In this document: one piece after another, positions 1 to 64,000 of the stretch
How the letters are laid out: every line of letters begins with the position of its first letter
How positions within the stretch are numbered: position 1 is the stretch's first letter
DNA from: Jeotgalicoccus saudimassiliensis
Lineage (GTDB): Bacteria > Bacillota > Bacilli > Staphylococcales > Salinicoccaceae
Direction: 5' to 3'
DNA: 64,000 bases
Assembly: GCF_000756715.1 (NCBI RefSeq)
Contig: NZ_CCSE01000001.1
Location: forward strand, 1,054,001-1,118,000
The notes under the pieces: model-generated
What the model saw: the letters and a program-made list of their open reading frames with translations, nothing else
What the model was told of the DNA's origin: nothing
The model's database searches: none
Made by a program: the position numbers and the translations under genes

Positions 1-1816
1 GTCCCGTCTGAGCGAGTGTCTGGTTAAAGCGCGTATGAATACGCGAATCTTCAGTCACTTCACCCTGCAGGCCGATGACATACGTCGACTGCAGTTTGCT
101 GATTGTACGGTACGTTAAAATGTGTTCTATAATCTCGTGCTTGTCTTCCAGCTGTTCGAGCACATCGACCGCTGTGGAGTACCCTGTCTTCGTCTTTTTA
201 ATGACGGGCAGTTCAAGCTTTTCAAATAAAATGACACCGAGCTGCTTCGGTGAATTGATATTGAATTCTTCACCGGCCATGCCGTAAATCTTCTCTTCGA
301 TTTCTGTTAGGCGTCCGCTCAATTCCTCTTCCATCTCTTTCAGACGCTCTGTTTTAATTTTAATGCCTTTAAGTTCCATCTGGACGAGCACTTTCGATAA
401 TGGAATTTCCAGGTCATGCCATAAATCGTACATTTCATCCGCGCGCAGTTTGTCCGCCACAGGTCCGGCGACTTTTTCAATCGCCTGGACTTTATCGGCT
501 ACGAAGTCTTTCGTCTCGTCAGCTGAAGGATCTTTCCTGTTACGCCCTTTGCCGTAATGGAAATCATCACTGTTGATAGACACGTTAAAGTCGGCTGCGG
601 TTTCCGCCACATCGATAATTTTCTTAGACGGGTTTAACAGGAAACTGCCGAGCATAATGTCTTCATTAAAGCCGTCGAACTCGACGTTCAGATGGTTTAA
701 CAATGCCACCTGGCGCTTCAGATCGTACGTCGTTACGTTGCCGCGCGTGTTTAAAAACTGGCTGAGTTCGTCTGCATCAAATTCCGCTGCTTCTTTTACC
801 AGCACAAAATCTTTATCTGCAATACCGATAAACTCCGGCTTCGCTTTTAAGTAGTTGTCATCGTGCACTTCCAGATATATGCTGATATCGTCCCCTAAGT
901 CGTTCAGGGTGTCCGTACGCTCCGCTGTAAACGAAGCGACTTCGTCAACTTCCGCCGCTTCCATATTGTCGAGCAGCGAATTGAACTCAAGCTCTTTAAA
1001 CAGCTCGTACTTCTCTTCTGAATCTTCGTTGTTAAATTTCAGCTCTTCCAGTTTAAAATCAAACGTCATATCCCGGTAAATTGTTGCGAGATCTTTACTC
1101 ATCAACGCAATCTCCTGATTGTTCGTTAAGTTCTCGTTTAATTTTTTCGCGGTAATCTTATCGAGACTGCCGAGCACGTTCTCGACACTGCCGTATTCTT
1201 TTAATAATTTAACCGCCGTTTTCTCGCCGACACCGGGCACACCCGGAATGTTATCCGATTTGTCGCCCATCAGACCTTTTAAGTCGATAATCTGGTTCGG
1301 AACGAGACCGTCGTAAACTTCCGCCACATGTTCAGGTGTAAACACTTCAATATCCGTGACACCTTTTTTCGTAATGTAGACTTTCGTATGTTCACTTGCC
1401 AGCTGCGTTAAGTCCTTGTCGCCTGTAATAACGATCGTTTCGAACTTCTCTTCATCGGCAAGTTTCGTCCATGTGCCGATAATGTCATCGGCCTCGTAGT
1501 CTTCGTGCTCGAAACGTTTAATGCCGTATGCATCGATCAGCTTTCTGATCGGTGCGAACTGCTCCCCGAGCTCCGGCGGAGTTTTCTGTCTGCCGCCTTT
1601 ATATTCTGTGTACTGCTTATGTCTGAACGTCGATTTACCCGCGTCAAACGCCACTAAAAAATAATCGGGCTGTTCTTCTTTAATTACTTTTTCCAACAGG
1701 CGTGCGTATCCGAAAATCGCATTCGTATGCAGCCCGCTCTGATTTGTTAACAGCGGCAGTCCGTAAAACGCGCGGAATGCGATACTGTTTCCATCCATGA
1801 GAATTAACTTAGCCAT
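1..1816 (-). CDS. polA: DNA polymerase I, N-terminal part (cut by window edge)
   Basis: This is the first ~605 codons of the Pol I gene, which fills gaps and removes RNA primers during replication and repair. The ATG at 1816 is preceded by a TAAGGAGA ribosome site. The N-terminus (MAKLILMDGNSIAFRAFYGL) and the downstream acidic segments (YEADDIIG, ITGDKDLTQL, GLMGDKSDNIPG) are the 5'-3' flap nuclease domain with its helix-hairpin-helix. A 3'-5' exonuclease-like domain should follow. At the window edge the reading frame gives the polymerase motif HTRFNQTLAQTGR, so the catalytic palm lies mostly outside. Full-length relatives are about 870-880 residues. In S. aureus phoPR and icd lie nearby; here an AbgT transporter gene sits immediately upstream. 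Confidence 0.96.
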   Translation of the reverse strand, partial: MAKLILMDGNSIAFRAFYGLPLLTNQSGLHTNAIFGYARLLEKVIKEEQPDYFLVAFDAGKSTFRHKQYTEYKGGRQKTPPELGEQFAPIRKLIDAYGIKRFEHEDYEADDIIGTWTKLADEEKFETIVITGDKDLTQLASEHTKVYITKKGVTDIEVFTPEHVAEVYDGLVPNQIIDLKGLMGDKSDNIPGVPGVGEKTAVKLLKEYGSVENVLGSLDKITAKKLNENLTNNQEIALMSKDLATIYRDMTFDFKLEELKFNNEDSEEKYELFKELEFNSLLDNMEAAEVDEVASFTAERTDTLNDLGDDISIYLEVHDDNYLKAKPEFIGIADKDFVLVKEAAEFDADELSQFLNTRGNVTTYDLKRQVALLNHLNVEFDGFNEDIMLGSFLLNPSKKIIDVAETAADFNVSINSDDFHYGKGRNRKDPSADETKDFVADKVQAIEKVAGPVADKLRADEMYDLWHDLEIPLSKVLVQMELKGIKIKTERLKEMEEELSGRLTEIEEKIYGMAGEEFNINSPKQLGVILFEKLELPVIKKTKTGYSTAVDVLEQLEDKHEIIEHILTYRTISKLQSTYVIGLQGEVTEDSRIHTRFNQTLAQTG

Positions 1817-1912
1817 AACAATCTCCTTAAGTGTTCATACTTACTTTAAATTATACAGTTCATGCGTATATTAGCCAATTAAAAAACTACTGTCACCGGT
1901 GCCGATCATCCG

Positions 1913-1949
1913 CAAAAAAGACACCTGACTTCGTTTGAAGTCAGGTGTC
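1913..1949 (-). terminator. Terminator after abgT-like gene
   Basis: A 13-bp perfect stem (GACACCTGACTTC, loop GTTT) is followed on the minus strand by TTTTTT. It separates the transporter gene from polA. Confidence 0.85.
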
Positions 1950-1967
1950 CAAATATGTTTTTGTATT

Positions 1968-3542
1968 TTAGTAATGTACCGGTGAATCCGGACCTAACGG
2001 TAATCCGAGCAGGCTCCAGATAATCAGCATTACAGCCCAGAAGAAAAAGAAACAGATCGAGTACGGCAGCATTACTGAAATCAGTGTACCGATACCGATG
2101 TTTTTATCGTATTTCTGCGCAAATGCAATGATGATTGCAAAGTAAGTCATTAACGGTGTAATGATGTTCGTACTTGAATCCGCGACACGGTAAGCCATTG
2201 TCGTCAGCTCCGGTGAGTAACCAAGCTGCATCAGAATCGGTACGAAAATCGGAGCCATTAATGCCCACTTCGCACTCGCACTTCCGATGAACAGGTTAAT
2301 CAGTGCCGTCACAAGCATAAAGCCGATTAAGAGCGGTACGCCCGTTAAGCTCATGCTGTCAAGCAGCTGTGCACCGTAAACCCCGATTACAAGACCAAGG
2401 TTTGATTCAGTGAAGTACGCAACGAACTGACCTGCTGCGAATGCCAGAACGATAAACATTCCCATTGAAGCCATCGTGTCAGACATCTGTCCTGCAACGT
2501 CTTTATCATTTTTAATGGATTTCGTTACGATACCGTAAACTACACCCGGGATAAAGAACAGAATTGCAATAATCGGTACTAATGAACTCATGAACGGCGA
2601 CTGAACAATCGTGTCCATGTATGAACCGAGTTCGTCAGATCCGCGCATCGGCGAGTTCGGCAGTACGACTAACAGTGCTGCAAGTATTAAGCCGACAATT
2701 ACTGAAATAAATGCCAGAATAAGACCTTTTTTCTCAACCGGCTGAAGTGTTTGAATGCCTTCAACATCTTCACCTGATAAGTCTTCTTCCTGTTCTTTCG
2801 ACATCGTAAATGAACCTAAACGCGGTTCAACGATTTTAGCAGAAACGAACCAGCCGACAAACGTCAGTAAGAATACACTTACCGCGATAAAGTACCAGTT
2901 CATTGCCACGTTAATTGATTCTGCATATGCAGGGTCGATTAACGTCGCACCTGCTGCTGTAAGTTCAGCAAGCATTACATCTGTTCCGCTTAAGAGCAGG
3001 TTCGCTGAGAATCCTGCAGATACACCTGCGAATGCTGCAGCAAGACCCGCAAGCGGGTGTCTGCCAAGTGCCAGGTATAACAGTGCACCAAGCGGCGGTA
3101 ATACTACATAGCCGGCATCAGATGCCACTGATGACATAATCCCTGCAAATACAAGACCTGCAGTGATCAGGTTTTTAGGAATTGCCAGTACAAACGCTTT
3201 CAAAGCAGCGCCGATTAAACCGGAACGCTCCGCAACCCCGATACCGAGCATCGTTAACAGTACAACGCCTAACGGTGCGAAGTTGATGAAGTTATCCGTC
3301 ATACTTTCAAATATATAACTAATACCTTCGGCATTTAATAAGTTTTTAACTGCAACTTCTTCATTTCCTTCACCTGGATGCGTTACCGTTATTCCAAGTA
3401 TTCCGAAAATTGATGAAAAAACTAAAGTAAGTACCGCCAGAATTGCAAAAAGCGTAACCGGGTGCGGCAGTTTGTTACCCAGCCATTCTACAAAGTCTAA
3501 AAATCTCTGAAACAATCCATGTTTCTTTTTACTCTCGTCCAC
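1968..3542 (-). CDS. AbgT-family transporter (p-aminobenzoyl-glutamate type)
   Basis: A 524-residue, strongly hydrophobic membrane protein with about ten or more membrane spans. The N-terminus (residues ~12-35, FLDFVEWLGNKLPHP) is the AbgT/MtrF/YdaH family signature, and length matches the family (~500-520). E. coli AbgT imports p-aminobenzoyl-glutamate; other members have been reported to export sulfonamide-type antimetabolites, so direction and substrate are not settled by sequence. The GTG start at 3542 has TTGGAGG 7-8 nt upstream. It is a single-gene unit between terminators. An AbgA-like hydrolase is encoded about 43 kb away in the same window (46838-48121), which supports a folate-breakdown-product role by inference. 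Confidence 0.88.
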   Translation of the reverse strand: MDESKKKHGLFQRFLDFVEWLGNKLPHPVTLFAILAVLTLVFSSIFGILGITVTHPGEGNEEVAVKNLLNAEGISYIFESMTDNFINFAPLGVVLLTMLGIGVAERSGLIGAALKAFVLAIPKNLITAGLVFAGIMSSVASDAGYVVLPPLGALLYLALGRHPLAGLAAAFAGVSAGFSANLLLSGTDVMLAELTAAGATLIDPAYAESINVAMNWYFIAVSVFLLTFVGWFVSAKIVEPRLGSFTMSKEQEEDLSGEDVEGIQTLQPVEKKGLILAFISVIVGLILAALLVVLPNSPMRGSDELGSYMDTIVQSPFMSSLVPIIAILFFIPGVVYGIVTKSIKNDKDVAGQMSDTMASMGMFIVLAFAAGQFVAYFTESNLGLVIGVYGAQLLDSMSLTGVPLLIGFMLVTALINLFIGSASAKWALMAPIFVPILMQLGYSPELTTMAYRVADSSTNIITPLMTYFAIIIAFAQKYDKNIGIGTLISVMLPYSICFFFFWAVMLIIWSLLGLPLGPDSPVHY

Positions 3543-3570
3543 AGCTTATACCTCCAACAATATGTACAAA

Positions 3571-3600
3571 ATTAAAAGCCGCTCAATTTGAGCGACTTTT
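3571..3600 (-). terminator. Terminator after icd
   Basis: The stem GTCGCTCAA/TTGAGCGGC is followed by TTTTAATTTT on the minus strand. The plus strand also ends in T5, so it could work in both directions. Confidence 0.75.
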
Positions 3601-3638
3601 TCTATTATAATATTTAATTAATCAGATTACAATCTGAA

Positions 3639-4907
3639 TTATTGCATATTTTCGATTAATGCGTCACCAAACTCAGAACATTTAACTTCTGTAGCACCGT
3701 CCATCAGACGTGCGAAGTCATATGTTACGACTTTTTTCGATATTGTGTTTTCAATTGCGCCGTTCACAAGGTCGGCAGCTTCCTGCCATCCAAGGTGTTC
3801 AAGCATTAATACGCCTGAAAGTAATACAGATGAAGGGTTAACTTTATCCTGTCCGGCATACTTCGGTGCAGTACCGTGAGTTGCTTCAAAGATAGCGTGA
3901 CCTGTTTCGTAGTTGATGTTCGCACCCGGTGCAATACCGATTCCGCCAACCTGTGCTGCTAAAGCATCACTGATGTAGTCACCGTTTAAGTTCATCGTTG
4001 CAACAACGTCGAACTCTTTCGGACGTGTAAGAATCTGCTGCAGGAAGATGTCCGCAATAGAGTCTTTGATGATGATCTTGCCGTCAGCTACAGCTTTATC
4101 CTGTGCTGCATCAGCTTTCTCTTTACCGTCTTTTTCAACGATTTCATCGTATTCAGCCCATGTGAAAGTCTTGTCAGCGAATTCGTTGCGCGCTAATTCA
4201 TAGCCCCACTTCTTGAAGCCGCCTTCTGTGAATTTCATAATGTTACCTTTGTGTACTAAAGTCACTGACGCTTTGTTGTGCTCGATCGCATAGTTGATCG
4301 CTGAACGCACTAAACGCTCAGTACCTTCTTTAGATACAGGTTTGATAGCGATTGAAGATGACTCAGGGAAACGGATGTTTTTAACGCCCATTTCATCCTG
4401 CAGGAAATCTACAACTTTTTTAACTTCAGGCGTGCCTTCGTTAAATTCGATACCCGCGTAGATATCCTCAGTGTTCTCTCTGAAAATCTGCATGTCACAG
4501 TGCTCAGGGTGTTTAACCGGTGAAGGTACACCTGCGTAGTGTCTTACAGGACGTAAGCACGCGAAAAGGTCTAATTCCTGGCGCAGTGTAACGTTTAATG
4601 AACGGAAACCGCCGCCGATCGGCGTAGTTAAAGGACCTTTAATAGCGATTAAATACTCTTCGATTTTATCAAGCGTATCCTGCGGAAGCCATTCGCCTGT
4701 TTTGTCGAATGCTTTCTGACCCGCGTATACTTCAAGCCAGTCGATTTTCTTTTCGCCGTTGTAAGCTTTCTCTACAGCTGCATCGATAACTCTGCTCGCT
4801 GCTGCCCAGATATCCGGACCAATTCCGTCACCTTCGATAAAAGGAATAACCGGATTGTTGGGTACGTTCAGTACGCCGTCTTTAGTTTGAATTTTTTCTC
4901 CTGCCAT
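3639..4907 (-). CDS. icd: NADP-dependent isocitrate dehydrogenase
   Basis: A 422-residue cytosolic enzyme converting isocitrate to 2-oxoglutarate, CO2 and NADPH in the TCA cycle. The family substrate loop is present: [13 protein letters not shown] at residues ~98-110, with Ser103 equivalent to the substrate-binding serine that is phosphorylated in E. coli. [12 protein letters not shown] lies near residues 21-32 and the C-terminal cofactor region contains [14 protein letters not shown]. It lies 32 nt downstream of citZ on the same strand, so the two form a citZ-icd unit as in Bacillus and Staphylococcus. ATG start with GGGGG upstream. In Bacillus mdh follows icd; here a terminator does. Confidence 0.97.
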
Positions 4908-4939
4908 TTGTAAAAACCCCCGTTGAATATTTTAAAAAA

Positions 4940-6055
4940 TTATCTGTTTTCGATTGGTTCGTATTTCATGTTCGTGTGGCCGTTGTACTCCGCACGCGGT
5001 CTGATCAGTCTGTTATTTTCAAACTGCTCAAAGATGTGTGCAATCCAGCCCGATGTTCTGCTGACTGCGAAGATCGGCGTGAATAATTCATGCTCGATTC
5101 CAAGTGAATGGTAAACCGAAGCACTGAAGAAGTCAACGTTAGGCAGTAAGCCTTTCTCTTCTTCTACAATCTGTGCAATTTTCACTGACATTTCATAAAG
5201 TTCAGGCTGACCGTTTTCCTCAGTCAGGCGGCGTGCCATATCTTCAAGATACTTCGCGCGCGGGTCCCCTTCTTTATAAACTCTGTGCCCGATTCCCATA
5301 ATTTTTTCTTTGTTGTCGAATTTTTTCTGCATGTAGCTGTCGACATTCTCAAGAGAACCGATTTCCTCAAGCATTGCCATAACCTTCTCGTTCGCTCCGC
5401 CGTGTAACGGCCCCTTAAGCGCACCGATCGCACCGGTAACTCCCGAATATACATCAGATAAAGTCGCTACGATAACACGTGCAGCAAATGTTGATGCGTT
5501 GATTTCGTGGTCGGCATGTAAAACAAGCGCCGTGTTCATCGCTTCAACCTGAACGTCCGTCGGCTCTTCACCATTCATCATGTAAAGGAAGTTTTTAGCG
5601 TAACCGAACTCCGGATTCGGGTCGATTACTTCTTTGCCCTGACGGGTACGTGCGATTGCCGCTACGATTGAAGGAATCTTCGCCTGAATGCGGATTGCTT
5701 TACGCAGTGTCGCTTCCTCAGACTGCTCTTCAGCCGTGTCATCCGTATGTGCAAGCAGTGACACCGCAGTACGCAGTGCGCTCATCGGATGAACTGATTT
5801 GTCCACAAAAGTTTTGTAGAAATTTTTAGCATCATCAGTCAGGAACGCGTGATCATAAAGCTCCTGTTTAAATGCTTTTAACTCCTCTTTATTTGGCAGA
5901 TGGTCGTGCCATAATAAAAATACAACTTCTTCGAATTCAGCGTTTTCCGCTAAATCGTCAATTTCATAACCGCAATAAGTCAGCTGTGTGCCAATAATTG
6001 AGCTGATTCTTGATTCCCCAATTACTACACCTTCTAAACCGCTGTTTCCAGTCAT
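4940..6055 (-). CDS. citZ: Citrate synthase
   Basis: A 371-residue enzyme condensing oxaloacetate with acetyl-CoA. The catalytic triad can be placed on His218 (GPLHGGANEKV), His257 (GIGHRVYKEGDPRA) and Asp308 (NVDFFSA). Length fits the short, AMP/NADH-insensitive Gram-positive type. The ATG at 6055 follows GGAGGGGGATTT. It is first in the citZ-icd unit. Upstream lies a 647-bp gap containing a probable promoter and 41-bp repeat array A. Confidence 0.97.
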   Translation of the reverse strand: MTGNSGLEGVVIGESRISSIIGTQLTYCGYEIDDLAENAEFEEVVFLLWHDHLPNKEELKAFKQELYDHAFLTDDAKNFYKTFVDKSVHPMSALRTAVSLLAHTDDTAEEQSEEATLRKAIRIQAKIPSIVAAIARTRQGKEVIDPNPEFGYAKNFLYMMNGEEPTDVQVEAMNTALVLHADHEINASTFAARVIVATLSDVYSGVTGAIGALKGPLHGGANEKVMAMLEEIGSLENVDSYMQKKFDNKEKIMGIGHRVYKEGDPRAKYLEDMARRLTEENGQPELYEMSVKIAQIVEEEKGLLPNVDFFSASVYHSLGIEHELFTPIFAVSRTSGWIAHIFEQFENNRLIRPRAEYNGHTNMKYEPIENR

Positions 6056-6094
6056 AAATCCCCCTCCTAGTTATGTATCAGAATCTTTAAACCA

Positions 6095-6103
6095 AGTATA
6101 ACA
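6095..6103 (-). promoter_or_regulatory. Candidate extended -10 promoter for citZ
   Basis: On the minus strand TGTTATACT is an extended -10 box about 40 nt upstream of the citZ ATG. No good -35 box is seen. A small dyad TTGTGACAA lies directly upstream and could be an operator. This is a judgement from pattern only. Confidence 0.4.
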
Positions 6104-6285
6104 AAATTGTCACAAATATGTTTACCCTTACGTGAGCGCGTTCTTTGTGAATAAGAATACATAATGTAAGCCCAACCTTTGATACTGCTGTATTCTGGTA
6201 TGAATTAACTGGATTTCACGCGCATAATAAGAATCAGTTAATTATCTTATATCATAACATAAGTTAAAGTTAATTGTATGGGAGG

Positions 6286-6571
6286 GGTTGGATTACAACG
6301 GCGGATTGGTGTTGTCATTCGAGTGTGTCCGGTTTACAACGGCGGACGCACGTTGTCATTCGAGCCCTCCCGGTTCACAACGGCGGACGCACGTTGTCAT
6401 TCGAACACCACCGGTTCACAACGGCGAACCACCGTTGTCATTCCAGCACCACCGGTTCACAACGGTGGACGACCGTTGTCATTCAAACACCACCGGTTTA
6501 CAACGGCGGACGCACGTTGTCATTCGAGCACCACCGGTTCACAACGGTGGACGACCGTTGTAAACCAAACC
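6286..6571. repeat. Array A: 7 tandem 41-bp units with ACAACGG/CCGTTGT dyad
   Basis: Core dyads start at 6295, 6336, 6377, 6418, 6459, 6500 and 6541, exactly 41 bp apart. Each core is ACAACG-N9-CGTTGT (the seventh pair is often also matched), with linkers such as CATTCGAGCACCACCGGTTC. The ends form a longer inverted pair: 6285-6301 matches the reverse complement of 6555-6571 at 15 of 17 positions. The array lies between the terminator of the pfkA-pyk-lipoprotein unit and the citZ promoter, so it probably falls outside both transcripts. Three overlapping plus-strand reading frames here are open only because the unit lacks stop triplets. Confidence 0.95.
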
Positions 6572-6633
6572 TCCACCCGCCCCAACACATACATCCCGAC
6601 CAGCACAAACCAGTCCACAATCCGGTCCACAAA

Positions 6634-6680
6634 CAAAAAAACTCCCCCCAAAACCGCATTAAAGCAGTCCCGGGGGAGTT
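6634..6680 (-). terminator. Terminator after lipoprotein gene
   Basis: The stem AACTCCCCC/GGGGGAGTT, with a loop of about 22 nt, is followed on the minus strand by TTTTTTTG. It ends the pfkA-pyk-lipoprotein unit. Confidence 0.75.
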
Positions 6681-6702
6681 CATCCGCACTAATATTATTA
6701 TT

Positions 6703-7461
6703 TTATTCTTCCGGCATATCGCGCGGCTTTTCAATCATTTCAACATCATCGATGTTTGTGTAGTCGACTGTCGAGTGGATCGCAAGCTGCTCACCACCGC
6801 TGTCAACGTCTGCTGTCAGTTCGGATCCGGTAAATGTATATTCCGCATCGAAATAAAGCTGAATTGTACCGTTGACACTGTCGGCCGCTTCGAGCTGTTT
6901 GAGCGTTTCCTCATCTGCAAGTCCGCTTAACGCTGACGTGTCTTTAACGTTTATCGTTATGGCATAGCCTTCTTCGAGTTCGCTGACTTCGCCTTCAGGA
7001 TAGTTTTCAAGTGAAGCCACGATCGTCTCGTAGTCGCTGCCTTTGATATCCACTGTTTCTTCGGTCTCAACAATCTCGTTATCGGCGTACATAAAGTGAC
7101 CGCCTTCAACGATATAGTGAGTGACAATGTTGCCATTGTCGTTGACGGACAGTTTAAATTCGTTCTGTCCGCCGAATGTCATAATTGTACGAATCGTACT
7201 TTCGTCATCCGCACCTGTTATATTTAACGACTGCTGGGCGACGTAATTCGAAATACCTTCACTGTTCGCGACAGCATTGTCGATTAATTCCGATGACGCT
7301 ATGTCGCTGTTGCCGCCCTGGTTTTCACCTGCGGTTTCTGCCGTATTTTCTTCAGCCGCTTCTTCTGTCCCGTTTTCTTCCGATGCGGGTTCTTCAGAAC
7401 TGTCGGAGCATGCTGATAAAATTAATATACTTCCGAATAATGCAGCGAGCGTTTTTTTCAT
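6703..7461 (-). CDS. Secreted lipoprotein, DUF6612-like
   Basis: A predicted 252-residue lipoprotein. MKKTLAALFGSILILSAC is a signal peptide with lipobox LSAC, so Cys18 should be lipidated. An acidic, Glu/Asn-rich linker (residues ~20-50) precedes a globular region of alternating beta-strand character resembling the LolA/LppX-like fold of DUF6612 proteins (family assignment by resemblance). A longer reading frame begins at 7470 with a GTG, but that GTG is part of the GAGGTG ribosome site; the ATG at 7461 is 6 nt after it. It starts 18 nt downstream of pyk, so it is probably co-transcribed with the glycolytic genes. Ligand and role are unknown. Confidence 0.8.
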   Translation of the reverse strand: MKKTLAALFGSILILSACSDSSEEPASEENGTEEAAEENTAETAGENQGGNSDIASSELIDNAVANSEGISNYVAQQSLNITGADDESTIRTIMTFGGQNEFKLSVNDNGNIVTHYIVEGGHFMYADNEIVETEETVDIKGSDYETIVASLENYPEGEVSELEEGYAITINVKDTSALSGLADEETLKQLEAADSVNGTIQLYFDAEYTFTGSELTADVDSGGEQLAIHSTVDYTNIDDVEMIEKPRDMPEE

Positions 7462-7479
7462 CCAACACACCTCAAATCT

Positions 7480-9240
7480 TTATAGCACGTGCGCATGTCC
7501 GCTGTATACGACGCTCTGCTCACTGTCGATTGTGATGAGCATGTTGTCTTTCAGCACTTCAAGCGCTTCTTGTGCACCGACGATTGTCGGGAGTTCCAGG
7601 TTTAATCCGACGATTGCACCCTGGCTTGTCAGTCCGCCTTCTACAGTGATCAGTCCTGCTGCTTTAATTAACAGCGGTGTCATCAGTGCGTCAACTGACT
7701 GGACAACGACGATTTTATCCGTCGTATCTTTGCCCTGAAGTTCTTCATAGTTTTTAGCAGTCACGACTTCGCCTACCGCAGTTTTGCTGCCGATACCCTG
7801 TGCTTTAATTAAAGTATCCCCGACAACGTGCAGCTTCATTAAGTTCGTCGTACCTGCGCGGCCCGCCGGTACACCTGCAGTTATAATAATCAAGTCACCT
7901 TCATTGGCATACCCTTTTTCAAGCGTCGCCATAACCGAAGTATTTAACAGCTCATCCGTATCTCTCTCTGCTGCCTTGACGATTGGATTCACGCCCCAGA
8001 CAAGGTTAAGCTGACGTGCAACGTGACCGTAAGGCGTTACCGCTACGATATTTGCGTGCGGACGGTATTTCGCGATCATTCTCGCAGTATGTCCGCTTTC
8101 TGTAGCTGCAACGATTGCTTTACACTGTAGGTTCAGCGCAGTATGTGCCACAGATACACCGATTGCAGTTACCATATTCGTCTGTGTCGATTTCGTTCTG
8201 TCCGATAATAATTTCTTGTAGTCCTGGGCTTCTTCAGCCGACACTGCGATTTTCGCCATCGTCTGAACCGCTTCAACCGGATATGCTCCCGCAGCAGTTT
8301 CACCGCTCAGCATAACCGCGTCGGTACCGTCGTAGATTGCGTTCGCCACGTCACTCGCTTCGGCACGCGTACATCTCGGGTTCGTCTGCATGGAATCCAG
8401 CATCTGCGTTGCAGTAATAACCGGTTTACCAAGCAGGTTACATTTTCTGATTAATTCTTTCTGCATCATCGGCACTGTTTCCGGTGCCACTTCCACACCA
8501 AGGTCCCCGCGGGCAACCATCAGGCCGTCGGAAATTTTCAGGATATCATCGATGTTGTCGATACCTTCCTGGTTTTCAATTTTAGGAATGATTTTAATAT
8601 ATTCGCCTTCGTGTGCTTCGAGCAGTTCCCTGATTTCAAGAACATCCTCGGCACGTCTCACGAAACTTGCCGCGATAAAGTCCACACCCTGCTCGATACC
8701 GAACCTGACGTCATCTTTATCTTTATCAGTTAAACCTGGAAGCTTAACGCTGACACCCGGCACGTTTACGCCTTTTTTATTCTTCAGAAGACCGTTGTTT
8801 TTCACCGTCGTCGTAATGATGCCCGTGTCCTTGTTCAGTTCATCGATTTCCAGTTCCACAAGACCATCATCCAGAAGAATAAAGTCTCCCGGCTCAACGT
8901 CGTCGATCAGCCCCGTATAAGACACCGAAAAGCGGTCTTTGTTACCAAGCACTTCAGTCATCGACACTTCAATCTGCTGGCCGCGGACAAGTTCAACCTG
9001 ACCGTCTTCCATAGAGTGGGTTCTGATTTCAGGCCCTTTTGTATCCAGCAGAATACCAACTGTTTTGCCTAAACGCTCCGAAACTTTTCTGATTGCGTCG
9101 ATACGCGCCTGATGTTCCGCGTGGTCACCGTGTGAAAAGTTTAAACGCGCAACGTTCATGCCCGCCATCATCAGTTTTTCCAGTATCTCTTCCGATTCTG
9201 AAGCCGGTCCTATTGTACATACAATCTTTGTATTTCTCAT
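7480..9240 (-). CDS. pyk: Pyruvate kinase with C-terminal PEP-utilising-type domain
   Basis: A 586-residue enzyme that makes pyruvate and ATP from PEP and ADP. The N-terminus [14 protein letters not shown], the segment [11 protein letters not shown] and the motif [20 protein letters not shown] identify the catalytic core. The extra C-terminal domain (about residues 475-586, with [21 protein letters not shown]) is the extension typical of Bacillus and Staphylococcus enzymes and explains the length. The start was set at the ATG at 9240, behind AGGAGGAAC, not at the upstream frame extension to 9315. It lies 13 nt after pfkA and forms one unit with it. Confidence 0.97.
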
Positions 9241-9253
9241 TCTTCTGTTCCTC

Positions 9254-10324
<1,071 letters not shown>

Positions 10325-10365
10325 TTAAGATTGATAAACGGGCTCGCGGGTACATGGAATTCTCT

Positions 10366-10576
10366 CTTTGCCACACTAACGCCTCTACTGTGACAATGAA
10401 CCGCGCTCTTTGGCACACTAACGCCTCTACTGTGACAATGAACCGCGCTCTTTGCCACACTAACGCCTCTACTGTGACAATGAACCGCGCTCTTTGGCAC
10501 ACTAACGCCTCTACTGTGACAATGAACCACGCTCTTTGGCACACTAACGCCTCTACTGTGACAATGAACCACGCTC
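10366..10576. repeat. Array B: 5 tandem 42-bp units
   Basis: CACACTAAC recurs at 10372, 10414, 10456, 10498 and 10540, a 42-bp period. Each unit holds an imperfect dyad with 11-nt arms, TTGGCACACTA and TACTGTGACAA (9 of 11 pair), around ACGCCTC. It shares GGCACACTAA with array H but not the ACAACGG core. It fills the gap between the accA terminator and the pfkA start. Because 42 is divisible by 3, both strands show open frames with a repeating 14-residue peptide; these have no credible ribosome site and are not called genes. Confidence 0.93.
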
Positions 10577-10621
10577 ACAGACACACCATGCTTACTAAAC
10601 CAAAAAACTAAACCAAAACCC

Positions 10622-10658
10622 AAAAAACGCACCCGCCTCCATACGGGCCGGTGCGTTT
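10622..10658 (-). terminator. Terminator after accA
   Basis: The stem AAACGCACC/GGTGCGTTT encloses a second GGCCCGTATGGAGGCGGG fold and is followed on the minus strand by TTTTTTGGG. Confidence 0.8.
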
Positions 10659-10668
10659 CATAATACGA

Positions 10669-11616
10669 TTATTCACTAAACTGGCCGATCGCCATGTATT
10701 TGTCATAACGCTGATCGACAAGTGCGTCGCCGTCCATCGGCACGAGTTCCGCCAGTGCGTCCTGAAGCACTTTATCGGTTTCGTTAAAGACGAATGTCTT
10801 ATCGTGGTGTGCGCCTCCGGCCGGCTCAACGATTGTGCCGTCGCTCACACCGAGTTCCAGCAGGTCCGCCGCCGTAATTTTCAGCGATTCCGCTGCAATT
10901 TCTTTCAGCGAAGCATCTTTAAACAGTATACTTGCCGCGCCTTCCGGTGAAATGACCGAGTAAGTTGCGTTTTCAAGCATATAAAGTTTGTTGCATACGC
11001 CGAGTGCGAGCGCGCCGCCTGAACCGCCTTCACCGATAACGATGCTGATTACAGGCACAGTGAGCCCTGCCATTTCAACAAGGTTGCGGGCGATCGATTC
11101 ACTCTGACCGCGTTCTTCCGCCGCTTTACCGGGGTATGCACCTTTCGTATCGATAAAGCATATTACCGGACGGTTGAATTTTTCCGCCTGTTTCATCAGA
11201 CGCAGTGCTTTTCTGTAGCCGTCAGGGTGCGCCATACCGAAGTTGCGCGCGATGTTGTCTTTCGTATCCATCCCGCGCTGGTTGCCGATAACAGTCACCG
11301 GACGGCCGCGGAACATCGCGATGCCGCCGATAATTGCATTATCGTCCGAGTATGCACGGTCGCCTTTAAACTCGATAAACTCATCGAATAAAGCTGCGAT
11401 ATATTCTTTTGAAGTCGGGCGTTTTATGTAGCGTGCAATTTCCACACGCTGCCACGGTGTCAGTTGTGAGTATACTTCTTCTTTTTTATCCTTCACTTTT
11501 CTCTCCAGAAAGCTGATTTCAGTCGTCAGATCCAGCTTGTTTTTATGGGCATATTTTTCAAGCTCTTTAATTTTATTTTCCAGTTCAGTAACCGGTTTTT
11601 CAAATTCAAATACCAT
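10669..11616 (-). CDS. accA: Acetyl-CoA carboxylase, carboxyltransferase alpha subunit
   Basis: A 315-residue subunit that, with AccD, transfers the carboxyl group from biotin to acetyl-CoA to form malonyl-CoA for fatty acid synthesis. Crotonase-like motifs include [16 protein letters not shown] and the oxyanion-region segment [12 protein letters not shown]. The N-terminal helical region (residues ~1-55, charged, [16 protein letters not shown]) is typical. Its ATG follows the accD stop after only two nucleotides, so the subunits are translationally coupled. Confidence 0.97.
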
Positions 11617-11618
11617 AA

Positions 11619-12470
11619 TTACACAACCTCTTTATGCATCTTTAAAATCGTGCCTAAATAGCGTTTCATGTTCACTCTGTTGACGACATCATCAAGCTGC
11701 CCGTGCTTGAGTAAAAATTCCGCCGTCTGGAAATCATCCGGCAGTTTTTCCTTAATTGTTTCTTCGATGACGCGGCGTCCGGCAAACCCGATTAACGCGC
11801 CTGTTTCAGCCAGGTTAATATCACCGACAGAGGCGAATGATGCGGATACCCCGCCTGTCGTCGGGTTTGTCATGTACGCGATATATAATAATCCCGCTTT
11901 GCTGTGTCTTTCGATTGCCACGCTGACTTTTGCCATCTGCATTAACGATAAAATCCCTTCCTGCATGCGGGCACCGCCGCTTGCTGTGAAGACGATAACC
12001 GGCAGACGGTGTTCTGTCGCATACTGGAACGTACGTGCGAGTTTTTCACCCAGTGCCGAACCCATGCTTCCCATACGGAATCTCGGGTCCATAATTGCAA
12101 CGACTGCTTCATTGCCCATTATTTTACCATGTGAGACAATCAGCGCCTCTTCAAGGCCCGTCTTTTCCTTATCGGATTTAAGCTTCTCTTCGTAGTTCGG
12201 GAAGTTCAGCGGGTTTACAGATGTCACACTTGTAAACAGTTCCGTGCCGCTGTCGATATCGAGCAGTGCATCCATGCGGTCCGTGCTTATAATCGGCATG
12301 TGATGGTCGCAGTTTGAGCAGACGTTCAGACGTTTGTGCAGATCTTTCGAGTAAAGTATCTTTTTACAGCTCGGGCACTTCGTCATAATCGTTTCCTGTT
12401 TTTCAGTCCCGCTCTCTGATTTTTCATCACTTGCTTTTTTATTCAACTTAAAAAATATATCTTTTAACAT
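11619..12470 (-). CDS. accD: Acetyl-CoA carboxylase, carboxyltransferase beta subunit
   Basis: A 283-residue partner of AccA. A four-cysteine zinc ribbon is seen at Cys32, Cys35, Cys51 and Cys54 (CPSC...CSNC), followed by the crotonase-like fold with [11 protein letters not shown] and [14 protein letters not shown]. It lies 18 nt downstream of a GntR regulator and 2 nt upstream of accA. Start ATG at 12470 with GGGGTG upstream. Confidence 0.97.
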
Positions 12471-12488
12471 TTTTACACCCCATAAAAG

Positions 12489-12911
12489 TTAATGTTCGTA
12501 TCCGTCCGCATATTTTTTCAGCAGTTTGTAAATCCGCTGCACGACCTGGTTATCACCTGATTCGACAGTCTGCATTCCGTCGAATTTATGCTCGTAGTAA
12601 TAATCGATCATATGCATCAGTTCAATTAACTCTTCGTATTGTTTGTCTGTACGGAGCAGGTATTTTGCTATCAATGTATAGAGCTGGTGGCTGTCAATGT
12701 TCGCAAGGTATGTACCTTCACCGCGCTTGACGTATATCACACCGATGAGTTCGAGCGCCCGGAGCGCTTCCCTCACACTCTGCCTGCTGACATTAAGACG
12801 TTCTTTCAAGTAGCGTTCGCTCGGAATTTTTTCGCCGATACCGATATTCTGGTCCTGGATAATTTTATTAATTTCTTCAAGTATCGTTTGAAGACCTTTT
12901 TTATTTTCCAT
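12489..12911 (-). CDS. Short GntR/FadR-family transcriptional regulator
   Basis: A 140-residue protein. Residues ~1-75 form a winged helix-turn-helix of GntR type (IPSERYLKERLNVSRQSVREALRALELIGVI, then the wing KRGEGTYLA). The C-terminal part is only about 65 residues and helical, shorter than the usual FadR/FCD ligand domain, so any effector pocket is reduced. It sits 3 nt after the malic enzyme stop and 18 nt before accD. By inference it controls this operon, perhaps linking it to acyl-CoA or carboxylate levels; the operator was not found. Confidence 0.85.
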   Translation of the reverse strand: MENKKGLQTILEEINKIIQDQNIGIGEKIPSERYLKERLNVSRQSVREALRALELIGVIYVKRGEGTYLANIDSHQLYTLIAKYLLRTDKQYEELIELMHMIDYYYEHKFDGMQTVESGDNQVVQRIYKLLKKYADGYEH

Positions 12912-12914
12912 GGC

Positions 12915-14150
12915 TTATCCGTTCAATTCGCTTATTAGTCTTTTAGTTTTGTCATATACATATCCGGGCTCTACCTTTCTGCGTGCCACACCTGTGCTCA
13001 TCGCCGCTTCCGCAACGCGTTCTGCAACAGTCGGGGCCACTTCCGGATGGAACGCATCCGGAATAACGTATTCGGCATCGAGCTCATCTTGTGTAACGAT
13101 CTCAGCTATTGCGAGTACCGCCGCCTTTTTCATCTCTTCATTGATGTGTGTCGACTGAACGTCAAGCGCACCTCTGAAAATCCCCGGGAACGCAAGTACG
13201 TTGTTGACCTGGTTCGGGAAATCGCTGCGGCCCGTGCCGACAACTTTCGCACCGGCAGCGATTGCTGTGTCCGGCATAATTTCAGGCGTCGGGTTAGCCA
13301 TCGCGAAAATGATCGGATCTTCATTCATCGAACGGACCATGTCTTCAGTCACCGCATTTTCAACCGATACACCGATAAACACATCGGCACCTTCAAGAAC
13401 GTCCTTCAGGCTGCCTGCCTTATTATCGATATTCGTAAATTTGGCAACTTCTTCCTTAATCGCGTTCATGCCCGCCGCGCGTCCTTCGTAAATCGCACCG
13501 CGCGAATCGCACATAATCATATCTTTCACGCCGAAGCTGTGAAGCAGTTTAACGATTGCAACACCTGCTGCACCCGCACCGTTCAGTACGACTTTTACAG
13601 CTGATAAAGTTTTGCCCGTTAATTTCACTGCATTAATCAGACCGGCAAGCGTCACGATAGCCGTACCGTGCTGGTCATCGTGGAAGACCGGAATGTCGGT
13701 TTCTTTTTTTAGTCTTTCTTCAATTTCAAAACATCTCGGCGCCGAAATATCCTCAAGATTAATTCCGCCGAAAACAGGAGTCATCAATTTAACTGTATTG
13801 ACGATTTCATCGACATCATTTGTTTTTAAAGCGATCGGGAATGAATCCACGCCTGCGAAACTTTTCAGCAGTGCGCTCTTGCCTTCCATAACCGGCAGAC
13901 TTGCTGCAGCACCGATGTTGCCGAGCCCGAGTACAGCCGAACCATCAGTCACTACACCGACAGTATTGCCTTTAATTGTATAATCAAATATTTTGCGTTC
14001 GTCCTCATAAATTTCTTTACACGGCTCAGCAACTCCCGGAGAGTATGCAAGGCTGAGCGCTTCTTTATCTTTTAATACTACTTTCGAATTTACGGAAAGC
14101 TTTCCCTGGTTTTCTTTGTGCAGTTCTAATGCATCGCTTTTTAAAGACAA
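12915..14150 (-). CDS. Malic enzyme (NADP-type, YtsJ-like)
   Basis: A 411-residue enzyme for oxidative decarboxylation of malate to pyruvate with NAD(P)H. Motifs are SLAYSPGVAEPC, VVTDGSAVLGLGNIGAAASLPVMEGKS (split family block around residues 65-90), the metal site HDDQHGTAIV and the nucleotide fold VVLNGAGAAGVAIV. Length fits the small bacterial type without a phosphotransacetylase domain. The start is a TTG at 14150 with AGGAGG 8 nt upstream. It is followed closely by the GntR regulator, accD and accA, so NADPH and malonyl-CoA supply are encoded together. Cofactor preference is inferred from YtsJ similarity. Confidence 0.93.
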   Translation of the reverse strand: MSLKSDALELHKENQGKLSVNSKVVLKDKEALSLAYSPGVAEPCKEIYEDERKIFDYTIKGNTVGVVTDGSAVLGLGNIGAAASLPVMEGKSALLKSFAGVDSFPIALKTNDVDEIVNTVKLMTPVFGGINLEDISAPRCFEIEERLKKETDIPVFHDDQHGTAIVTLAGLINAVKLTGKTLSAVKVVLNGAGAAGVAIVKLLHSFGVKDMIMCDSRGAIYEGRAAGMNAIKEEVAKFTNIDNKAGSLKDVLEGADVFIGVSVENAVTEDMVRSMNEDPIIFAMANPTPEIMPDTAIAAGAKVVGTGRSDFPNQVNNVLAFPGIFRGALDVQSTHINEEMKKAAVLAIAEIVTQDELDAEYVIPDAFHPEVAPTVAERVAEAAMSTGVARRKVEPGYVYDKTKRLISELNG

Positions 14151-14218
14151 AATCAGTTCCTCCTATTAGTGGTCATACCACGGTATATTATCATTATATT
14201 TTTTAATTTACAACAGAT

Positions 14219-17200
14219 TTACACAATTAACCTGATATTTTCAACATGGATTTTCGATATCAGTGTCCCGATTTCGCTGATTTTAATAAAACCGGCGATC
14301 TGCTTCGTGTTGAAATCGTGAACCGGCACGCCGCTGTCTGAAAGGAGTTCGTAAATTTCATCGATGTCCACATCTCTGATATATATTTTCTGTGTCTTTT
14401 CAATGTACGCACTGACATAGTCTTCCGGCTTGTACAGACGGTCGATAACGAGCTGAGGCCTGCCTTCCCGCATGCCGTAAGTCGCTTCTGCTGCCACAAT
14501 CGATTCTTTTAACATGGGGTGATATTTAAAATACTCTTTTGCGAACAGCACGCCGTCGATATTGGAATGCCCGTCACTCAATGTCAGAAAAGCCATGTTC
14601 TGGCCGGTCTTCTTCACTTTAATCGTGCGGAAATCTTCTATGTGAAGCAGATACGTGCCGTGTTTCCGCTTATGATGAATGAGCGAAAACGGAATGAACT
14701 CGAGTTCCTGATGTTTTAACAATACGGGATGCGTCGAAATATAAAACCCGAGCGCCTCCTTCTCCCCTTCAATCCTGTCGGTGCCATCCATTTCATCGGC
14801 GTGACGGTATTCCTTTTTAAGATTAAAACCGAGGGAGCTTAAAAACGAGTCGTGCTGATAACCGTCGCTCACCGTCGATAATATATCGGGAATGGTCTGC
14901 AGCATCGTTTTTCTGTTTTCCTTAAAGCTGTCGAGCGCACCTGAAATAATCAGACTGCGCAAAATCTTCTCGTTGAACTTAAAATCGGTACGGGAGACGA
15001 GATCGTAGATGTCCTTAAACGGTCCTTCCAGTTTACGCGCCTCTATAATTGCATCGTACAGCGGTTTTGAGACATTGTTTACCATAGAGAAGCCGAGACG
15101 GATGCCCTCATCCTGTGAGTTCTGCCAGACCGACGTATTAATATCCGGTGCACGGAGCGGAATGCGCATCATCTTCAGCTCGCTCAGGAGCTGGCTGATT
15201 TTTTCATCGTTACTTCTGTGATGCGTTAAAATAACCGCGTAAAAATGTGCGGGGTAATGCAGTTTCATAAAGGCCATCGTGTAAGCCACTTTACCGTATG
15301 CCACCGCGTGACTTTTAACGAAACCGTAGTCAGCGAATTCCATAATCAGGTCGAAGATGTTTTCAGCGAGCTCCGCCGTATAATTTTTCTTTACGGCGCC
15401 GTCTATAAAGTGCTGGCGTTCGTTCGTCAGTGCCGCACGATCTTTTTTACCCATGGCGCGGCGCAGAATGTCCGCTTCACCGTAACTGAAGCCGGCAATT
15501 TTACCGGCAATCTGCATAATCTGTTCCTGGTACACGATAACGCCGAATGTTTCTTTTAATATTCCTTCGAGATCCGGATGCGGATAGCGAATCGTTTCCG
15601 GATGTTCTTTTCTGTATATAAAGTTGTCGATTTCTTTCATCGGTCCCGGACGGTACAGCGCAAGTACCGCTGCCAGATCTTTCAGGCTTTCGGGTTCAAA
15701 CTTCTCAATCACACGTCTGATTCCTGCCGACTCGAGCTGGAATATACCGAGCGTCAGTCCTTTTGACAGCATCTTATAGACGCGTTTATCTTCTGTAATG
15801 CGTTCGAGTGAAAAGCTTTTGTCTATCCGTCTGATACTCTGCACCATGTAGCGGATCAGCGACAGGTTTTTCAGCCCGAGCAGGTCAATTTTTAACAGCC
15901 CGGCCGCTTCAACGTCTTTCATCGGCCACTGGCTCATCACATGGTCTTCTGAGAAAATAACAGGCACGCTGTTCGTAAGCGTTTCGCTGCTTAACAGAAG
16001 TCCCGCCGCGTGCGTTGACGTATGGCGCGGCAGCCCTTCAATTTTCAAGGTGATATCCATAAACGTTTTATACTTGTCGTCGGCTTCAAGCAGCGTCTTA
16101 AAGCGCTTCGTATTAAATGCATCCGACAGCGTCGCATTGACTTCATCCGGAACGAGGTTTGACAGGAGCTTCAATTCGTCGTCTGTAAACCCGAAGACCC
16201 GCCCCACATCGCGCGCGGCCATTTTGGCGCTCAGCGTTCCGTATGTAATAATGTTCGCCACCTGCATATCGCCGTACTGTTTAATTAAATACTCAACAAC
16301 TTCGTCGCGCCTTGAATCTTCAAAGTCGATATCGATATCCGGCATGCTGATACGTTCCGGGTTCAGGAAACGCTCAAACAGCAAATTATATTCGAGAGGA
16401 TCGACTTCCGTAATATTCAACAGGTACGATACGAGACTCGCACTGGACGATCCCCTGCCCGGTCCGACGTATATGCCGCTGGACTTGGCATAATTGACGA
16501 GGTCCTGAACAATCAGGAAATAATCCTCAAAGCCCATGTTCGTAATAATGCCGTATTCGAATTTCAGCCGTTCCATATAATCAGCCGGTGCATTAAACTG
16601 ACGCGCTTCAATGCGTTCCATTAACAGCTGCCATAAGTAGTCCTTCGAACTGATATTCTCCGGATTTTTAAACTTCGGCAGCGTGTGCTGCACCGACGGA
16701 ACCGGCACGCTGCACTTATTAATAACCACTTCGTTGTTGCTCAGATATTCCAATGCCGATTCCGGCACCATATTCCGTGTCTGAATACACGCATCGCCGT
16801 GCAGATTCTGCACACTGTCGATGCTGAGTTTCTGATTATCGCGAATGGCATTGAGCACCTTTAATGAACCGCGCTCGTCTGGATTTACGTAATGCGCGGC
16901 TTTTATAAATACTTTTTCGTATGCGCCGTCCGTGTCATGTGACAGGTATTTATCATCCTCAGGGATATTCAGCGCTGCAAGAATGTCCGGAGCATCGGAC
17001 GTTTTACCGATGGCGATACAGTTTTTCACTGTATCCTGCACGAATTTCAGCGGCGTGCGCGTCAGACTTCTGTACGACAGCATCGCGCTCGTCCGTACGA
17101 GTTCAAGGTAGCCCTGATGATTTTTCGCAAGCAGTACGAGCGGCACGCCGTTCATGCCGTCTTCGATAATAATTTCCATGCCCGGCACCGGTTTAATGCC

Positions 17201-17365
17201 GTATTCCGGCGCCAGTGCCATCAGACGGTAAACGGCGTGCATACGGTTTAAGTCCGTCACTGCCACGGCGTTCTGGCCGTCGCTTTTCAGCCTGTCGCAT
17301 AACCGTTCCAGCGTAATATTTGAATTTAAAAAATCAAATGAGCTGTGCACATTTAAATTAAGCAT
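14219..17365 (-). CDS. dnaE: DNA polymerase III alpha subunit, DnaE
   Basis: A 1048-residue replicative polymerase of the DnaE type used in Firmicutes beside PolC. A PHP domain starts at residue 1 (HSSFDFLNS). The nucleotide-binding motif GPGRGSSS is at 301-308 and catalytic aspartates lie in PDIDIDFEDSRR at 342-353. A helix-hairpin-helix and OB-fold follow toward the C-terminus. Length and lack of a 3'-5' exonuclease insertion separate it from PolC. The ATG at 17365 lies 15 nt after nrnA, so nrnA-dnaE is a probable unit, as in other staphylococci. Confidence 0.96.
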   Translation of the reverse strand: MLNLNVHSSFDFLNSNITLERLCDRLKSDGQNAVAVTDLNRMHAVYRLMALAPEYGIKPVPGMEIIIEDGMNGVPLVLLAKNHQGYLELVRTSAMLSYRSLTRTPLKFVQDTVKNCIAIGKTSDAPDILAALNIPEDDKYLSHDTDGAYEKVFIKAAHYVNPDERGSLKVLNAIRDNQKLSIDSVQNLHGDACIQTRNMVPESALEYLSNNEVVINKCSVPVPSVQHTLPKFKNPENISSKDYLWQLLMERIEARQFNAPADYMERLKFEYGIITNMGFEDYFLIVQDLVNYAKSSGIYVGPGRGSSSASLVSYLLNITEVDPLEYNLLFERFLNPERISMPDIDIDFEDSRRDEVVEYLIKQYGDMQVANIITYGTLSAKMAARDVGRVFGFTDDELKLLSNLVPDEVNATLSDAFNTKRFKTLLEADDKYKTFMDITLKIEGLPRHTSTHAAGLLLSSETLTNSVPVIFSEDHVMSQWPMKDVEAAGLLKIDLLGLKNLSLIRYMVQSIRRIDKSFSLERITEDKRVYKMLSKGLTLGIFQLESAGIRRVIEKFEPESLKDLAAVLALYRPGPMKEIDNFIYRKEHPETIRYPHPDLEGILKETFGVIVYQEQIMQIAGKIAGFSYGEADILRRAMGKKDRAALTNERQHFIDGAVKKNYTAELAENIFDLIMEFADYGFVKSHAVAYGKVAYTMAFMKLHYPAHFYAVILTHHRSNDEKISQLLSELKMMRIPLRAPDINTSVWQNSQDEGIRLGFSMVNNVSKPLYDAIIEARKLEGPFKDIYDLVSRTDFKFNEKILRSLIISGALDSFKENRKTMLQTIPDILSTVSDGYQHDSFLSSLGFNLKKEYRHADEMDGTDRIEGEKEALGFYISTHPVLLKHQELEFIPFSLIHHKRKHGTYLLHIEDFRTIKVKKTGQNMAFLTLSDGHSNIDGVLFAKEYFKYHPMLKESIVAAEATYGMREGRPQLVIDRLYKPEDYVSAYIEKTQKIYIRDVDIDEIYELLSDSGVPVHDFNTKQIAGFIKISEIGTLISKIHVENIRLIV

Positions 17366-17380
17366 TTATACACCTACTCG

Positions 17381-18337
17381 TTACAGTTTTTCTTCTATTT
17401 TTTCAATCAGTTCATCAAGCATATCCATGTCTTTTACGCGGACACCGGACGCGAGCGGATGGCCCCCGCCGTCAAACATCGCTGCAACGTCGTTGATGAC
17501 CACTTCTTTCGAACGGAGTCTGACGCGGATTTCACCGTCGCCTTCCAGCGCGATAAACCACACTTTCACATCTTCAATTTCCCTGAAGATATTGACGTCA
17601 AGACCCGCTTCGCTGACGCTCAGTTCATAATCCGCCATGACCGATTTCGGCACGTATACGTATGCGATGCCTGAATCCGTAAAGACTGCGTTATGAATTA
17701 AGTAGCCTTTGTATTTAAATTTATTTCTCGATGATTTATGCATCTGATTATTTAAGTCCGCTGCATCGAAGTGATATTCTTTCAACTTCGATGCCACCGC
17801 GTGTGTCAGCTGACTCGTATTGTTGTACAGGAAGCGCCCTGTGTCGCCGACAATTCCCATATAAAACAGCGCTGCGGCCTCGTCGTTCATCGCCGAGCTG
17901 TCCCACATGCCGATTAACAGATAAATAAGCTCGCTCGCTGACGACACTTCCGTTTCAACAATCGATACGTCACCGTACTGTTCCACGTTCGGGTGATGGT
18001 CGATTTTAACGACTTTCTCCGCGTACTCGAGCGTGCCGTCGATACGTTCCTGATTGCCTGTATCCACGACGATTACGAGCGGACGCTCGATCGTCGACAC
18101 GCGGTCCATTTCGCCTAAAAAGCTGAGTGACGGTTCTTCGTGACCGAGTGCCGCGATTTTTTTATCCGGATACTTATTTCGTAAATACGCACGGAGACCA
18201 AGCTGTGCCCCGTATGCGTCGGGATCCGGTTTCTGGTGTCTTAAAATGACGATCTCCTCGTGAGATTCAATCAGTTCAAGTACGTCGCTGGCATATGTCT
18301 TTAAGTCTTTTAAATGTCCGGTTAATTTATTAAACAA
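17381..18337 (-). CDS. nrnA: Oligoribonuclease / pAp phosphatase, NrnA-like
   Basis: A 318-residue DHH-DHHA1 phosphoesterase that degrades very short RNA and dephosphorylates pAp in characterised relatives. Motifs are RHQKPDPDA (33-41), VVDTGN (90-95), DHHPN (113-117) and the DHHA1 substrate motif GGGHPLASG (290-298). The start is TTG at 18337, chosen because GAGGAG lies 8 nt upstream and no ATG fits. It is first in the unit with dnaE. Confidence 0.93.
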   Translation of the reverse strand: MFNKLTGHLKDLKTYASDVLELIESHEEIVILRHQKPDPDAYGAQLGLRAYLRNKYPDKKIAALGHEEPSLSFLGEMDRVSTIERPLVIVVDTGNQERIDGTLEYAEKVVKIDHHPNVEQYGDVSIVETEVSSASELIYLLIGMWDSSAMNDEAAALFYMGIVGDTGRFLYNNTSQLTHAVASKLKEYHFDAADLNNQMHKSSRNKFKYKGYLIHNAVFTDSGIAYVYVPKSVMADYELSVSEAGLDVNIFREIEDVKVWFIALEGDGEIRVRLRSKEVVINDVAAMFDGGGHPLASGVRVKDMDMLDELIEKIEEKL

Positions 18338-18413
18338 TGGCGAAACTCCTCAATATTAATTTACTTACATTCTTCAATCAATTATACTACATAAGAGATT
18401 GGAGTTGTAACGT

Positions 18414-18773
18414 ATGGAATTCTTATACACGTTTGCCGTGTCATTTCTTGTCACCGCAATTTTCGTCACTTTCCTGCTGTTTGTAGTTTACAAAGTAAGA
18501 AAAATCCGCACAGTCCGCGATGTCAGAGCTGCGTATTATGACAGTATTGCGAGAATATGGCTCGGTCTGTTTCTCGTCGCTTTCGGTTTAAACACTATGA
18601 TCCAGTTCCACACTCTTGTCGCTTATATTATCGGCGGTCTGTTCGTCCTTCTCGGCGGCTATCAGACTTACCACTTTAATAAAGCGAGAAAGTACTTCAA
18701 AGGCAATCTGCCGATTGAGGAACAGGCATGGCAGGAATTCGAAGCGAAAAAATCCAAGCGTAAAACACGCTGA
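18414..18773 (+). CDS. YtpI-like small membrane protein
   Basis: A 119-residue protein with three hydrophobic segments (about 5-27, 48-66, 70-90) and a basic tail ending KKSKRKTR. It resembles Bacillus YtpI, a conserved membrane protein of unknown function found beside nrnA and ytoI, and its neighbours here fit. ATG at 18414 with GGAG upstream. It is transcribed divergently from nrnA and converges on ytoI with only a shared terminator between. Confidence 0.75.
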   Translation: MEFLYTFAVSFLVTAIFVTFLLFVVYKVRKIRTVRDVRAAYYDSIARIWLGLFLVAFGLNTMIQFHTLVAYIIGGLFVLLGGYQTYHFNKARKYFKGNLPIEEQAWQEFEAKKSKRKTR

Positions 18774-18784
18774 CATTACATAAG

Positions 18785-18824
18785 AAAACCATCCTGCTGT
18801 AAATATACAGCAGGATGGTTTTTT
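18785..18824. terminator. Bidirectional terminator between ytpI-like and ytoI-like genes
   Basis: A near-perfect stem AAAACCATCCTGCTGT/ACAGCAGGATGGTTTT has T-runs on both strands. It occupies a short convergent gap that carries no repeat array. Confidence 0.9.
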
Positions 18825-20085
18825 ACTTTTCGTTGAAGTGCTGAATCATAAACGTCGCTTTCGAGTACGCCGTTCCCTGTACGTTCAGTACAATTTCAAG
18901 GCGGATAAACTGCTCGCCCCTGTCGATGATTTCACCTGTCAGCTCAATTTCCTGATAGAGCTGCACAATTTTAAAGTTCATGATGTTGTACGTGTCGATA
19001 TGGTAACTGTGAATGTGGTTTTCCTGCAGCACGACGAGAATCAGGCGTTCGGCGAGTCTCATAAAGTTTGCCTGTGATAATGAACCGAATTCATCGGCCA
19101 TAAACGGCATTACCCTTATATTAATCTTATTGCTGTCGATTTTAATTTCACGGTCGATCAGCTGATCCGTCGACATGCCGGACTTTAAGTTTCTGGAAGA
19201 GATATTTTTAAATACTTCCCTGCGGTGAACGATGCCGCGGTAGTCACCGGATTCCACAACCGGAATAATATTAAGCTGGTGCCAGCTCATTATCTGGCGG
19301 AGCGACAGAAGCGTCGTATCTTCTTCTGCGCTGTAATCCGGCAGCAGGTACGATGTGTAATTATCCTTTGTCATTTCATCCAGATACTTTGAGCGGATTG
19401 CCCCGACGAAACGGTTGCCGTTTAACAGAATCATATTTTTATCTTCCGGATGAATTTCGGTGCCTAGGTCGTTAATATCAATCGTATACTGTTCCTGCTT
19501 CACCATCAGGCTGCCCGCGGTCACAATATTTTGCGACAGCGACAGGCTGTATACTTCCCGGTGAATAATCGATGCACATGTAAATGAATCGTGTGTCGTC
19601 GAAATGACAGGCAGCTGCTTTTCTTTTGCGAGTTTCAAAATTTCCTCACCTGTGCCGAATCCGCCGGTAATAAGCAGGCCGACACCGTTTTCCAGCGCCT
19701 TCCGCTGTGACTTTTCTCTGTTACCGACGATTAACAGGCCGTTCGGCTCCAAATATTTCACGAGATCGTCCGTCTGCATAGCCCCGATCAATATTCGTGA
19801 GATTTCTTTATCGAGATAGTTGTCCCCTGCCAGTACAGTCCCCTGAATGACGCGGTTTACTTCTCTGAACATTATTTTACCGTGGCTTTTTACTTCGCGC
19901 TGCACGATACGGAACGTGCCGACGCGTTCAATCGTCTTAACGAGACCGTCCTGCTCCGCCTGTTTAATTGCGCGGTAACTCGTGCCGAGTGACACACCCA
20001 TATATCCTGAAATCTGTCTGACGGACAGACTGCTGCCTTCTCTTAAACCTCTTATGTATTTTAAAATATCTTCGTGTTTCGACAT
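18823..20085 (-). CDS. DRTGG/CBS/hotdog domain protein, YtoI-like
   Basis: About 420 residues with four parts in order: a helix-turn-helix (residues ~5-60, SVRQISGYMGVSLGTSYRAIK), a DRTGG domain (~70-185, VLAGDNYLDKEISRILIGAMQTDD and LLITGGFGTGEEI), two CBS repeats (~190-305) and a C-terminal thioesterase-like hotdog region (~310-420). CBS pairs usually bind adenine nucleotides and the HTH suggests DNA binding, but no regulon is known to me. A TTG at 20097 could extend it by four residues; the ATG at 20085 behind GGGTGA is preferred. Confidence 0.85.
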   Translation of the reverse strand: MSKHEDILKYIRGLREGSSLSVRQISGYMGVSLGTSYRAIKQAEQDGLVKTIERVGTFRIVQREVKSHGKIMFREVNRVIQGTVLAGDNYLDKEISRILIGAMQTDDLVKYLEPNGLLIVGNREKSQRKALENGVGLLITGGFGTGEEILKLAKEKQLPVISTTHDSFTCASIIHREVYSLSLSQNIVTAGSLMVKQEQYTIDINDLGTEIHPEDKNMILLNGNRFVGAIRSKYLDEMTKDNYTSYLLPDYSAEEDTTLLSLRQIMSWHQLNIIPVVESGDYRGIVHRREVFKNISSRNLKSGMSTDQLIDREIKIDSNKINIRVMPFMADEFGSLSQANFMRLAERLILVVLQENHIHSYHIDTYNIMNFKIVQLYQEIELTGEIIDRGEQFIRLEIVLNVQGTAYSKATFMIQHFNEK

Positions 20086-20150
20086 GTCTTCACCCAATTT
20101 CTATATTTCCAGTTAAATTTATCATAGCACGAATAATTGATGTTTATAAA

Positions 20151-20187
20151 AGAAAAATGGAAACTCCGCAGAGTGAGGAGTTTCCAT
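20151..20187 (-). terminator. Terminator after ytkL-like gene
   Basis: The stem ATGGAAACTCC/GGAGTTTCCAT is followed on the minus strand by TTTTTCTTTT. Confidence 0.85.
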
Positions 20188-20194
20188 CGTAATA

Positions 20195-20884
20195 TTATGA
20201 TAATTCCGCCGCTTCGCCAGGCTTCAGAATCTGGCACGTTGTATTGACTTTGTTTTTAAATTCTTCAGGGTCCTGTTTAATCGGCGGGAACGTATTGAAG
20301 TGTACCGGCACAACGACTGTCGGTTTAATTAATTCGTTAACCGCATACGCCGCATCGTCGATGCCCATCGTAAAGTGATCACCGATCGGAATGAAGCAGA
20401 TGTCGATTGGTCCGTTACGTTTCGCAATCAGCTCCATATCACCGAACAGGCCGGTATCACCGGTTACGTAAACTTTTTTCTCACCGAGCGTTAAAATTAA
20501 GCCCATCGGCTCACCTGTATAGTGCACCGTACCGTCATTGTCCGTAAAGCTTGAAGTATGGAACGCGTGTGTGAATTTTACTTTGCCGAATTCATACTCG
20601 CCTTCCCCGCCGACGTTCATGCCGACAGTGTTTTCAACACCCTGACTTTCAATATAGGCCGCGAGCTCAACAGGTGCAATTACCGTTGCATTGTTATTTT
20701 TTGCGATTTCAACCGTGTCGCCCACATGGTCATTGTGCCCGTGTGTTAGTATAATATAATCAGCTTTAACGTTATCCACTGTTAAGTCAGTTAAATCGTT
20801 GCCGTTAATAAACGGATCAATGATAACATCAGTATCATTATTGTTAAACGATAGTACAGCATGTCCATGATATTTTACAGTCAA
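20195..20884 (-). CDS. UPF0173 metallo-beta-lactamase-fold hydrolase (YtkL-like)
   Basis: A 229-residue protein of the metallo-beta-lactamase fold. The metal motif THGHNDHVGD is at about residues 47-56, with further ligands in AFHTSS, VTGDTG and PVHFNT. Length matches the UPF0173 family; the substrate is unknown. The start is taken as TTG at 20884, giving LTVKYHGHAVL, because GGAG lies 8 nt upstream; the GTG at 20893 overlaps that ribosome site. Single gene, divergent from the unknown gene at 20982. Confidence 0.88.
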   Translation of the reverse strand: MTVKYHGHAVLSFNNNDTDVIIDPFINGNDLTDLTVDNVKADYIILTHGHNDHVGDTVEIAKNNNATVIAPVELAAYIESQGVENTVGMNVGGEGEYEFGKVKFTHAFHTSSFTDNDGTVHYTGEPMGLILTLGEKKVYVTGDTGLFGDMELIAKRNGPIDICFIPIGDHFTMGIDDAAYAVNELIKPTVVVPVHFNTFPPIKQDPEEFKNKVNTTCQILKPGEAAELS

Positions 20885-20981
20885 AATTACCACTCCTGTT
20901 TAAGTTATTAATAATAGTCTATTCCCTGAAAAACTTTTTAATAATCATTAATACGATATTTATATATAAGGAGATAAACCG

Positions 20982-21557
20982 ATGAAACACATTTATTTAA
21001 CACACGCACTCAGCATGAAACCGGAAGCCGTTTTATTTTCCTATCCGGACTTCAACACACCAAACTTAACACTGCCGGCAATGCAGCGCGCACTGACACC
21101 GGACAATGAAATATATATAACAGTCAATAATTTTTTTGAGTCAAACGACTTTATGATCGAAAACACACTTATTGAAACGATACGCCGTGAAGAAACAGCC
21201 GACGGCTTTATTATCGACCAGATATTTACGCGCGACTTTCACGACGTCGATACCGTGCTACTTGAAACGCTGTCGAATGAAATACGCAACCGCCATTTTA
21301 TCGTCGGGCCCTCATTTACGAAAGTCCCGTATTTTCTGCACAGCAGACTTGCCGAGTTATTTATCGACCATGACGTCTCCGGCGTAATGTACGACCTGCG
21401 AGACATCGATATCCGAAACTTTAAAGAACTGCAGCCGCTCGCGAAACTGAAAATGCACGTTAAAAAGCGCCTGCAGATTATCCCGCTGGTACGTCCGGAA
21501 CAGCTCGGAGACTTAAAGAAAAGCATCCCGCTTGATGTTGCAGTGATCGACGGGTAG
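20982..21557 (+). CDS. Protein of unknown function, 191 residues
   Basis: I do not recognise this protein. It has a good ribosome site (AAGGAGATAAACCG before ATG), even codon use and a mixed alpha/beta pattern. There is no signal peptide, no membrane span and no cysteine. Hydrophobic beta-like segments (EAVLFSYP, EIYITVNNF, DGFIIDQIF, RHFIVGPSF, VSGVMYDLRD, LQIIPLVRP, LDVAVIDG) alternate with charged helices, as in an open-sheet or barrel fold. It stands alone as a transcript between ytkL and repeat array C, with no terminator seen before the array. Confidence 0.75.
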   Translation: MKHIYLTHALSMKPEAVLFSYPDFNTPNLTLPAMQRALTPDNEIYITVNNFFESNDFMIENTLIETIRREETADGFIIDQIFTRDFHDVDTVLLETLSNEIRNRHFIVGPSFTKVPYFLHSRLAELFIDHDVSGVMYDLRDIDIRNFKELQPLAKLKMHVKKRLQIIPLVRPEQLGDLKKSIPLDVAVIDG

Positions 21558-21586
21558 ATTTTGTGAGGGTTTTGGGACGGGGGACG

Positions 21587-21708
21587 TCGACATTGTCAGT
21601 CAACTCAGTTTGAGTGACTATGTAGAAACGACACTGTCAGTCAACTCAGTTTGAATGACTATGTAGAAACGACACTGTCAGTCAACTCAGTTTGAATGAC
21701 AGTGTCGA
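21587..21708. repeat. Array C: 3 tandem 41-bp units
   Basis: GTCAGTCAACTCAGTTTGA recurs at 21595, 21636 and 21677, a 41-bp period. The family is unlike the others. Inside each unit AGTCA and TGACT face each other. The last unit closes a longer dyad, GACACTGTCA...TGACAGTGTC (10 of 10). The array ends form an inverted pair, TCGACATTGTCA (21587-21598) and the reverse complement of 21697-21708 (11 of 12). It fills the convergent gap between the unknown gene and ald. Confidence 0.92.
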
Positions 21709-21760
21709 AGTGAGCTCGTGATCCAAACACACAGCACCTCAAAAACTTTTATTTAATGCA

Positions 21761-21789
21761 AAAGAGCAGCCGGCTCCGGCTGCTCTTTT
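21761..21789. terminator. Terminator after ald (possibly bidirectional)
   Basis: The strong stem AAAGAGCAGCCGG/CCGGCTGCTCTTT has T or A runs on both sides. It serves ald on the minus strand and could stop plus-strand transcripts leaving array C. Confidence 0.9.
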
Positions 21790-21797
21790 TCTATCAT

Positions 21798-22913
21798 TTA
21801 TCCTAATAAATCGTGGATGTCTGTGTACTTTCTGTTTTGAGCTTCTGCAACTGCTTTGTAAGTTACGTGGCCCTGGAATGTGTTAAATCCGCCTGCGATG
21901 ACAGGATTTTTAACAACTGCTTCCTTGTAGCCGTTGTTTGCAATTAATAAACCGTATTGAAGCGTTGCGTTAGTCAGTGCGTTTGTTGATGTGCGCGGTA
22001 CAGCTCCCGGCATGTTTGCTACTGCGTAGTGAATGACGCCGTGTTTCTCATATGTCGGGTCGTCGTGTGTTGTTATCTTGTCAGTCGTTTCGAAAATACC
22101 GCCCTGGTCGATTGCAATGTCAACGATAACTGATCCCGGTGCCATGTTTTTAATCATTTCTTCAGATACTAATTTCGGTGCTTTCGCTCCCGGTATTAAT
22201 ACTGCGCCGATAACCAGATCACTTGCTTCAACAGCCATTTTAATGTTTAACGGTGTGGACATTAACGTCTGCACGCGTGCGCCGAATAAATCATCCAGCT
22301 CTCTTAAACGTTTAGGGTTTAAGTCTAAGATTGTTACGTCTGCGCCGAGGCCGATTGCCATTTTTGCAGCGTTCGTACCTGCAGCTCCCCCACCGACGAT
22401 AGTTACTTTAGCTTTTTCTACCCCAGGCACACCGCTGAGGAGAATTCCTTTACCGCCGTTGATGCTCATCAAATGCTGAGCGCCGACCTGTACCGACATG
22501 CGTCCCGCAACTTCACTCATCGGTGCAAGAAGCGGCAGTGAGCCGTCCGGCAGCTGAATTGTTTCATATGCGATTGCCGTTACTTTTTTATCGATTAAGA
22601 CTTGAGTTAATGCTTCTTCAGGAGCAAGGTGCAGATATGTAAATAGAATTGAATCTTCCTTAATAAGATCAAATTCCTGCGCTAACGGTTCTTTTACCTT
22701 AACCACCATTTCAGCATCCCAGGCTTGTGCTGCCGTATCGACTATTTCCGCACCCATTTCAATGTACGCTGAATCTTCAAAATACGATTTGCTGCCTGCA
22801 TTTTTTTCTACGAGCACAGTATGGCCTGCCTGCACAAATGCGTAAACGCCGCCCGGTGTCAGGCCTACTCTGTTTTCGTTATTTTTTACTTCTTTCGGTA
22901 TACCAATAATCAT
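21798..22913 (-). CDS. ald: Alanine dehydrogenase
   Basis: A 371-residue NAD-dependent enzyme interconverting alanine and pyruvate plus ammonia. Motifs: [20 protein letters not shown] at the N-terminus, catalytic region YLHLAPEE, the nucleotide fold [28 protein letters not shown], and [17 protein letters not shown]. The ATG at 22913 is 7 nt after GGGGGA and gives the usual 371 residues; a TTG two codons upstream is less likely. Single gene, divergent from usp. Confidence 0.97.
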
Positions 22914-23014
22914 TTCCAAATCCCCCTTTATTCAAACAAATATATTGTATCACAATAAGTCATAATTTTGTCTATAATTATCTCAATATTAAAAGTTTTG
23001 GAAGCGCACACATG

Positions 23015-23023
23015 TGGTATAAT
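23015..23023 (+). promoter_or_regulatory. Extended -10 promoter for usp
   Basis: TGGTATAAT is a full extended -10 box 34 nt upstream of the usp ATG. The -35 region (GTTTTG at 22995-23000, 17-bp spacing) is weak, as is common with extended -10 promoters. Confidence 0.65.
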
Positions 23024-23056
23024 ATAACTAAGAAGAGGAAATGGAGTTGATTCTTA

Positions 23057-23554
23057 ATGTTACAATATCAAAACATCTTAGTTGCAGTAGACGGATCACA
23101 CGAAGCGGAGTGGGCATTCCAGAAAGCAGTTGAAGCTGCGAAACGTAACAACGCGAAACTTTCGATTATTAACGTTATTGACACTCGCTCTTTCGCGTCT
23201 GTTGAAGCGTACGACCGTTCAATTTCAGCACGTGCAAATGAATTTGCTCAGAAGCTCCTTGACGGATATGAGAAAGTCGCATTAGACAAAGGTGTTGAAC
23301 ATGTAGAGAAAATCATCGACTATGGTTCACCGAAATCAATTATTCCTAAAAAAGCTGTGGAAAAAATTGGCGCGGACGTAATCGTCTGTGGTTCTACCGG
23401 TCTGAATGCTGTTGAACGCTTCATCATCGGATCGGTTTCAGAAGCGATTGTCAGAAACGCAAAATGTGACGTATTAGTCGTCCGCACTGAAACATTACCT
23501 TCGGACTTTGAACCGCTAGTAGCGACTGAAGACTTTATGGAACAAAACCGCTAA
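23057..23554 (+). CDS. Universal stress protein, UspA family
   Basis: A 165-residue cytosolic protein with the UspA fold. It opens with YQNILVAVDGSHEAEWAF and ends in the ATP-binding pattern GSTGLNAVERFIIGSVSEAI followed by CDVLVVR. The G-2X-G-9X-G-S spacing indicates the nucleotide-binding subclass. Its gene lies beside ald, as in staphylococci, and has its own promoter and terminator. Confidence 0.93.
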   Translation: MLQYQNILVAVDGSHEAEWAFQKAVEAAKRNNAKLSIINVIDTRSFASVEAYDRSISARANEFAQKLLDGYEKVALDKGVEHVEKIIDYGSPKSIIPKKAVEKIGADVIVCGSTGLNAVERFIIGSVSEAIVRNAKCDVLVVRTETLPSDFEPLVATEDFMEQNR

Positions 23555-23578
23555 TGGTTAAAAGAATGTTTTAATTTT

Positions 23579-23613
23579 AAAAGTAATGGGCTCTTCGGGC
23601 TCATTACTTTTTT
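23579..23613 (+). terminator. Terminator after usp
   Basis: The stem AAGTAATG-GGC/GCT-CATTACTT (loop around TCTTCG) is followed by TTTTTT. Confidence 0.85.
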
Positions 23614-23666
23614 ATTTACAGCCCGCCCCGGCTGTGCTGAAATGAATTCATTTACGGAGGTTACTT

Positions 23667-24722
23667 ATGGAACTTGGTATTAATACTTTTGGAGATACGG
23701 TTTTAAACCCTCAGACAGGTAAGACAATTACTCACGCAGAACGCCTGCAGGAACTCGTTCGCGAAATCGAAACTGCTGATCGTGCCGGCCTCGATATTTT
23801 TTCAGTCGGGGAACATCACCGCGACGACTATGCAGTCAGTGCACCGGATGTTGTGCTGGCAGCAGGTGCTGCGGTCACTAAAAATATCCGCCTGACGAGC
23901 GGTGTCACAGTATTATCTTCTGATGACCCGGTACGTGTTTACGAGCGCTTTTCTACTCTGGACGGCATTTCAAACGGCCGTGCTGAAATTATGGCCGGCC
24001 GCGGGTCGTTTATCGAATCGTTTCCGCTGTTCGGTTACGACTTAAATGATTACGACACACTTTTTAACGAGAAGCTCGACTTGCTGCTCGCGCTGCAAAA
24101 AGGCGGGAAAATTAACTGGTCGGGTACCCACCGCCCGGCGCTGGAAAACGCAGAAATATTCCCGAAACCTGTGCAGGATGAAATCCCGATCTGGATTGCG
24201 AGCGGCGGTACACCCCAGTCGGCAAAACGCGCAGCGGAACTCGGCATGCCGCTGGTACTCGCAATTATAGGCGGAAGCCCGTTCCAGTTTGCACGAATTG
24301 CAGACTTTTACCGGCAGATTGGGCGCGCTGCGGGACACGATGAATCGAAGCTGAAAGTTGCAACGAACTCGCACGGTTTTATATGGGACACAGACAGCGA
24401 AGCACGGGATCTGTTCTTCCCATCAATCTCGGCGTCGATGACGAAACTTGGACGTGAACGCGGCTGGGGACAATATTCGAGAGAAGCATTCGATAACATG
24501 TGCGATCCGGACGGCGCACTTTACGTCGGCAGCCCGGAAACAGTCGCACGGAAAATTATCTCACTGTACGAACACATGGGAATAGAACGCTTTACGCTCC
24601 AGACACCCGTCGGCACAATGCCCCACAACCAGGTCATCCGGACAATCGAACTGTTCGGCGGAAAAGTTGCCCCGCTGGTCCGTGACGGCGTTGCAAAAAT
24701 TAAAGCAGAGAGAAATAAATAG
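23667..24722 (+). CDS. LLM-class flavin-dependent oxidoreductase
   Basis: A 351-residue luciferase-like monooxygenase, a TIM-barrel enzyme expected to use reduced FMN. Family features: GLDIFSVGEHHRDDY (residues ~40-54), SGVTVLSSDDPVRVYERFSTLDGISNGRAE (~86-115), IWIASGGTPQSA and the C-terminal GSPETVARKI. Many related proteins act on unknown small molecules and the substrate cannot be read from sequence. ATG at 23667 with GGAGG upstream. It is followed by its own terminator and repeat array D. Confidence 0.92.
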   Translation: MELGINTFGDTVLNPQTGKTITHAERLQELVREIETADRAGLDIFSVGEHHRDDYAVSAPDVVLAAGAAVTKNIRLTSGVTVLSSDDPVRVYERFSTLDGISNGRAEIMAGRGSFIESFPLFGYDLNDYDTLFNEKLDLLLALQKGGKINWSGTHRPALENAEIFPKPVQDEIPIWIASGGTPQSAKRAAELGMPLVLAIIGGSPFQFARIADFYRQIGRAAGHDESKLKVATNSHGFIWDTDSEARDLFFPSISASMTKLGRERGWGQYSREAFDNMCDPDGALYVGSPETVARKIISLYEHMGIERFTLQTPVGTMPHNQVIRTIELFGGKVAPLVRDGVAKIKAERNK

Positions 24723-24732
24723 AATTTCACCT

Positions 24733-24763
24733 GAAGAGGGTGTCTGTGGACGTCCTCTTTTTT
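24733..24763 (+). terminator. Terminator after flavin monooxygenase gene
   Basis: AGAGG and CCTCT arms around an inner TGTC/GAC fold are followed by TTTTTTT. The array begins 26 nt later. Confidence 0.7.
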
Positions 24764-24789
24764 GTGAGCTGGGTGCCGAAAACTCAGCC

Positions 24790-25107
24790 GGTGCACCTCG
24801 TCAACTCCACGAAGTACACCAAACCCAGCCGGTGCACCTCGTCAGTTCCGCGAAGTACACCAAACTCAGCCGGTGCACCTCGTCAGTTCCGCGAAGTACA
24901 CCAAAACGCACCGGTGCACCTCGTCAATTTCGCGAAGTACACCAAACTCAGCCGGTGCACCTCGTCAACTTCGCGAAGTACACCAAACCCAGCCGGTGCA
25001 CCTCGTCAGTTCCGCGAAGTACACCAAACTCAGCCGGTGCACCTCGTCAACTTCGCGAAGTACACCAAACCCAGCCGGTGCACCTCGTCAACTTCGCGAA
25101 GTACACC
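24790..25107. repeat. Array D: 8 tandem 41-bp units
   Basis: GGTGCACCTCG recurs at 24790, 24831, 24872, 24913, 24954, 24995, 25036 and 25077, a strict 41-bp period. Each unit holds a 31-bp imperfect dyad with 11-nt arms, GGTGCACCTCG and CGAAGTACACC (9 of 11 pair as inverted repeat). Linkers read AAACTCAGCC or AAACCCAGCC. It lies in a convergent gap with a terminator on each side, so it is probably hardly transcribed. Long open frames through it are artefacts of the stop-free unit. Confidence 0.94.
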
Positions 25108-25184
25108 AACCCCCGACAACCCCCAACAACCCCACACAAAACCCACCAACTCCGACAAACCACACCCGGGCTCTCCCGCCAAAT

Positions 25185-25215
25185 CAAAAACCCGCAGCAT
25201 TTTCATGCCACGGGT
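25185..25215 (-). terminator. Terminator after cysteine hydrolase gene
   Basis: The stem ACCCGTGGCAT/ATGCTGCGGGT (loop GAAA, on the minus strand) is followed by TTTTTG. Confidence 0.8.
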
Positions 25216-25217
25216 CC

Positions 25218-25736
25218 TTATTCTGATATAAATACGTTCATGTTCGCCAGTATTTCGAGTGTTTTATCGTGCAGGTCGTCGCTCGATGCTGCAACGAGAT
25301 TTTTGTTCACCGTAATCATCGCTTCCGGGAATATATTCTGGATGACCATAATATTTGCGAGCACACAGATGTTGGTTTCCACGCCGACAAATTCAATCAT
25401 CTGATTGGTCTTCACTTTATCTTTATAGTTTTCATAAATTTTACGGGCTTCTTCCGGCGGAATGCCGTAAAAGTTTTTCGTGTATTCGTCACCGTATTTT
25501 TCAAGCCGGTCGTAAAATACCGGATATACCGCTTCGTCAAATCTGATCGACTCCGCTGAACGTTCACCGTGTTCAAAATCAGGGTATAAGTTTTTCGTAT
25601 AAATAATGGGTTCATCATTGTCGATCGCCTGATCGATTCGTCTCGAAATCCCCTCTTCAATCACTTCGGACCACTCCGCATAGTTCGTGCCTCTTTTATC
25701 GAAAGTGTCGTTCTGGGCATCTATTACAACAAGCAT
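25218..25736 (-). CDS. Isochorismatase-fold cysteine hydrolase
   Basis: A 172-residue enzyme of the isochorismatase/nicotinamidase family. The catalytic triad can be recognised as the Asp of VVIDAQNDTF near the N-terminus, a Lys in the IIYTKN segment, and the Cys of FVGVETNICVLAN (residues ~118-130). Members hydrolyse amides such as nicotinamide or related C-N bonds; the substrate is not determined. An ATG at 25736 is preferred over the in-frame GTG at 25754; the ribosome site is weak. Single gene with its own terminator, converging on array D. Confidence 0.85.
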   Translation of the reverse strand: MLVVIDAQNDTFDKRGTNYAEWSEVIEEGISRRIDQAIDNDEPIIYTKNLYPDFEHGERSAESIRFDEAVYPVFYDRLEKYGDEYTKNFYGIPPEEARKIYENYKDKVKTNQMIEFVGVETNICVLANIMVIQNIFPEAMITVNKNLVAASSDDLHDKTLEILANMNVFISE

Positions 25737-25795
25737 TTCAACACATCCCGTCACATATATTTCATTTACATATTGTCTATACCCTTTTTTCCAAA

Positions 25796-25822
25796 TTAAA
25801 AAGCAGCCCTAATGAGCTGCTT
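25796..25822 (-). terminator. Terminator after ackA
   Basis: The stem AAGCAGC/GCTGCTT is followed by TTTTTAATTT on the minus strand. Confidence 0.8.
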
Positions 25823-25884
25823 AATGTTGCCGTATCGAATTAAGCTGCAGCTTCAAAGCCGCTTCTTTCATAATAAACTGCGAC

Positions 25885-27090
25885 TTAAAGAGAGCTTTTC
25901 TCTTCCGCCAGCCGCATGACTTCTCTCGCGATCATCACTTCTTCGTCCGTCGGAATCACAAGCACTTTAACCGGCGAATACGAGTGGCTGATCGTCGCTT
26001 CGGTGCCGATTGTTTCGTTGTTTGTTTTCTCATCCAGATAAACACCCATAAATTCCAGGCTGTCCAATACCTTTTCACGGATCAGTGCAGAGTTCTCCCC
26101 GACGCCCGCCGTAAAGATAATTGCATCGACGCCGCCCATTCTTGCAGCGTATGAGCCCATGTATTTGTGAATGCTCGAGCTGAACACTTCGAGTGCGAGT
26201 TCTGCGCGCTTATTGCCTTTACGCGCCTCGTCGGTAATGTCTCTTAAGTCGCTTGAAAATCCGCTGACACCGAGGAGTCCGGATTCTTTATTCAGGACGT
26301 TCAGTACTTCAACAGCACTCTTATCCGTTTTTTCCATGATGTACGGAATAAGCGACGGGTCAATGTTCCCGGAACGTGTTCCCATCGTTACACCAGCAAG
26401 CGGTGTGAAGCCCATCGATGTATCGAGTGACTCGCCTGCTTTAACCGCAGCGATACTCGCACCGTTGCCTAAATGGCAGCTGATGAGTCTCAGCTCTTCG
26501 ATCGGCCGCTTTAACAGTTCCGCCGCGCGTCCCGTCACGTATTTATGGCTCGTTCCGTGGAAGCCGAATTTACGGATGCGGTAGTCTTTATAATACTTGT
26601 AAGGCAGACTGTACAGGTACGAGCTTTCCGGCATCGTCTGGTGGAACGACGTATCGAACACCGCAACGTGCGTGACGTCCGGAAGCAGTTCCATCATCGC
26701 CTGTATTCCCATCAAGTTTGCCGGGTTATGAAGCGGTGCAAATTCTGCCAGTTCGGCGATTTCCCTGACGACCGTTTCATCGATCACCGCTGCCTCACTG
26801 AACGTTTCACCACCGTGTACGACACGGTGTCCCGTGCCTTCGATTTCATTAATCGACTGAATAATATTTTTCTCAACCAGTGCTTCAAGCATGACGTTAA
26901 CCGCATCTGTATGCGTCTTAAAATTCTGTTCAATCGTCTCGCGTCCGCCTTTATGACTGAGCGTAAACTTACCTTTGCCGAGACCGATTCTTTCGATCAG
27001 CCCACGTGCAATTTCCGTTTCTTCCGGCATCTTAAACAATTCAAATTTAAACGACGAGCTTCCGGCGTTTATCGCAATAATTTTTGTCAT
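25885..27090 (-). CDS. ackA: Acetate kinase
   Basis: A 401-residue enzyme making acetate and ATP from acetyl phosphate in overflow metabolism. Family blocks: [16 protein letters not shown] at the start, [44 protein letters not shown] and [10 protein letters not shown]. The ATG at 27090 was chosen because it gives [12 protein letters not shown]; the upstream frame to 27132 lies inside the preceding methyltransferase. It starts 7 nt after that stop codon, so ytxK-ackA are coupled as in Bacillus and Staphylococcus. Confidence 0.97.
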
Positions 27091-27097
27091 GTTGTAA

Positions 27098-27997
27098 TCA
27101 CTGCTTTCTGCTGTATTGTTCATACCAATCATTCAGCTGACGTAAAAACTCCTGCATTTTCTGTGCATTTTTAAAGTCAGGCACGTCACCGATTAACACT
27201 TCGTTGTTCACGATCGGCGAGAAGCCCTTCTTCAGAACGATAATCGATTTACGCTGTTTTTCAGTTTTGAAGATTGTCGCCGGCAGGTTCATGAACATCA
27301 GCAGCGTCGCATCTTCTGAAATATACTTTTTAATCGTCTCATTATTCTCTTCAAGCATATTAGACGGTACGATAAACACCCCGATACCGTCATCTTTAAT
27401 CAGGTTCATTCCCGCTTCAAGCATAAGGAGGTGCGCGTAGCTCTGCCCTTCTTCAAATGCTGTTTTGTAGTTCTGTGCAGGGAGCGGATAATAGCCGACA
27501 GGCAGATCACCGACAGCAACGTCCGCCGTTGGAATTCTGCTCGGTTCAATGACGTTTTGCGGATGAATGTACATCGGCACTTTCAGGAACTCACACAGGT
27601 TTGCGTTGATTTCAGCAAGCGCCGGGTCCACTTCAACACCCGACAGATTCACGTTGTCCACCATTTCCTTTACCGTCATCGCAAGGTGCCCGGTACCGCT
27701 GCCGATATCAAGCAGTTCTTTTTCCTTACCCTCGGTAAACAGATCGACGATGTGCGCAACCAGATAACCGATCGCATCCGGTGTCAGCTGGTGGTTACTC
27801 TGTACAGGCTCTTCTTTTACCTGATAAAGATATGCAAACTGGAACGCTTTACGCAGCTCGCTTACTGAACCTTCGGCATTGACCTGCAGAAGACTTTCCG
27901 CCAAAGCTTCCAGTCTCGGTTTTTCATCGTTCTTAACAATCTCATCTATTCTTTTGATCAGTTCTTCATATACTTGTTCCATCGTAGTTTTCGCCAT
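27098..27997 (-). CDS. Class I SAM-dependent methyltransferase, YtxK-like
   Basis: A 299-residue protein with a helical N-terminus (~1-95) and a Rossmann methyltransferase domain. Motif I is [10 protein letters not shown], motif II GVEVDP, and motif IV is [10 protein letters not shown], a change from the NPPY/DPPY of N6-adenine DNA methylases to which YtxK proteins are related. The substrate is unknown. The start is the ATG at 27997 behind GAGGG; a TTG seven codons upstream overlaps that site. Upstream of ackA, as in relatives. Confidence 0.87.
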
Positions 27998-28022
27998 TAA
28001 ATATCCCTCTTTAAACAAAATA

Positions 28023-28048
28023 TGGACTATCCGTATAGGATAGTCCTA
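28023..28048 (-). terminator. Hairpin between RDD gene and ytxK-like gene
   Basis: A perfect stem GGACTATCC/GGATAGTCC (loop 5 nt) is followed by ATATTTTG on the minus strand. The short T-run makes it a possible terminator or attenuator only. Confidence 0.45.
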
Positions 28049-28103
28049 GTTAACATGATTATATTATATCACTGCCGCCGCTTCAAACACTTAACATCAG
28101 CTC

Positions 28104-28691
28104 TTACTGGAAAGTACGGTCCGATGTCTGTCTGAAGTTTTCTTTTTCTCTCAGTTTCCGTTCAGTGTGCGGATGCAGTTCGTGTTTAATAACATCTCCG
28201 TATGCTCTGTACTTGTTATTCACCGCATACGTATCACCGATATAGTCATGCAGTCCAATTTTTGAATCGGTGAATAATACTGCAAGATACGGTAAATAGA
28301 GCAGCGCATTTGAAATCACTCTGCCGACTGTTTCCCTGAAGAACACCTGACCGAACGTCAGCTTCATGCCTTCTTTTGAAGAGACGACGCTGATGCCTAA
28401 AATCATTTTGCCGAGCGTCTGTTTAAAGAAGAAGGTCATCAGAGTGAAATAGATAAAGTACAGCAGTGTTACTGCGATGTTTTCAAGTGACAATGCTTCT
28501 ATGCCGAAATAGACATCCCTGACTTCAAGCACCGTTAAGACCGGTATAATAGTCAGCTGTGCAACAGCCCACAGCACGACGATATCTATAATGTAGCTGA
28601 TAAATCTCGGGAAAAAGGAAGCATGTGTCATGTAATCCAGCTGCTGGATATAATCGGTATCTGTTCTTACAATTTCATTGTTCTCTTCCAT
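28104..28691 (-). CDS. RDD-family membrane protein
   Basis: A 195-residue protein with an RDD domain: FFPRFISYIIDIVVLWAV (Arg and Asp of the name) near residues 26-43, a second span around 70-90 and a third near 130-142, then FTDSKIGLHDYIGDT with the conserved final Asp. The soluble tail is charged. Some RDD proteins act as cation antiporters but most are uncharacterised. It begins 12 nt after sppA, so the two are probably one transcript, as in S. aureus. Confidence 0.88.
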   Translation of the reverse strand: MEENNEIVRTDTDYIQQLDYMTHASFFPRFISYIIDIVVLWAVAQLTIIPVLTVLEVRDVYFGIEALSLENIAVTLLYFIYFTLMTFFFKQTLGKMILGISVVSSKEGMKLTFGQVFFRETVGRVISNALLYLPYLAVLFTDSKIGLHDYIGDTYAVNNKYRAYGDVIKHELHPHTERKLREKENFRQTSDRTFQ

Positions 28692-28703
28692 CGATACCCC
28701 TCC

Positions 28704-29705
28704 TTATTCATATAGATACATCGGCTCTGCGCCCTGACGGTTGTTAATCAGTTCCTGAACCATCTTCACTTCGCCGCCGCCTGTAATGCTCTCAAGTGCA
28801 TTTTGGATTTTAACACCGAACGGGAATGCTGCAGTTGGTACACCGCCGAATTCAACGACCTGCGGAGAACCGCCGATTTCTTCTTTCAATGCAGCCAGTG
28901 CATCGTCAAAGTAACCTTCCTGGTCCACCAGACCGTTCTCGATTGCCTCACCGCCGAGATAAATTCTGCCGTCTGCAAGTTTTCTCACTTCTTTTTCACT
29001 CATGCCTCGTCCGTCTGCAACGACATCAACGAAGTCCTGGAACATCGTATCGACGATTTCCTGCAGATATTCCTGTTCTTCATCGGTTGCTTCGCGTGAA
29101 GCGGACATCATATCTTTCATTTTTCCGCTCTTGTACACATCAAAAGAAATGCCGACGTTTTCAGCAAGCTCAGTGTAGTTCATGCTCTGCATAATTACAC
29201 CGATTGAACCTGTAATGGTTTCCGACGTCGCAAAAATCTGATCAGCCGGTGCCGACACGTAATAGCCGCCTGACGCTGCCATGTTGCCCATTGAACTGTA
29301 AATTGTCTTGCCGCTTTCCTTAACAGCCATCAGATGTTTATGTATCTCCGCACTTTCAAAGACACCGCCGCCCGGCGAGTTCACATTAAGCAGTACCGCG
29401 CTGTATGTATCATCCGCTGCGATATCTTTTAATGCCTGAATCGTCATCTGGTGGTCATAGCCCTCTGCTCCGAACATGCCGCTGCCAGTCGTACCCGTAT
29501 CCTGAATAACACCTTCAAAGTTCACGACCGCAATTTTATTGCCGGCATCCCCCTGTTCAAGCACCTGGCTCACCGGTGCGTCCGCACCTGAAAATTCATT
29601 AAACAAATCTTCCCAGTCACTCGCCCACAACGATGTCATAAATGACGCGCCGAGACCAAGGACGACCAGCGCTATTGCTGAAACTAAAGCGATAATTCTT
29701 TTCAT
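28704..29705 (-). CDS. sppA: Signal peptide peptidase SppA
   Basis: A 333-residue membrane-anchored serine protease that digests leftover signal peptides. A single N-terminal span (residues ~4-27) precedes a ClpP-like domain with NSPGGGVFES (109-118). The nucleophile is Ser145 in NMAASGGYYVS and the general base is probably Lys197 in SGKMKDMM; their spacing of 52 equals that between Ser147 and Lys199 in B. subtilis SppA. ATG at 29705 behind AGGAGGG. Confidence 0.95.
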   Translation of the reverse strand: MKRIIALVSAIALVVLGLGASFMTSLWASDWEDLFNEFSGADAPVSQVLEQGDAGNKIAVVNFEGVIQDTGTTGSGMFGAEGYDHQMTIQALKDIAADDTYSAVLLNVNSPGGGVFESAEIHKHLMAVKESGKTIYSSMGNMAASGGYYVSAPADQIFATSETITGSIGVIMQSMNYTELAENVGISFDVYKSGKMKDMMSASREATDEEQEYLQEIVDTMFQDFVDVVADGRGMSEKEVRKLADGRIYLGGEAIENGLVDQEGYFDDALAALKEEIGGSPQVVEFGGVPTAAFPFGVKIQNALESITGGGEVKMVQELINNRQGAEPMYLYE

Positions 29706-29814
29706 GAAATTCCCTCCTGTTTTAAAAGTCCATTTTATGATAACACTTTTCAGAAAGTGTTTCCCCCCGTAACCGTGAATTCACTTCTCAAATTTACGTG
29801 AGGATTTTTATCTT

Positions 29815-29850
29815 GTTAAAAAAAGAAAAAGACATCCGGCGGATGTCTTC
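29815..29850 (-). terminator. Terminator after DUF6241-like gene
   Basis: The stem AAGACATCC/GGATGTCTT is followed by TTTTCTTTTTTT on the minus strand, directly after the stop codon. Confidence 0.85.
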
Positions 29851-29851
29851 A

Positions 29852-30379
29852 CTAATCAAAGTGCTTTGCCCTGTATGCCATTTCTTCGTCTTCTGATAAA
29901 AGGTCCGTTGCGATGCCGATGCTGCCGTCCTGAGATCGCCAGATGACATTATGCACCTGCACAGCGTTCGAAAAATCCCCTTCCTGCCATGCAGTCAGTG
30001 ATTCAATGTAAAAATCCTTGTACTGATAATCTGAATCCTGTGCGGTTTTCAGCATATTATTAATGCGCTCGTCCGTAATTTCCAGACTGCCCCACTTCAC
30101 TTCGGCTTTAACTTTCTGATGTGTCATTTTATGCAGATCATCTGCAAACTTCTGTTCAGACTGCGCCCCGTTTTTGCCAGCTTCATCACTGAATTCGATA
30201 TTTTCATCAGTGTCGAGAAGCCGCTGTATTTCTCCGTCCGGATCAACGGTTGATTCTGCCGGTGTATTATTTTCTGTTTTACCGTAGTCCGTATAAACAA
30301 AATAAAAAATCCCTCCGGCGAGTACAACAGCGAACAGAATCAGGAATACTGTGACAGCGATTTTTATCTCCTTTTTCAA
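29852..30379 (-). CDS. Membrane-anchored protein, DUF6241-like
   Basis: A 175-residue protein with one N-terminal membrane span (residues ~8-30), an acidic linker (~33-75) and an extracellular domain containing HKMTHQKVKAEVKWG and ITDERINNML, which resembles DUF6241 proteins of Bacillales (family by resemblance, function unknown). The start is TTG at 30379, with GGAGGG 5 nt upstream. Single gene between sppA and the NAD kinase, divergent from the latter. Confidence 0.75.
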   Translation of the reverse strand: MKKEIKIAVTVFLILFAVVLAGGIFYFVYTDYGKTENNTPAESTVDPDGEIQRLLDTDENIEFSDEAGKNGAQSEQKFADDLHKMTHQKVKAEVKWGSLEITDERINNMLKTAQDSDYQYKDFYIESLTAWQEGDFSNAVQVHNVIWRSQDGSIGIATDLLSEDEEMAYRAKHFD

Positions 30380-30448
30380 AAGCTCCCTCCTTTTTTGTAT
30401 ATTTTACCCTCTTTCAGCCGCATACATGCAGAAAAACCCTCAGTGGTA

Positions 30449-30454
30449 TATAAT
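30449..30454 (+). promoter_or_regulatory. Candidate -10 box for the NAD kinase gene
   Basis: TATAAT within GGTATATAATTTG, 136 nt before the start codon. The -35 region is poor, so the assignment is tentative. Confidence 0.3.
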
Positions 30455-30589
30455 TTGAAATAATTATATTATTAGGATTTTAAATGAATGTCAGCATGAC
30501 TGATACTGACAGTAACGGCCGGTTTTTCCAATATTGTGTGAAGATTTATATGTATAAATGAATTATTTAAATATAGGAGTACGTTAAAT

Positions 30590-31387
30590 ATGACAAATAA
30601 CACTATTTTTTTCTTCGAACCCAACAATAAGAATTCAAAAAAGATTACTGAAGATCTCGTCAACCTGTTTAGCGGGCTTGGCGTTACGACTGTCGACAAC
30701 TGCAATGATGCGGACATCGTTGCTTCAATCGGCGGAGACGGTGCGTTTTTGCAGGCGGTCAGAAAGAATGATTTCCGCAGCGACTGTATGTACATCGGCA
30801 TCGGAATTGAAGAGAAGAACTATATGTATGTGGACTTTAATTACCATAATCTGTCTGAAATCAGACAGGTTTTTAAAACCAATAACTTTGAGACGCGCAG
30901 CTATCCGGTGATTGAAGTCAAAGTTAATAACAATCAGCCGAACTACTGTCTGAATGAGTTCACAATCCGCACGAGTCTCGTACGGACTATTATGATGGAT
31001 ATTTACATAGACGACTTCCTGTTTGAACATTTCAACGGAGACGGTATCGTTATTTCGACACCGACCGGCTCAACCGGATATAACAAATCACTCGGCGGTG
31101 CGGTCGTCGATCCGTTAATCAGCGCGATGCAGGTAACGGAACTCGGCAGTGTAAACAATAATAATCACCGAACACTCGGCACGAGTTTCCTGCTGTCAAA
31201 AGCCCGTCCGCTTACGCTCGTTATCGACCAGTCCGATGACTATTATCCGATTATGAGCATGGACAACGAAGCGCTGAGCGTCCAGAACACGGAAACAGTC
31301 CGCATTAAATTAAGCGATAAAAAGATCAACACCATCAGACTTCACAACAATACATTCTGGCATAAAACGCAGAGAAACTTCCTGTAA
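30590..31387 (+). CDS. NAD kinase
   Basis: A 265-residue ATP-NAD kinase that makes NADP. The GGDG motif is at residues 48-51 (SIGGDGAFLQAV) and the second nucleotide segment is STPTGSTGYNKSLGGAVV. Length and the compact N-terminus fit the short Gram-positive enzyme. It is followed 14 nt later by a cytidine-deaminase-like gene, so they may share a transcript. Firmicutes often carry two NAD kinases; from context this is probably the YtdI-like (second) one. Confidence 0.93.
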   Translation: MTNNTIFFFEPNNKNSKKITEDLVNLFSGLGVTTVDNCNDADIVASIGGDGAFLQAVRKNDFRSDCMYIGIGIEEKNYMYVDFNYHNLSEIRQVFKTNNFETRSYPVIEVKVNNNQPNYCLNEFTIRTSLVRTIMMDIYIDDFLFEHFNGDGIVISTPTGSTGYNKSLGGAVVDPLISAMQVTELGSVNNNNHRTLGTSFLLSKARPLTLVIDQSDDYYPIMSMDNEALSVQNTETVRIKLSDKKINTIRLHNNTFWHKTQRNFL

Positions 31388-31401
31388 AGGCGGCGGTATA
31401 T

Positions 31402-31785
31402 ATGACGATGAAATACGATCTGCATACGATAGCAAAAAGTACCCTGCGCCCGAGAAATCTTGCGCGAAACGGCAAAGCAGGCTACGTGGCAGCTGCCCTG
31501 TTAACAAAAGACGGCAACCTTTACACCGGCGTGTCGATTGACGTCGCCTGTTCGATGGGCTTTTGTGCCGAACACTCCGCAATCGCCGCCATGGTCACTG
31601 CGGGCGAAACACGTATAGCGGAAATCATTGCAGTCCACAGGGACGGCCGCGTGCTGCCTCCATGCGGGAGATGCCGTGAATTTATCGTGCAGATTCATAA
31701 TAAAAACTATGACTGCTGTGTGCATCTGCCGGATGAAAGAGTCGTAAAGCTGCGTGAACTCCTCCCCGAGCGATGGGACATGTAA
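31402..31785 (+). CDS. Cytidine deaminase-like protein (blasticidin-S-deaminase-like)
   Basis: A 127-residue zinc hydrolase. The zinc motif is GFCAEHSAIAAM (Cys plus catalytic Glu) with the second pair in PPCGRCREF. The pattern CAEHSAI/CGRCREF and the C-terminal VVKLRELLPERW resemble blasticidin-S deaminases more than housekeeping cytidine deaminases (CAERTAI, CGACRQ). The substrate may be a nucleoside or a nucleoside antibiotic. It lies downstream of the NAD kinase and ends before a terminator and array E. Confidence 0.85.
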   Translation: MTMKYDLHTIAKSTLRPRNLARNGKAGYVAAALLTKDGNLYTGVSIDVACSMGFCAEHSAIAAMVTAGETRIAEIIAVHRDGRVLPPCGRCREFIVQIHNKNYDCCVHLPDERVVKLRELLPERWDM

Positions 31786-31798
31786 ACATTTAGAGTCG

Positions 31799-31846
31799 AA
31801 AGTCGGGCCACCTGTACGTTTATGTGCATGGGGTCTGACTTTTTTT
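31799..31846 (+). terminator. Terminator after deaminase-like gene
   Basis: AAAGTCGGGCC pairs with GGTCTGACTTT (with G-T pairs) across a ~22-nt loop, followed by TTTTTTT. Confidence 0.65.
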
Positions 31847-31884
31847 GGATTTTGGGTGTCGATTGGCGTAATCGGGGGAGTCCC

Positions 31885-32284
31885 GGTTCACAACGGCGAA
31901 TCACCTTTGTCATTCCAGCTCCCCCGATTTACAACGGCGGATCACCGTTGTCATTCAAGCTCCCCCGGTTTACAACGGCGAATCACCGTTGTCATTCCAG
32001 CTCCCCCGGTTCACAACGGCGAATCACCGTTGTCATTCCAACTCCCCCGGTTCACAACGGCCGATCACCGTTGTCATTCAAGCTCCCCCGGTTCACAACG
32101 GCGGATCACCGTTGTCATTCCAACTCCCCCGGTTCACAACGGCGAATCACCGTTGTCATTCGGACACTCCTGGTTCACAACGGCGGATCACCGTTGTCAT
32201 TCGAGCTCCCCCGGTTCACAACGGCGGATCACCGTTGTCATTCAAGCTCCCCCGGTTTACAACGGCGAATCACCGTTGTCATTC
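31885..32284. repeat. Array E: 10 tandem 41-bp units, ACAACGG family
   Basis: Cores start at 31890, 31931, 31972, 32013, 32054, 32095, 32136, 32177, 32218 and 32259. The usual core is ACAACGGCGAATCACCGTTGT, a 7-bp inverted pair around seven bases; linkers are CATTC-(C/A)A(G/A)CTCCCCCGGTTC. It ends 14 bp from the stop codon of the minus-strand LysR gene, which has no other visible terminator, so this array may act as that gene's 3' end. Confidence 0.95.
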
Positions 32285-32297
32285 GAACTCACAAAAA

Positions 32298-33206
32298 TCA
32301 CAACCGACCATCAAACAAATCATCATCCGCCAGGATTTTCTCCATAATTTCACCTTTATGAGCATAAATGACTTCAAGCGCAGGCTTAACTTTTTCGTTG
32401 TGTTTATCGTATACAGCAAAACAGGTGCGTTCCGGAGTATTACCAGTAAACCGGATAACTTTAATATGCCGTTCCTTCACGTACTGTTTTGCAATCGACA
32501 CGGGAACGATGCCCCAAAATCCAGGTTCCTCCAGCAATTCACCGAGCAGCAGACCGGTATCGACCTGTACACCGAGCGTGCCTTCATAACCGAACTCTTT
32601 TTCATGCCATATTCTGAAGTTGTATCCCCAGTTTAAATATATTTCCTTCTTCGGATCGAGCTCACGTACAGACTCCAGCAGCCGGATGTCTATCTCGCGA
32701 TTCATCACCAGCACGAGTTCTTCCGTAAACAGTACTTCATTAATGAGCGATTTCGAAAATTTCTCCTGCTGCACGAGTCCAATTCCAATTTCATTATTTT
32801 CAAGAAGCGTATAAATTTCCAGCGACTGATGAGTTCTGAAGAAATAATTGACTTCATTATCTTTCGCCATAATCGAACGGTATAGATTCTGCATAATATA
32901 GTTGTGCACGCTGTCAATCGCTGCTATCGACAGGTCATTTTTATACCGTTTCTCCTTCAGCATTTTTGCCTCGCCGATTATAGACTCCATTTTCAATGCC
33001 AGTGCATAAAATTCTTCACCCGACTGTGTCAATTCAACGTTTTTTATTCCTTTCCCGCGTGTCAGCAGGTTCACTTCCAGCTTGTTTTCAAGCGATTTGA
33101 TGCGCTGGCTGATTGTCGACTGTGAGATAAACAACCGCTCCGCCGCGCCGGTAATACTCCCCGAGCGGATTACGGTTAAAAATGCTTCAATTTCAGAATA
33201 GTTCAT
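32298..33206 (-). CDS. LysR-family transcriptional regulator
   Basis: A 302-residue regulator with the LysR winged helix at residues 1-60 (MNYSEIEAFLTVIRSGSITG, then FISQSTISQRIKSLE) and a periplasmic-binding-like effector domain from ~90. It is divergent from an aminotransferase-RidA operon, 117 bp away, with a T-N11-A dyad in between. Divergent LysR genes usually control the neighbour in response to its substrate, so that is the inferred role. ATG at 33206 behind AGGAG. Confidence 0.92.
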   Translation of the reverse strand: MNYSEIEAFLTVIRSGSITGAAERLFISQSTISQRIKSLENKLEVNLLTRGKGIKNVELTQSGEEFYALALKMESIIGEAKMLKEKRYKNDLSIAAIDSVHNYIMQNLYRSIMAKDNEVNYFFRTHQSLEIYTLLENNEIGIGLVQQEKFSKSLINEVLFTEELVLVMNREIDIRLLESVRELDPKKEIYLNWGYNFRIWHEKEFGYEGTLGVQVDTGLLLGELLEEPGFWGIVPVSIAKQYVKERHIKVIRFTGNTPERTCFAVYDKHNEKVKPALEVIYAHKGEIMEKILADDDLFDGRL

Positions 33207-33276
33207 CGTCTGCTCCTAATATTAGTATTCTCGATATTTAATGTGTATATATCGTATTTTACACCATAGTATATTG

Positions 33277-33293
33277 AATGTTAATTTAGCATT
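33277..33293. promoter_or_regulatory. LysR-type box (T-N11-A dyad)
   Basis: AATG-N9-CATT is a perfect dyad with T at 33279 and A at 33291, flanked by ATAT on both sides. It overlaps a weak promoter (TTGAAT at 33274, 16 bp, TATAGA at 33296) for the aminotransferase gene. Confidence 0.45.
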
Positions 33294-33323
33294 GATATAG
33301 AAGTTATCTTACGGAGGTATATT

Positions 33324-34550
33324 ATGACTGATAAAAATAGCAATATCGAAGAGTTATTTATGAAACTGAATGCAGACAACGCTCCCGGACAGGAATCCCG
33401 TCAGAAAAATAATGAATTAAAATTAATCGGTGATAAAATCGAAGGGGAATACGTCGATTTTTCACACGGTGATGTGGATGCGCATAAACCGATTCCGGGT
33501 GTACTCGATCATTACATAGACGGTTTCAACACCGGCGGCAGTCAGGCATACACAGAATACCGCGGCCAGGCAGAACTGCTGAAAGAAACTGCAGAAAAGC
33601 TCGGCAGTTTCACCGGCACACATATTTCACCTGAGGATGAACTCATTATTACACCGGGCACCCAGGGTGCTCTCTTTCTTGCACTTGGTGCAACTGTAAC
33701 ATTCGGTGACAAAGTTGCGATTGTCGAACCGGACTACTTTGCGAACCGCAAACTCGTTCATTTTTTCCGCGGAGAAGTCGTACCTGTACAGATGGACTAT
33801 TTAAATCACGATGACAAAGCAGGAATCGACCTCAGTGAACTGGAGCAGGCATTCAAAAACGGTGTAAAAGTGTTCCTGTTCTCAAATCCCAATAATCCAA
33901 GCGGTGCAATTTACTCAAGTGAAGAAATTAATCAAATTGCAGAACTTGTTTCAAAATACGGTGTAACTGTCATCGCAGATGAGCTATACTCGAGACAGCT
34001 GTTCGATAATAGAGAATATACACATCTCATTGCCCACCCCGGGGTGGACAGAAATAAAATCATCACAATTATCGGACCGTCGAAAACTGAATCACTGAGC
34101 GGTTTCAGACTTGGAGCCGGTTTTGGTTCGTCTGAAATAATTGACCGCATGGAACAGCTTCAGGCTATCGTTTCACTCCGTGCGAGCGGTTATTCGCAGG
34201 CGGCACTAAAATCGTGGTTCAGCGAACCGGAAGGATGGATGGCAGAGCGCATCGAGTCACATCAGGCAATCCGCGATGATCTGGTTACACTTTTTAGGGA
34301 CGCAGGCTACAAAGTCCGGCTGACTGAAGCCGGCAGTTACGTTTTCCCGCAGGCTCAAAATTTATCGATTGATGATGTACAGATCGCAAAAATTTTAAGA
34401 GAACAGGCAAACGTTGCAGTAACACCTGGAACTGAGTTCGCACCATACTGCACGGACAGTTTCAGACTCAACTTTTCACAGGACCACGGTAAAGCCGTCG
34501 ATGCTGTGAAGAGAATAATTAAAGTATTGGAGAATTACAAAAATGGATAA
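33324..34550 (+). CDS. PLP-dependent aminotransferase, class I/II
   Basis: A 408-residue fold-type I aminotransferase. Visible motifs are TPGTQGALFLAL (phosphate site), FSNPNNPSGAI (Asn189-Gly194), Asp219 in VIADELYSR, the Schiff-base Lys254 in GPSKTESLSGFRLG and the C-terminal Arg in SFRLNFS. The substrate amino acid cannot be deduced. The downstream RidA gene overlaps by 8 nt, which fits an enzyme that releases reactive enamine/imine products. Start ATG at 33324 with CGGAGGT. Probably controlled by the divergent LysR protein. Confidence 0.93.
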   Translation: MTDKNSNIEELFMKLNADNAPGQESRQKNNELKLIGDKIEGEYVDFSHGDVDAHKPIPGVLDHYIDGFNTGGSQAYTEYRGQAELLKETAEKLGSFTGTHISPEDELIITPGTQGALFLALGATVTFGDKVAIVEPDYFANRKLVHFFRGEVVPVQMDYLNHDDKAGIDLSELEQAFKNGVKVFLFSNPNNPSGAIYSSEEINQIAELVSKYGVTVIADELYSRQLFDNREYTHLIAHPGVDRNKIITIIGPSKTESLSGFRLGAGFGSSEIIDRMEQLQAIVSLRASGYSQAALKSWFSEPEGWMAERIESHQAIRDDLVTLFRDAGYKVRLTEAGSYVFPQAQNLSIDDVQIAKILREQANVAVTPGTEFAPYCTDSFRLNFSQDHGKAVDAVKRIIKVLENYKNG

Positions 34551-34962
34551 CATGGTAGTTCCTAACGGAAGTTATAAGCTGGCAAAAAGAATTGGCGACG
34601 TGGTGTACACGTCGGGTATTACACCGAAAATTGACGGCGAACTGATTATGACAGGGAAAATCAGTGCTGCCGATGACATTTCCAAATATAAGGAAATAGC
34701 AGAACAGACAATCAAAAATGCGATTTACGTTACAGATCAGGAGCTGACACTGCACGAAAGTGTAACTGAAGTTGTCGATATGACAGTATACATCAATGCG
34801 TCGGATGACTTCACGCAGCACGCGCGTATCGCAGACTTCGCATCGGATTATCTCTTTAAAGTATTCGGCGAGGATGGACTTGGGACACGTACAGCAGTCG
34901 GCGTTTCATCGCTGCCGGACAACTCCCCGATCGAAATTAAATTAATTACAGCAGTTAAATAA
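34543..34962 (+). CDS. RidA-family protein (enamine/imine deaminase-like)
   Basis: A 139-residue YjgF/YER057c/UK114 protein. Features: VPNGSYKLAKRIGDVVYTSGITP (start to ~residue 27), VDMTVYINASDDF, the conserved Arg in GLGTRTAVGVSSLP and the Glu in PIEIKL. RidA proteins hydrolyse imines made by PLP enzymes. It overlaps the aminotransferase by 8 nt, so the two are co-translated and probably act in sequence. GGAG lies 10 nt before the ATG. Confidence 0.93.
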   Translation: MDNMVVPNGSYKLAKRIGDVVYTSGITPKIDGELIMTGKISAADDISKYKEIAEQTIKNAIYVTDQELTLHESVTEVVDMTVYINASDDFTQHARIADFASDYLFKVFGEDGLGTRTAVGVSSLPDNSPIEIKLITAVK

Positions 34963-34972
34963 TTACACGATA

Positions 34973-35010
34973 AAAACCGGGCTCTTATTAATAGAGACCC
35001 GGTTTTATTT
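34973..35010 (+). terminator. Terminator after ridA-like gene
   Basis: The stem AAAACCGGG-CTCT/AGAG-A-CCCGGTTTT is followed by ATTT. A-runs upstream allow activity in both directions. Confidence 0.85.
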
Positions 35011-35025
35011 GTGATGGTGCCGGCC

Positions 35026-35466
35026 GGTTTACAACGGCGGACCACCGTTGTCATTCCAGCGCTCCCGGTTTACAACGGTGGACGCACGTTGTCATTCCAG
35101 CACCCCCGGTTCACAACGGTGGATGCACGTTGTCATTCCAGCACCCCCGGTTCACAACGGTGGATGCACGTTGTCATTCCAACACCCCCGGTTCACAACG
35201 GCGGACGACCGATGTCATTCCAGCACTCCCGGTTCACAACGGCAGACGCACGTTGTCATTCCAACACCCCCGGTTTACAACAGCGGACGCACGTTGTCAT
35301 TCCAACACCCCCGGTTCACAACAGCGGATCACCGTTGTCATTCCAACACCCCCGGTTCACAACGGCGGACGCACGTTGTCATTCCAACACTCCCGGTTCA
35401 CAACAGCAAACGCACGTTGTCATTCCAGCATCCCCGGTTCACAACGGTGGACCACCGTTGTAAACC
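35026..35466. repeat. Array F: 11 tandem 41-bp units, ACAACGG family
   Basis: Cores lie every 41 bp from 35031 to 35441. The usual form is ACAACGG(C/T)GGACGCACGTTGT; some units have ACAACAG. The ends are a perfect 12-bp inverted pair: GGTTTACAACGG at 35026-35037 and CCGTTGTAAACC at 35455-35466, so the last unit has a different right arm (AAACC) from the inner units (CATTCC). The array lies between two terminators in a convergent gap. Confidence 0.96.
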
Positions 35467-35492
35467 AACTCAACAACCAGTCAATCCCAAAC

Positions 35493-35516
35493 AAAAAAAG
35501 AGACCTTCCGGTCTCT
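35493..35516 (-). terminator. Terminator after thiI
   Basis: The stem AGAGACC/GGTCTCT (loop TTCC region) is followed by TTTTTT on the minus strand. Confidence 0.85.
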
Positions 35517-35524
35517 TCGCTCAC

Positions 35525-36727
35525 CTACAGCAGATCGCTGAATTCATCTTTAGTTTCTTCTTTTTTAGACGGCATATACACTTCGATATTTTCCATCGCT
35601 TTATCGATCATCGGTTCAAAGTCCACCGCGCTTTCGAATTTCTTAACCGATTCAAGTGACGGTTTTGTTTTCGGTGCTTTCGGTTTGAATATCGTGCAGC
35701 AGTCTTCAAACGGCAGAATGGAAGTTTCGTAAGTGCCCATCTGCTTCGCCATTTTCACAATGTCATTTTTCTCAAGTGTCAATAACGGACGGAGTACCGG
35801 CAGTGTTGTCACTTCGTTAATTGCGAACATGCTTGTTAACGTCTGTGATGCGACCTGTCCCAGATTCTCACCGTTCACTACCGCTTCCCCGCCGATTTTC
35901 ATCGTCAGTTTTTCAGCAACTCTCAGCATAATACGTCGTGTGGATGTCATCGACAGGTTATCCGGAATTCGGTCGTATAACGTTGTCTGCAGTTCAGTGA
36001 ACGGCACGATGTGAAGTTTAATATCGTAACCTGTTCTCTCACTCATAATGTCGACAAGGGCTTTAACTTTGTCCGTTGCCTGCGGGCTCGTGTACGGCGG
36101 TGAGTGGAAGTGAATCGCTTCGATTTCCACACCTCTGCGCATAATATCGATGCCCGCCACAGGTGAGTCTATCCCGCCAGACAGCATCAATAATGCTTTA
36201 CCGCCGGTACCAAGCGGCAGTCCGCCGAGTCCTTTTATCGTTTCGTAATACATGTAAATCGCATCTGGTCTGATTTCAGCCAGTATTTTGTAATCCGGTT
36301 TTCTGACATCTACTATCAGATGCGTCGTGTGGTCAAAAATGTGATTTCCAAGCAGCTGCTGCACACCGTATGTGTCCAGGTGATACTGCTTGTCTGCGCG
36401 CTTAACTTCAATTTTAAAAGTGTGTCCCGGCTCAATTTCATTGGCAAACTGGAGGGCTGTATCTTTCATTGCCTCATCCGTTTTATCGATTTTAATCACC
36501 GGTGACATGCTTAAAATACCGCTGATGTTCATCAGCTTGTCGATAATCTCATGCGGATTCTCTTCGTTGATTTCAATATAGGCACGGTCGCGGTTGGCTT
36601 TAACTTCTACATTAAAATCCTTCAGCGCTTTATTCATGCGGTCGCGCAGTGCGTGCACGAACATTCTTCTGTTTTTCGTTTTCAGCGTCAGTTCGCCGTA
36701 ACGGATTAATATGTGATCAAATTTCAT
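35525..36727 (-). CDS. thiI: tRNA 4-thiouridine / thiamine thiazole sulfurtransferase
   Basis: A 400-residue cytosolic enzyme. An N-terminal ferredoxin-like and THUMP region (residues ~1-165, MKFDHILIRYGELTLK) binds tRNA, and a PP-loop ATPase domain has SGGIDSP at 183-189. There is no C-terminal rhodanese domain, as is usual in Gram-positive ThiI, so sulfur must come from the partner cysteine desulfurase. That gene lies directly upstream and overlaps by 4 nt (ATGA). Confidence 0.95.
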   Translation of the reverse strand: MKFDHILIRYGELTLKTKNRRMFVHALRDRMNKALKDFNVEVKANRDRAYIEINEENPHEIIDKLMNISGILSMSPVIKIDKTDEAMKDTALQFANEIEPGHTFKIEVKRADKQYHLDTYGVQQLLGNHIFDHTTHLIVDVRKPDYKILAEIRPDAIYMYYETIKGLGGLPLGTGGKALLMLSGGIDSPVAGIDIMRRGVEIEAIHFHSPPYTSPQATDKVKALVDIMSERTGYDIKLHIVPFTELQTTLYDRIPDNLSMTSTRRIMLRVAEKLTMKIGGEAVVNGENLGQVASQTLTSMFAINEVTTLPVLRPLLTLEKNDIVKMAKQMGTYETSILPFEDCCTIFKPKAPKTKPSLESVKKFESAVDFEPMIDKAMENIEVYMPSKKEETKDEFSDLL

Positions 36728-37851
36728 TTCAGTACATCTCCTAATTCTTCATAAACCTCTTTTAGCGCGGTAATCAGCTGTTTGACGTCGTCTGCTGTCG
36801 TGCTTCGCCCCATCGAAATGCGGATACTGCCTTCGATAACATTATCTTCATTATCCAGTGCAAGGAGTGTTTCGTTCAACGTCGCAAGTTTAGATGCGCA
36901 TGCACTCGTCGTCGACACTGCGATGCCGCGTTTTGACAATGCATTCACAACCACTTCGCCTTTCGCGCCGACAAACGACATATTAACAATATATGGTGCT
37001 GCTTTCGGCTGCAGGCGGATAAACTCCATCTCCTCTACAGATTCGCGTATCTTCATATTAAACTGTGATAAACGTTTATTCACTTCTCGTGCCTCGCCAA
37101 GCGTCAGTCTGAGCGCTTTCGCCATCGCTGCTATGCCCGGCAGATTCACCGTGCCGCTTCTTACATTATACTCATGTCCTCCGCCGTATAACACGGGTTT
37201 CATCGTTGCAAGGTCTCTTATAAACAGACCGCCGATACCTTTAACCCCGTTAAACTTATGCGCGGAAATACTGATTGTGTCGACTCCGTTGTAATCGATA
37301 TCAGCCTTGCCGACTGCCTGTGTCGCATCTACGTGGAAATGCACTTTCGGGTAATCTTTCAGTATCTTCGTAATTTCCCTGACCGGCTGCACACTGCCGA
37401 CGATATTGTTCAGCGCCATTACGGTAACGAACACCACATCTGAATCAAGCAGTGTTTTTAAATGCTCAAGATCCACAGTGCCATCTTGTTTCGTGTCGAT
37501 ATACTTCACGTTAAAGCCGTCCTGCTTCATTTCCTCAAGTACGTTAACGATACTCGGATGTTCAAGTTCACTCGTTAGAATCGTCTTGCCGAACTGTTTC
37601 TTTCTTCTCAGCATACTCTGAATTGCGATATTGTTGCTTTCTGTCGCACTCGCTGTAAATACTAAATCATAATTTTTCAGTTCCATCAGGTCAAGCATTT
37701 GTTTTCTCGCCGCTTCAAGCAGTCTCGCTGCATCTTTACCGCTCTGATGAATACTCGCTGTATTAAAAAAGTATTTTTCACTCACTGTCATATATGTCTC
37801 AAGCGCTTCTTTATAAGGCGCTGTCGTCGCTGCATTATCAAAATATATCAT
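36724..37851 (-). CDS. Cysteine desulfurase, NifS/IscS-like (ThiI partner)
   Basis: A 375-residue PLP enzyme that takes sulfur from cysteine and hands it to acceptor proteins. The PLP lysine is Lys199 in SISAHKFNGVKG, the pocket His lies in SELEHPS, and the active-site cysteine is Cys318 in STTSACASK. It corresponds to the NifZ-type enzyme of Bacillus dedicated to ThiI, and the 4-nt overlap with thiI supports that. ATG at 37851 behind GAGAGGTG. Confidence 0.94.
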   Translation of the reverse strand: MIYFDNAATTAPYKEALETYMTVSEKYFFNTASIHQSGKDAARLLEAARKQMLDLMELKNYDLVFTASATESNNIAIQSMLRRKKQFGKTILTSELEHPSIVNVLEEMKQDGFNVKYIDTKQDGTVDLEHLKTLLDSDVVFVTVMALNNIVGSVQPVREITKILKDYPKVHFHVDATQAVGKADIDYNGVDTISISAHKFNGVKGIGGLFIRDLATMKPVLYGGGHEYNVRSGTVNLPGIAAMAKALRLTLGEAREVNKRLSQFNMKIRESVEEMEFIRLQPKAAPYIVNMSFVGAKGEVVVNALSKRGIAVSTTSACASKLATLNETLLALDNEDNVIEGSIRISMGRSTTADDVKQLITALKEVYEELGDVLK

Positions 37852-37872
37852 CCAAATTCACCTCTCACATAA

Positions 37873-37906
37873 AATGACTTAGGATATGACATATCCTAAG
37901 TCATTA
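37873..37906 (-). terminator. Hairpin after ezrA
   Basis: A 15-bp perfect stem AATGACTTAGGATAT/ATATCCTAAGTCATT (loop GAC) is followed by TTATG on the minus strand. The stem is strong but the T-run short, so it is a probable terminator. Confidence 0.65.
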
Positions 37907-37908
37907 TG

Positions 37909-39603
37909 TTAATTATTATCAAACTGTTTTTCGATTTTCGCTGCACTGCCGGGCTCAACACTTTCAATCGCATCTTTTGCAACATCAAGTGCACGCTTGT
38001 AACGGTTTTCCTTAAATAAGCGTTCCGCTTCATTTAAGTGCGCGTTTAAGTCTGAATCCGTACTGCGGAATCTGTTGCCGTACTGAATCATCAGCTCTGT
38101 CAGCTGTGAATCTCTCATTACAGCGTATGCTTCCTGTTCGAATTTGTTCATCATCAGCACAGTGTCATTCACTTTCGCCTTCACATATTCAACATTCAGC
38201 GGTCTGCGGTTAAAGTAGTTTTCAATCTCTTTAACATCAACTTCAATTTCATGCTTCATAACGATAAACTGCTCAGGCAGCGTCACTAAGTTGGAAGACA
38301 TCAGTTCACGGTACACTTTTTCCTTGCGGTCGATGACGTAACGGAGGTTTTCACGTGCTTCCGCATCATCTTCACGCAGGTTCACCAGGTGTTCCTGAAT
38401 GCTGTTCTGCTCTTCGTGAATCGTATGGGCATTGTTTTTTAAGTAATCGATATTATCGACAATCGCACTGTAGCGCGTCGTGTTCTTCTCAGTTTCTTCA
38501 ATCATGCCGCTGTATATCGAAATCAGGTTTTCAATTTCGTTTTCGTAGTTCATGACTTTCTGAACATCCGACTCATCGATATGGTACTGCTCCTGAATAT
38601 AATCAATTTCAGTACGCAGTGTGTAGTTTAATGCTTTGGCGTTAAACAGTTCATCAGTAATGACATCTTTACCGCCGTCAAACTTGTTCTTCGCATTCAC
38701 TTCATGCTCAACAAGCTCGTACATGTCATCCAGCTCATCGTGAATGTTTTCTAAAATCGAATCCGCTTCTTCAAGTTCAAGTTTCGCAACAAGCGGCTCC
38801 ACTCTGTTTAAATTGCTTTTCAGCGTCGATAATCTGTTTTCCACTTTAATGTGATCCAGATCATATCCTTTTGCACGCAGGTCCCTGCAGCCGTAGCGCA
38901 GTTCCTGGAACTGCTGCGGCAGCTCTTTTTGTACTTCTTTAATCAGCTTCGGAATTTCATCCATGCTGTCCTTTAAGTTCAGCAGTTCATTGTACGTATT
39001 GAAAATAAACTCATTGGCACGGATGTAGTCTCCGTCGTTGACCATCTTCTCGTACTTCGCAACTTCCGGTTCGTATGCTTTGATTACTTCTTCAAGCGGT
39101 TTTTTAGCATCGCCGAACTTGTGTCCATTCGCAAGCACATCGCGTTTCGCTTCACGGTATAAACGCTCGCTTTCCACGTTCTGATGCTTCCCCTCTTCAA
39201 CAGCTTTCGTAAACCCTGCAATCTCTTCAGTCAGTTCATCGTACTTCTTTTGAATGAGCTCAATGTTTTCCCCTGCGAGCTCATTATTTTTCGTACTCTG
39301 TGAAAATTTAAATTGCTCAACATCTTTCTTCGACTGTTCAAGTGCATTCGTTGCATGTGTACTATGAGTATTTAATGTGTCGTTCCATTCATCCTGCCAG
39401 TTGTTGTAGAGCCCCTTTGCTTCACCGTGCAGGTTGTAGTTTTTCAGTTTCACCAGGTCCAGTTTAAATGGAAGCTGATTCACTTCATGCAGTTTACTGT
39501 ATTGAGTATCAATCATTTGTGTTTTTACAGATCTTAAATACAGCAGTACTGCTGCTGCCACGATGACCAAAATGATAATCGCGATTAATATATACACCCA
39601 CAT
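37909..39603 (-). CDS. ezrA: Septation ring regulator EzrA
   Basis: A 564-residue division protein anchored by one N-terminal span (MWVYILIAIIILVIVAAAV, residues ~1-20) followed by a long cytoplasmic coiled-coil body rich in Glu, Lys and Leu heptads. EzrA interacts with FtsZ and penicillin-binding proteins and shapes the Z-ring. The length equals that of S. aureus EzrA. The start at 39603 follows AGGAGGT by 6 nt; the frame extension to 39630 is ignored. Divergent from the fRMsr gene, as in relatives. Confidence 0.95.
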   Translation of the reverse strand: MWVYILIAIIILVIVAAAVLLYLRSVKTQMIDTQYSKLHEVNQLPFKLDLVKLKNYNLHGEAKGLYNNWQDEWNDTLNTHSTHATNALEQSKKDVEQFKFSQSTKNNELAGENIELIQKKYDELTEEIAGFTKAVEEGKHQNVESERLYREAKRDVLANGHKFGDAKKPLEEVIKAYEPEVAKYEKMVNDGDYIRANEFIFNTYNELLNLKDSMDEIPKLIKEVQKELPQQFQELRYGCRDLRAKGYDLDHIKVENRLSTLKSNLNRVEPLVAKLELEEADSILENIHDELDDMYELVEHEVNAKNKFDGGKDVITDELFNAKALNYTLRTEIDYIQEQYHIDESDVQKVMNYENEIENLISIYSGMIEETEKNTTRYSAIVDNIDYLKNNAHTIHEEQNSIQEHLVNLREDDAEARENLRYVIDRKEKVYRELMSSNLVTLPEQFIVMKHEIEVDVKEIENYFNRRPLNVEYVKAKVNDTVLMMNKFEQEAYAVMRDSQLTELMIQYGNRFRSTDSDLNAHLNEAERLFKENRYKRALDVAKDAIESVEPGSAAKIEKQFDNN

Positions 39604-39717
39604 ACACTTACCTCCTAGATATATACTCAATTATAGCTCAAATCGTTGCGTTGCAAAACATATAAATGTATAATTCTTTAAAATCAACAATATACATAGA
39701 AAGCATGGAGGCATAAA

Positions 39718-40188
39718 ATGTTCACTAATACTGAAATTAAAGATTACGAGACACTGAATAAAATGCTGAAGAGCCTTATCGAAGATGAAACAGACAGAAT
39801 TGCAAACTTATCAAACGCATCGGCGCTGTTAAATGTTTTCTTAAAAGACATTAACTGGGTCGGATTCTATTTATATGAAGAAACGAGCAACGAACTGGTA
39901 CTCGGACCATTCCAGGGACTCCCTGCATGTGTCCGCATTGAAAACGGCAAAGGCGTCTGCGGAACAGCATTCCGCGGCAACGATATTTTTATCGTCGATG
40001 ACGTGAACGAATTCCCGGGTCACATCGCATGTGATGCGGCAAGTAAATCTGAAATTGTGCTGCCTTTGTATAAAGACGGCAAAGGAATCGGAGTGCTCGA
40101 TATCGATGCACCGGTTTATGAACGTTTTACTGAAGAAGACCGCAAAGGTCTGAAAGCATTCACGGATACGTTAATTAATCACATTTAA
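39718..40188 (+). CDS. Free methionine-(R)-sulfoxide reductase (GAF domain)
   Basis: A 156-residue GAF-domain enzyme reducing free methionine-R-sulfoxide. Three conserved cysteines are at 71 (LPACVRI), 81 (GKGVCGTAF) and 105 (GHIACDAASKSE), as in the E. coli and yeast enzymes. It also has NWVGFYLY and EIVLPL core strands. ATG at 39718 behind GGAGG. Single gene upstream of the rpsD promoter. Confidence 0.94.
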   Translation: MFTNTEIKDYETLNKMLKSLIEDETDRIANLSNASALLNVFLKDINWVGFYLYEETSNELVLGPFQGLPACVRIENGKGVCGTAFRGNDIFIVDDVNEFPGHIACDAASKSEIVLPLYKDGKGIGVLDIDAPVYERFTEEDRKGLKAFTDTLINHI

Positions 40189-40190
40189 CA

Positions 40191-40219
40191 TTGACTTTGG
40201 ATAAACAAAGGTGTAAAAT
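40191..40219 (+). promoter_or_regulatory. SigA promoter for rpsD
   Basis: TTGACT (40191-40196), 17-bp spacer, TAAAAT (40214-40219). It starts two bases after the preceding stop codon and drives the S4 leader. Confidence 0.85.
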
Positions 40220-40249
40220 GAATTATTGTGTAAATGAACAGTATAAGTA

Positions 40250-40366
40250 GCGGATAATCATTGCGTTTCAGTATGCGATCCCCGCGGTTGGTGTGCTGCG
40301 TAACCAATGCTATGAGGCGAAGGCACTTTAAATCGTATACCCTCGCAGGAGATTATTCCCTTATGA
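40250..40366 (+). ncRNA. Ribosomal protein S4 autoregulatory leader (rpsD 5' UTR)
   Basis: A structured leader. An outer helix pairs GGATAATC (40252-40259) with GATTATTCC (40351-40359). A second helix pairs GTATGCGAT (40271-40279) with ATCGTATAC (40332-40340). Inside, GGTT/AACC forms a hairpin, and GTGC (40293-40296) can pair with GCAC (40323-40326) to give a pseudoknot. The position before rpsD and the layout match the S4-binding leader known in Bacillus. The leader ends about 40 nt before the start codon, so the control mode is not evident. Confidence 0.75.
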
Positions 40367-40406
40367 TGTTTTTTGCATATTATTTAAAACATAAGGAGGA
40401 GCTAAA

Positions 40407-41009
40407 ATGGCTCGTTTTACAGGTTCAATCTGGAAAAAATCACGTCGCTTAGGAATTTCCCTAACTGGCACAGGTAAAGAATTAGAACGTCGTCCGTATG
40501 CACCAGGTCAGCACGGTCCGACACAAAGAATTAAATTATCAGAGTACGGTTTACAGTTACAGGAGAAACAAAAACTCCGTTACATGTACGGAATTAACGA
40601 ACGTCAATTCCGCACTTTATTCGACCGTTCAGGTAAAATGAAAGGTGTTCACGGTGAGAACTTCATGATCTTACTTGCGACTAGATTAGACGCAATCGTT
40701 CGTGCTTCAGGTCTTGCCCGCACACAGCGTCAGGCACGTCAACTAGTTAACCACGGTCACATCACTGTGGATGGCAAACGTGTAGACATCCCTTCATTCA
40801 TCGTTAAACCAGGACAGGTTATCGGAGTTCGTGAAAAATCACGTAAACTTGATATCATTGCTGAAGCTGTTGAATTAAGCAACTTCACTCCTGAGTACCT
40901 GACATTCAACAAAGATAACTTAGAAGTTACTTTCGACAGACTGCCGGAACGCAGCGAATTAAACGCTGACATTAACGAACAGTTAATCGTTGAGTACTAC
41001 TCAAGATAA
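40407..41009 (+). CDS. rpsD: 30S ribosomal protein S4
   Basis: A 200-residue primary assembly protein of the small subunit; it binds 16S rRNA and, in Bacillales, represses its own mRNA. N-terminal [27 protein letters not shown] and the S4 RNA-binding domain ([24 protein letters not shown]) are complete. There is no N-terminal zinc cysteine cluster, the usual form in staphylococci. AAGGAGG precedes the ATG. Transcribed alone from the promoter at 40191. Confidence 0.98.
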
Positions 41010-41020
41010 TAACTTTGGAA

Positions 41021-41063
41021 GATCCGAAATCATTATTAAATGGTTTCGGATCTTTTTTTGTTG
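41021..41063 (+). terminator. Terminator after rpsD
   Basis: The stem AGATCCGAAA/TTTCGGATCT (loop ~14 nt) is followed by TTTTTTTG. Confidence 0.9.
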
Positions 41064-41097
41064 GGTTTGGGGATTGTTGGGTTTTGTGGGCGTGGCT

Positions 41098-41538
41098 GGG
41101 TGACAACGGCGGGTTGGTGTTGTTAATCGGGACTGATCGATTCACAACGGGAAACCGCCGTTGTCATCCGGGACTGATCGATTCACAACGGGAAACCGCC
41201 GTTGTCATCCGGGGTGCGTCGGTTCACAACGGGGAAGCGCCGTTGTCAACCGGGGCCGATCGATTCACAACGGGCAATCACCGTTGTCAACCGGGACTGA
41301 TCGATTCACAACGGGCAATCACCGTTGTCAACCGGGACTGCTTGATTCACAACGGGGAACCGCCGTTGTCATCCGGGGTGCGTCGGTTCACAACGGGAAA
41401 CCGCCGTTGTCAACCGGGGCCGATCGATTCACAACGGGGAACCGCCGTTGTCATCCGGGGTGCGTCGATTCACAACGGGGAACCGCCGTTGTCAACCGGG
41501 GCCGATCGATTCACAACGGGGAACCGCCGTTGTCAACC
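41098..41538. repeat. Array G: 11 tandem 41-bp units, ACAACGG family
   Basis: Cores start every 41 bp from 41103 to 41513. The usual core is ACAACGGGGAACCGCCGTTGT. Linkers come in types: CATCCGGGGTGCGTCGGTTC and CAACCGGGGCCGATCGATTC alternate three times, which indicates duplication of 82-bp pairs. The outer ends are GGGTGACAACGG and, inverted, GGTTGACAACGG (11 of 12). The array sits between the rpsD and cold-shock-gene terminators in a convergent gap. Confidence 0.95.
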
Positions 41539-41577
41539 GACAGCTCACCTTCCCCACAGTCCTCCTCAATCATACAA

Positions 41578-41611
41578 AATAAAAAAGAGATACCCGGAGG
41601 TATCTCTTAAG
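41578..41611 (-). terminator. Terminator after cold-shock gene
   Basis: The stem AAGAGATACC/GGTATCTCTT is followed by TTTTTATT on the minus strand. Confidence 0.88.
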
Positions 41612-41625
41612 AATTTAACTATTTA

Positions 41626-41826
41626 TTAAACAGTTGCAACGTTGACAGCTTGTGGTCCGCGTTGTCCTTCTTCGATTTCGAAAGTAACTTTTTGACCTTC
41701 TTCTAAAGTTTTGTATCCTTCACCCTGGATTGCTGAGAAGTGTACGAATACGTCGTCTCCAGCTTCCTGCTCGATGAAACCAAAACCTTTTTCAGCGTTA
41801 AACCATTTTACAGTTCCTTCATTCAT
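41626..41826 (-). CDS. Cold-shock domain protein (CspA family)
   Basis: A 66-residue single-stranded nucleic-acid chaperone. RNP1 (KGFGFI) and RNP2 (VFVHF) are intact, from [18 protein letters not shown] to [10 protein letters not shown]. The ATG at 41826 lies 8 nt after AAGGAGG; the longer frame to 41853 has no ribosome site. A promoter about 120 nt upstream gives a long leader, as is common for csp mRNAs. Confidence 0.95.
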
Positions 41827-41945
41827 TGAAAAAACCTCCTTGTGCTCATGCACGTGTTATTTTTTGCAGTTTTAAACATTTAAAAGAGTTTTTTCAGTAA
41901 TATGAATAGAAACTATTTAAACTTTGACTTAAAAACTACATTCTT

Positions 41946-41974
41946 AATATACCATGGTCAGACCAATAAGCCAA
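41946..41974 (-). promoter_or_regulatory. Promoter for the cold-shock gene
   Basis: On the minus strand TTGGCT (41969-41974), 17-bp spacer, TATATT (41946-41951), with TGG directly before the -10 box. The predicted leader is about 110 nt. Confidence 0.65.
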
Positions 41975-41992
41975 CCTCTTTATTAAGTTTTC

Positions 41993-43390
41993 TCAATTTT
42001 CACACGCCCAGTTATCTTTATCCCGGTCCATTTTCGGCTGGTATGCAGGATGGTCGCCGGCTACACCATCTGGAAATACAGCGCGCAGTTCCTTACAGTT
42101 TGCGAAGTTGTATGAAGCAGCTGAATCCTCACCGCTGCTTCCTTGATCTACAGTCGTTTCAGGTATGGTTTCAACAGCAGCCTCTTCTTTTTCGCTGTTA
42201 AAACCTTCGCCGCCTTCATTTACGTAACCCGGAATCGACCATATCCCAAGCCTGTTGTCTTTCGCATATTGTTCTTTTTCACGGAAGTCCAGAAGATAAC
42301 GCTGCTGCTCGTAAATATATCCGACTCTCGCCAAACCTTCTGCGAGCAGCACTTCATGCACACTCACCCCGTCTGCATAAAGATAAACTAAATGTCTGTC
42401 GTAATGGTCGGTCTCTGCACCTTCATCGTACTCAATATGTAACACCTCAGCACTGCTCATCAGCTCTGTCATTCTCGCAGACGCTTCCGGACCGAACGGT
42501 TCCACCGGCTTATTAGGATGCACCGTTTCAGGCGTATCGATCAGTAACAATCTCAGCTTCAGCAGGTTATTATCTTTGTCGATAACATGAACCGTATCAC
42601 CATCCACAACACGATAAAGTTCTACCGCTGTCAGATTCTCCGTTCTCGCAGCAAGTTTTTCTTCCGCTTCTTTCTCTTCCTTTTCGCGCTGTTCTTTTTC
42701 GGCTGTCTCTTTAGCTGCCTGTTCCTTTTCGAGCTGTTCACGTTCTGCTTTCTCTTTTGCAGCTTTCTCTGCAGCAAGTTTTTCTTCCTGTTCTCTTTGT
42801 TCTGCCGCTTCACGCTCAGCTTTTTCCTCTGCCTCTTTTTCAGCCTGCGCTTTTTCTTCTTCAGCTTTCCTGTCAGCTGCCTTCTCTTCTTTTTCTTTCT
42901 CAGCAGCTAACTGCTTTTTTTCAAGTGCGAGCTCCGCTTCATCATTTTCCTCTGTTATGTTCTTTGCAGTTTCCTCTGCTGCCGATTCAACTTTCGCAGC
43001 AGCGTTCTCCTCAACATTTGTTCCCGGCATCGTAAATGCGAATAACAAAAACAGTATAAATCCGATAATAAATGCAGTGCGTGAAATTTTACTGAATTTA
43101 CCCTTTTCCTTGTACTTCAAATTATAAAAACGGCTGGATGCCATCGAGATAAACATACCGATTGACACCATGACCCACAAAATCAGAAATGCTTCATTAA
43201 TCGTTGCACCTTCTACAGTTAAAGCACGGTTAATCATCAGAATTCCGGAAACTGCGAGCAGTACAAACACCGGCTTCCATAAAGCCTTGCCGTCACCTTT
43301 ATCATTCCAATGACCGTGCATTGCCACACCGTATAAAATGGCAGTGGCAATCGTTGCGATAAAAATTAAAAACCCAAAAATAATACTCAT
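41993..43390 (-). CDS. Membrane-anchored thermonuclease with coiled-coil stalk and Excalibur domain
   Basis: A 465-residue mosaic. Residues ~1-120 hold four hydrophobic spans. Residues ~125-250 form a highly charged Glu/Lys/Ala coiled coil (repeats such as EKAEREAAEQREQEEK). Residues ~255-385 form a staphylococcal-nuclease domain with VVDGDTVHV, LRLLLIDTPETVHP and DRHLVYLYADG, which carry the usual calcium-binding Asp residues, catalytic Arg/Glu positions and LAEGLARV. The C-terminus carries an Excalibur calcium-binding motif, FANCKELR...DRDKDNWACE. It should cut nucleic acids outside the membrane, tethered on a stalk. ATG at 43390 behind GGAGAG. A single gene, longer than secreted nucleases. 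Confidence 0.88.
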   Translation of the reverse strand: MSIIFGFLIFIATIATAILYGVAMHGHWNDKGDGKALWKPVFVLLAVSGILMINRALTVEGATINEAFLILWVMVSIGMFISMASSRFYNLKYKEKGKFSKISRTAFIIGFILFLLFAFTMPGTNVEENAAAKVESAAEETAKNITEENDEAELALEKKQLAAEKEKEEKAADRKAEEEKAQAEKEAEEKAEREAAEQREQEEKLAAEKAAKEKAEREQLEKEQAAKETAEKEQREKEEKEAEEKLAARTENLTAVELYRVVDGDTVHVIDKDNNLLKLRLLLIDTPETVHPNKPVEPFGPEASARMTELMSSAEVLHIEYDEGAETDHYDRHLVYLYADGVSVHEVLLAEGLARVGYIYEQQRYLLDFREKEQYAKDNRLGIWSIPGYVNEGGEGFNSEKEEAAVETIPETTVDQGSSGEDSAASYNFANCKELRAVFPDGVAGDHPAYQPKMDRDKDNWACEN

Positions 43391-43496
43391 TTAACCGACT
43401 CTCCATTAATAATCATGTCTATTTATTATACGTTATAAAAAGTATCTGTGAATAAACAATTAATGGAATCTTTGACCAAGTTGGTACTAAGTACAA

Positions 43497-43532
43497 AACC
43501 GGTACTGGACATTTTCTGTCCAATACCGGTTT
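43497..43532 (-). terminator. Terminator after citrate-carrier gene
   Basis: A long stem ACCGGTA(T)TGGACA/TGTCCAGTACCGGT (loop GAAAA region) is followed by TTTTG on the minus strand. Confidence 0.75.
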
Positions 43533-43543
43533 CACTTCACCTG

Positions 43544-44854
43544 TTAAATTATTCCCATCATAAATGCAGCTGCCAAAGCGAGTATGCTGAATCCCCATAC
43601 CCAGAGGACTGCATATTTAATGTATCTCCCCATCTCAAGTCCTGCCAGACCGACAGCAAGCCACAGTGCCGGTGAAAATGGACTGATGAATGTTCCGATA
43701 ACATTACCGATCATAAGCGAGTAAGCCGCAGTAATACTTTCCACACCGTGTGCAGACACAATCTGCTCCACTACCGGCAGCAGCGCAAAGTAATATGCGT
43801 CTGTGTTCAGTACAAGTTCAAGCGGTGCACCAAAGAATCCAATTATATAGTGCAGGAATGGCACCAGGAATGCAGGCAGAATGACTACAATATCTTCTGC
43901 AAGCGAGTTCAGCATTCCTGTGTTTTCAAGTATTCCAAGAAATGACCCGGCCGCAAGTATAATTGCCGCCATCATTAAAGCACTTGGTGCATGCGCTTTA
44001 ATTCTGTCCATCTGCATGTTCATATTTCTATAGTTAACCGGCAGTGCGATACTCACAGCCAGCATAAATATTAATCCTGCCGGAAGTAATCCCGACATTA
44101 ATAATCCAACGACCGACAATGTCAGCAGCAGGTTAAACCATAATAGTTTCGGCCGTTTTAATGATTCAGTTTCGGCGTCAATTTCATGATCCAGATTAAA
44201 GTTGTCGAAATTTACACCTTCAATCAGCATATCTTTTTTAAACAGCCGCTTTTTCTCAAGACTTCCGATAAATGCCGCCATCGCAACGAGCAGAATAATC
44301 AGTACACCCTGCAGCGGGATGAGCGGCTGCCATAATTCTGATGCATCCACACCCAGTACTGCTGCAGTACGGCCAAGCGGTCCGCCCCACGGTACCATGT
44401 TCATAATGCTCGCACTCATACCGATCAGCATGACGAGCATGTAAGGGCTCATATTAAGTTTTTTATACAGCGGAAGCAATGCAGGAATCGTAATCAGGAA
44501 TGTCGAGGCTCCCGACCCGTCCAGATGAGCAATTGCTCCAATAATAACTGTTGCCATTGCAACAAGAATAACATTACCTTTTGACAGCTTGACCATTCTT
44601 GTAATCAGAGGATTAAACATTCCTGTATCCTGCATAATTCCGAAAAACAGAATCGCAAAGATAAACATAATCACAACGGAGATAACAGAACTGATTCCAT
44701 CATTAAAGAATTCAGTAATTTCCCCCGCACCGAAACCGGCCACTACTGCACCGATAAACGGTATAACGACAAGTGCTACAATCGGATTGAGTTTCTGTGT
44801 AATCAACAGAATAACAATCGTTAAAATAACTAATAAACCGATAATACTGAGCAA
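43544..44854 (-). CDS. CitMHS-family citrate/divalent-metal symporter
   Basis: A 436-residue membrane protein with about 11-12 spans. Family segments are AHLDGSGASTFLITIPALLPLY (split around residues 105-127), MVPWGGPLGRTAAVLG and GTFISPFSPALWLAVGLA. Bacillus CitM/CitH carry metal-citrate complexes with protons, so the inferred role is citrate import feeding the TCA cycle. The start is TTG at 44854 with GGGGG 8 nt upstream. A CcpA-type site lies about 80 nt upstream, which fits catabolite repression of CitM. No citST two-component pair is adjacent. Confidence 0.9.
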   Translation of the reverse strand: MLSIIGLLVILTIVILLITQKLNPIVALVVIPFIGAVVAGFGAGEITEFFNDGISSVISVVIMFIFAILFFGIMQDTGMFNPLITRMVKLSKGNVILVAMATVIIGAIAHLDGSGASTFLITIPALLPLYKKLNMSPYMLVMLIGMSASIMNMVPWGGPLGRTAAVLGVDASELWQPLIPLQGVLIILLVAMAAFIGSLEKKRLFKKDMLIEGVNFDNFNLDHEIDAETESLKRPKLLWFNLLLTLSVVGLLMSGLLPAGLIFMLAVSIALPVNYRNMNMQMDRIKAHAPSALMMAAIILAAGSFLGILENTGMLNSLAEDIVVILPAFLVPFLHYIIGFFGAPLELVLNTDAYYFALLPVVEQIVSAHGVESITAAYSLMIGNVIGTFISPFSPALWLAVGLAGLEMGRYIKYAVLWVWGFSILALAAAFMMGII

Positions 44855-45122
44855 AACAAAGGCCCCCTATTTATATGTAAGTGTCAGAGGATACAGACGA
44901 TAAAATACAGCGCTTATATTTTTTCGCAACCGCTTACAAAATATTTTATTAAAAAATCCTCCCCCGGAAATTTTTCAATAAATCTCAGTATAAAATAGAA
45001 AAATTTTAATTTAAAGACTTGAAGTTTTTTGATTTATCTGAGTTATTAAATAAAGTTATGATGTCAGAAAAAATTATTGAATAACCCTGTTTTGATACTG
45101 TGTCTTACATAAATTCAGACAA
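44855..45122. other. Gene-free gap upstream of citrate carrier
   Basis: The gap between the citrate-carrier start and the P5C dehydrogenase terminator is AT-rich. It contains the cre-like site at 44925 and no open frame, repeat array or stable hairpin that I can support. Confidence 0.6.
44925..44938 (-). promoter_or_regulatory. cre-like CcpA site upstream of citrate carrier
   Basis: TGTAAGCGGTTGCG on the minus strand matches TGTAANCGNTNNCA at all but the last position. Its place upstream of a CitM homologue fits the known CcpA repression of Bacillus citM. Confidence 0.5.
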
Positions 45123-45125
45123 CAA

Positions 45126-45165
45126 AAAAAGGATAACCAGTTCATTTAAGAACTGATTATCCTTT
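45126..45165 (-). terminator. Terminator after P5C dehydrogenase gene
   Basis: The stem AAGGATAA-CAGTTC with one mismatch pair and loop TTAAAT is followed by TTTTTTT on the minus strand. Confidence 0.88.
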
Positions 45166-45177
45166 GAAATTATAATC

Positions 45178-46719
45178 TTAAAGCATTTCTGAAGTCGTTT
45201 TACCCTGCATGTGTAACTGAAGGTAATCCGGTCCGCCTGCTTTAGAGTCTGTACCCGACATCTTGAATCCGCCGAATGGGTGGTATCCAACGATTGCACC
45301 GGTACAGTCACGGTTGAAGTATAAGTTACCTACCATGAAGTCACGGCGTGCTTCTTCAATGTGCTCTCTGTTTTTCGTAATTACAGCACCTGTCAGACCG
45401 TAGTCTGTATCATTAGCGAATTCAATCGCTTCTGTGAAGTTAGATGCTTTCGCAAAGCCTACTACAGGTCCGAAGATTTCTTCCTGCATTAAGCGGTCGT
45501 CGTGCTTAAGTCCTGAGAATACAGTCGGGTTAACGAAGTGTCCTGTTTCGTTGTCGATTGTACCGCCAACTTCCAGTTTACCTTCTTCTTTACCGATTTC
45601 GATATACTTCTCAATTTTCTTAACTGAAGCATCGTCGATTACCGGCCCCATATAGATATCCGCTTCAGGGTCGCCGATAGTTAATTCTTTAGTTTTCTCA
45701 ACTACTTTTTCAAGTAGTTCATCGTGAATATCGTCAAGTGCGATTACACGTGAACAAGCCGAACATTTTTGTCCGCTGAATGCGAATGCTGATTTAACGA
45801 TCGCCCCTGCTGCAAGCTCAAGGTCTGCACTGCTGTCGACAACGATTGTATCTTTACCGCCCATTTCAGCGATTACACGTTTAAGGTTAACCTGGCCGTC
45901 CTGAACGATTGCAGCTTTCTCGTAGATGTTAACACCAACGTCTCTTGAACCTGTGAATGATACGAATGCTGTATCTTTGTGTTCAACTAACAGGTCACCG
46001 ATTTCACGGCTTGAGCCCGGGATGAAGTTAACAACGCCGTTTGGCATGCCTGCTTCTTCAAGAACTTCCATAAATTTATAAGCAATTACAGATGCTTTGG
46101 ATGATGGTTTTAATAATACTGTGTTTCCTGTTACGAGTGCAGCAGCTGTCGTTCCTGCCATGATCGCAAATGCGAAGTTCCATGGGGAAATTACAAGGCC
46201 GACACCTAAAGGAATATAATTGAATCTGTTGTACTCGCCCGGACGTGATTCAACTTTACGTCCGTCTTTTAATTCAAGGTTTTGTCTTGCATAGTACTCA
46301 AGGAAGTCGATTGCTTCAGCAGTATCTGCATCCGCCTCTTTCCAAGGTTTACCTGCTTCTTTTACAAGGAGTGCCGTAAATTCGAATTTTCTCTTACGAA
46401 CGATTGCAGCAGCTTTGAAAAGTACATCTGAACGGAACTCAAATGATGATTTTCTCCACTCTTTAAATGTTTCTTTCGCAGCATCCATTGCCTGCAATGC
46501 TTCTTTTTCACCAGCCTGAGACATGTCACCGATGATTTCTGATTTCTTCGCCGGGTTGTATGACTCGAGCTTTTTATCAGTAAGGATACGCTCACCGTTA
46601 ATGATTAACGGATATTCCGATCCGAAGTCTTTCTTAACTGTTTCAAACCCCTTGCTTAACGCATTTTTGTTCTCGTCTAACGAAAAATCTGAAAATGGTT
46701 CGTGTTTGTACGGTATCAT
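45178..46719 (-). CDS. 1-pyrroline-5-carboxylate dehydrogenase
   Basis: A 513-residue aldehyde dehydrogenase of the RocA/PutA-C type, oxidising glutamate semialdehyde to glutamate in proline and arginine breakdown. Features: N-terminal [10 protein letters not shown], substrate-site [15 protein letters not shown] site SFTGSRDVG, general base Glu in VIAEMGGKD and catalytic Cys in [13 protein letters not shown] (near residue 300). Length fits RocA (~515). ATG at 46719 behind AAGGAGA. No proline dehydrogenase gene is next to it, so substrate supply must come from elsewhere. Confidence 0.95.
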
Positions 46720-46837
46720 AAAATAAATTCTCCTTTGTTTTTTAATAATATATAAAACTTATTAAATTTATTCCGCATTTTTAAGATAACATTATTTACT
46801 AATTTGTCCAACTAAATCTGTTTAATTTTTTAAATAT

Positions 46838-48121
46838 TTAGTCCCTTTTCATGAGCGAATTCACAATATCGATATATGCTGATATGGCAACATGTAAAAC
46901 GCTCTCATCCAAATCAAATTTCGGGTGGTGATGACCGTATTTCAGTTCAAATGGAAACAGCATATACGTCGCTTTTCCATTTTTCTCCAGTACTCTTTCC
47001 ATCATCATCGTGACATCTTCCGACGCACCGAGCGGCAGCGTGTCTTTTAAATCTGTTATCAGCCTGTTGTTTTTTACAGCTTCTTTAACAGCCGTAATCA
47101 ATTCAGCTGAACAGGCTGCATCAGGCGCTTCACCCATTCCGATAATTTCAACGTCATTTTCATACATATCCGCCGCTGCCTGAATGACCGTTTTCGCTTT
47201 TTCATACATATAATGATTCAATTCGGTCGTTTCACCGCGGGTTTCAATTTCCATAAGCGCAAAATCGGCAATGACATTCCTGCCGCTTCCCGCCCGCATC
47301 GTACCTACGTTAATACGTGTTGAACCGTCACCGTGACGTGCGATCGCATTCAGGTTCAGTGCTGCAGCCGCTGCTGCGAGCAGCGAGTTGTTGCCGGCAT
47401 CCGGCTCAACACCTGCGTGAGCGGACTTCCCTGTAAACTTCACATCGAACTTTGAACTTGCAAGAAAATCGGTCGTTCCGGCACTGACCGTGCCGACAGG
47501 TAAATTTCTGATGCCGAGGTGTCCCGAGAAGAAGTAATCCACATCATCGAGCCAGCCTTTTTCAACGACAGACTTCGCACCGCGGACACTCTCTTCCGCC
47601 GGCTGGAAAATAATCGTGAACCTGCCTTTAAGGGATGCCTTGTTGGCATTTATATAGTCCGCTAAAAATAACCCGGTTGTGATGTGACCGTCATGACCGC
47701 ATGCGTGCATTTCACCTTCATGCAGTGAGATAAACTTCTCACCGGCCGGAACGTGATTCTCATCCGTCGATTCTGTGATCGGCAGTCCGTCGATATCAAA
47801 ACGGGCTGCAAAATGCGGTCCCGGCACACCCGTATCGAGTGTCGCTACTACACCGGTCGTGCCTTCTTTAACTTGTTCCAGAAATTCTTCCGGCACGCCG
47901 TACTGTTTTGCCCGTTCAGCACTTTTAGTAAACATCTCAGGTCCCGGCACACCGACCCGTGCACTTCTAAGCAGCACATCATCGCCGAGATAAAGCGTGT
48001 AATCCATCTGTTTCAGCACTTTGTATATTTCATACGTTGTTATAAACTCTGTAAATCCGACTTCCGGAAAACGGTGGAATCTGCGGCGCATCTCAACTAA
48101 ATTTTCTTTTATCGTCGTCAT
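46838..48121 (-). CDS. M20 amidohydrolase, AbgA-like
   Basis: A 427-residue zinc hydrolase of the M20 family. Metal ligands lie in ACGHDGH (residues 140-146), FQPAEES (172-178) and GHHHPKF near the C-terminus. An insert near residues 50-80 (LRSARVGVPGPEMFTKSAER) and the segment TTDFLASSKFDVKFTGKSAHAG are typical of AbgA, the A subunit of p-aminobenzoyl-glutamate hydrolase in E. coli. No AbgB-type gene is seen in the window. The ATG at 48121 lies one base after the stop of the upstream M20 gene, so the two are coupled. Confidence 0.88.
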   Translation of the reverse strand: MTTIKENLVEMRRRFHRFPEVGFTEFITTYEIYKVLKQMDYTLYLGDDVLLRSARVGVPGPEMFTKSAERAKQYGVPEEFLEQVKEGTTGVVATLDTGVPGPHFAARFDIDGLPITESTDENHVPAGEKFISLHEGEMHACGHDGHITTGLFLADYINANKASLKGRFTIIFQPAEESVRGAKSVVEKGWLDDVDYFFSGHLGIRNLPVGTVSAGTTDFLASSKFDVKFTGKSAHAGVEPDAGNNSLLAAAAAALNLNAIARHGDGSTRINVGTMRAGSGRNVIADFALMEIETRGETTELNHYMYEKAKTVIQAAADMYENDVEIIGMGEAPDAACSAELITAVKEAVKNNRLITDLKDTLPLGASEDVTMMMERVLEKNGKATYMLFPFELKYGHHHPKFDLDESVLHVAISAYIDIVNSLMKRD

Positions 48122-48122
48122 A

Positions 48123-49298
48123 TTATTCCACCGCCAGCTTCTCAAGTGAATCCAGCGCCATGTGGATCATAGCAGTAATGCCGTATTCAAACGCATCTTC
48201 GTTCAATTTGAATCCGGGATTATGGAGAGGTTTCTGTCCCTCACCGACAGATGTTCCGAGCCAGTAATACACTCCCGGATATTCCTGCAGGAATCTGCTG
48301 AAGTCTTCACCTGCGAGACTCGGCAGAACCGCCGGTGTTGCTTTTTCACCGTACAGATTATTAATTGATTTCTTCAGCTGTGCCGCCCACTCTGTATCAT
48401 TTACAGTCGCCGGATAGCCGTCGAAAAATTCAATTTCCGCACTCGCTCCCATCGCTGACGTGACCTGTTCAACGATTTCAAAGAAACGTTTTTTAGCGAG
48501 TGCCTTCGTATCATCCGACTGTGTGCGGATCGTTCCTTCCAGTATCGCAGTTTCAGCAATAACGTTATGTTTAGTTCCGGCATCGAACCGGCCTACAGTA
48601 ACGACTGCCGGTTTCATCGGGTCCGCATTTCTGCTGACGATAGTCTGCAGTGCACTGACAACCTGGTTGCCGACGATAATCGCATCCGTCGTACTGTGCG
48701 GCATTGATGCATGTCCGCCGGAACCGGTAATTTTAATTTTAAATCTGTCGGAATTCCCCATAATCGGACCTGCCATCACACCGAACTGACCGACTTCAAG
48801 GTCCGGCCAGACGTGCTGTGCAAGCAGCATATCCGGTTTATATTCATTAAATACGCCGTCTTCCATCATGCGTTTCGCTCCGCCGGTCGGCGACAGTTCT
48901 TCCGCAGGCTGGAATATTAACAGTATCGTTCCTTTAATTTTGTCTTTGTTCTCATTTAGTACTTTGCCGGCATGGAGCAGCATGGAAGTGTGCGCATCGT
49001 GCCCGCACGCGTGCATTACTCCATCTTTTAAAGATGTGAATGCTTCTCCCGAAGTTTCCGTAATCGGCAGCGCATCAATATCCGCTCTTATGCCGATTAC
49101 TTTCCCCGGCTGTTCACCTTTAATAATGCCGAGTACTCCGGTACCTGCAAAACCTGTCTGATATGGAATATTAAATTCATCCAGTTTTGCCTGAATGCGT
49201 TTTGAAGTTTCATATTCTTCTGTGCTCAGCTCAGGATTGAGATGAAGCACCCTTCTGAATTCAACCGCATCATTAATAATATCTTTACTGATTTCCAT
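48123..49298 (-). CDS. M20 amidohydrolase, N-acyl amino acid hydrolase type
   Basis: A 391-residue M20D peptidase-like enzyme. Motifs: FRRVLHLNPELSTEEYETS, metal site HACGHDAHTSM, LIFQPAEELSPTGGA, and the C-terminal LAGEDFSRFL and PLHNPGFKLNED. Relatives remove acyl groups from amino acids (hippurate, N-acetyl amino acids, indole-acetyl conjugates). Start ATG at 49298 behind GGGGTGG. It is in the middle of a GNAT-M20-AbgA operon, where acyl transfer and acyl removal genes stand together. Confidence 0.9.
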   Translation of the reverse strand: MEISKDIINDAVEFRRVLHLNPELSTEEYETSKRIQAKLDEFNIPYQTGFAGTGVLGIIKGEQPGKVIGIRADIDALPITETSGEAFTSLKDGVMHACGHDAHTSMLLHAGKVLNENKDKIKGTILLIFQPAEELSPTGGAKRMMEDGVFNEYKPDMLLAQHVWPDLEVGQFGVMAGPIMGNSDRFKIKITGSGGHASMPHSTTDAIIVGNQVVSALQTIVSRNADPMKPAVVTVGRFDAGTKHNVIAETAILEGTIRTQSDDTKALAKKRFFEIVEQVTSAMGASAEIEFFDGYPATVNDTEWAAQLKKSINNLYGEKATPAVLPSLAGEDFSRFLQEYPGVYYWLGTSVGEGQKPLHNPGFKLNEDAFEYGITAMIHMALDSLEKLAVE

Positions 49299-49336
49299 TA
49301 TTAGCCACCCCGTAATTGATTGTCTCTAACTGTGAT

Positions 49337-49960
49337 TTATTTTTTGTAATAAGCGATAAAATCATCCTGCAGCGAATCACCGATATAGCTCTGTCCGGCG
49401 TTCATCATCCAGTCGTAGTTATCGTATTTTACATTTAATACTTCGCCTTTAATTTCCACTTCTTCATTCAGAGGCAGATATAAAATATGACGGCGTTTGC
49501 CGCCGTATTTCAGACGCGTTCTCATAATTTTAAAGCCGAGCTTAAATTTATCTTTTAAGCTTGCGAGATTGACCGGCATAACCGTAGAAAATATATAATC
49601 GAAGTCGCCGCTTTGACGCACCTGTTCAATTAAATATTCGCCCATTCTCATCTGAAGCTTCTGTCCACGGTGTTCAGGTTTCACGAGTGAAATTTCCGAG
49701 TAAATTGAACGTTCTCTCGGCACACCGACATCGTCAGCCAGGTGCTCTTCTTCATCCAGCGATGGAATATACATCATACGCAGTGCAATCAGTTCATCGT
49801 CGGCATACACCCCTGCAACGTACCCCTGCTCAAGGCATTTTTCAAATTCTTCCTGTGTTAGTTTTTCAAGTACTTCCTTCTGTTCAAGAAATTCGTAAAC
49901 CGAATCCTGCAGCGCCATAATTTCCCCGATATTATTTAAGTTAAGTTTTACAAAGTTCAT
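49337..49960 (-). CDS. GNAT-family N-acetyltransferase
   Basis: A 207-residue protein. Residues ~1-160 have the GNAT fold, with motif A in SLVKPEHRGQKLQMRMGEYL (acetyl-CoA pyrophosphate loop RGQKLQ). The last ~45 residues (beta-rich, KYDNYDWMMNAGQSYIG) are an extra tail. The acceptor is unknown. It is first in the operon with the two M20 hydrolases, 38 nt upstream of the next gene, and divergent from the 71-residue gene. Confidence 0.85.
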   Translation of the reverse strand: MNFVKLNLNNIGEIMALQDSVYEFLEQKEVLEKLTQEEFEKCLEQGYVAGVYADDELIALRMMYIPSLDEEEHLADDVGVPRERSIYSEISLVKPEHRGQKLQMRMGEYLIEQVRQSGDFDYIFSTVMPVNLASLKDKFKLGFKIMRTRLKYGGKRRHILYLPLNEEVEIKGEVLNVKYDNYDWMMNAGQSYIGDSLQDDFIAYYKK

Positions 49961-50043
49961 TGCAATGACGCCCTTTCTATTGTGTATTTGATGTTTATTT
50001 TATGTGTAGTACGGCTATTATTATATTGAGGAGTTGGTGCAAA

Positions 50044-50259
50044 ATGAACATATTAGTAAAATGTCAGAACTCCAGCAATAATAAAACATTCTTTAAACTG
50101 ATAAGTGACAGGGATCGCGAGAAAGCATCCGTTGATAACTTTATATATACCTGCATGAGAAAAACCGGTGACTTTGATGAGGATAATTTATTAGTGGAGC
50201 TGATTTACCCCGAACACACTGAGTTATATCTTGAATATACTTTAGATTACAGCCGTTAA
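50044..50259 (+). CDS. Small protein of unknown function, 71 residues
   Basis: I do not recognise it. The start at 50044 has GAGGAG upstream (an earlier in-frame ATG at 50002 has none). The sequence is soluble and acidic toward the C-terminus (DFDEDNLLVELIYPEHTELYLEYTL), with two cysteines. Its stop codon is inside a perfect 22-bp palindrome that forms the terminator, which supports it as a real, compact transcription unit. Confidence 0.65.
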   Translation: MNILVKCQNSSNNKTFFKLISDRDREKASVDNFIYTCMRKTGDFDEDNLLVELIYPEHTELYLEYTLDYSR

Positions 50260-50274
50260 TTAACGGCTGTTTTC
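50249..50274 (+). terminator. Terminator overlapping the stop codon of the 71-residue gene
   Basis: ACAGCCGTTAA/TTAACGGCTGT is a perfect 22-nt palindrome followed by TTTTC. It is used in the plus direction; the minus strand lacks a T-run. Confidence 0.75.
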
Positions 50275-50275
50275 T

Positions 50276-51184
50276 TTATGTGATCTCATCCAGCCATTCG
50301 AACATTAACGGCACCCATTTTTGGACGTGCGGATTGACTTTTCCTGTAATATTCGTCGCGACACTTAAGCCGTGATCGCCTTTATGGAACGTATGCAGTT
50401 CCCACGGCACATTGTGCTGTTCCAGTGCATCTGCAAAGTCCAGCGAGTTTTTAATAAATACGAGTCTGTCTTCTCCCGTATGCCATAAAAATGTCGGCGG
50501 CGTGTTTTTTGAAACGTAGTTTTTTACGGTTGCCTTATCGAGAATATCGTCTTCGATCGTTCCGCCGAATACCATGCGGCTCGCCATAGACATATACTGC
50601 GGATCTCCGATACCGCGTTCCTCTGCAATAATTCTGTTCATATCGTAATCGAGAATCGGATAACCGAGCACCTGAAAGTTCGGACGGTACCATCTCGATT
50701 CTTTGCCGGTCAGTTCACCGAGCCATTCCTGATTCCAGTGGACGCCGAGACTTGCAGCAAGGTGCCCGCCGGCTGAAAATCCCAATACACCGATATTATC
50801 AGAATCTACATTATACTCGTGAATGTTCTCTCTGATATGTGCGAGAGTTAATGCCAGTTCGATTAACGGATTCGGGAATTCGGACCCGAGAACTTTATCC
50901 GGCTCAACCATAGAGGCAATTTTGTACATTTCGTCTCTTTCCGCTGTTCTGCCTTCTGCTTCAATCATCGAACCGATTGTCGAGTAACGCAGGATAAACA
51001 CCTGATAGCCCTGTGCCAGAAAGTCATACGCAATCGGCTCCGCTTCGCGTTTTGACACGTACATGTAGCTGCCGCCGGGACAAATAACGACCGCCGGCTT
51101 CGCTTCAAACTTTACGCCGGAATCTCCGAGCAATGCTGTGACTTCTGCATGATAATTACCCACTTTAAACTTTTTGATTTCCAT
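50276..51184 (-). CDS. Alpha/beta hydrolase (esterase-like)
   Basis: A 302-residue cytosolic hydrolase. The nucleophile elbow is GFSAGGHLAA, the oxyanion segment VVICPGGSYMYVS, the acid HTGEDRLV and the His GDHGLS. The pattern PGGSY...S.RE and the overall length resemble BD-FAE / acetylxylan-esterase-like hydrolases, but no polysaccharide genes are near, so the substrate is open. ATG at 51184 behind GGAGG. Single gene, divergent from the preQ1-queF unit. Confidence 0.87.
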   Translation of the reverse strand: MEIKKFKVGNYHAEVTALLGDSGVKFEAKPAVVICPGGSYMYVSKREAEPIAYDFLAQGYQVFILRYSTIGSMIEAEGRTAERDEMYKIASMVEPDKVLGSEFPNPLIELALTLAHIRENIHEYNVDSDNIGVLGFSAGGHLAASLGVHWNQEWLGELTGKESRWYRPNFQVLGYPILDYDMNRIIAEERGIGDPQYMSMASRMVFGGTIEDDILDKATVKNYVSKNTPPTFLWHTGEDRLVFIKNSLDFADALEQHNVPWELHTFHKGDHGLSVATNITGKVNPHVQKWVPLMFEWLDEIT

Positions 51185-51256
51185 CGCTTCTGCCTCCGTA
51201 CTGTTGTTACCTTAATAATACCAAATATTCAGTACATATATGAAGAAATTAGAATC

Positions 51257-51285
51257 TGGACCTTTGTATACGGTATATGTATAAT
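51257..51285 (+). promoter_or_regulatory. Promoter of the preQ1-riboswitch transcript
   Basis: TGGACC (51257-51262), 17-bp spacer, TATAAT (51280-51285). The riboswitch begins about 22 nt downstream. Confidence 0.55.
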
Positions 51286-51306
51286 GAGCTGTGCAAATAA
51301 AAATAC

Positions 51307-51345
51307 GAAGAGGTTCTTAGCCATACCCTCTTAAAAAAACTAAGA
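51307..51345 (+). ncRNA. PreQ1 class I riboswitch
   Basis: AGAGGTTCTTAGC, ACCCTCT and AAAAAAACTAAG occur in the order and spacing of the class I aptamer: stem AGAGG/CCTCT, the C-containing loop, then the A-rich strand that closes the pseudoknot. A terminator follows directly, so preQ1 should stop transcription of queF and the transporter gene. Confidence 0.93.
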
Positions 51346-51352
51346 CACACTG

Positions 51353-51382
51353 ACACGTGCCTTCGTTGGCGCGTGTTTTTTT
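51353..51382 (+). terminator. Riboswitch expression-platform terminator
   Basis: ACACGTGCC/GGCGCGTGT (loop TTCGTT) is followed by TTTTTTT, 8 nt after the aptamer and 20 nt before queF. Confidence 0.88.
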
Positions 51383-51402
51383 ATTAAAGGAGGAACTTTA
51401 CA

Positions 51403-51891
51403 ATGACTGAAGATTATTCCAAAGATTTAAGTCTGCTTGGAAATCAGAACGTGGAATATAAATTTGATTATAATCCAGAAATACTGGAAACATTTGAGAA
51501 CGGACATCCCGGCCGTGACTACTTTGTGAAATTTAACTGCCCGGAGTTTACAACACTCTGCCCGATGACGGGCCAGCCGGATTTTGCAACGATTTATATC
51601 AGTTACATTCCGGATGTGAAGATGGTTGAAAGCAAGGCATTGAAATTATACTTATTCAGCTTCCGCAACCACGGCGGATTTCACGAAAACAGCATCAACA
51701 TGATTGTCGATGATCTCGTTGAACTGATGGATCCGAAATACATCGAAGTATGGGGTAAGTTCACACCGCGCGGCGGCATTTCAATAGACCCCTACGTAAA
51801 CTACGGACGTCCGGGTACGAAATACGAGACGATGGCGGACCACCGCATGATGAATCACGACATGTATCCGGAAACTGTAGACAACAGATAA
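51403..51891 (+). CDS. queF: 7-cyano-7-deazaguanine (preQ0) reductase
   Basis: A 162-residue NADPH-dependent reductase turning preQ0 into preQ1 in queuosine synthesis. The catalytic Cys53 and Asp60 lie in [11 protein letters not shown]; the QueF motif region [20 protein letters not shown] and [12 protein letters not shown] are complete. Length matches the unimodular (YkvM) type. AAAGGAGGAAC precedes the ATG. The riboswitch at 51307 controls it. The other queuosine synthesis genes are not in the window. Confidence 0.97.
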
Positions 51892-51937
51892 GTGGGACGG
51901 CTAAGAATTTCTTCCATTTTAAACTGGAGGGAATACA

Positions 51938-52585
51938 TTGATATTTTATTTGACCGCATTATTTGCAGGACTGCTCGTCGTATCAAACATACTGGCAGTT
52001 AAAGTATTTACAGTTCTGGGATTTGATTTACCCGCAGCTGTCATCGTCTATATGGCAACATTTTTAATAACGGATGTCATCGGTGAAGTATACGGAAAGA
52101 AAATGGCAGCCCGTGCCATACGCGCAGGCTTTATCGCGCAGCTTATCGTATTATTTTTCATTTACATAGCAGTTGAAGTACCCCCTGCCCCGTTTTTTGA
52201 AATGCAGACCGAATACGAAATGATTTTAGGCGGCAGTTTCCAGGTTATAATTGCGAGCCTCGTGTCGTACTTGGTCAGCCAGAACCTTGATGTATTGATA
52301 TTTCATAAATTAAAAGAACGCCACGGCAGACGTCATTTGTGGCTCCGCAATAACTTTTCCGCAGTCATTACACAATTTGCCGATACGAGCATATTTATCG
52401 TCATTGCATTTATCGGCACAGTACCGCCGAACATACTGATCAGCATGATTTTTATGCAGTACATCGCGAAAATTATTATCGTGCTCCTCGATACCCCGAT
52501 TGTGTATCTTCTCGTCGGTATTGCACGCAAACAACTCGATAAAGAACGCGCGATGCTGATGGAGGTCACAGAGAAAGTGAATTGA
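51938..52585 (+). CDS. Queuosine precursor transporter, YhhQ family
   Basis: A 215-residue membrane protein with about six spans, of the YhhQ (DUF165, VUT-type) family, which imports preQ0/preQ1 in E. coli. Features: LLVVSNILAVKVF, TFLITDVIGEVYGKK and the segment NFSAVITQFADTSIFI. The start is TTG at 51938, 6 nt after GGAGGG. It lies 46 nt after queF and shares the preQ1 riboswitch, so salvage and synthesis are shut off together. Its stop codon is 3 bp from array H. Confidence 0.92.
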   Translation: MIFYLTALFAGLLVVSNILAVKVFTVLGFDLPAAVIVYMATFLITDVIGEVYGKKMAARAIRAGFIAQLIVLFFIYIAVEVPPAPFFEMQTEYEMILGGSFQVIIASLVSYLVSQNLDVLIFHKLKERHGRRHLWLRNNFSAVITQFADTSIFIVIAFIGTVPPNILISMIFMQYIAKIIIVLLDTPIVYLLVGIARKQLDKERAMLMEVTEKVN

Positions 52586-52587
52586 TG

Positions 52588-53090
52588 GTCTGGTGTGCCA
52601 TTCTCAATTCCACAATGGCACACCGGAGGCGCTACCGTGCCATTCTCATTTCCACAATGGCACACCGGAGGCGCTACCGTGCCACTCTCACCTCCACAAC
52701 GGCACACTAAAGAGCCCACTGTGCCATTCTCATTTCCACAATGGCACACTAAAGAGCCCACCGTGCCGTTCTCATTTCCACAATGGCACACTAAAGAGCC
52801 CACCGCGCCATTCTCACTCCCACAATGGCACACTAAAGAGCCCACCGTGCCATTCTCACTCCCACAATGGCACACTAAAGAGCCCACCGTGCCATTCTCA
52901 ATCCCACAATGGCACACTAAAGAGCCCACCGTGCCATTCTCAATCCCACAATGGCACACTAAAGAACCCACCGTGCCGTTCTCAATCCCACAATGGCACA
53001 CTAAAGAACCCACCGCGCCGTTCTCAATCCCACAATGGCACACTAAAGAACCCACCGCGCCATTCTCAATCCCACAACGGCACAACAGAC
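52588..53090. repeat. Array H: 12 tandem 42-bp sites, GGCACACTAA family
   Basis: ATGGCAC/ACGGCAC sites recur every 42 bp from 52615 to 53077. AATGGCAC and GTGCCATT face each other across 15 bases. The outer ends form an inverted pair: GTCTGGTGTGCCATT (52588-52602) and the reverse complement of 53076-53090, 13 of 15. Early units carry ACCGGAGGCGCT instead of ACTAAAGAGCCC. It starts 3 bp after the transporter stop codon and ends before the permease terminator. Both strands are open in several frames; not called genes. Confidence 0.95.
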
Positions 53091-53116
53091 AACAAACCAG
53101 CCACCCATCCAATACA

Positions 53117-53153
53117 AATAAAAAGCCCATACGTCCAAAGACGTATGGGCTCA
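53117..53153 (-). terminator. Terminator after Bce-type permease gene
   Basis: The stem AGCCCATACGTC/GACGTATGGGCT is followed by TTTTTATTTG on the minus strand. Confidence 0.9.
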
Positions 53154-53168
53154 TACCTATGTTTAATC

Positions 53169-55103
53169 CTATATACTTTTCCGCACGACTTTTTTGTAGT
53201 ACCCAAGCGACATCAGTGCGAATATGGAATAAAGCATTGTGTAAACACCAACGACAATCAGTGTCGGCGTCCACATCTCAATTCCGAAAATAAACCATCC
53301 GGATTTAACTGCAAACAGAGAGTGCAGCAGTCCGATAATTAACGGTATTCCGAATGAGATAATCATCTTCAAGGCAAGTCCTTTTAAGATTTCTCCCTCT
53401 GAGAAGCCGAGTTTACGCAGCACATTGTAGCTGCCTTTCTCGTCTTCACATTCATCGATCTGTTTAAAGTACAGGATGCATCCCGATGTTAACAGAAATG
53501 CGAACCCTAAAAACCCGATGATAAATGTCATCATACCGGATAACTCGACCATCTCATTGTACTCTTTCAGCTTAGATTCAAATGACGGGTGTGCGTCATC
53601 ATTCATCAGATCGTATACTTCCTGTTCATCCCCGCCCGCTATATTAAATGCATACAGTTCTGACGGCATTTCAAAATCAGTATCCGGTTCCGGCTGATGT
53701 TTCGTGAGTTCCTGATACACTGCCTCATCCACAATCAGGACGGGCATTCCGAATGACAGGTATGCAGGCAGAACACCTTCACTCATCGTTTCAGTCACTT
53801 CAACTGTTCTTTCATATCCTTCTCCGTCAGTGAAAGTGACCGGATCTCCTTCTTTAAATGACATAAACATATCGAGGACAGCAAGCGTCCCTGTAACGTG
53901 TGTTTCGTTTGCAGAAACATCAAAACCGGAAAATTCTGTATCGCTCGCCACCACTATTCCAACAGATTCCATGCCATTGAGTTCAACATCAGTGTTATCT
54001 TCTGTCGCCATGACGTTGTAATGCATGAATGTTTTTTCCATTCTGTCGATTTCATAGCCATTTTCCGTCAGCAGTTTTTCGTAAAAATCGATATCTTCAG
54101 TACTGTTGACCGTGTAGTCATACGGCGATCTGCTGTCGAGCATTTTTTCCGTCGAATAATAAGTAATATAAGACAGCGACATTGCCGTAATACTGATTGC
54201 AGTAATAACTGTAATCATCGTGAGCAGAAATGAGTTGGAACGCATTTTAAACATTACACTTGTTACTGATAAAACGTCGCTCACATTCACACGGCCGTTT
54301 TTGCTTTTACGGAACATATTCAGAATGAAAGCAACTGAATATTTAAATGTGAAATACGTACCGAGTATCGTGAGAACGAGTATCGATACCATGAAAACAG
54401 GAAGCAGAAACGGGCTTTTCATCGTTTGTTCAAACATCGTCTGCGACATGTAATATCCGGCTGCAATCATCAGAATACCGGTAATGCCAAAAATAATTGT
54501 CAGCATGCCGACCGGTTTCCCTGCACTTTCCGATGTTTTATTTAACTTCAGCAGTTTAATTAATGATGAACGTTTTAAAAACACGTAGTTCTGAATCATC
54601 AGCACGATAAATATAAAGACAAATACCGATGCTGTAATCAGTACGGCCAATGGCGAAAAGTTCATTTCAACCATCATATCAACCCGCATAATTTTCAACA
54701 GCAGCATTAAGAGCAGTCTTGAAATAAAGAATCCGAGCAATATTCCGCCGATTAAGCTGCCGAAGTAAATCATAAAATTTTCTACGATCAGTATTCTGAA
54801 CACTTTGCTGCGGTTCATCCCGATCAGCTGAAACAATGCCAGTTCTTTATGACGGCGTTTAATAAAGATTAAATTCGCAAACATGACAAACAGAATTATA
54901 ATAATGACGACAGTGACCGAACCGACTGTAAACAGTGAACTCATCGCCGTGCTGTTTGATATTTCCTTCATAGCCGCTTCATCGAGCGTTAATGTCAGGA
55001 GTGAGAAAAACAGTGCGACACTGAATACGAGCGCAAAAATATACAGCGTATAGTTGTTCAGGTTACGTAAGAAGTTTTTAATGATAAAATTATTGAGCTT
55101 CAT
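53169..55103 (-). CDS. Bce-type ABC transporter permease
   Basis: A 644-residue permease of the peptide-7-exporter family (BceB, VraE, VraG). It has about ten spans, and a large extracellular domain of roughly 200 residues (about 305-510) sits between spans, the hallmark of antimicrobial-peptide detox and sensing permeases. FtsX-like segments lie at both ends. The start is ATG at 55103 ([11 protein letters not shown]), overlapping the ATPase gene by 14 nt; the frame extension to 55172 is inside the ATPase. It probably forms a sensory complex with the neighbouring kinase. Confidence 0.92.
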
Positions 55104-55851
55104 TGACGACACCGCCCAGCACACGCTGCGTATCAAGTATTTCTCTGTAATACGCATCCTGTGACATTTCACCGCGTGTCAGGCTCGTATACACCTGACC
55201 ATCTTTCAGAAATATTACACGGTGTGAGAAACTTGCTGCGGTCGCATCATGCGTCACCATTAAAATACTCGTATTTAAAGTTTCATTTAAATCCTGCAGT
55301 TTTTTAAGTAAATCACTTGCCGATTTTGAATCCAGTGCACCTGTCGGTTCATCTGCAAAAATAATTTTCGGCTGATGAATAAACGCGCGTGCTGCACTTG
55401 TCCGCTGTGCCTGACCGCCTGAAATCTGTCCCGGGTATTTATCTGCAAGCCCGCTGATGCCAAGCTGTCCTGCCACGTTATCGAATTGTGCCTCTGCATT
55501 TTTTTTTGAAATCGAACGGATGGACAGCGGCAGCATAATATTTTCTTTTACCGTAAGCGTATCGAGCAGATTATAGTCCTGAAAAATAAAACCGAGATCG
55601 TTCTTTCTGAAGTCCGCGAGCTTTTTATCTTTTAAAGCCGTAAAATCAACGCCGTCGATATAAATATGGCCGGCTGTCACATTGTCTATCGAGCTCAGTA
55701 CGTTCAGCAGTGTCGTTTTACCTGAACCCGATGCACCCATAATAGATACGAATTCACCTTTATTTAAATTTATATCAATACCTTTCAGCACTTCGGTGCG
55801 TTTAAATTTATTGCCGTACGTCTTCTTAATACCGGTCGCTTTTAGCAGCAT
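55090..55851 (-). CDS. Bce-type ABC transporter ATP-binding protein
   Basis: A 253-residue MacB/BceA-type ATPase. Walker A is GASGSGKTT (39-47), the Q-loop FIFQDYNLL, the signature [13 protein letters not shown], Walker [14 protein letters not shown] and the H-loop VTHD. It powers the permease encoded next, with overlapping genes. ATG at 55851 behind AGGAGG. It lies downstream of the histidine kinase gene after a terminator and is probably induced separately by the response regulator. Confidence 0.94.
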
Positions 55852-55924
55852 AAATGATTCCTCCTGTTTTTCTGATTAACTACAGTTTACACTCTGCCGA
55901 ACGGGATATCGTTTGATTCAGCGA

Positions 55925-55965
55925 ACAAAAAACACTGCAAAGTGACATTTCTGTCACTTCACAGT
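55925..55965 (-). terminator. Terminator overlapping the kinase stop codon
   Basis: CACTG-AAGTGACA and its complement form a long stem (loop ~4 nt) that includes the TGA at 55954, followed by TTTTTTG on the minus strand. Confidence 0.85.
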
Positions 55966-56952
55966 GATTTTCGTAAATTTATTCGCCCGGCTGAAGGTTA
56001 ACATTATCGTCGTATACTCTCCGTAACGGGACGTAACACCGATATTCACACCAAGCACACCACATACTTCCTTAGTTAAATACAGACCCATGCCTGTCGA
56101 CTGCTCATCGTCGTGATCACTCGTCGAAGTAAAACCGGAGTCGAATATCCGGCCGATGTCTTTTTGTTTTATGCCTCTCCCGTAATCGGTAATGGTGAGA
56201 GTCATCTGTCCATTTACAACTTCCCCGTTAATTAAAATATCATTATTTCCCGAGTACTTTACGCTGTTCGTAATAATCTGATCCAGCACGAACTGCATCC
56301 ATTTTCTGTCCGTATAAACGACTGGTTCCGACAGATTGATATCAAAGCCGATATTTTTCTGCATGCAGATTTCGCGCAGTTTTTTAACAGAAGTGTTTAA
56401 CAGCTCCGCGAGATTAATCTCTTCTATATATAAATCATTTTTAATGTTCGGCATGCGTTGTAAATACAGCACTTCATTCAGCATACTGTTCAGGCGCGTC
56501 CATTCCACACTGATTTTCCTGCCCTCTTCTCCGTGAAGGTCGTCAATCATCAGTTTCATCGTCGTCACCGGCATTTTCATATCATGTATAAACCGCGTCA
56601 GTTCATCGAGGTTTTCTCTTGTCCGCTGCGATTCTTTATCGAGCTCCTCCTGGTGCTTAACCCGGAGTTCATCGAGTTTTTCATATATAATCCGTTGATT
56701 CGGTGTCTCCCCGGCCGGCATGCCGACGACATCATCCAGCGATTCGAGACTTTGAAAGCTGCTGTTAAACTTTCTTTTTCTAATGACATCCCAAATAATA
56801 TAGACGACAAAAATCAGCAGATTAAAAAGAGAAATATAAATCACAGAGATATTCGGAATGCTGCTGTCAATCAGACCAATCAGCAGAATAACCGCATTAA
56901 AAGCGGCAAAGAGCAGAAAGACGGGAATATTCTCTTTAACGTACATATTCAT
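55954..56952 (-). CDS. Intramembrane-sensing histidine kinase, BceS/GraS-like
   Basis: A 332-residue kinase with two N-terminal spans (~8-28 and ~37-56) separated by only about eight residues, so it has almost no extracellular sensor and should read the ABC transporter instead. His123 lies in RFIHDMKMPVTTM; the ATPase boxes are DQIITNSVKYS, DYGRGIKQKDIGRIF and GMGLYL. Its ATG abuts the regulator's stop codon; an ATG two codons later (56946) has better spacing to GAGGAG and may be the true start. Confidence 0.93.
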   Translation of the reverse strand: MNMYVKENIPVFLLFAAFNAVILLIGLIDSSIPNISVIYISLFNLLIFVVYIIWDVIRKRKFNSSFQSLESLDDVVGMPAGETPNQRIIYEKLDELRVKHQEELDKESQRTRENLDELTRFIHDMKMPVTTMKLMIDDLHGEEGRKISVEWTRLNSMLNEVLYLQRMPNIKNDLYIEEINLAELLNTSVKKLREICMQKNIGFDINLSEPVVYTDRKWMQFVLDQIITNSVKYSGNNDILINGEVVNGQMTLTITDYGRGIKQKDIGRIFDSGFTSTSDHDDEQSTGMGLYLTKEVCGVLGVNIGVTSRYGEYTTIMLTFSRANKFTKITVK

Positions 56953-57627
56953 CTACTCCTCTAAAATGTAGCCGATGCCTGTTTTCGTCACTATCGCGTG
57001 ACTCAAACCGATTGATTCAAGCTTTTTACGCAGTCTGTTGACGTTAACTGTCAGTGTATTGTCACTGATAAACTTCGAATCATCCCACAGCGCTTCGATG
57101 ATTTCTGTCCGGGAGACCGTCTCTCCCCTGTGCTGCGCCAGTATCGACAGAATATGGGATTCATTTTTCGTCAGCTCGATAATGCTGTCGTTTAATGTGA
57201 CCGTCAGCTTTTTAAAATCGACTACCGCTTCCCTGAATTTCAGCACATTAATTTCCGTGTGCTGATACTCATACGTGCGCCTTAACAGCGCCTGTACTTT
57301 CGCGTTCAGCACTTCAAAGTTAAACGGCTTCTGCACGTAATCATCCGCGCCCATCTGCATACTCATCACCATATCTGCCGGGTGGTCTCTCGACGACAGA
57401 AATATAATCGGCACGCTGGATACATTCCGAATCATGCGGCACCAGTAAAATCCGTCGAATTTCGGCAGCGTAATATCGACGATCACGAGCTCCGGGTCAA
57501 TCTTTATAAAGTCGCTCATCACATCGTTAAAATCCGTTACACCGGACGCAATTATATTCCATTCTTTAAACCGCGCTGCCAGTTCATCCAGCAGCACCGG
57601 ATCGTCTTCTATTATCAGCAGTTTCAT
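56953..57627 (-). CDS. Response regulator, BceR/GraR-like (OmpR family)
   Basis: A 224-residue regulator. The receiver has Asp8-Asp9 and phospho-acceptor Asp51 in VIVDITLPKFDGFYWCR, with the Lys of DDYVQKPF. The winged-helix DNA-binding domain spans ~130-224 (LSILAQHRGETVSRTEIIEALWD). DITLPKFDGFYWCR and SMQMGADDYVQKPFN are close to GraR/BceR, regulators of peptide-antibiotic resistance. It follows DUF418 by 11 nt and abuts the kinase gene. Confidence 0.94.
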   Translation of the reverse strand: MKLLIIEDDPVLLDELAARFKEWNIIASGVTDFNDVMSDFIKIDPELVIVDITLPKFDGFYWCRMIRNVSSVPIIFLSSRDHPADMVMSMQMGADDYVQKPFNFEVLNAKVQALLRRTYEYQHTEINVLKFREAVVDFKKLTVTLNDSIIELTKNESHILSILAQHRGETVSRTEIIEALWDDSKFISDNTLTVNVNRLRKKLESIGLSHAIVTKTGIGYILEE

Positions 57628-57638
57628 CTAAATACCCC

Positions 57639-58844
57639 TTAACGTTTTCTGATTGGCATCACATTTAAATAAGTAAAACAGCGCCATATCCACTCGAGCG
57701 GTCCGTACGCGAAAAACTTCATCCATACAGTACTCAGTATAATCTGTAAGATGAACACCCCGAGTGCAACCGGTACAAACCATATCGCATTAATGCTGCC
57801 GAATAATCCGCCGATGTAAAAAATACCGAGCATAATCACTGTCTGTCCGATGTAATTCGTCAGCGCCATCTGACCGACCGGCTGCAGCAAACTTACGAAA
57901 CTTGGAATCTTCAGGAAAATCAAGGCAAGCGCTGCGACATATCCGAGCGACATCAATGGCCCGCCTACTGTACTTGACAGCATGGCTAACAAACTGTAAA
58001 CCACGTCGTTAAACTGATATGTCGTTAAATAGCCTGTAAAGATTTTCACCGGCAGCCCGATGCCGATACCGATTACCGTGACTTTTCTTAACAGCGGAAT
58101 GTGGCTGCTCAAATTAGTAAACCACCCTTTTTGTCCCGCATACAGTCCGATTAAAAACATCGCCAGTACATTCGGTATAACAAATAGAGCACCTGATGCA
58201 GAAATCCCGAGAATCGTTGCATTCATGCCGACGATATCAGCATACGAACCGTTTAAAACAGTCTCTGTCATATTCAGTGTATAGACAAAGCCCTGCGATT
58301 CAAGATCCATGCCTGCAGTATACTTTTCCATCATAAATGTTGCTGCAGACATTAAAACGACCATAACCGATGTCACGATGAGCAGAATAACCGCAATAAT
58401 TAAATTGACTTTCGGTTTGAATTTGTAAAATAACAAAAGGAATATCCCGGTAACCGCGTACGTCCATAAAATATCACCGTACCATAACAAAATTCCGTGC
58501 ATCAGTCCGAACACGAGAAGCAGTCCGAGCCTTCTTAAAAACAGTGCCGACACCGACTGCGTTTTCTTTTCCGCACGCGATAAAAATATAAAGAAGCCGA
58601 GACCGAACAAAAATGAAAACATCGTATAAAAATTAGTCGTCACAAATGTATTGATAAAAAATAATGACAGCTCATTCCAGAATCCGGTATAAATTTCCGT
58701 ACGCGTGCCACTGAAACTGTCATCGAGATCAGGACCGGCAAATGACATGATGTTCATCATCAGTATGCCGAGCAGTGCAAATCCGCGGATGCCGTCTATT
58801 TCAAAAACTCTTTTGTTAAACTCTATCGGATTATTCTCTCCCAT
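57639..58844 (-). CDS. DUF418 membrane protein
   Basis: A 401-residue protein with about nine or ten spans. The N-terminal block IDGIRGFALLGILMMNIMSF and C-terminal GPLEWIWRCFTYL are the DUF418 signatures (a family related to YeiB and some acyltransferases). Function is unknown. It is first in a unit with the Bce-like regulator and kinase, so a role in the same envelope or peptide response is possible. ATG at 58844 behind GGAGGT. Confidence 0.9.
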   Translation of the reverse strand: MGENNPIEFNKRVFEIDGIRGFALLGILMMNIMSFAGPDLDDSFSGTRTEIYTGFWNELSLFFINTFVTTNFYTMFSFLFGLGFFIFLSRAEKKTQSVSALFLRRLGLLLVFGLMHGILLWYGDILWTYAVTGIFLLLFYKFKPKVNLIIAVILLIVTSVMVVLMSAATFMMEKYTAGMDLESQGFVYTLNMTETVLNGSYADIVGMNATILGISASGALFVIPNVLAMFLIGLYAGQKGWFTNLSSHIPLLRKVTVIGIGIGLPVKIFTGYLTTYQFNDVVYSLLAMLSSTVGGPLMSLGYVAALALIFLKIPSFVSLLQPVGQMALTNYIGQTVIMLGIFYIGGLFGSINAIWFVPVALGVFILQIILSTVWMKFFAYGPLEWIWRCFTYLNVMPIRKR

Positions 58845-58861
58845 AACTCTACCTCCATTTA

Positions 58862-58881
58862 GGATAAGTATACTTCTATCC
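58862..58881. promoter_or_regulatory. Candidate operator/promoter before DUF418-regulator-kinase unit
   Basis: GGATAAGTATACTTCTATCC is a near-palindrome (GGATA/TATCC arms around AAGTATACTT). On the minus strand it contains TATACT, a -10-like box. It lies 18 bp from the DUF418 start, so it would overlap the promoter. Confidence 0.4.
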
Positions 58882-58961
58882 GAATAAAATTAAAACTGAA
58901 GACAGCGGCGGGTGATCACGGGAACTTTATTGAGTATACGGACACACCCGCCCGCCGCATA

Positions 58962-58998
58962 CAAAAAAACCGGAAACCCCCTTTGGGATTTCCGGTTT
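58962..58998 (-). terminator. Terminator after 89-residue membrane protein gene
   Basis: The stem AAACCGGAAA-CCC/GGG-TTTCCGGTTT is followed by TTTTG on the minus strand. Confidence 0.88.
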
Positions 58999-59003
58999 CT
59001 GCA

Positions 59004-59273
59004 TCAAAACTGCATAAACGACGGCGGTTCGCCTGTAATGTAAGTATATAAGTAGTAAAAACAAATACCCAGTACAGGAACAACGATGACGACGAATAAA
59101 AACAGTTTCAAAAACTTCGTTAAAATTTTATATAAAATCATGATGGCGATAATAATCAGCCCGCCATACAGTATGTTCTGCCATGTGTAATCCAGAATGT
59201 AAAATCCGGTGAAATTGATTACAAATATTGACGCGACGCTGGCTAAAATTATCATTATTAAACGCATTAACAC
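59004..59273 (-). CDS. Small membrane protein of unknown function
   Basis: About 89 residues with three hydrophobic segments (IMIILASVASIFVINF, ILYGGLIIIAIMILY, LFLFVVIVVPVLGICFYYL) and a short tail ending PPSFMQF. I do not recognise the family. The likely start is GTG at 59273, 8 nt after GGAG; an ATG at 59297 has no ribosome site and an ATG at 59267 is also possible. Single gene between the MFS gene and the DUF418 unit, with its own terminator. Confidence 0.65.
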   Translation of the reverse strand: MLMRLIMIILASVASIFVINFTGFYILDYTWQNILYGGLIIIAIMILYKILTKFLKLFLFVVIVVPVLGICFYYLYTYITGEPPSFMQF

Positions 59274-59332
59274 ATTAACCGCTCCTTTTATCGTCATTTA
59301 ATTATAATTCATTCACCGCATTATTCAAAATT

Positions 59333-60475
59333 TTACACCGTCTGCGGTTTAATTTGTGTTGCTGCAATCAGACCGCACAGCACGATAACAAATCCAAGCC
59401 ACGGTCCGTAGCTGATATCGAAATTGCTGATAAACAGCCCGCCGATTACCGCACCGATACCAATTCCAAGGTTAAGCGCCGACATGTTCCAGCTGAATAC
59501 GTTCGAGCTTGAGCCTTCGACGTTTTCAACCAGTCCGCCCTGCACTGCAGGGGATGTTGCCCACTGGAATAAGCTCCACACAAACATATTGATATAGAAC
59601 AGTACAGGTGTACCATACAGGAACGGCATAACTGCAAGACTCACAAGGAACATCGCCATCATCAGCATAACCGTTTTTTTCGGTCCGATTTTATCGATCA
59701 GGTTACCGCCGAGATACGTTCCTGTCATACCGCCGATACCGGTAATTAATAATGCGAACGACACGTTTTCAAGCGTGAAGCCGTGTGATGTCATTAACGG
59801 TGAAATGTAACCGAGGATAATGTAGTTACCCACGAGCACCGACAGCGTAACTGCGATGTAGAGCGCCACATTTTTCTTCGATTTAATTCTGCTCTTCTGC
59901 ACACCTTCAGGTGTATTGTCGACAAGTGCTTCCGAACGTACGAACATCAGCACACCGAGTCCGACCAGGATCGCAAGAATGATAACGAGGCCGAAAATAA
60001 TTCTCCAGCCGAACTGCGCGCCGATAATTGTACCAATCGGTATCCCGAACACGTTTGCAGCACTGAAGCCCATGTAGACAAGTGCAAGCATTTTACCGCG
60101 GACATGCGGTTCCGACAGCACTACTGTCATATCGAGTACTTTAACGATAAAGACCGCTGCAGCCATCGCTGTGATTACACGTCCGAGTGACAGTATCATA
60201 AACGAGTTGGCGAGACCAAATACAACGTTACCGATTATAAATACAACAAGTGAAATCAATACAACCAGTTTCGGCTGCATGTTTTCAGCTGCACGGATTA
60301 ATATCGGTCCAAACAAAGCAAAGCTGACTGCGTAAACAGTAATCAGCTGTCCGGTCAGAGCATGACTTATACCGAGATCGTCACTCATCAGCTCCAGAAT
60401 TCCGGAAACGATTAATTCCATCATACCAAGCAGGAAAATACCTACTGTAAAGGTAATGATCAGTTTTTTATTCAT
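59333..60475 (-). CDS. MFS transporter (DHA1-type exporter)
   Basis: A 380-residue membrane protein with 12 predicted spans. The MFS DHA1 pattern is seen in LLGMMELIVSGILELMSDDLGIS at the start, the loop after span 2 (LIRAAENMQPKL) and motif C in span 5 (MGFSAANVFGIPIGTIIG). Such proteins usually export drugs, sugars or amino acids; substrate unknown. ATG at 60475 behind GAGGAA. No adjacent MarR or TetR regulator. Confidence 0.9.
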   Translation of the reverse strand: MNKKLIITFTVGIFLLGMMELIVSGILELMSDDLGISHALTGQLITVYAVSFALFGPILIRAAENMQPKLVVLISLVVFIIGNVVFGLANSFMILSLGRVITAMAAAVFIVKVLDMTVVLSEPHVRGKMLALVYMGFSAANVFGIPIGTIIGAQFGWRIIFGLVIILAILVGLGVLMFVRSEALVDNTPEGVQKSRIKSKKNVALYIAVTLSVLVGNYIILGYISPLMTSHGFTLENVSFALLITGIGGMTGTYLGGNLIDKIGPKKTVMLMMAMFLVSLAVMPFLYGTPVLFYINMFVWSLFQWATSPAVQGGLVENVEGSSSNVFSWNMSALNLGIGIGAVIGGLFISNFDISYGPWLGFVIVLCGLIAATQIKPQTV

Positions 60476-60591
60476 ATGTATTCCTCACATTTAAGTTAAT
60501 ATAGTTTTAAAAGGCAACTTGATTATTATACAATTATTAGAGAGACGTTTCAAATGACAATTTGTGTCTAATTTATATATGAGGTGTAAAT

Positions 60592-61083
60592 ATGAGGAGA
60601 TTAATGTTTTTAGTGCCGTTTATCGTATTATTCCTCGGTGCGTGCAGCAGTGAATCCGAAGAAAACTATACGCAGATGCTCGGTGCTTTCGAGCGAAACG
60701 ACAGTGAGCTGAATACGAAACTCGATGAAACGGCGAAAAACATAAGTAAAGAGTCCAACCGGGACAAAGCTCTTCAAAGTATTAATGACGATATTATTCC
60801 AAGTATCGGCGATTTCCGCCAGACCATTAATAATTACACGCTGACAGATGAAAATCATCTGGAAGTTCAGGATGCGATGACTGATTACCTCGACCAGGTA
60901 GAAGACTTGATGGTGCTGTACAGTAACCTTAATGAAGATTTCTTTTTCGTTAATCCGCTCGGTGATGATTCCATTGATGAAAGATTAAACACTGCGCTCG
61001 ACAACATCAGCGCTCAGGAAAAAGAAATGCATGAAGCGAAAGAAAAAGTCAATCAGCTGATTGGAGACAATCAGGCAGAATAA
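60592..61083 (+). CDS. Predicted lipoprotein, helical, unknown function
   Basis: A 163-residue lipoprotein with signal peptide MRRLMFLVPFIVLFLGAC (lipobox LGAC, Cys18). The mature part is highly charged and helical (EENYTQMLGAFERNDSELN to EKEMHEAKEKVNQLIG) and may form a coiled-coil bundle. I do not recognise the family. ATG at 60592 behind GAGGTG. Divergent from the MFS gene; it runs into array I 33 bp after its stop codon without its own terminator. Confidence 0.78.
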   Translation: MRRLMFLVPFIVLFLGACSSESEENYTQMLGAFERNDSELNTKLDETAKNISKESNRDKALQSINDDIIPSIGDFRQTINNYTLTDENHLEVQDAMTDYLDQVEDLMVLYSNLNEDFFFVNPLGDDSIDERLNTALDNISAQEKEMHEAKEKVNQLIGDNQAE

Positions 61084-61115
61084 CCGGTGTGTGTTGGTTG
61101 GGGTTGGATGGGGTT

Positions 61116-61392
61116 GGTTCACAACGGCCAGCCGCCGTTGTGAATCGATAAGACCCGGATGACAACGGCCAATCACCGTTGTGAACCGGCAGACCCCGAA
61201 TGACAACGGGACATCGCCGTTGTGAACCGACAGACCCCGAATGACAACGGGACATCACTGTTGTGAACCGGCAGACCCCGAATGACAACGGGACATCACT
61301 GTTGTGAACCGACAGACCCCGGATGACAACGGGACATCACCGTTGTGAACCGACAGACCCCGGATGACAACGGCACACCGCCGTTGTCATCC
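61116..61392. repeat. Array I: 7 tandem 41-bp units, ACAACGG family, reverse orientation
   Basis: Cores start at 61121, 61162, 61203, 61244, 61285, 61326 and 61367. The core is ACAACGGGACATC(A/G)C(C/T)GTTGT. Inner units read GGATGAC-core-GTGAACC, the reverse of arrays A, E, F and G (GGTTCAC-core-GTCATTC). The first unit is flanked by GGTTCAC/GTGAATC and the last by GGATGAC/GTCATCC, so each end unit is nearly symmetric. It fills the convergent gap before the dipeptidase terminator. Confidence 0.95.
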
Positions 61393-61427
61393 GACCCACC
61401 CAAACCCCAAACCACACATACAAATTC

Positions 61428-61459
61428 ACCCCGCAGATCTTATAATCTGCGGGGTATTT
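61428..61459. terminator. Terminator between array I and dipeptidase gene
   Basis: The stem ACCCCGCAGAT/ATCTGCGGGGT has T5 on the plus strand and a weaker T-tract on the minus strand. It may stop transcripts from both convergent genes. Confidence 0.75.
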
Positions 61460-62407
61460 TTAACAAAATCGCTCTATAAAGTTTTTCGAGGCAATGCCTT
61501 CGGTGAATTCCTCACCGTATTTTGAACGTAAAGCTTCTATTAAATTACCGTATTTTGATGCGTCTTCAAGATTTTCGACAAATACATCAATACCGTCGAA
61601 GTCGGAACCGAGTCCGATATGCTTTTCTCCGCCGAGTTCGATTATTTTATCGACGTGCTTTACCAGGTCATCAATCGTCACGTTACCTTCTCCGATAAAT
61701 GGCGGACAGAATACGATATTTATCATGCCGCCTTTTTCAATAAGCTGTTCAATCTGGTCATCGTGCAGGTTTCTCGCATGATCGTGAATAACCCGTACAT
61801 TGGAATGGCTGGCGAATACATGCTTTCCGTGCTCAATCACATCTTTAAACCCTTCGACATTCAAATGACTGACGTCTATCAGTACATCATTTTTGTTACA
61901 TTCCTCAACGACCTGCACACCGAATTCACTTAACCCTGTGCCGCGTTTTTCTCCTACACCGTCAGCAACCAGGTTGCCGTTGTTCCAGACAAGTCCAAGT
62001 GACAGCACACCCAGTCTGAACAGTGTTCGCAGTTTCATTAAATCGTTGCCGAACGCATCCGATCCTTCCAGTGTCAGCACAGCACCGTACTCGTGTTCTT
62101 TTAAATTTTTAATGTCCGAAAGCTTCTTAATATGCACCATATTGTCCATCGTCAGCACTTCTTCGTAAAATGCATCGATCTGTTCCAGCGCATGCTGCCA
62201 TTTTTCGTTATCCGGAATACCGGGAGAAATGAATATTGCGTAAAACTGTACTTTCACATTTCCTTTAATTCTGCGTTCCATATTCACATCAAGTTCATCC
62301 GAGTTTAAATAGTTCAGCTGCCGCTCCTGTTGAAAATAACCGTGCGTTGCACGGGCGTCACCTTGAAGTTTCAATAAAGCATCGCAATGTGTATCAATAA
62401 TATTCAT
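61460..62407 (-). CDS. Membrane-dipeptidase-type metallopeptidase (M19)
   Basis: A 315-residue TIM-barrel zinc dipeptidase. Zinc ligands lie in IIDTHCDALLKL (His-x-Asp), the bridging Glu in AVLTLEGSDAF, and later His residues in DVSHLN and FASHSNVRVIHDHARNL, with GLGSDFDG near the C-terminus. Bacterial relatives cleave L,D- or D-containing dipeptides. ATG at 62407 behind GGGGAG. Divergent from the YjiH gene; a CcpA-like site lies 50 bp upstream. Confidence 0.93.
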   Translation of the reverse strand: MNIIDTHCDALLKLQGDARATHGYFQQERQLNYLNSDELDVNMERRIKGNVKVQFYAIFISPGIPDNEKWQHALEQIDAFYEEVLTMDNMVHIKKLSDIKNLKEHEYGAVLTLEGSDAFGNDLMKLRTLFRLGVLSLGLVWNNGNLVADGVGEKRGTGLSEFGVQVVEECNKNDVLIDVSHLNVEGFKDVIEHGKHVFASHSNVRVIHDHARNLHDDQIEQLIEKGGMINIVFCPPFIGEGNVTIDDLVKHVDKIIELGGEKHIGLGSDFDGIDVFVENLEDASKYGNLIEALRSKYGEEFTEGIASKNFIERFC

Positions 62408-62457
62408 AAATATCTCCCCTTTTCTCTATTATTCCATTATAATAGAAATCAGCGTAT

Positions 62458-62472
62458 ATGAAAACGTTTTCT
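62458..62472. promoter_or_regulatory. cre site (CcpA) between dipeptidase and yjiH-like genes
   Basis: ATGAAAACGTTTTCT matches the cre consensus WTGNAANCGNNNNCW at every position. It lies immediately upstream of the -35 box of the YjiH promoter, a place where CcpA could activate that gene or repress the divergent dipeptidase gene. Confidence 0.6.
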
Positions 62473-62474
62473 AC

Positions 62475-62502
62475 TTTACTATTATTCATAAACTTGTATA
62501 AT
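62475..62502 (+). promoter_or_regulatory. Promoter of yjiH-like gene
   Basis: TTTACT (62475-62480), 16-bp spacer, TATAAT (62497-62502). Confidence 0.65.
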
Positions 62503-62556
62503 TATTTAGTACATAAATATTAAATAGTTAAATTTACAATAAAAAGAGGGTATATT

Positions 62557-63885
62557 ATGTCACGTTTTTCTACATTCTTAAAGTTCTTTATCCCTTCTGT
62601 CATCGGTGTGTTCATGTTCCTTGTGCCGCTGAAGATCGATGGAGATACGACTGTTCCCGTTGCCTTTCTCGCGAGTGCCATCATAGATTTTATCACCATT
62701 GAAACCATTACACTGCTGACAGTTGCAGTTATTGTTATTTCGGCAGTTTTCAGTATTATATACAGCTGGATGATAAAAACCGGTTCCGGTTTTATGCATG
62801 ATGTATTTAATACTTCCAACTTCTGGGTTATTTTAAGAGCAATCGGTGCGTTATTTGCAGTACTTGCATATGCACAGTTTGGTCCGGAGATGATTACTTC
62901 CGAAAATACCGGAGCGATGATCCTGCATGATCTGCAGCCAACGTTATTCACTGTATTCATCATTGCCGGATTCTTCCTGCCGCTTCTGTTAAATTACGGA
63001 CTGCTGGAGTTTATCGGTACAGTATTTTCAAAAATTATGCGTCCGCTGTTCACACTTCCGGGGCGTTCGACAGTCGATAATCTGGCTTCATGGGTCGGCG
63101 ACGGTACTGTCGGTGTCATTTTAACAAGCAAACAATATGAAGACGGTTACTACACTAAGCGTGAGGCAAGTGTTATCGCTTCGACATTCTCGGTTGTGTC
63201 CATTACGTTTACGATTGTTATTCTCGATTTAATCGGCCTGATGCATATGTTCGGCCAGTTCTATTTAACAATTATCGTTGCAGGTGTTGCCGCAGCATTA
63301 ATTATGCCGCGTATCCCGCCATTATCTAAAATTGAAGACAGCTATTACAACAGTGAATCGGTACTTGAAGAAACGATTCCTGAAGGTTATAACCCGATTT
63401 CCTGGGGTTACAAGCAGGCGATGGACAAAGCGGAGAAATCTCCAGGTATTCTGCCGTTAATTAAAGAAGGAATTAAAACTGTATTTGATACATGGTTCGG
63501 TGTACTTCCAGTCGTTATGGCGATTGGTACACTCGGTACTATTCTTGCAGAATATACACCAATCTTTGCATGGCTCGGCATGCCGTTCGTTCCATTACTT
63601 GAAATGATCGGAATTCCCGAAGCACAGGCGATGAGTGAAACGATTTTTATCGGGTTTACCGATATGTTCCTGCCGGCCATTCTGATTGAAAGCGTACAGA
63701 GTGATATGACCCGCTTCATCGTTGGTGCAATGAGTATTACACAGCTCATTTACCTCTCTGAAGTCGGCGGCGTGATTCTCGGTTCGAAAATCCCGCTTGG
63801 AATCGGCAAACTGTTTGTAATCTTCCTGCTCAGAACAATTATCACATTACCAATCGTTATCGTTGCAGCATTACTTATTTTCTAA
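62557..63885 (+). CDS. YjiH-family membrane protein (nucleoside-recognition/Gate domain)
   Basis: A 442-residue protein with about ten spans. N-terminal FFIPSVIGVFMFLVPL and two Gate-like halves (around residues 130-250 and 300-430, with GDGTVGVILTSKQYEDGYY and SEVGGVILGSKIPLG) are typical of YjiH proteins, related to nucleoside-recognition domains of FeoB and SpoIVB-type proteins. Transport is likely but the substrate is unknown. ATG at 62557 behind GAGGG. It has its own promoter, cre site and terminator. Confidence 0.88.
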   Translation: MSRFSTFLKFFIPSVIGVFMFLVPLKIDGDTTVPVAFLASAIIDFITIETITLLTVAVIVISAVFSIIYSWMIKTGSGFMHDVFNTSNFWVILRAIGALFAVLAYAQFGPEMITSENTGAMILHDLQPTLFTVFIIAGFFLPLLLNYGLLEFIGTVFSKIMRPLFTLPGRSTVDNLASWVGDGTVGVILTSKQYEDGYYTKREASVIASTFSVVSITFTIVILDLIGLMHMFGQFYLTIIVAGVAAALIMPRIPPLSKIEDSYYNSESVLEETIPEGYNPISWGYKQAMDKAEKSPGILPLIKEGIKTVFDTWFGVLPVVMAIGTLGTILAEYTPIFAWLGMPFVPLLEMIGIPEAQAMSETIFIGFTDMFLPAILIESVQSDMTRFIVGAMSITQLIYLSEVGGVILGSKIPLGIGKLFVIFLLRTIITLPIVIVAALLIF

Positions 63886-63890
63886 GGCAA

Positions 63891-63927
63891 AAAGGTCAGC
63901 ATCCGGATGGATGCTGACCTTTTTTTT
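63891..63927 (+). terminator. Terminator after yjiH-like gene
   Basis: AAAGGTCAGCATCC/GGATGCTGACCTTT is followed by TTTTT. The T-run overlaps the tyrS stop codon on the other strand. Confidence 0.9.
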
Positions 63928-64000
63928 ATTTATAGCTGACAATCGTATATTTTTTCTTACCGCGGCGGAATACAGTGAATTCGCCGTTTATTTTATCATC
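63926..64000 (-). CDS. tyrS: Tyrosyl-tRNA synthetase, last 24 residues (cut by window edge)
   Basis: Only the C-terminal end of an S4-like RNA-binding domain is present: DDKINGEFTVFRRGKKKYTI, then VSYK and stop. The pattern matches the end of bacterial TyrRS, and tyrS lies near rpsD in staphylococcal genomes. The rest of the gene and any T-box leader are outside the window. Confidence 0.75.
   Translation of the reverse strand, partial: DDKINGEFTVFRRGKKKYTIVSYK

Follow-up and report, generated by a model that had tools for sequence, protein, structure and literature searches.

Intergenic arrays of dyad-bearing 41- and 42-bp tandem units in Jeotgalicoccus saudimassiliensis and its relatives: possible helically phased binding platforms

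Nine intergenic arrays of 41- or 42-bp tandem units lie in the 64-kb stretch of the Jeotgalicoccus saudimassiliensis chromosome analysed here (the window), and the arms, symmetry, spacing and place of such arrays are kept. Relatives keep the spacing despite changed letters, which suggests an undescribed DNA-organising system, and we put the probability that they act as helically phased binding platforms, in the manner of BIMEs or sopC, at slightly under one half (roughly 0.48). Tandem Repeats Finder (TRF) recovered all nine dyad-bearing arrays of the initial annotation, seven with period 41 and two with period 42, and its copy numbers agree with the unit counts given there (7, 5, 3, 8, 10, 11, 11, 12 and 7) once partial edge units are counted. 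The arrays, together with the borders of one of them, are as follows (F1 denotes the family with the core ACAACGG-N7-CCGTTGT).

Array A, 6311..6561, no strand: 41-bp units of the F1 family, 6.1 copies (TRF, sequence); a minus-strand gene on either side; left flank G/T-rich, right flank C/A-rich.
Array B, 10364..10576, no strand: 42-bp units, 5.1 copies (TRF, sequence); half-sites CTACTGTGACAATGA / TTAGTGTGCCAAAGA about N7 (half-site match P = 0.007); a minus-strand gene on either side.
Array C, 21588..21700, no strand: 41-bp units, 2.8 copies (TRF, sequence, superfamily alignment); long dyad family (TTGACTGACA..); convergent gene pair.
Array D, 24780..25113, no strand: 41-bp units of the F2 family, half-site GCCGGTGCACCTCGTC, 8.1 copies (TRF, sequence); convergent gene pair.
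Left border of array D (example), 24723..24779, plus strand: the terminator-like hairpin belonging to the plus-strand gene is followed by G/T-rich sequence that runs into the array.
Right border of array D (example), 25114..25217, minus strand: C/A-rich on the plus strand, and so G/T-rich on the minus strand when read towards the array; beyond it the minus-strand gene ends.
Array E, 31882..32284, no strand: 41-bp units of the F1 family, 9.8 copies (TRF); convergent gene pair, the called gene on the left being separated from the array by an uncalled ORF on the plus strand (31402-31785).
Array F, 35024..35461, no strand: 41-bp units of the F1 family, 10.7 copies (TRF, unit table); flanked by convergent genes.
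Array G, 41119..41539, no strand: 41-bp units of the F1 family, 10.3 copies (TRF); convergent gene pair; a relative (G007) has a 42-bp array in the orthologous gap.
Array H, 52595..53084, no strand: 42-bp units, 11.7 copies (TRF, unit table); dyad GTGCCATT-N11-AATGGCAC (dyad P = 0.005; half-site match P = 0.086); flanked by convergent genes.
Array I, 61135..61395, no strand: 41-bp units of the F1 family, 6.4 copies (TRF); F1 orientation reversed relative to arrays A, E, F and G; convergent gene pair.

Most of the 41/42-bp arrays form one superfamily, in which a unit comprises two ~15-bp inverted half-sites about a 7-bp centre of variable sequence (consensus TTTGGATGACAACGT), which together span 37 bp and leave a gap of 4 or 5 bp to the next unit. 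The half-site centres alternate ~22 and ~19 bp apart, near two helical turns, a spacing that would place them on roughly one face of the DNA. Taken as a class, the dyads are real, with arm scores averaging 6.35 vs 4.51 in shuffled units, but P ≤ 0.05 is reached singly in only 22 of the 48 tested arrays. One degenerate profile is common to both half-sites, with a correlation of 0.75 at a single centre (maximum over 2000 column permutations, 0.51) and of 0.67 among the 16 of 21 representatives that are unlike F1, a symmetry that free strand choice during alignment has possibly inflated. Two results bear on it independently, namely the agreement of left and right arms within units, which exceeds that given by the profile (199 of 357 cells vs 143 ± 9), and a held-out test in which the best dyad fell at N7 in seven of nine period-42 arrays (P 0.007–0.086), though five of them are from this genome and look like one family. 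When whole arrays were clustered by single-linkage BLAST, 59 of the 84 fell together; since repeats inflate such scores, unit-level identities were used instead. The "at least four" sequence families first reported are mostly diverged members of one superfamily.

Per-site variation within arrays is 0.035 in the arms and 0.105 outside them, the arms being the less variable part in 42 of the 48 arrays (P = 1e-8, with array L064 kept in the analysis though indels scramble its consensus). Variation in the arms at a third of that in the rest of the unit would favour the binding sites that the initial annotation had proposed. At the same time, numerous diverged variants coexist in one genome, and the two arms of a unit change together. 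Such a pattern is not predicted for a single protein with a fixed specificity, but it is for hairpins or for template switching at quasi-palindromes.

In our sample of this genome (844 kb, 38.5% of the total), 36 of the 38 tandem arrays scoring ≥100 have a period of 41, 42 or 51. The sample projects to ~83 arrays genome-wide, and the "hundreds" extrapolated earlier were too many. The window, which was chosen for its arrays, is unusually dense, with nine arrays in 64 kb vs 27 in 780 kb (Poisson P = 5e-4). Neither are the arrays an artefact of the window, as they occur elsewhere in this genome and in at least eight other sampled genomes. Across this genome, the sampled relatives and one named Salinicoccus locus, 78 of the 82 arrays scoring ≥90 have period 41 (n = 59), 42 (n = 9) or 51 (n = 10); other periods in relatives are 50, 39 (2.2 copies) and 92 (2.0 copies), and a genome from another family (G025) has three period-61 arrays. 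For Salinicoccus halodurans, a passage of the genome report counts 58 tandem repeats (PMC4667468). Two of 11 period-51 arrays and none of the three period-61 arrays match the 41/42 profile at P ≤ 0.05, and both kinds fall in clusters apart from the 41/42 arrays, so that there are apparently separate sets near four, five and six helical turns. These periods are close to whole turns, but 41 bp corresponds to 10.25 bp per turn, not 10.5, and the phasing argument depends on few separate sets.

With ≤1 mismatch allowed, the F1 motif CACAACGG-N7-CCGTTGT matches the genome 204 times forward and 176 times in reverse, partly counted twice because the motif is near-palindromic, and the pattern read backwards has no match. 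Inside arrays lie 311 of the 313 matches in the sample, and the remaining two are one solitary unit read on either strand; with this one lone F1 unit off arrays in 844 kb, a reading as single-site operators was rejected.

Orthologous gaps hold on to arrays and to their period, often with a different sequence. Among orthologous pairs of convergent gaps, eight have an array in both members, six in one and 20 in neither (P = 9e-4), and the corresponding counts for tandem gaps are 4, 4 and 137 (P = 1e-5); array retention at orthologous sites exceeds chance. The arrays sit at gene 3' ends, half of them between convergent genes (37 convergent, 36 tandem, one divergent and four at stretch edges), against a background of 125 convergent, 618 tandem and 166 divergent gaps. 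By a word-based measure, 13 of 17 arrays are oriented along the leading strand (P = 0.049), a bias that is only suggestive and hinges on the placement of origin and terminus; an automated orientation test (8 of 17) is unreliable because near-palindromic units align on either strand. G/T-rich flanks point into the arrays from each side. Within 45 bp of arrays in convergent gaps of this genome, flank G+T is 0.74–0.78, compared with 0.48–0.58 in array-free convergent gaps; it is 0.65–0.69 on the promoter side of tandem-gap arrays, a side from which no called gene is read in the direction of the array, and weaker in relatives (0.52–0.68). Relative to array-free gaps, the flanks mainly gain G and lose A, rather than gaining T at the expense of C.

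The main rival to binding platforms is a neutral or selfish palindromic satellite, its units multiplied through slippage, through unequal recombination or through template switching that hairpins drive, which retains the second alternative offered initially (amplification with a fixed unit length) and which we regard as possible, if doubtful. Arms would then seem conserved because only hairpin-forming units amplify and template switching corrects mismatches, and the position at gene 3' ends would reflect selection against arrays anywhere else; such a location can stem from selection against promoter insertions. Strong homogenisation with higher-order repeats of 82, 123 and 164 bp speaks for a satellite, as do the arm agreement within units, the near absence of F1 units off arrays, the raised G+C within arrays (0.56 vs 0.42 in this genome) and the single divergent setting among 74 classified arrays. 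A satellite alone leaves unexplained the periods of 41/42, 51 and 61, the sharing of orthologous gaps beyond independence and the G/T-rich flanks. The last of these would follow if the arrays were break-and-repair hot spots, at which palindromes extrude and undergo SbcCD-like cutting, repair drives array turnover, and resected 3' single-stranded tails are damaged or selected to give the inward-pointing G/T-rich strands. The high G+T in convergent gaps, and also on the promoter side in tandem gaps, suits this explanation, whereas the lack of Chi enrichment (the Chi motif AGCGG occurs twice in 71 flanks), the shift mainly from A to G and the weaker signal in relatives make it improbable.

The location of the arrays would also agree with a role in RNA, as 3'-terminal mRNA stem-loops by which transcripts are stabilised or terminated, and so would a modest folding excess of the units (mean z −1.4 and −1.7 on the two strands), terminator-like sites inside 7 of 78 arrays and the 36 of 95 facing 3' ends at which no terminator was detected before the array. 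Such RNA-level elements are nevertheless quite improbable in our estimation: a terminator-like hairpin precedes the array at 59 of the 95 ends, which would put many arrays beyond the transcript, arm changes are compensated in just 9 of 185 cases, G-T vs A-C changes on the sense strand of tandem arrays (27 to 18) show no clear RNA bias, and helical spacing has no bearing on RNA. The half-site–N7–half-site layout with its variable centre could indicate tandem sites of a site-specific (tyrosine) recombinase, and the lox/FRT layout resembles 13–15-bp arms about a 7-bp centre. We hold this to be very improbable, since two of the three PF00589 matches in this genome recur in every one of the nine genus genomes, presumably as XerC and XerD, the third, not clearly common to all, has counterparts of similar score and size in only some of them, and such sites would not be expected to carry diverged arms in a single genome. 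Spreading as REP/BIME elements by a RAYT transposase, which extragenic 3'-end palindromes with alternating half-sites would recall, is largely refuted and carries next to no weight, as Y1_Tnp (PF01797, RAYT) had no match in eight of the nine genus genomes, including this one.

Tandem copying by reverse transcriptase was rejected with no match above the family cut-off in the nine genus genomes (a weak sub-cut-off match in G008 has internal stops). A mobile-element origin was rejected too: one and a half F1 units, searched as an exact pattern, are absent from viral_contigs, and array E has no match in plasmids or phages. The chromosomal parS consensus has four one-mismatch matches (three places) at 1.46–1.52 Mb, away from the arrays. 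WhiA was considered as a candidate for its GACAC motif. In the sources searched, the arrays correspond to no known annotated repeat: no Rfam family matches them (the two Rfam hits in the window overlap no array), and no description was found among the literature matches listed, in a search with most subscription journals outside its range. The sole match in the searched portion of a REP survey (PMC12306157) is a table line of Bacillota species, without Staphylococcaceae.

We return to helically phased binding platforms, and to the putative chromosome-organising sites proposed at the outset, which arm constraint, the shared half-site profile, near-helical periods and orthologous retention favour. 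A putative dimeric DNA-binding protein of loose specificity would bind 2 to 16 neighbouring units, and the bound units would make up a compact nucleoprotein block, located in a convergent gap or past a gene 3' end, that by analogy could halt transcriptional leakage, hold torsion or serve as a nucleoid anchor, roles proposed for BIMEs and known for sopC. Unequal recombination or slippage would keep the units of one array alike while the sequence drifts, and selection would account for the retained arms, symmetry, spacing and place. A more far-reaching version, which we consider unlikely, is an undescribed chromosome-structuring system that inherits geometry and not sequence, with dyads at four, five or six helical turns, fixed intergenic addresses, a putative structure- or shape-reading protein and letters that turn over by concerted evolution, much as those of centromeric satellites in eukaryotes do. 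Should the binding-platform reading be true, the arrays would be a bacterial counterpart of satellite DNA, with spacing and symmetry conserved as the sequence turns over, and would open two questions to testing, in a group that is presumably culturable and harmless: which protein reads helically phased dyads loosely, and whether blocks of this kind are needed where convergent genes end. Even a neutral satellite with a period near whole helical turns would give new insight into the origin of bacterial tandem repeats.

Among known systems, bacterial minisatellites (VNTRs) are likewise intergenic, with near-identical tandem units of varying copy number; the arrays differ in their shared dyad profile, common period and orthologous-gap retention over many loci. 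STAR elements of Staphylococcus aureus are intergenic repeats from the same bacterial order, with shorter units. To our knowledge, the nearest match in unit length, copy number and layout is sopC. On the F plasmid, sopC (parS_F) has twelve 43-bp tandem repeats in which lie ten 16-bp inverted repeats that ParB binds (PMC6238139). A centromere of the sopC type comes with a cognate ParB-type protein and a linked par operon. The likeness is one of layout only, tandem units with inverted repeats, in that the array units measure 41/42 bp, not 43, their half-sites are longer and enclose N7, and sopC is one plasmid locus as against ~83 projected chromosomal arrays. REPs, in the relevant sections of PMC3733652, are extragenic palindromes with many copies per genome (single, paired or tandemly reiterated) and a GTAG or CGTC terminal tetranucleotide, those of E. 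coli being gyrase targets at ORF 3' ends, and BIMEs are described in a passage of PMC2817692 as regularly spaced REPs of alternating orientation. Binding of gyrase, IHF or Pol I is a further trait of REP/BIME elements. Unlike these, the arrays keep a period of 41, 42 or 51, have almost no F1 singles and many diverged variants per genome, and occur here without a RAYT. The arrays differ from CRISPR, whose identical repeats and unique spacers contrast with the whole-unit repetition in the arrays compared unit by unit. Like the REP/BIME elements of Escherichia coli and Pseudomonas, the arrays are extragenic palindromic units with alternating half-sites, mostly at gene 3' ends.

Tandem Repeats Finder recovered nine arrays in the window, with periods of 41 or 42, at the positions where the initial annotation had placed them. 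The genome of Jeotgalicoccus saudimassiliensis (G000) is one contig of 2,191,063 bases, in which the window spans 1,054,001-1,118,000; for one protein encoded there, the closest named hits were from Salinicoccus, at 66-67% identity. Besides the window we sampled 39 further stretches, each 20 kb long, which brought the total to 844 kb, or 38.5% of the contig. Among the 38 tandem arrays scoring at least 100 in this sample, the period was 41 in 30, 42 in five and 51 in one, the two others having periods of 95 (2.6 copies) and 202 (2.0 copies); projected from the sample, G000 would hold ~83 arrays of 2 to 16 copies. The F1 family (41-bp units with an ACAACGG-N7-CCGTTGT core; arrays A, E, F, G and I of the window) gave 313 matches in the sample, all within arrays except for the two in one solitary unit, so the F1 units are no ordinary operators. 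The exceptional features of the sampled stretches (L numbers) of G000 are:

L011 8019-8057 (G000 ~228,020): solitary F1 unit, 63 bp 3' of a gene end; the sole F1 copy beyond arrays in 844 kb
L015 13950-14356: 202-bp duplication, score at least 100
L028 14636-14883: 95-bp AT-rich repeat, score at least 100

Array G+C was 0.56 vs 0.42 in the G000 sample, and 0.48 vs 0.36-0.46 in the relatives. Arrays were scarcer close to the origin region, with 3 in the 220 kb sampled no more than 300 kb away vs 33 in the other 624 kb (P = 0.013); this 300-kb limit was picked post hoc, with the data already seen. The origin itself was set at ~1.55 Mb, a placement based on the dnaA gene (1.607 Mb), the parS-like sites (1.46-1.52 Mb) and the change in GC skew. 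This skew flips sign near 0.92 Mb and at 1.48-1.6 Mb, and the replichores it implies, of ~0.6 and 1.6 Mb, would be unusually unequal or else a product of misassembly.

Like arrays were present in stretches of eight relatives, seven of them congeneric (G001, G002, G003, sampled by one stretch only, G004, G006, with one such array in its sample, G007 and G008) and one, G010, of another genus. Together with G000 and the named Salinicoccus locus L036 (2.0 copies), these yielded 82 arrays with a score of at least 90, of which 78 had a period of 41 (59), 42 (9) or 51 (10); the other four were the 202 and 95 of G000 and periods of 18 and 60 within G006 genes. No array was found in 33 kb of G012 or in 12 kb of Salinicoccus locus L037, and the 3.8 kb sampled from G009 held no G or C and was hence uninformative. 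An N run lies within a 41-bp array of G002 (L110 6246-6341), which means that draft genomes may misstate the length of arrays. A second genome sample, with a score cut-off of at least 80, gave a 41-bp array of 7.8 copies in G024, which also carries long repeats of periods 276 and 282 and low-complexity repeats read as periods 18, 24, 30, 36 and 42; one period-51 and one period-50 array in G018; a 39-bp array (2.2 copies) in G016; a 92-bp array (2.0 copies) in G017; and low-complexity repeats of periods 12 and 36 in G014, a relative within the family of G000. As controls, ~127 kb from families f3 and f4 contained zero arrays near 41, 42, 51 or 61, these families having weak repeats of 15, 24 and 33, and 13 named non-Salinicoccaceae loci contained one array scoring at least 90, with period 113. 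The F1 motif was present in 8 of 40 genomes, namely seven of the nine of the genus, including G000, and, with a single match, G025. The latter, of a different family, carries three arrays of 61 bp (six helical turns):

L140 16407-16577: 61-bp array
L171 526-802: 61-bp array
L171 12325-12542: 61-bp array

When consensus units of 60 period-41 arrays were compared with one another and with shuffled controls, 377 pairs had at least 23 of 41 matches where 3.5 were expected, and chaining by unit identity joined 55 of the 60 arrays at this threshold and 44 at ≥24 matches. Alignment of 21 representatives revealed two inverted half-sites with one common consensus (TTTGGATGACAACGT, centre of 7 bases), whose positional correlation at one centre was 0.754 (highest value among 2000 column permutations, 0.506); for the 16 representatives unlike F1 it was 0.668. 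The left and right arms (the half-sites of each unit) agreed within the unit in 199 of 357 cases vs 143 ± 9 predicted from the profiles, the excess lying mainly 6 to 16 bases off centre. A half-site profile built without the period-42 arrays found its best dyad at the 7-base centre (N7) in seven of nine of them (P 0.007 to 0.086), five of these seven being from G000 and apparently one family; one of the other two had P = 0.007 with a 21-base centre, and one had no match (P = 0.48). At P ≤ 0.05 the profile was matched by 2 of 11 period-51 and 0 of 3 period-61 arrays, and because of these few matches both were treated as separate sets, compared with each other by BLAST clustering only.

Among arrays of four or more units whose indels did not exceed 1% (48 in all), per-site variation was 0.035 in the arms, as delimited on the consensus, and 0.105 in the rest of the unit, the arms being less variable in 42 of the 48 (Wilcoxon P = 1e-8). 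Taken singly, just 22 of the 48 had a significant dyad against a null of shuffled single bases, and compensated arm changes within arrays were rare (9/185). Between genomes, 339 distinct conserved neighbour pairs from the sampled stretches had an array in both gaps in 12 cases, in one in 10 and in neither in 317. For orthologous gaps of at least 50 bp, the numbers with arrays in both, one and none were 8, 6 and 20 when convergent (Fisher P = 9e-4) and 4, 4 and 137 when tandem (P = 1e-5), P values that are too small since 8 loci account for all 12 pairs, which are thus not independent; divergent gaps had arrays in 0 of 25. The period was equal in 11 of the 12 both-array pairs (ten 41-41, one 51-51) and 41 vs 42 in the remaining one. 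By eye, some loci had one unit family in the genomes compared (L018/G001/G003, L055/G004), and others had units with no recognisable likeness (array D, 24780-25113, F2 family, vs G001; L052 vs G008; G001 vs G002 twice). Adjacent arrays in one gap had unlike sequences and equal period (G001 L089, G002 L106, G003 L133).

Arrays lay between 37 convergent, 36 tandem and 1 divergent gene pairs, with 4 at stretch edges, as judged by a simple purpose-made gene caller that missed at least one plausible window ORF (31402-31785); background gaps of at least 50 bp were 125 convergent, 618 tandem and 166 divergent. An array occupied 20 of 59 convergent gaps in the G000 sample. A terminator-like hairpin preceded the array at 59 of 95 array-facing gene ends (median gap 34 bp), and a terminator-like site fell inside 7 of 78 arrays. 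The inward-pointing strand was G/T-rich over ~45 bp on either side of arrays, with G+T of 0.74-0.78 in convergent gaps of G000 and, in tandem gaps, 0.69-0.79 on the gene-end side and 0.65-0.69 on the other; array-free gap ends (0-60 bp) had 0.48-0.60, and the flanks in relatives were lower, at 0.52-0.68. Resected ends are one possibility for what lies behind these flanks. No array of the window had an Rfam match over cut-off, and two such matches were recorded in the window:

41581-41928, minus strand: cspA thermoregulator
51304-51349, plus strand: PreQ1 riboswitch

RAYT-type spreading was rejected, as a RAYT-type transposase (tied to REP/BIME elements, with a Y1_Tnp domain) is absent from G000. 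Among the nine genus genomes, Y1_Tnp matches occurred in G006 alone, as fragments at eight places, several at contig ends, and none of the nine had a reverse transcriptase over cut-off. Array E (31882-32284, F1 family, 9.8 copies) had no match in plasmids or phages, and an exact F1 pattern had none in viral contigs.

Judged from sequence, the retention of arms, symmetry, period and address despite drifting letters speaks for a function exerted by the DNA as a double strand, which in its simplest form would have the dyads read on one helix face by a binding protein. A serious rival is that the arrays are a neutral, self-correcting palindromic satellite, because the two arms within a unit change in concert and many variants occur within one genome. 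On present evidence the arrays belong to neither BIMEs nor sopC; for a function in double-stranded DNA, these two would be the best parallels. As described in PMC6238139, sopC repeats a 43-bp unit twelve times and includes ten 16-bp inverted repeats.

Follow-up and report, generated by a model that had tools for sequence, protein, structure and literature searches.

Palindromic repeats are common in bacterial genomes, and the growth of their arrays, its stopping and the mutation of the units are rarely visible; a 64,000-nucleotide stretch of the Jeotgalicoccus saudimassiliensis chromosome (the window) carries an array whose mirrored ends raise the question of what shapes the edges of such repeats. 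This array, F (35026–35466), is made of 11 dyad units with a period of 41 bp; its unit consists of a left arm (GGTTY-ACAACGG), a 7-nt loop, a right arm (CCGTTGT-CATTC) and a spacer of about 10 nt and is, like the units of the other arrays, an imperfect palindrome with a mismatch built into its outer arms. In the first-pass annotation F was given perfect inverted ends and an altered last unit, as if the ends were defined by a recognition event. The boundaries named there were correct: GGTTTACAACGG (35026–35037, + strand) and CCGTTGTAAACC (35455–35466, read directly as the last right arm) bound the array exactly and enclose 11 dyads spaced exactly 41 bp apart, and CATTC closes the right arms of units 1–10 as stated, AAACC being found in unit 11 only. 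Alteration of the ends was borne out on the right and not on the left, since the first left arm is an ordinary one and its GGTTT is shared with inner units 2 and 7. The last unit (35436–35466, + strand) is a near-perfect palindrome, GGTTCACAACGG-tggacca-CCGTTGTAAACC, in which the complement of a left arm stands in place of CATTC; its AAACC pairs at 4/5 positions with GGTTC of its own unit and at 5/5 with the first unit of the array. The greater symmetry ascribed to this dyad was also found, 12 of its 15 arm positions being paired against 7–8 in inner units and 9 in the first.

F sits between two converging genes, with terminator-like sites beyond the array on either side. A GC stem with a T tract (34973–35010, + strand), probably the intrinsic terminator of the upstream + strand gene (34543–34962), was read from the sequence and is absent from the terminator scan list; the scan returned an intrinsic-terminator-like site at 35497–35518 (− strand) for the − strand gene at 35525–36727, and both sites are outside F. 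The latter gene, which we take to be thiI-like, encodes a protein with 92% identity to its J. coquinae counterpart. F is flanked by GT-rich sequence on the left (35008–35025; the 30 nt preceding the called array have a keto fraction of 0.70) and by AC-rich sequence on the right (35467–35496; 0.13 in the 30 nt that follow it). No match to F was obtained in plasmid and phage collections, and an origin from either was rejected on this ground; Rfam placed no RNA family on any array of the window, and the reading of the arrays as an RNA family was likewise rejected. The Rfam matches in the window were a cspA thermoregulator (41581–41928, − strand) and a PreQ1 riboswitch (51304–51349, + strand), both off the arrays.

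Nine arrays of period 41 or 42 are present in the window. Array A (6290–6566; F family, 7 units) has a partly swapped left end arm (GGATT) and a swapped right one (AAACC), its last unit (core at 6541) closing with CCGTTGTAAACC as that of F does, just as had been noted before; array E (31882–32291; F family, 10 units) has ordinary ends with no swapped arm; array G (41098–41539; F family, 11 units) has a swapped left end arm (GGGTG); and array I (61116–61401; F family in inverted orientation, 7 units) has both end arms swapped. Array C (21588–21709; 3 units of 41 bp) is unlike F in sequence and ends in a unit that forms the palindrome CGACACTGTCA...TGACAGTGTCG, the inner right arms being TGACTATGTAG. 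Beyond the window, 464 kb around known arrays and 400 kb in spread blocks were sampled, together about 39% of the genome (a 2.19-Mb chromosome), and the 64 kb orthologous to the window were taken from seven sister species for comparison; genes were simple ORF calls, only dnaA, sbcC and sbcD being taken from family searches. Long non-coding arrays were found with periods of 41, 42 or 51 bp only; loose single linkage sorted 67 arrays into 10 groups with one period per group (a large one of 41 bp, in which several families may be chained, one of 42 bp, two of 51 bp and others). The 51-bp dyad arrays, in two families, lie at L090 17209–17831, L149 1512–1802, L157 10308–10966 and L159 8214–8614. 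Periods of 41/42 and 51 with none at 43–50 suggest whole helical turns. A set of 72 loci of other genera (1.4 Mb) yielded four rows of period 42 and none of period 41; the F-type core (at most one mismatch) occurs 236 times in J. saudimassiliensis, 0–39 times in sister species and 0–2 times in other genera of the family. A search of one literature collection returned no relevant paper on Jeotgalicoccus tandem repeats.

For comparison of end and inner units, the dyads were placed in every array and the paired positions were counted as a symmetry score; in addition, the outer arms of 23 F-family arrays were classified, with first units unclassifiable in three of them (A, L096 8199 and L099 3664). 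The end units are a statistically distinct class, as the comparison proposed in the first-pass annotation brought out when run on the F family: a swapped arm was found in 13 of 43 classifiable end units and in 0 of 191 inner units (p = 5e-11; p-values that treat arrays as independent are too small, because the arrays of one genome share descent). Without exception the swap affects the outermost arm, which thereby comes to complement its partner in the hairpin; the swap was seen in 8 of the 23 last units and in 5 of the 20 first units that could be classified, at both ends of four arrays (if A is counted, the left end of which is only partly swapped) and at one end of six, including F. No clear swap was seen at either end of 11 to 13 of the 23 arrays, and within each array all inner units (191 altogether) keep one orientation. 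By symmetry score the last unit exceeded every inner unit in 11 of 24 F-family arrays (at most 3.2 expected) and in 20 of 52 arrays overall (at most 10.6 expected), and the mean difference between last and inner units in the 24 F-family arrays was reached by 0 of 20000 permutations; the excess was weaker for first units (p = 0.007) and smaller in families other than that of F (p = 0.02 for last units and p = 0.03 for first units). As the classes were defined after the first arrays had been seen, the closest approach to an independent test comes from other families and other species, in which the swap recurs in unrelated sequence: in array C, at G007 45730 (end arm TCATGCCAGTCC, inner arm TCATGTGTATCC) and at G002 58819. 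Changes in last units affected the right arm only in 109 cases and the left arm only in 29. At positions unpaired in the inner consensus, changes in the outermost arm restored pairing in 65–69% (one third expected), and inner units also lean to pairing (53–58% of changes).

The end units carry a second, strand-asymmetric signature, read here on the assumption that change ran from the inner to the end sequence: C>T and A>G on the left, with the mirror changes on the right. In first units C>T plus A>G amounted to 10.1% against 4.2% for the reverse (p = 1.7e-5), the mirrored bias was found in last units (p = 3.5e-4), and the bias fades in the second unit from the edge and is gone by the third. 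The same polarity runs outwards. Flanks are GT-rich on the left and AC-rich on the right over about 60 bp around most of 53 arrays, symmetrically for both strands (array I, window 61081–61115 and 61402–61435, is an example); the G+T fraction is 0.69 in the 30 nt left of arrays and 0.29 in the 30 nt right of them, and the keto fraction falls from about 0.73 beside arrays to background over about 60–75 nt (control 0.51). The keto bias is there beside gene 3' and 5' ends alike; being present beside gene starts too, it goes with the array, whichever way transcription runs. The flanks are complementary in composition far more than in sequence: inverted matching of flanks of the same array compared with those of other arrays gave p = 0.2–0.3 at 50 nt and a weak signal at 30 nt (p = 0.02–0.03), and the idea that whole flanks are long inverted repeats, suggested by site I, was rejected, the flanks of one array matching hardly better than those of different arrays.

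The many arrays differ in sequence, share the same few periods and can be compared at the same sites across sister species. Site H holds a solo palindrome in two relatives, 4 units in one and 12 here; site D has 3 units in G003 and about 10 in G006 with similar end units; the F site has about one partial unit in G003 against five in G006; and at site A a solo F-type palindrome is found in G002. A solo palindrome or a shorter array at some relatives' sites points to growth in place. The same gene gaps of G002, G003, G006 and G007 also hold arrays of other sequence with the same period, so that sites persist while sequence turns over, and the fixed period suggests a constraint from the helical phasing of dyads. 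Loss of SbcCD as a cause of palindrome growth was rejected, sbcC and sbcD being present in all nine genomes (the sbcC matches were below the curated cut-off, yet lay in frames of about 1000 aa, or in pieces in the incomplete G008).

Judged from the sequences, F may be a palindromic minisatellite of bacterial type, lying between the 3' ends of a converging gene pair and belonging to a genus-wide set of dyad arrays, with edges shaped by copying within hairpins and by strand-biased transitions, a reading whose chances we consider about even. Unit number does change between species, and such gain and loss of whole units would keep interior units alike, with the edge units escaping homogenisation. 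Synthesis on a hairpin of an edge unit, during replication or repair, could then switch template and copy the partner arm, turning the outermost arm into the partner's complement and the terminal unit into a near-perfect palindrome. The strand with its 3' end pointing into the array would meanwhile gain C>T and A>G, presumably through recurrent single-strandedness at the edges, which would yield GGTTC>GGTTT, GAACC>AAACC and flanks that are rich in GT on the left and in AC on the right; AAACC of F would be GAACC, the complement of GGTTC, plus one G>A step. An end-recognising enzyme would be unnecessary, and hairpin copying with edge wear explains the mirrored end better than such an enzyme does. 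Such template switching is the described mechanism of quasipalindrome mutation, and between the arms of inverted repeats it is reported to homogenise the arms (PMC8604942, PMC7202029); there, as proposed here, the arms of an imperfect repeat are made identical by copying one of them, whereas the event that we propose would show itself at array edges alone, the part of a tandem array in which homogenisation does not erase it. Against a template switch, the swapped arm in F, A and L096 is AAACC facing a GGTTC left arm of its own, which would need the extra G>A step each time; and across the F family, last right arms matched the left arm of the same unit no more closely than left arms taken from other arrays (p = 0.19), which leaves the own partner a presumed template.

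As a wider and more doubtful possibility, the arrays could be helically phased sites of chronic single-strand exposure or breakage, surrounded on both sides by a mutational apron, in which the strand that enters the array is GT-rich whichever side it comes from, and closed by hairpin-copied ends that record repair. If so, periods of four and five helical turns, the density in the terminus half and the replichore-tied orientation would point to a replication-linked function. The edges of the arrays show two directional signatures, apparent copying of the partner arm and transitions running into the flanks, which opens the mechanism of array growth and of hairpin-linked mutation to direct test in a cultivable genus.

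The four arrays swapped at both ends would also be expected from inversion of the array interior by recombination between the palindromic cores of the end units, which converts L core R into L core rc(L), inverted units and rc(R) core R and so makes both ends perfect at once. This predicts the both-ends pattern exactly in array I, in F of G007 and in L096 10054, and nearly in A, and arrays do occur in both orientations; recombination between end cores cannot, however, yield the six one-end swaps, that of F among them, and no breakpoint of a partial inversion was seen in any of the 191 inner units, which leaves interior inversion rather unlikely. A founder of two different perfect palindromes with hybrid inner units, which would fit the both-end cases and not the one-end cases, was rejected, the solo palindromes of relatives being already asymmetric.

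Unlikely, too, is that the arrays are phased platforms for a putative dimeric DNA-binding or topology protein at gene 3' ends, with the symmetric end unit as a selected boundary site. BIMEs have been proposed as gyrase binding platforms, and the periods found here are close to four and five helical turns. Among gaps of 100 bp or more, arrays were found in 34 of 74 convergent, 27 of 247 tandem and 1 of 104 divergent ones, and they are denser at 0.65–1.35 Mb of the chromosome (8 in 160 kb of spread blocks, compared with 3 in 360 kb elsewhere, p = 0.005), around the GC-skew switch at about 0.89–0.95 Mb that was taken as the terminus; both distributions would suit a platform, but inert repeats are also expected to avoid divergent gaps, and common descent may link families that have one period, in which case their phasing is not independent evidence. 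Several families with no obvious common motif are hardly the target of one sequence-specific protein, and end units are not symmetric in general.

That the array is a MITE-like or BOX-like mobile element with terminal inverted repeats on which a transposase acts, a reading in line with the recognition event of the first-pass annotation, is quite improbable. Families do occur at many loci, and at different ones in sister species, G002, G003 and G007 lack an array at site I, and the outer arms match in some arrays. The idea of ends set by a recognition event nevertheless found no support: most ends are ordinary, which argues against an obligate event, and no end sequence is common to all arrays. 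First left and last right arms match at 3.25/5 positions within an array and 3.10/5 between arrays (p = 0.23), so that terminal inverted repeats specific to an array, as in a MITE or transposon, were not found; by eye no target-site duplication was seen at site I, the flanks of which are diverged; F had no plasmid or phage match; and growth in place, as suggested by some relatives' sites, speaks against insertion. The RAYT (Y1) transposase (PF01797) had 0 matches in the genome, the control being positive in five genomes, and a RAYT/REPIN origin was rejected on the same result. A CRISPR array was rejected, as the spacers recur from unit to unit.

Among known systems, the arrays resemble in build the BOX elements of Streptococcus pneumoniae (boxA-boxBn-boxC; PMC3049150), which are likewise intergenic and hairpin-forming, have a tandem inner module of variable number between differing end modules and vary more in length when large. 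A variable-copy inner module was found here; conserved, distinct ends like boxA and boxC were not, the ends being ordinary or, in about one third, changed in one arm, and several families sharing few periods, with strand-biased flanks, are a further difference. REP/BIME sequences are GTAG/CGTC palindromes associated with RAYT, with head-to-tail dimers rare among GTAG REPs (PMC3733652); they resemble the present units in being small imperfect palindromes, found singly, as dimers or in clusters and for the most part downstream of genes, but the arrays here are strictly head-to-tail with a fixed period, in a Firmicute host without RAYT, and the feet of the ACAACGG-family palindromes are of the GGTTC and CATTC types and have no GTAG/CGTC tag. 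Since neither conserved end modules nor a GTAG tag with RAYT was found, the arrays were filed under neither system. Head-to-tail units whose copy number varies between genomes, as in a minisatellite (VNTR), were found, the variation being between species.

Separately, the orientation of F-type units was compared with replichore: it was + in 13 of 14 arrays in negative-skew sequence and − in 6 of 9 in positive-skew sequence (Fisher about 0.005, calculated by hand), and not all families other than the F-type agree with it. The replichores of this chromosome look very unequal (about 0.65 and 1.5 Mb), with dnaA at 1606823 and skew switches near 0.9 and 1.5 Mb, which would reflect a large inversion or a question of assembly.
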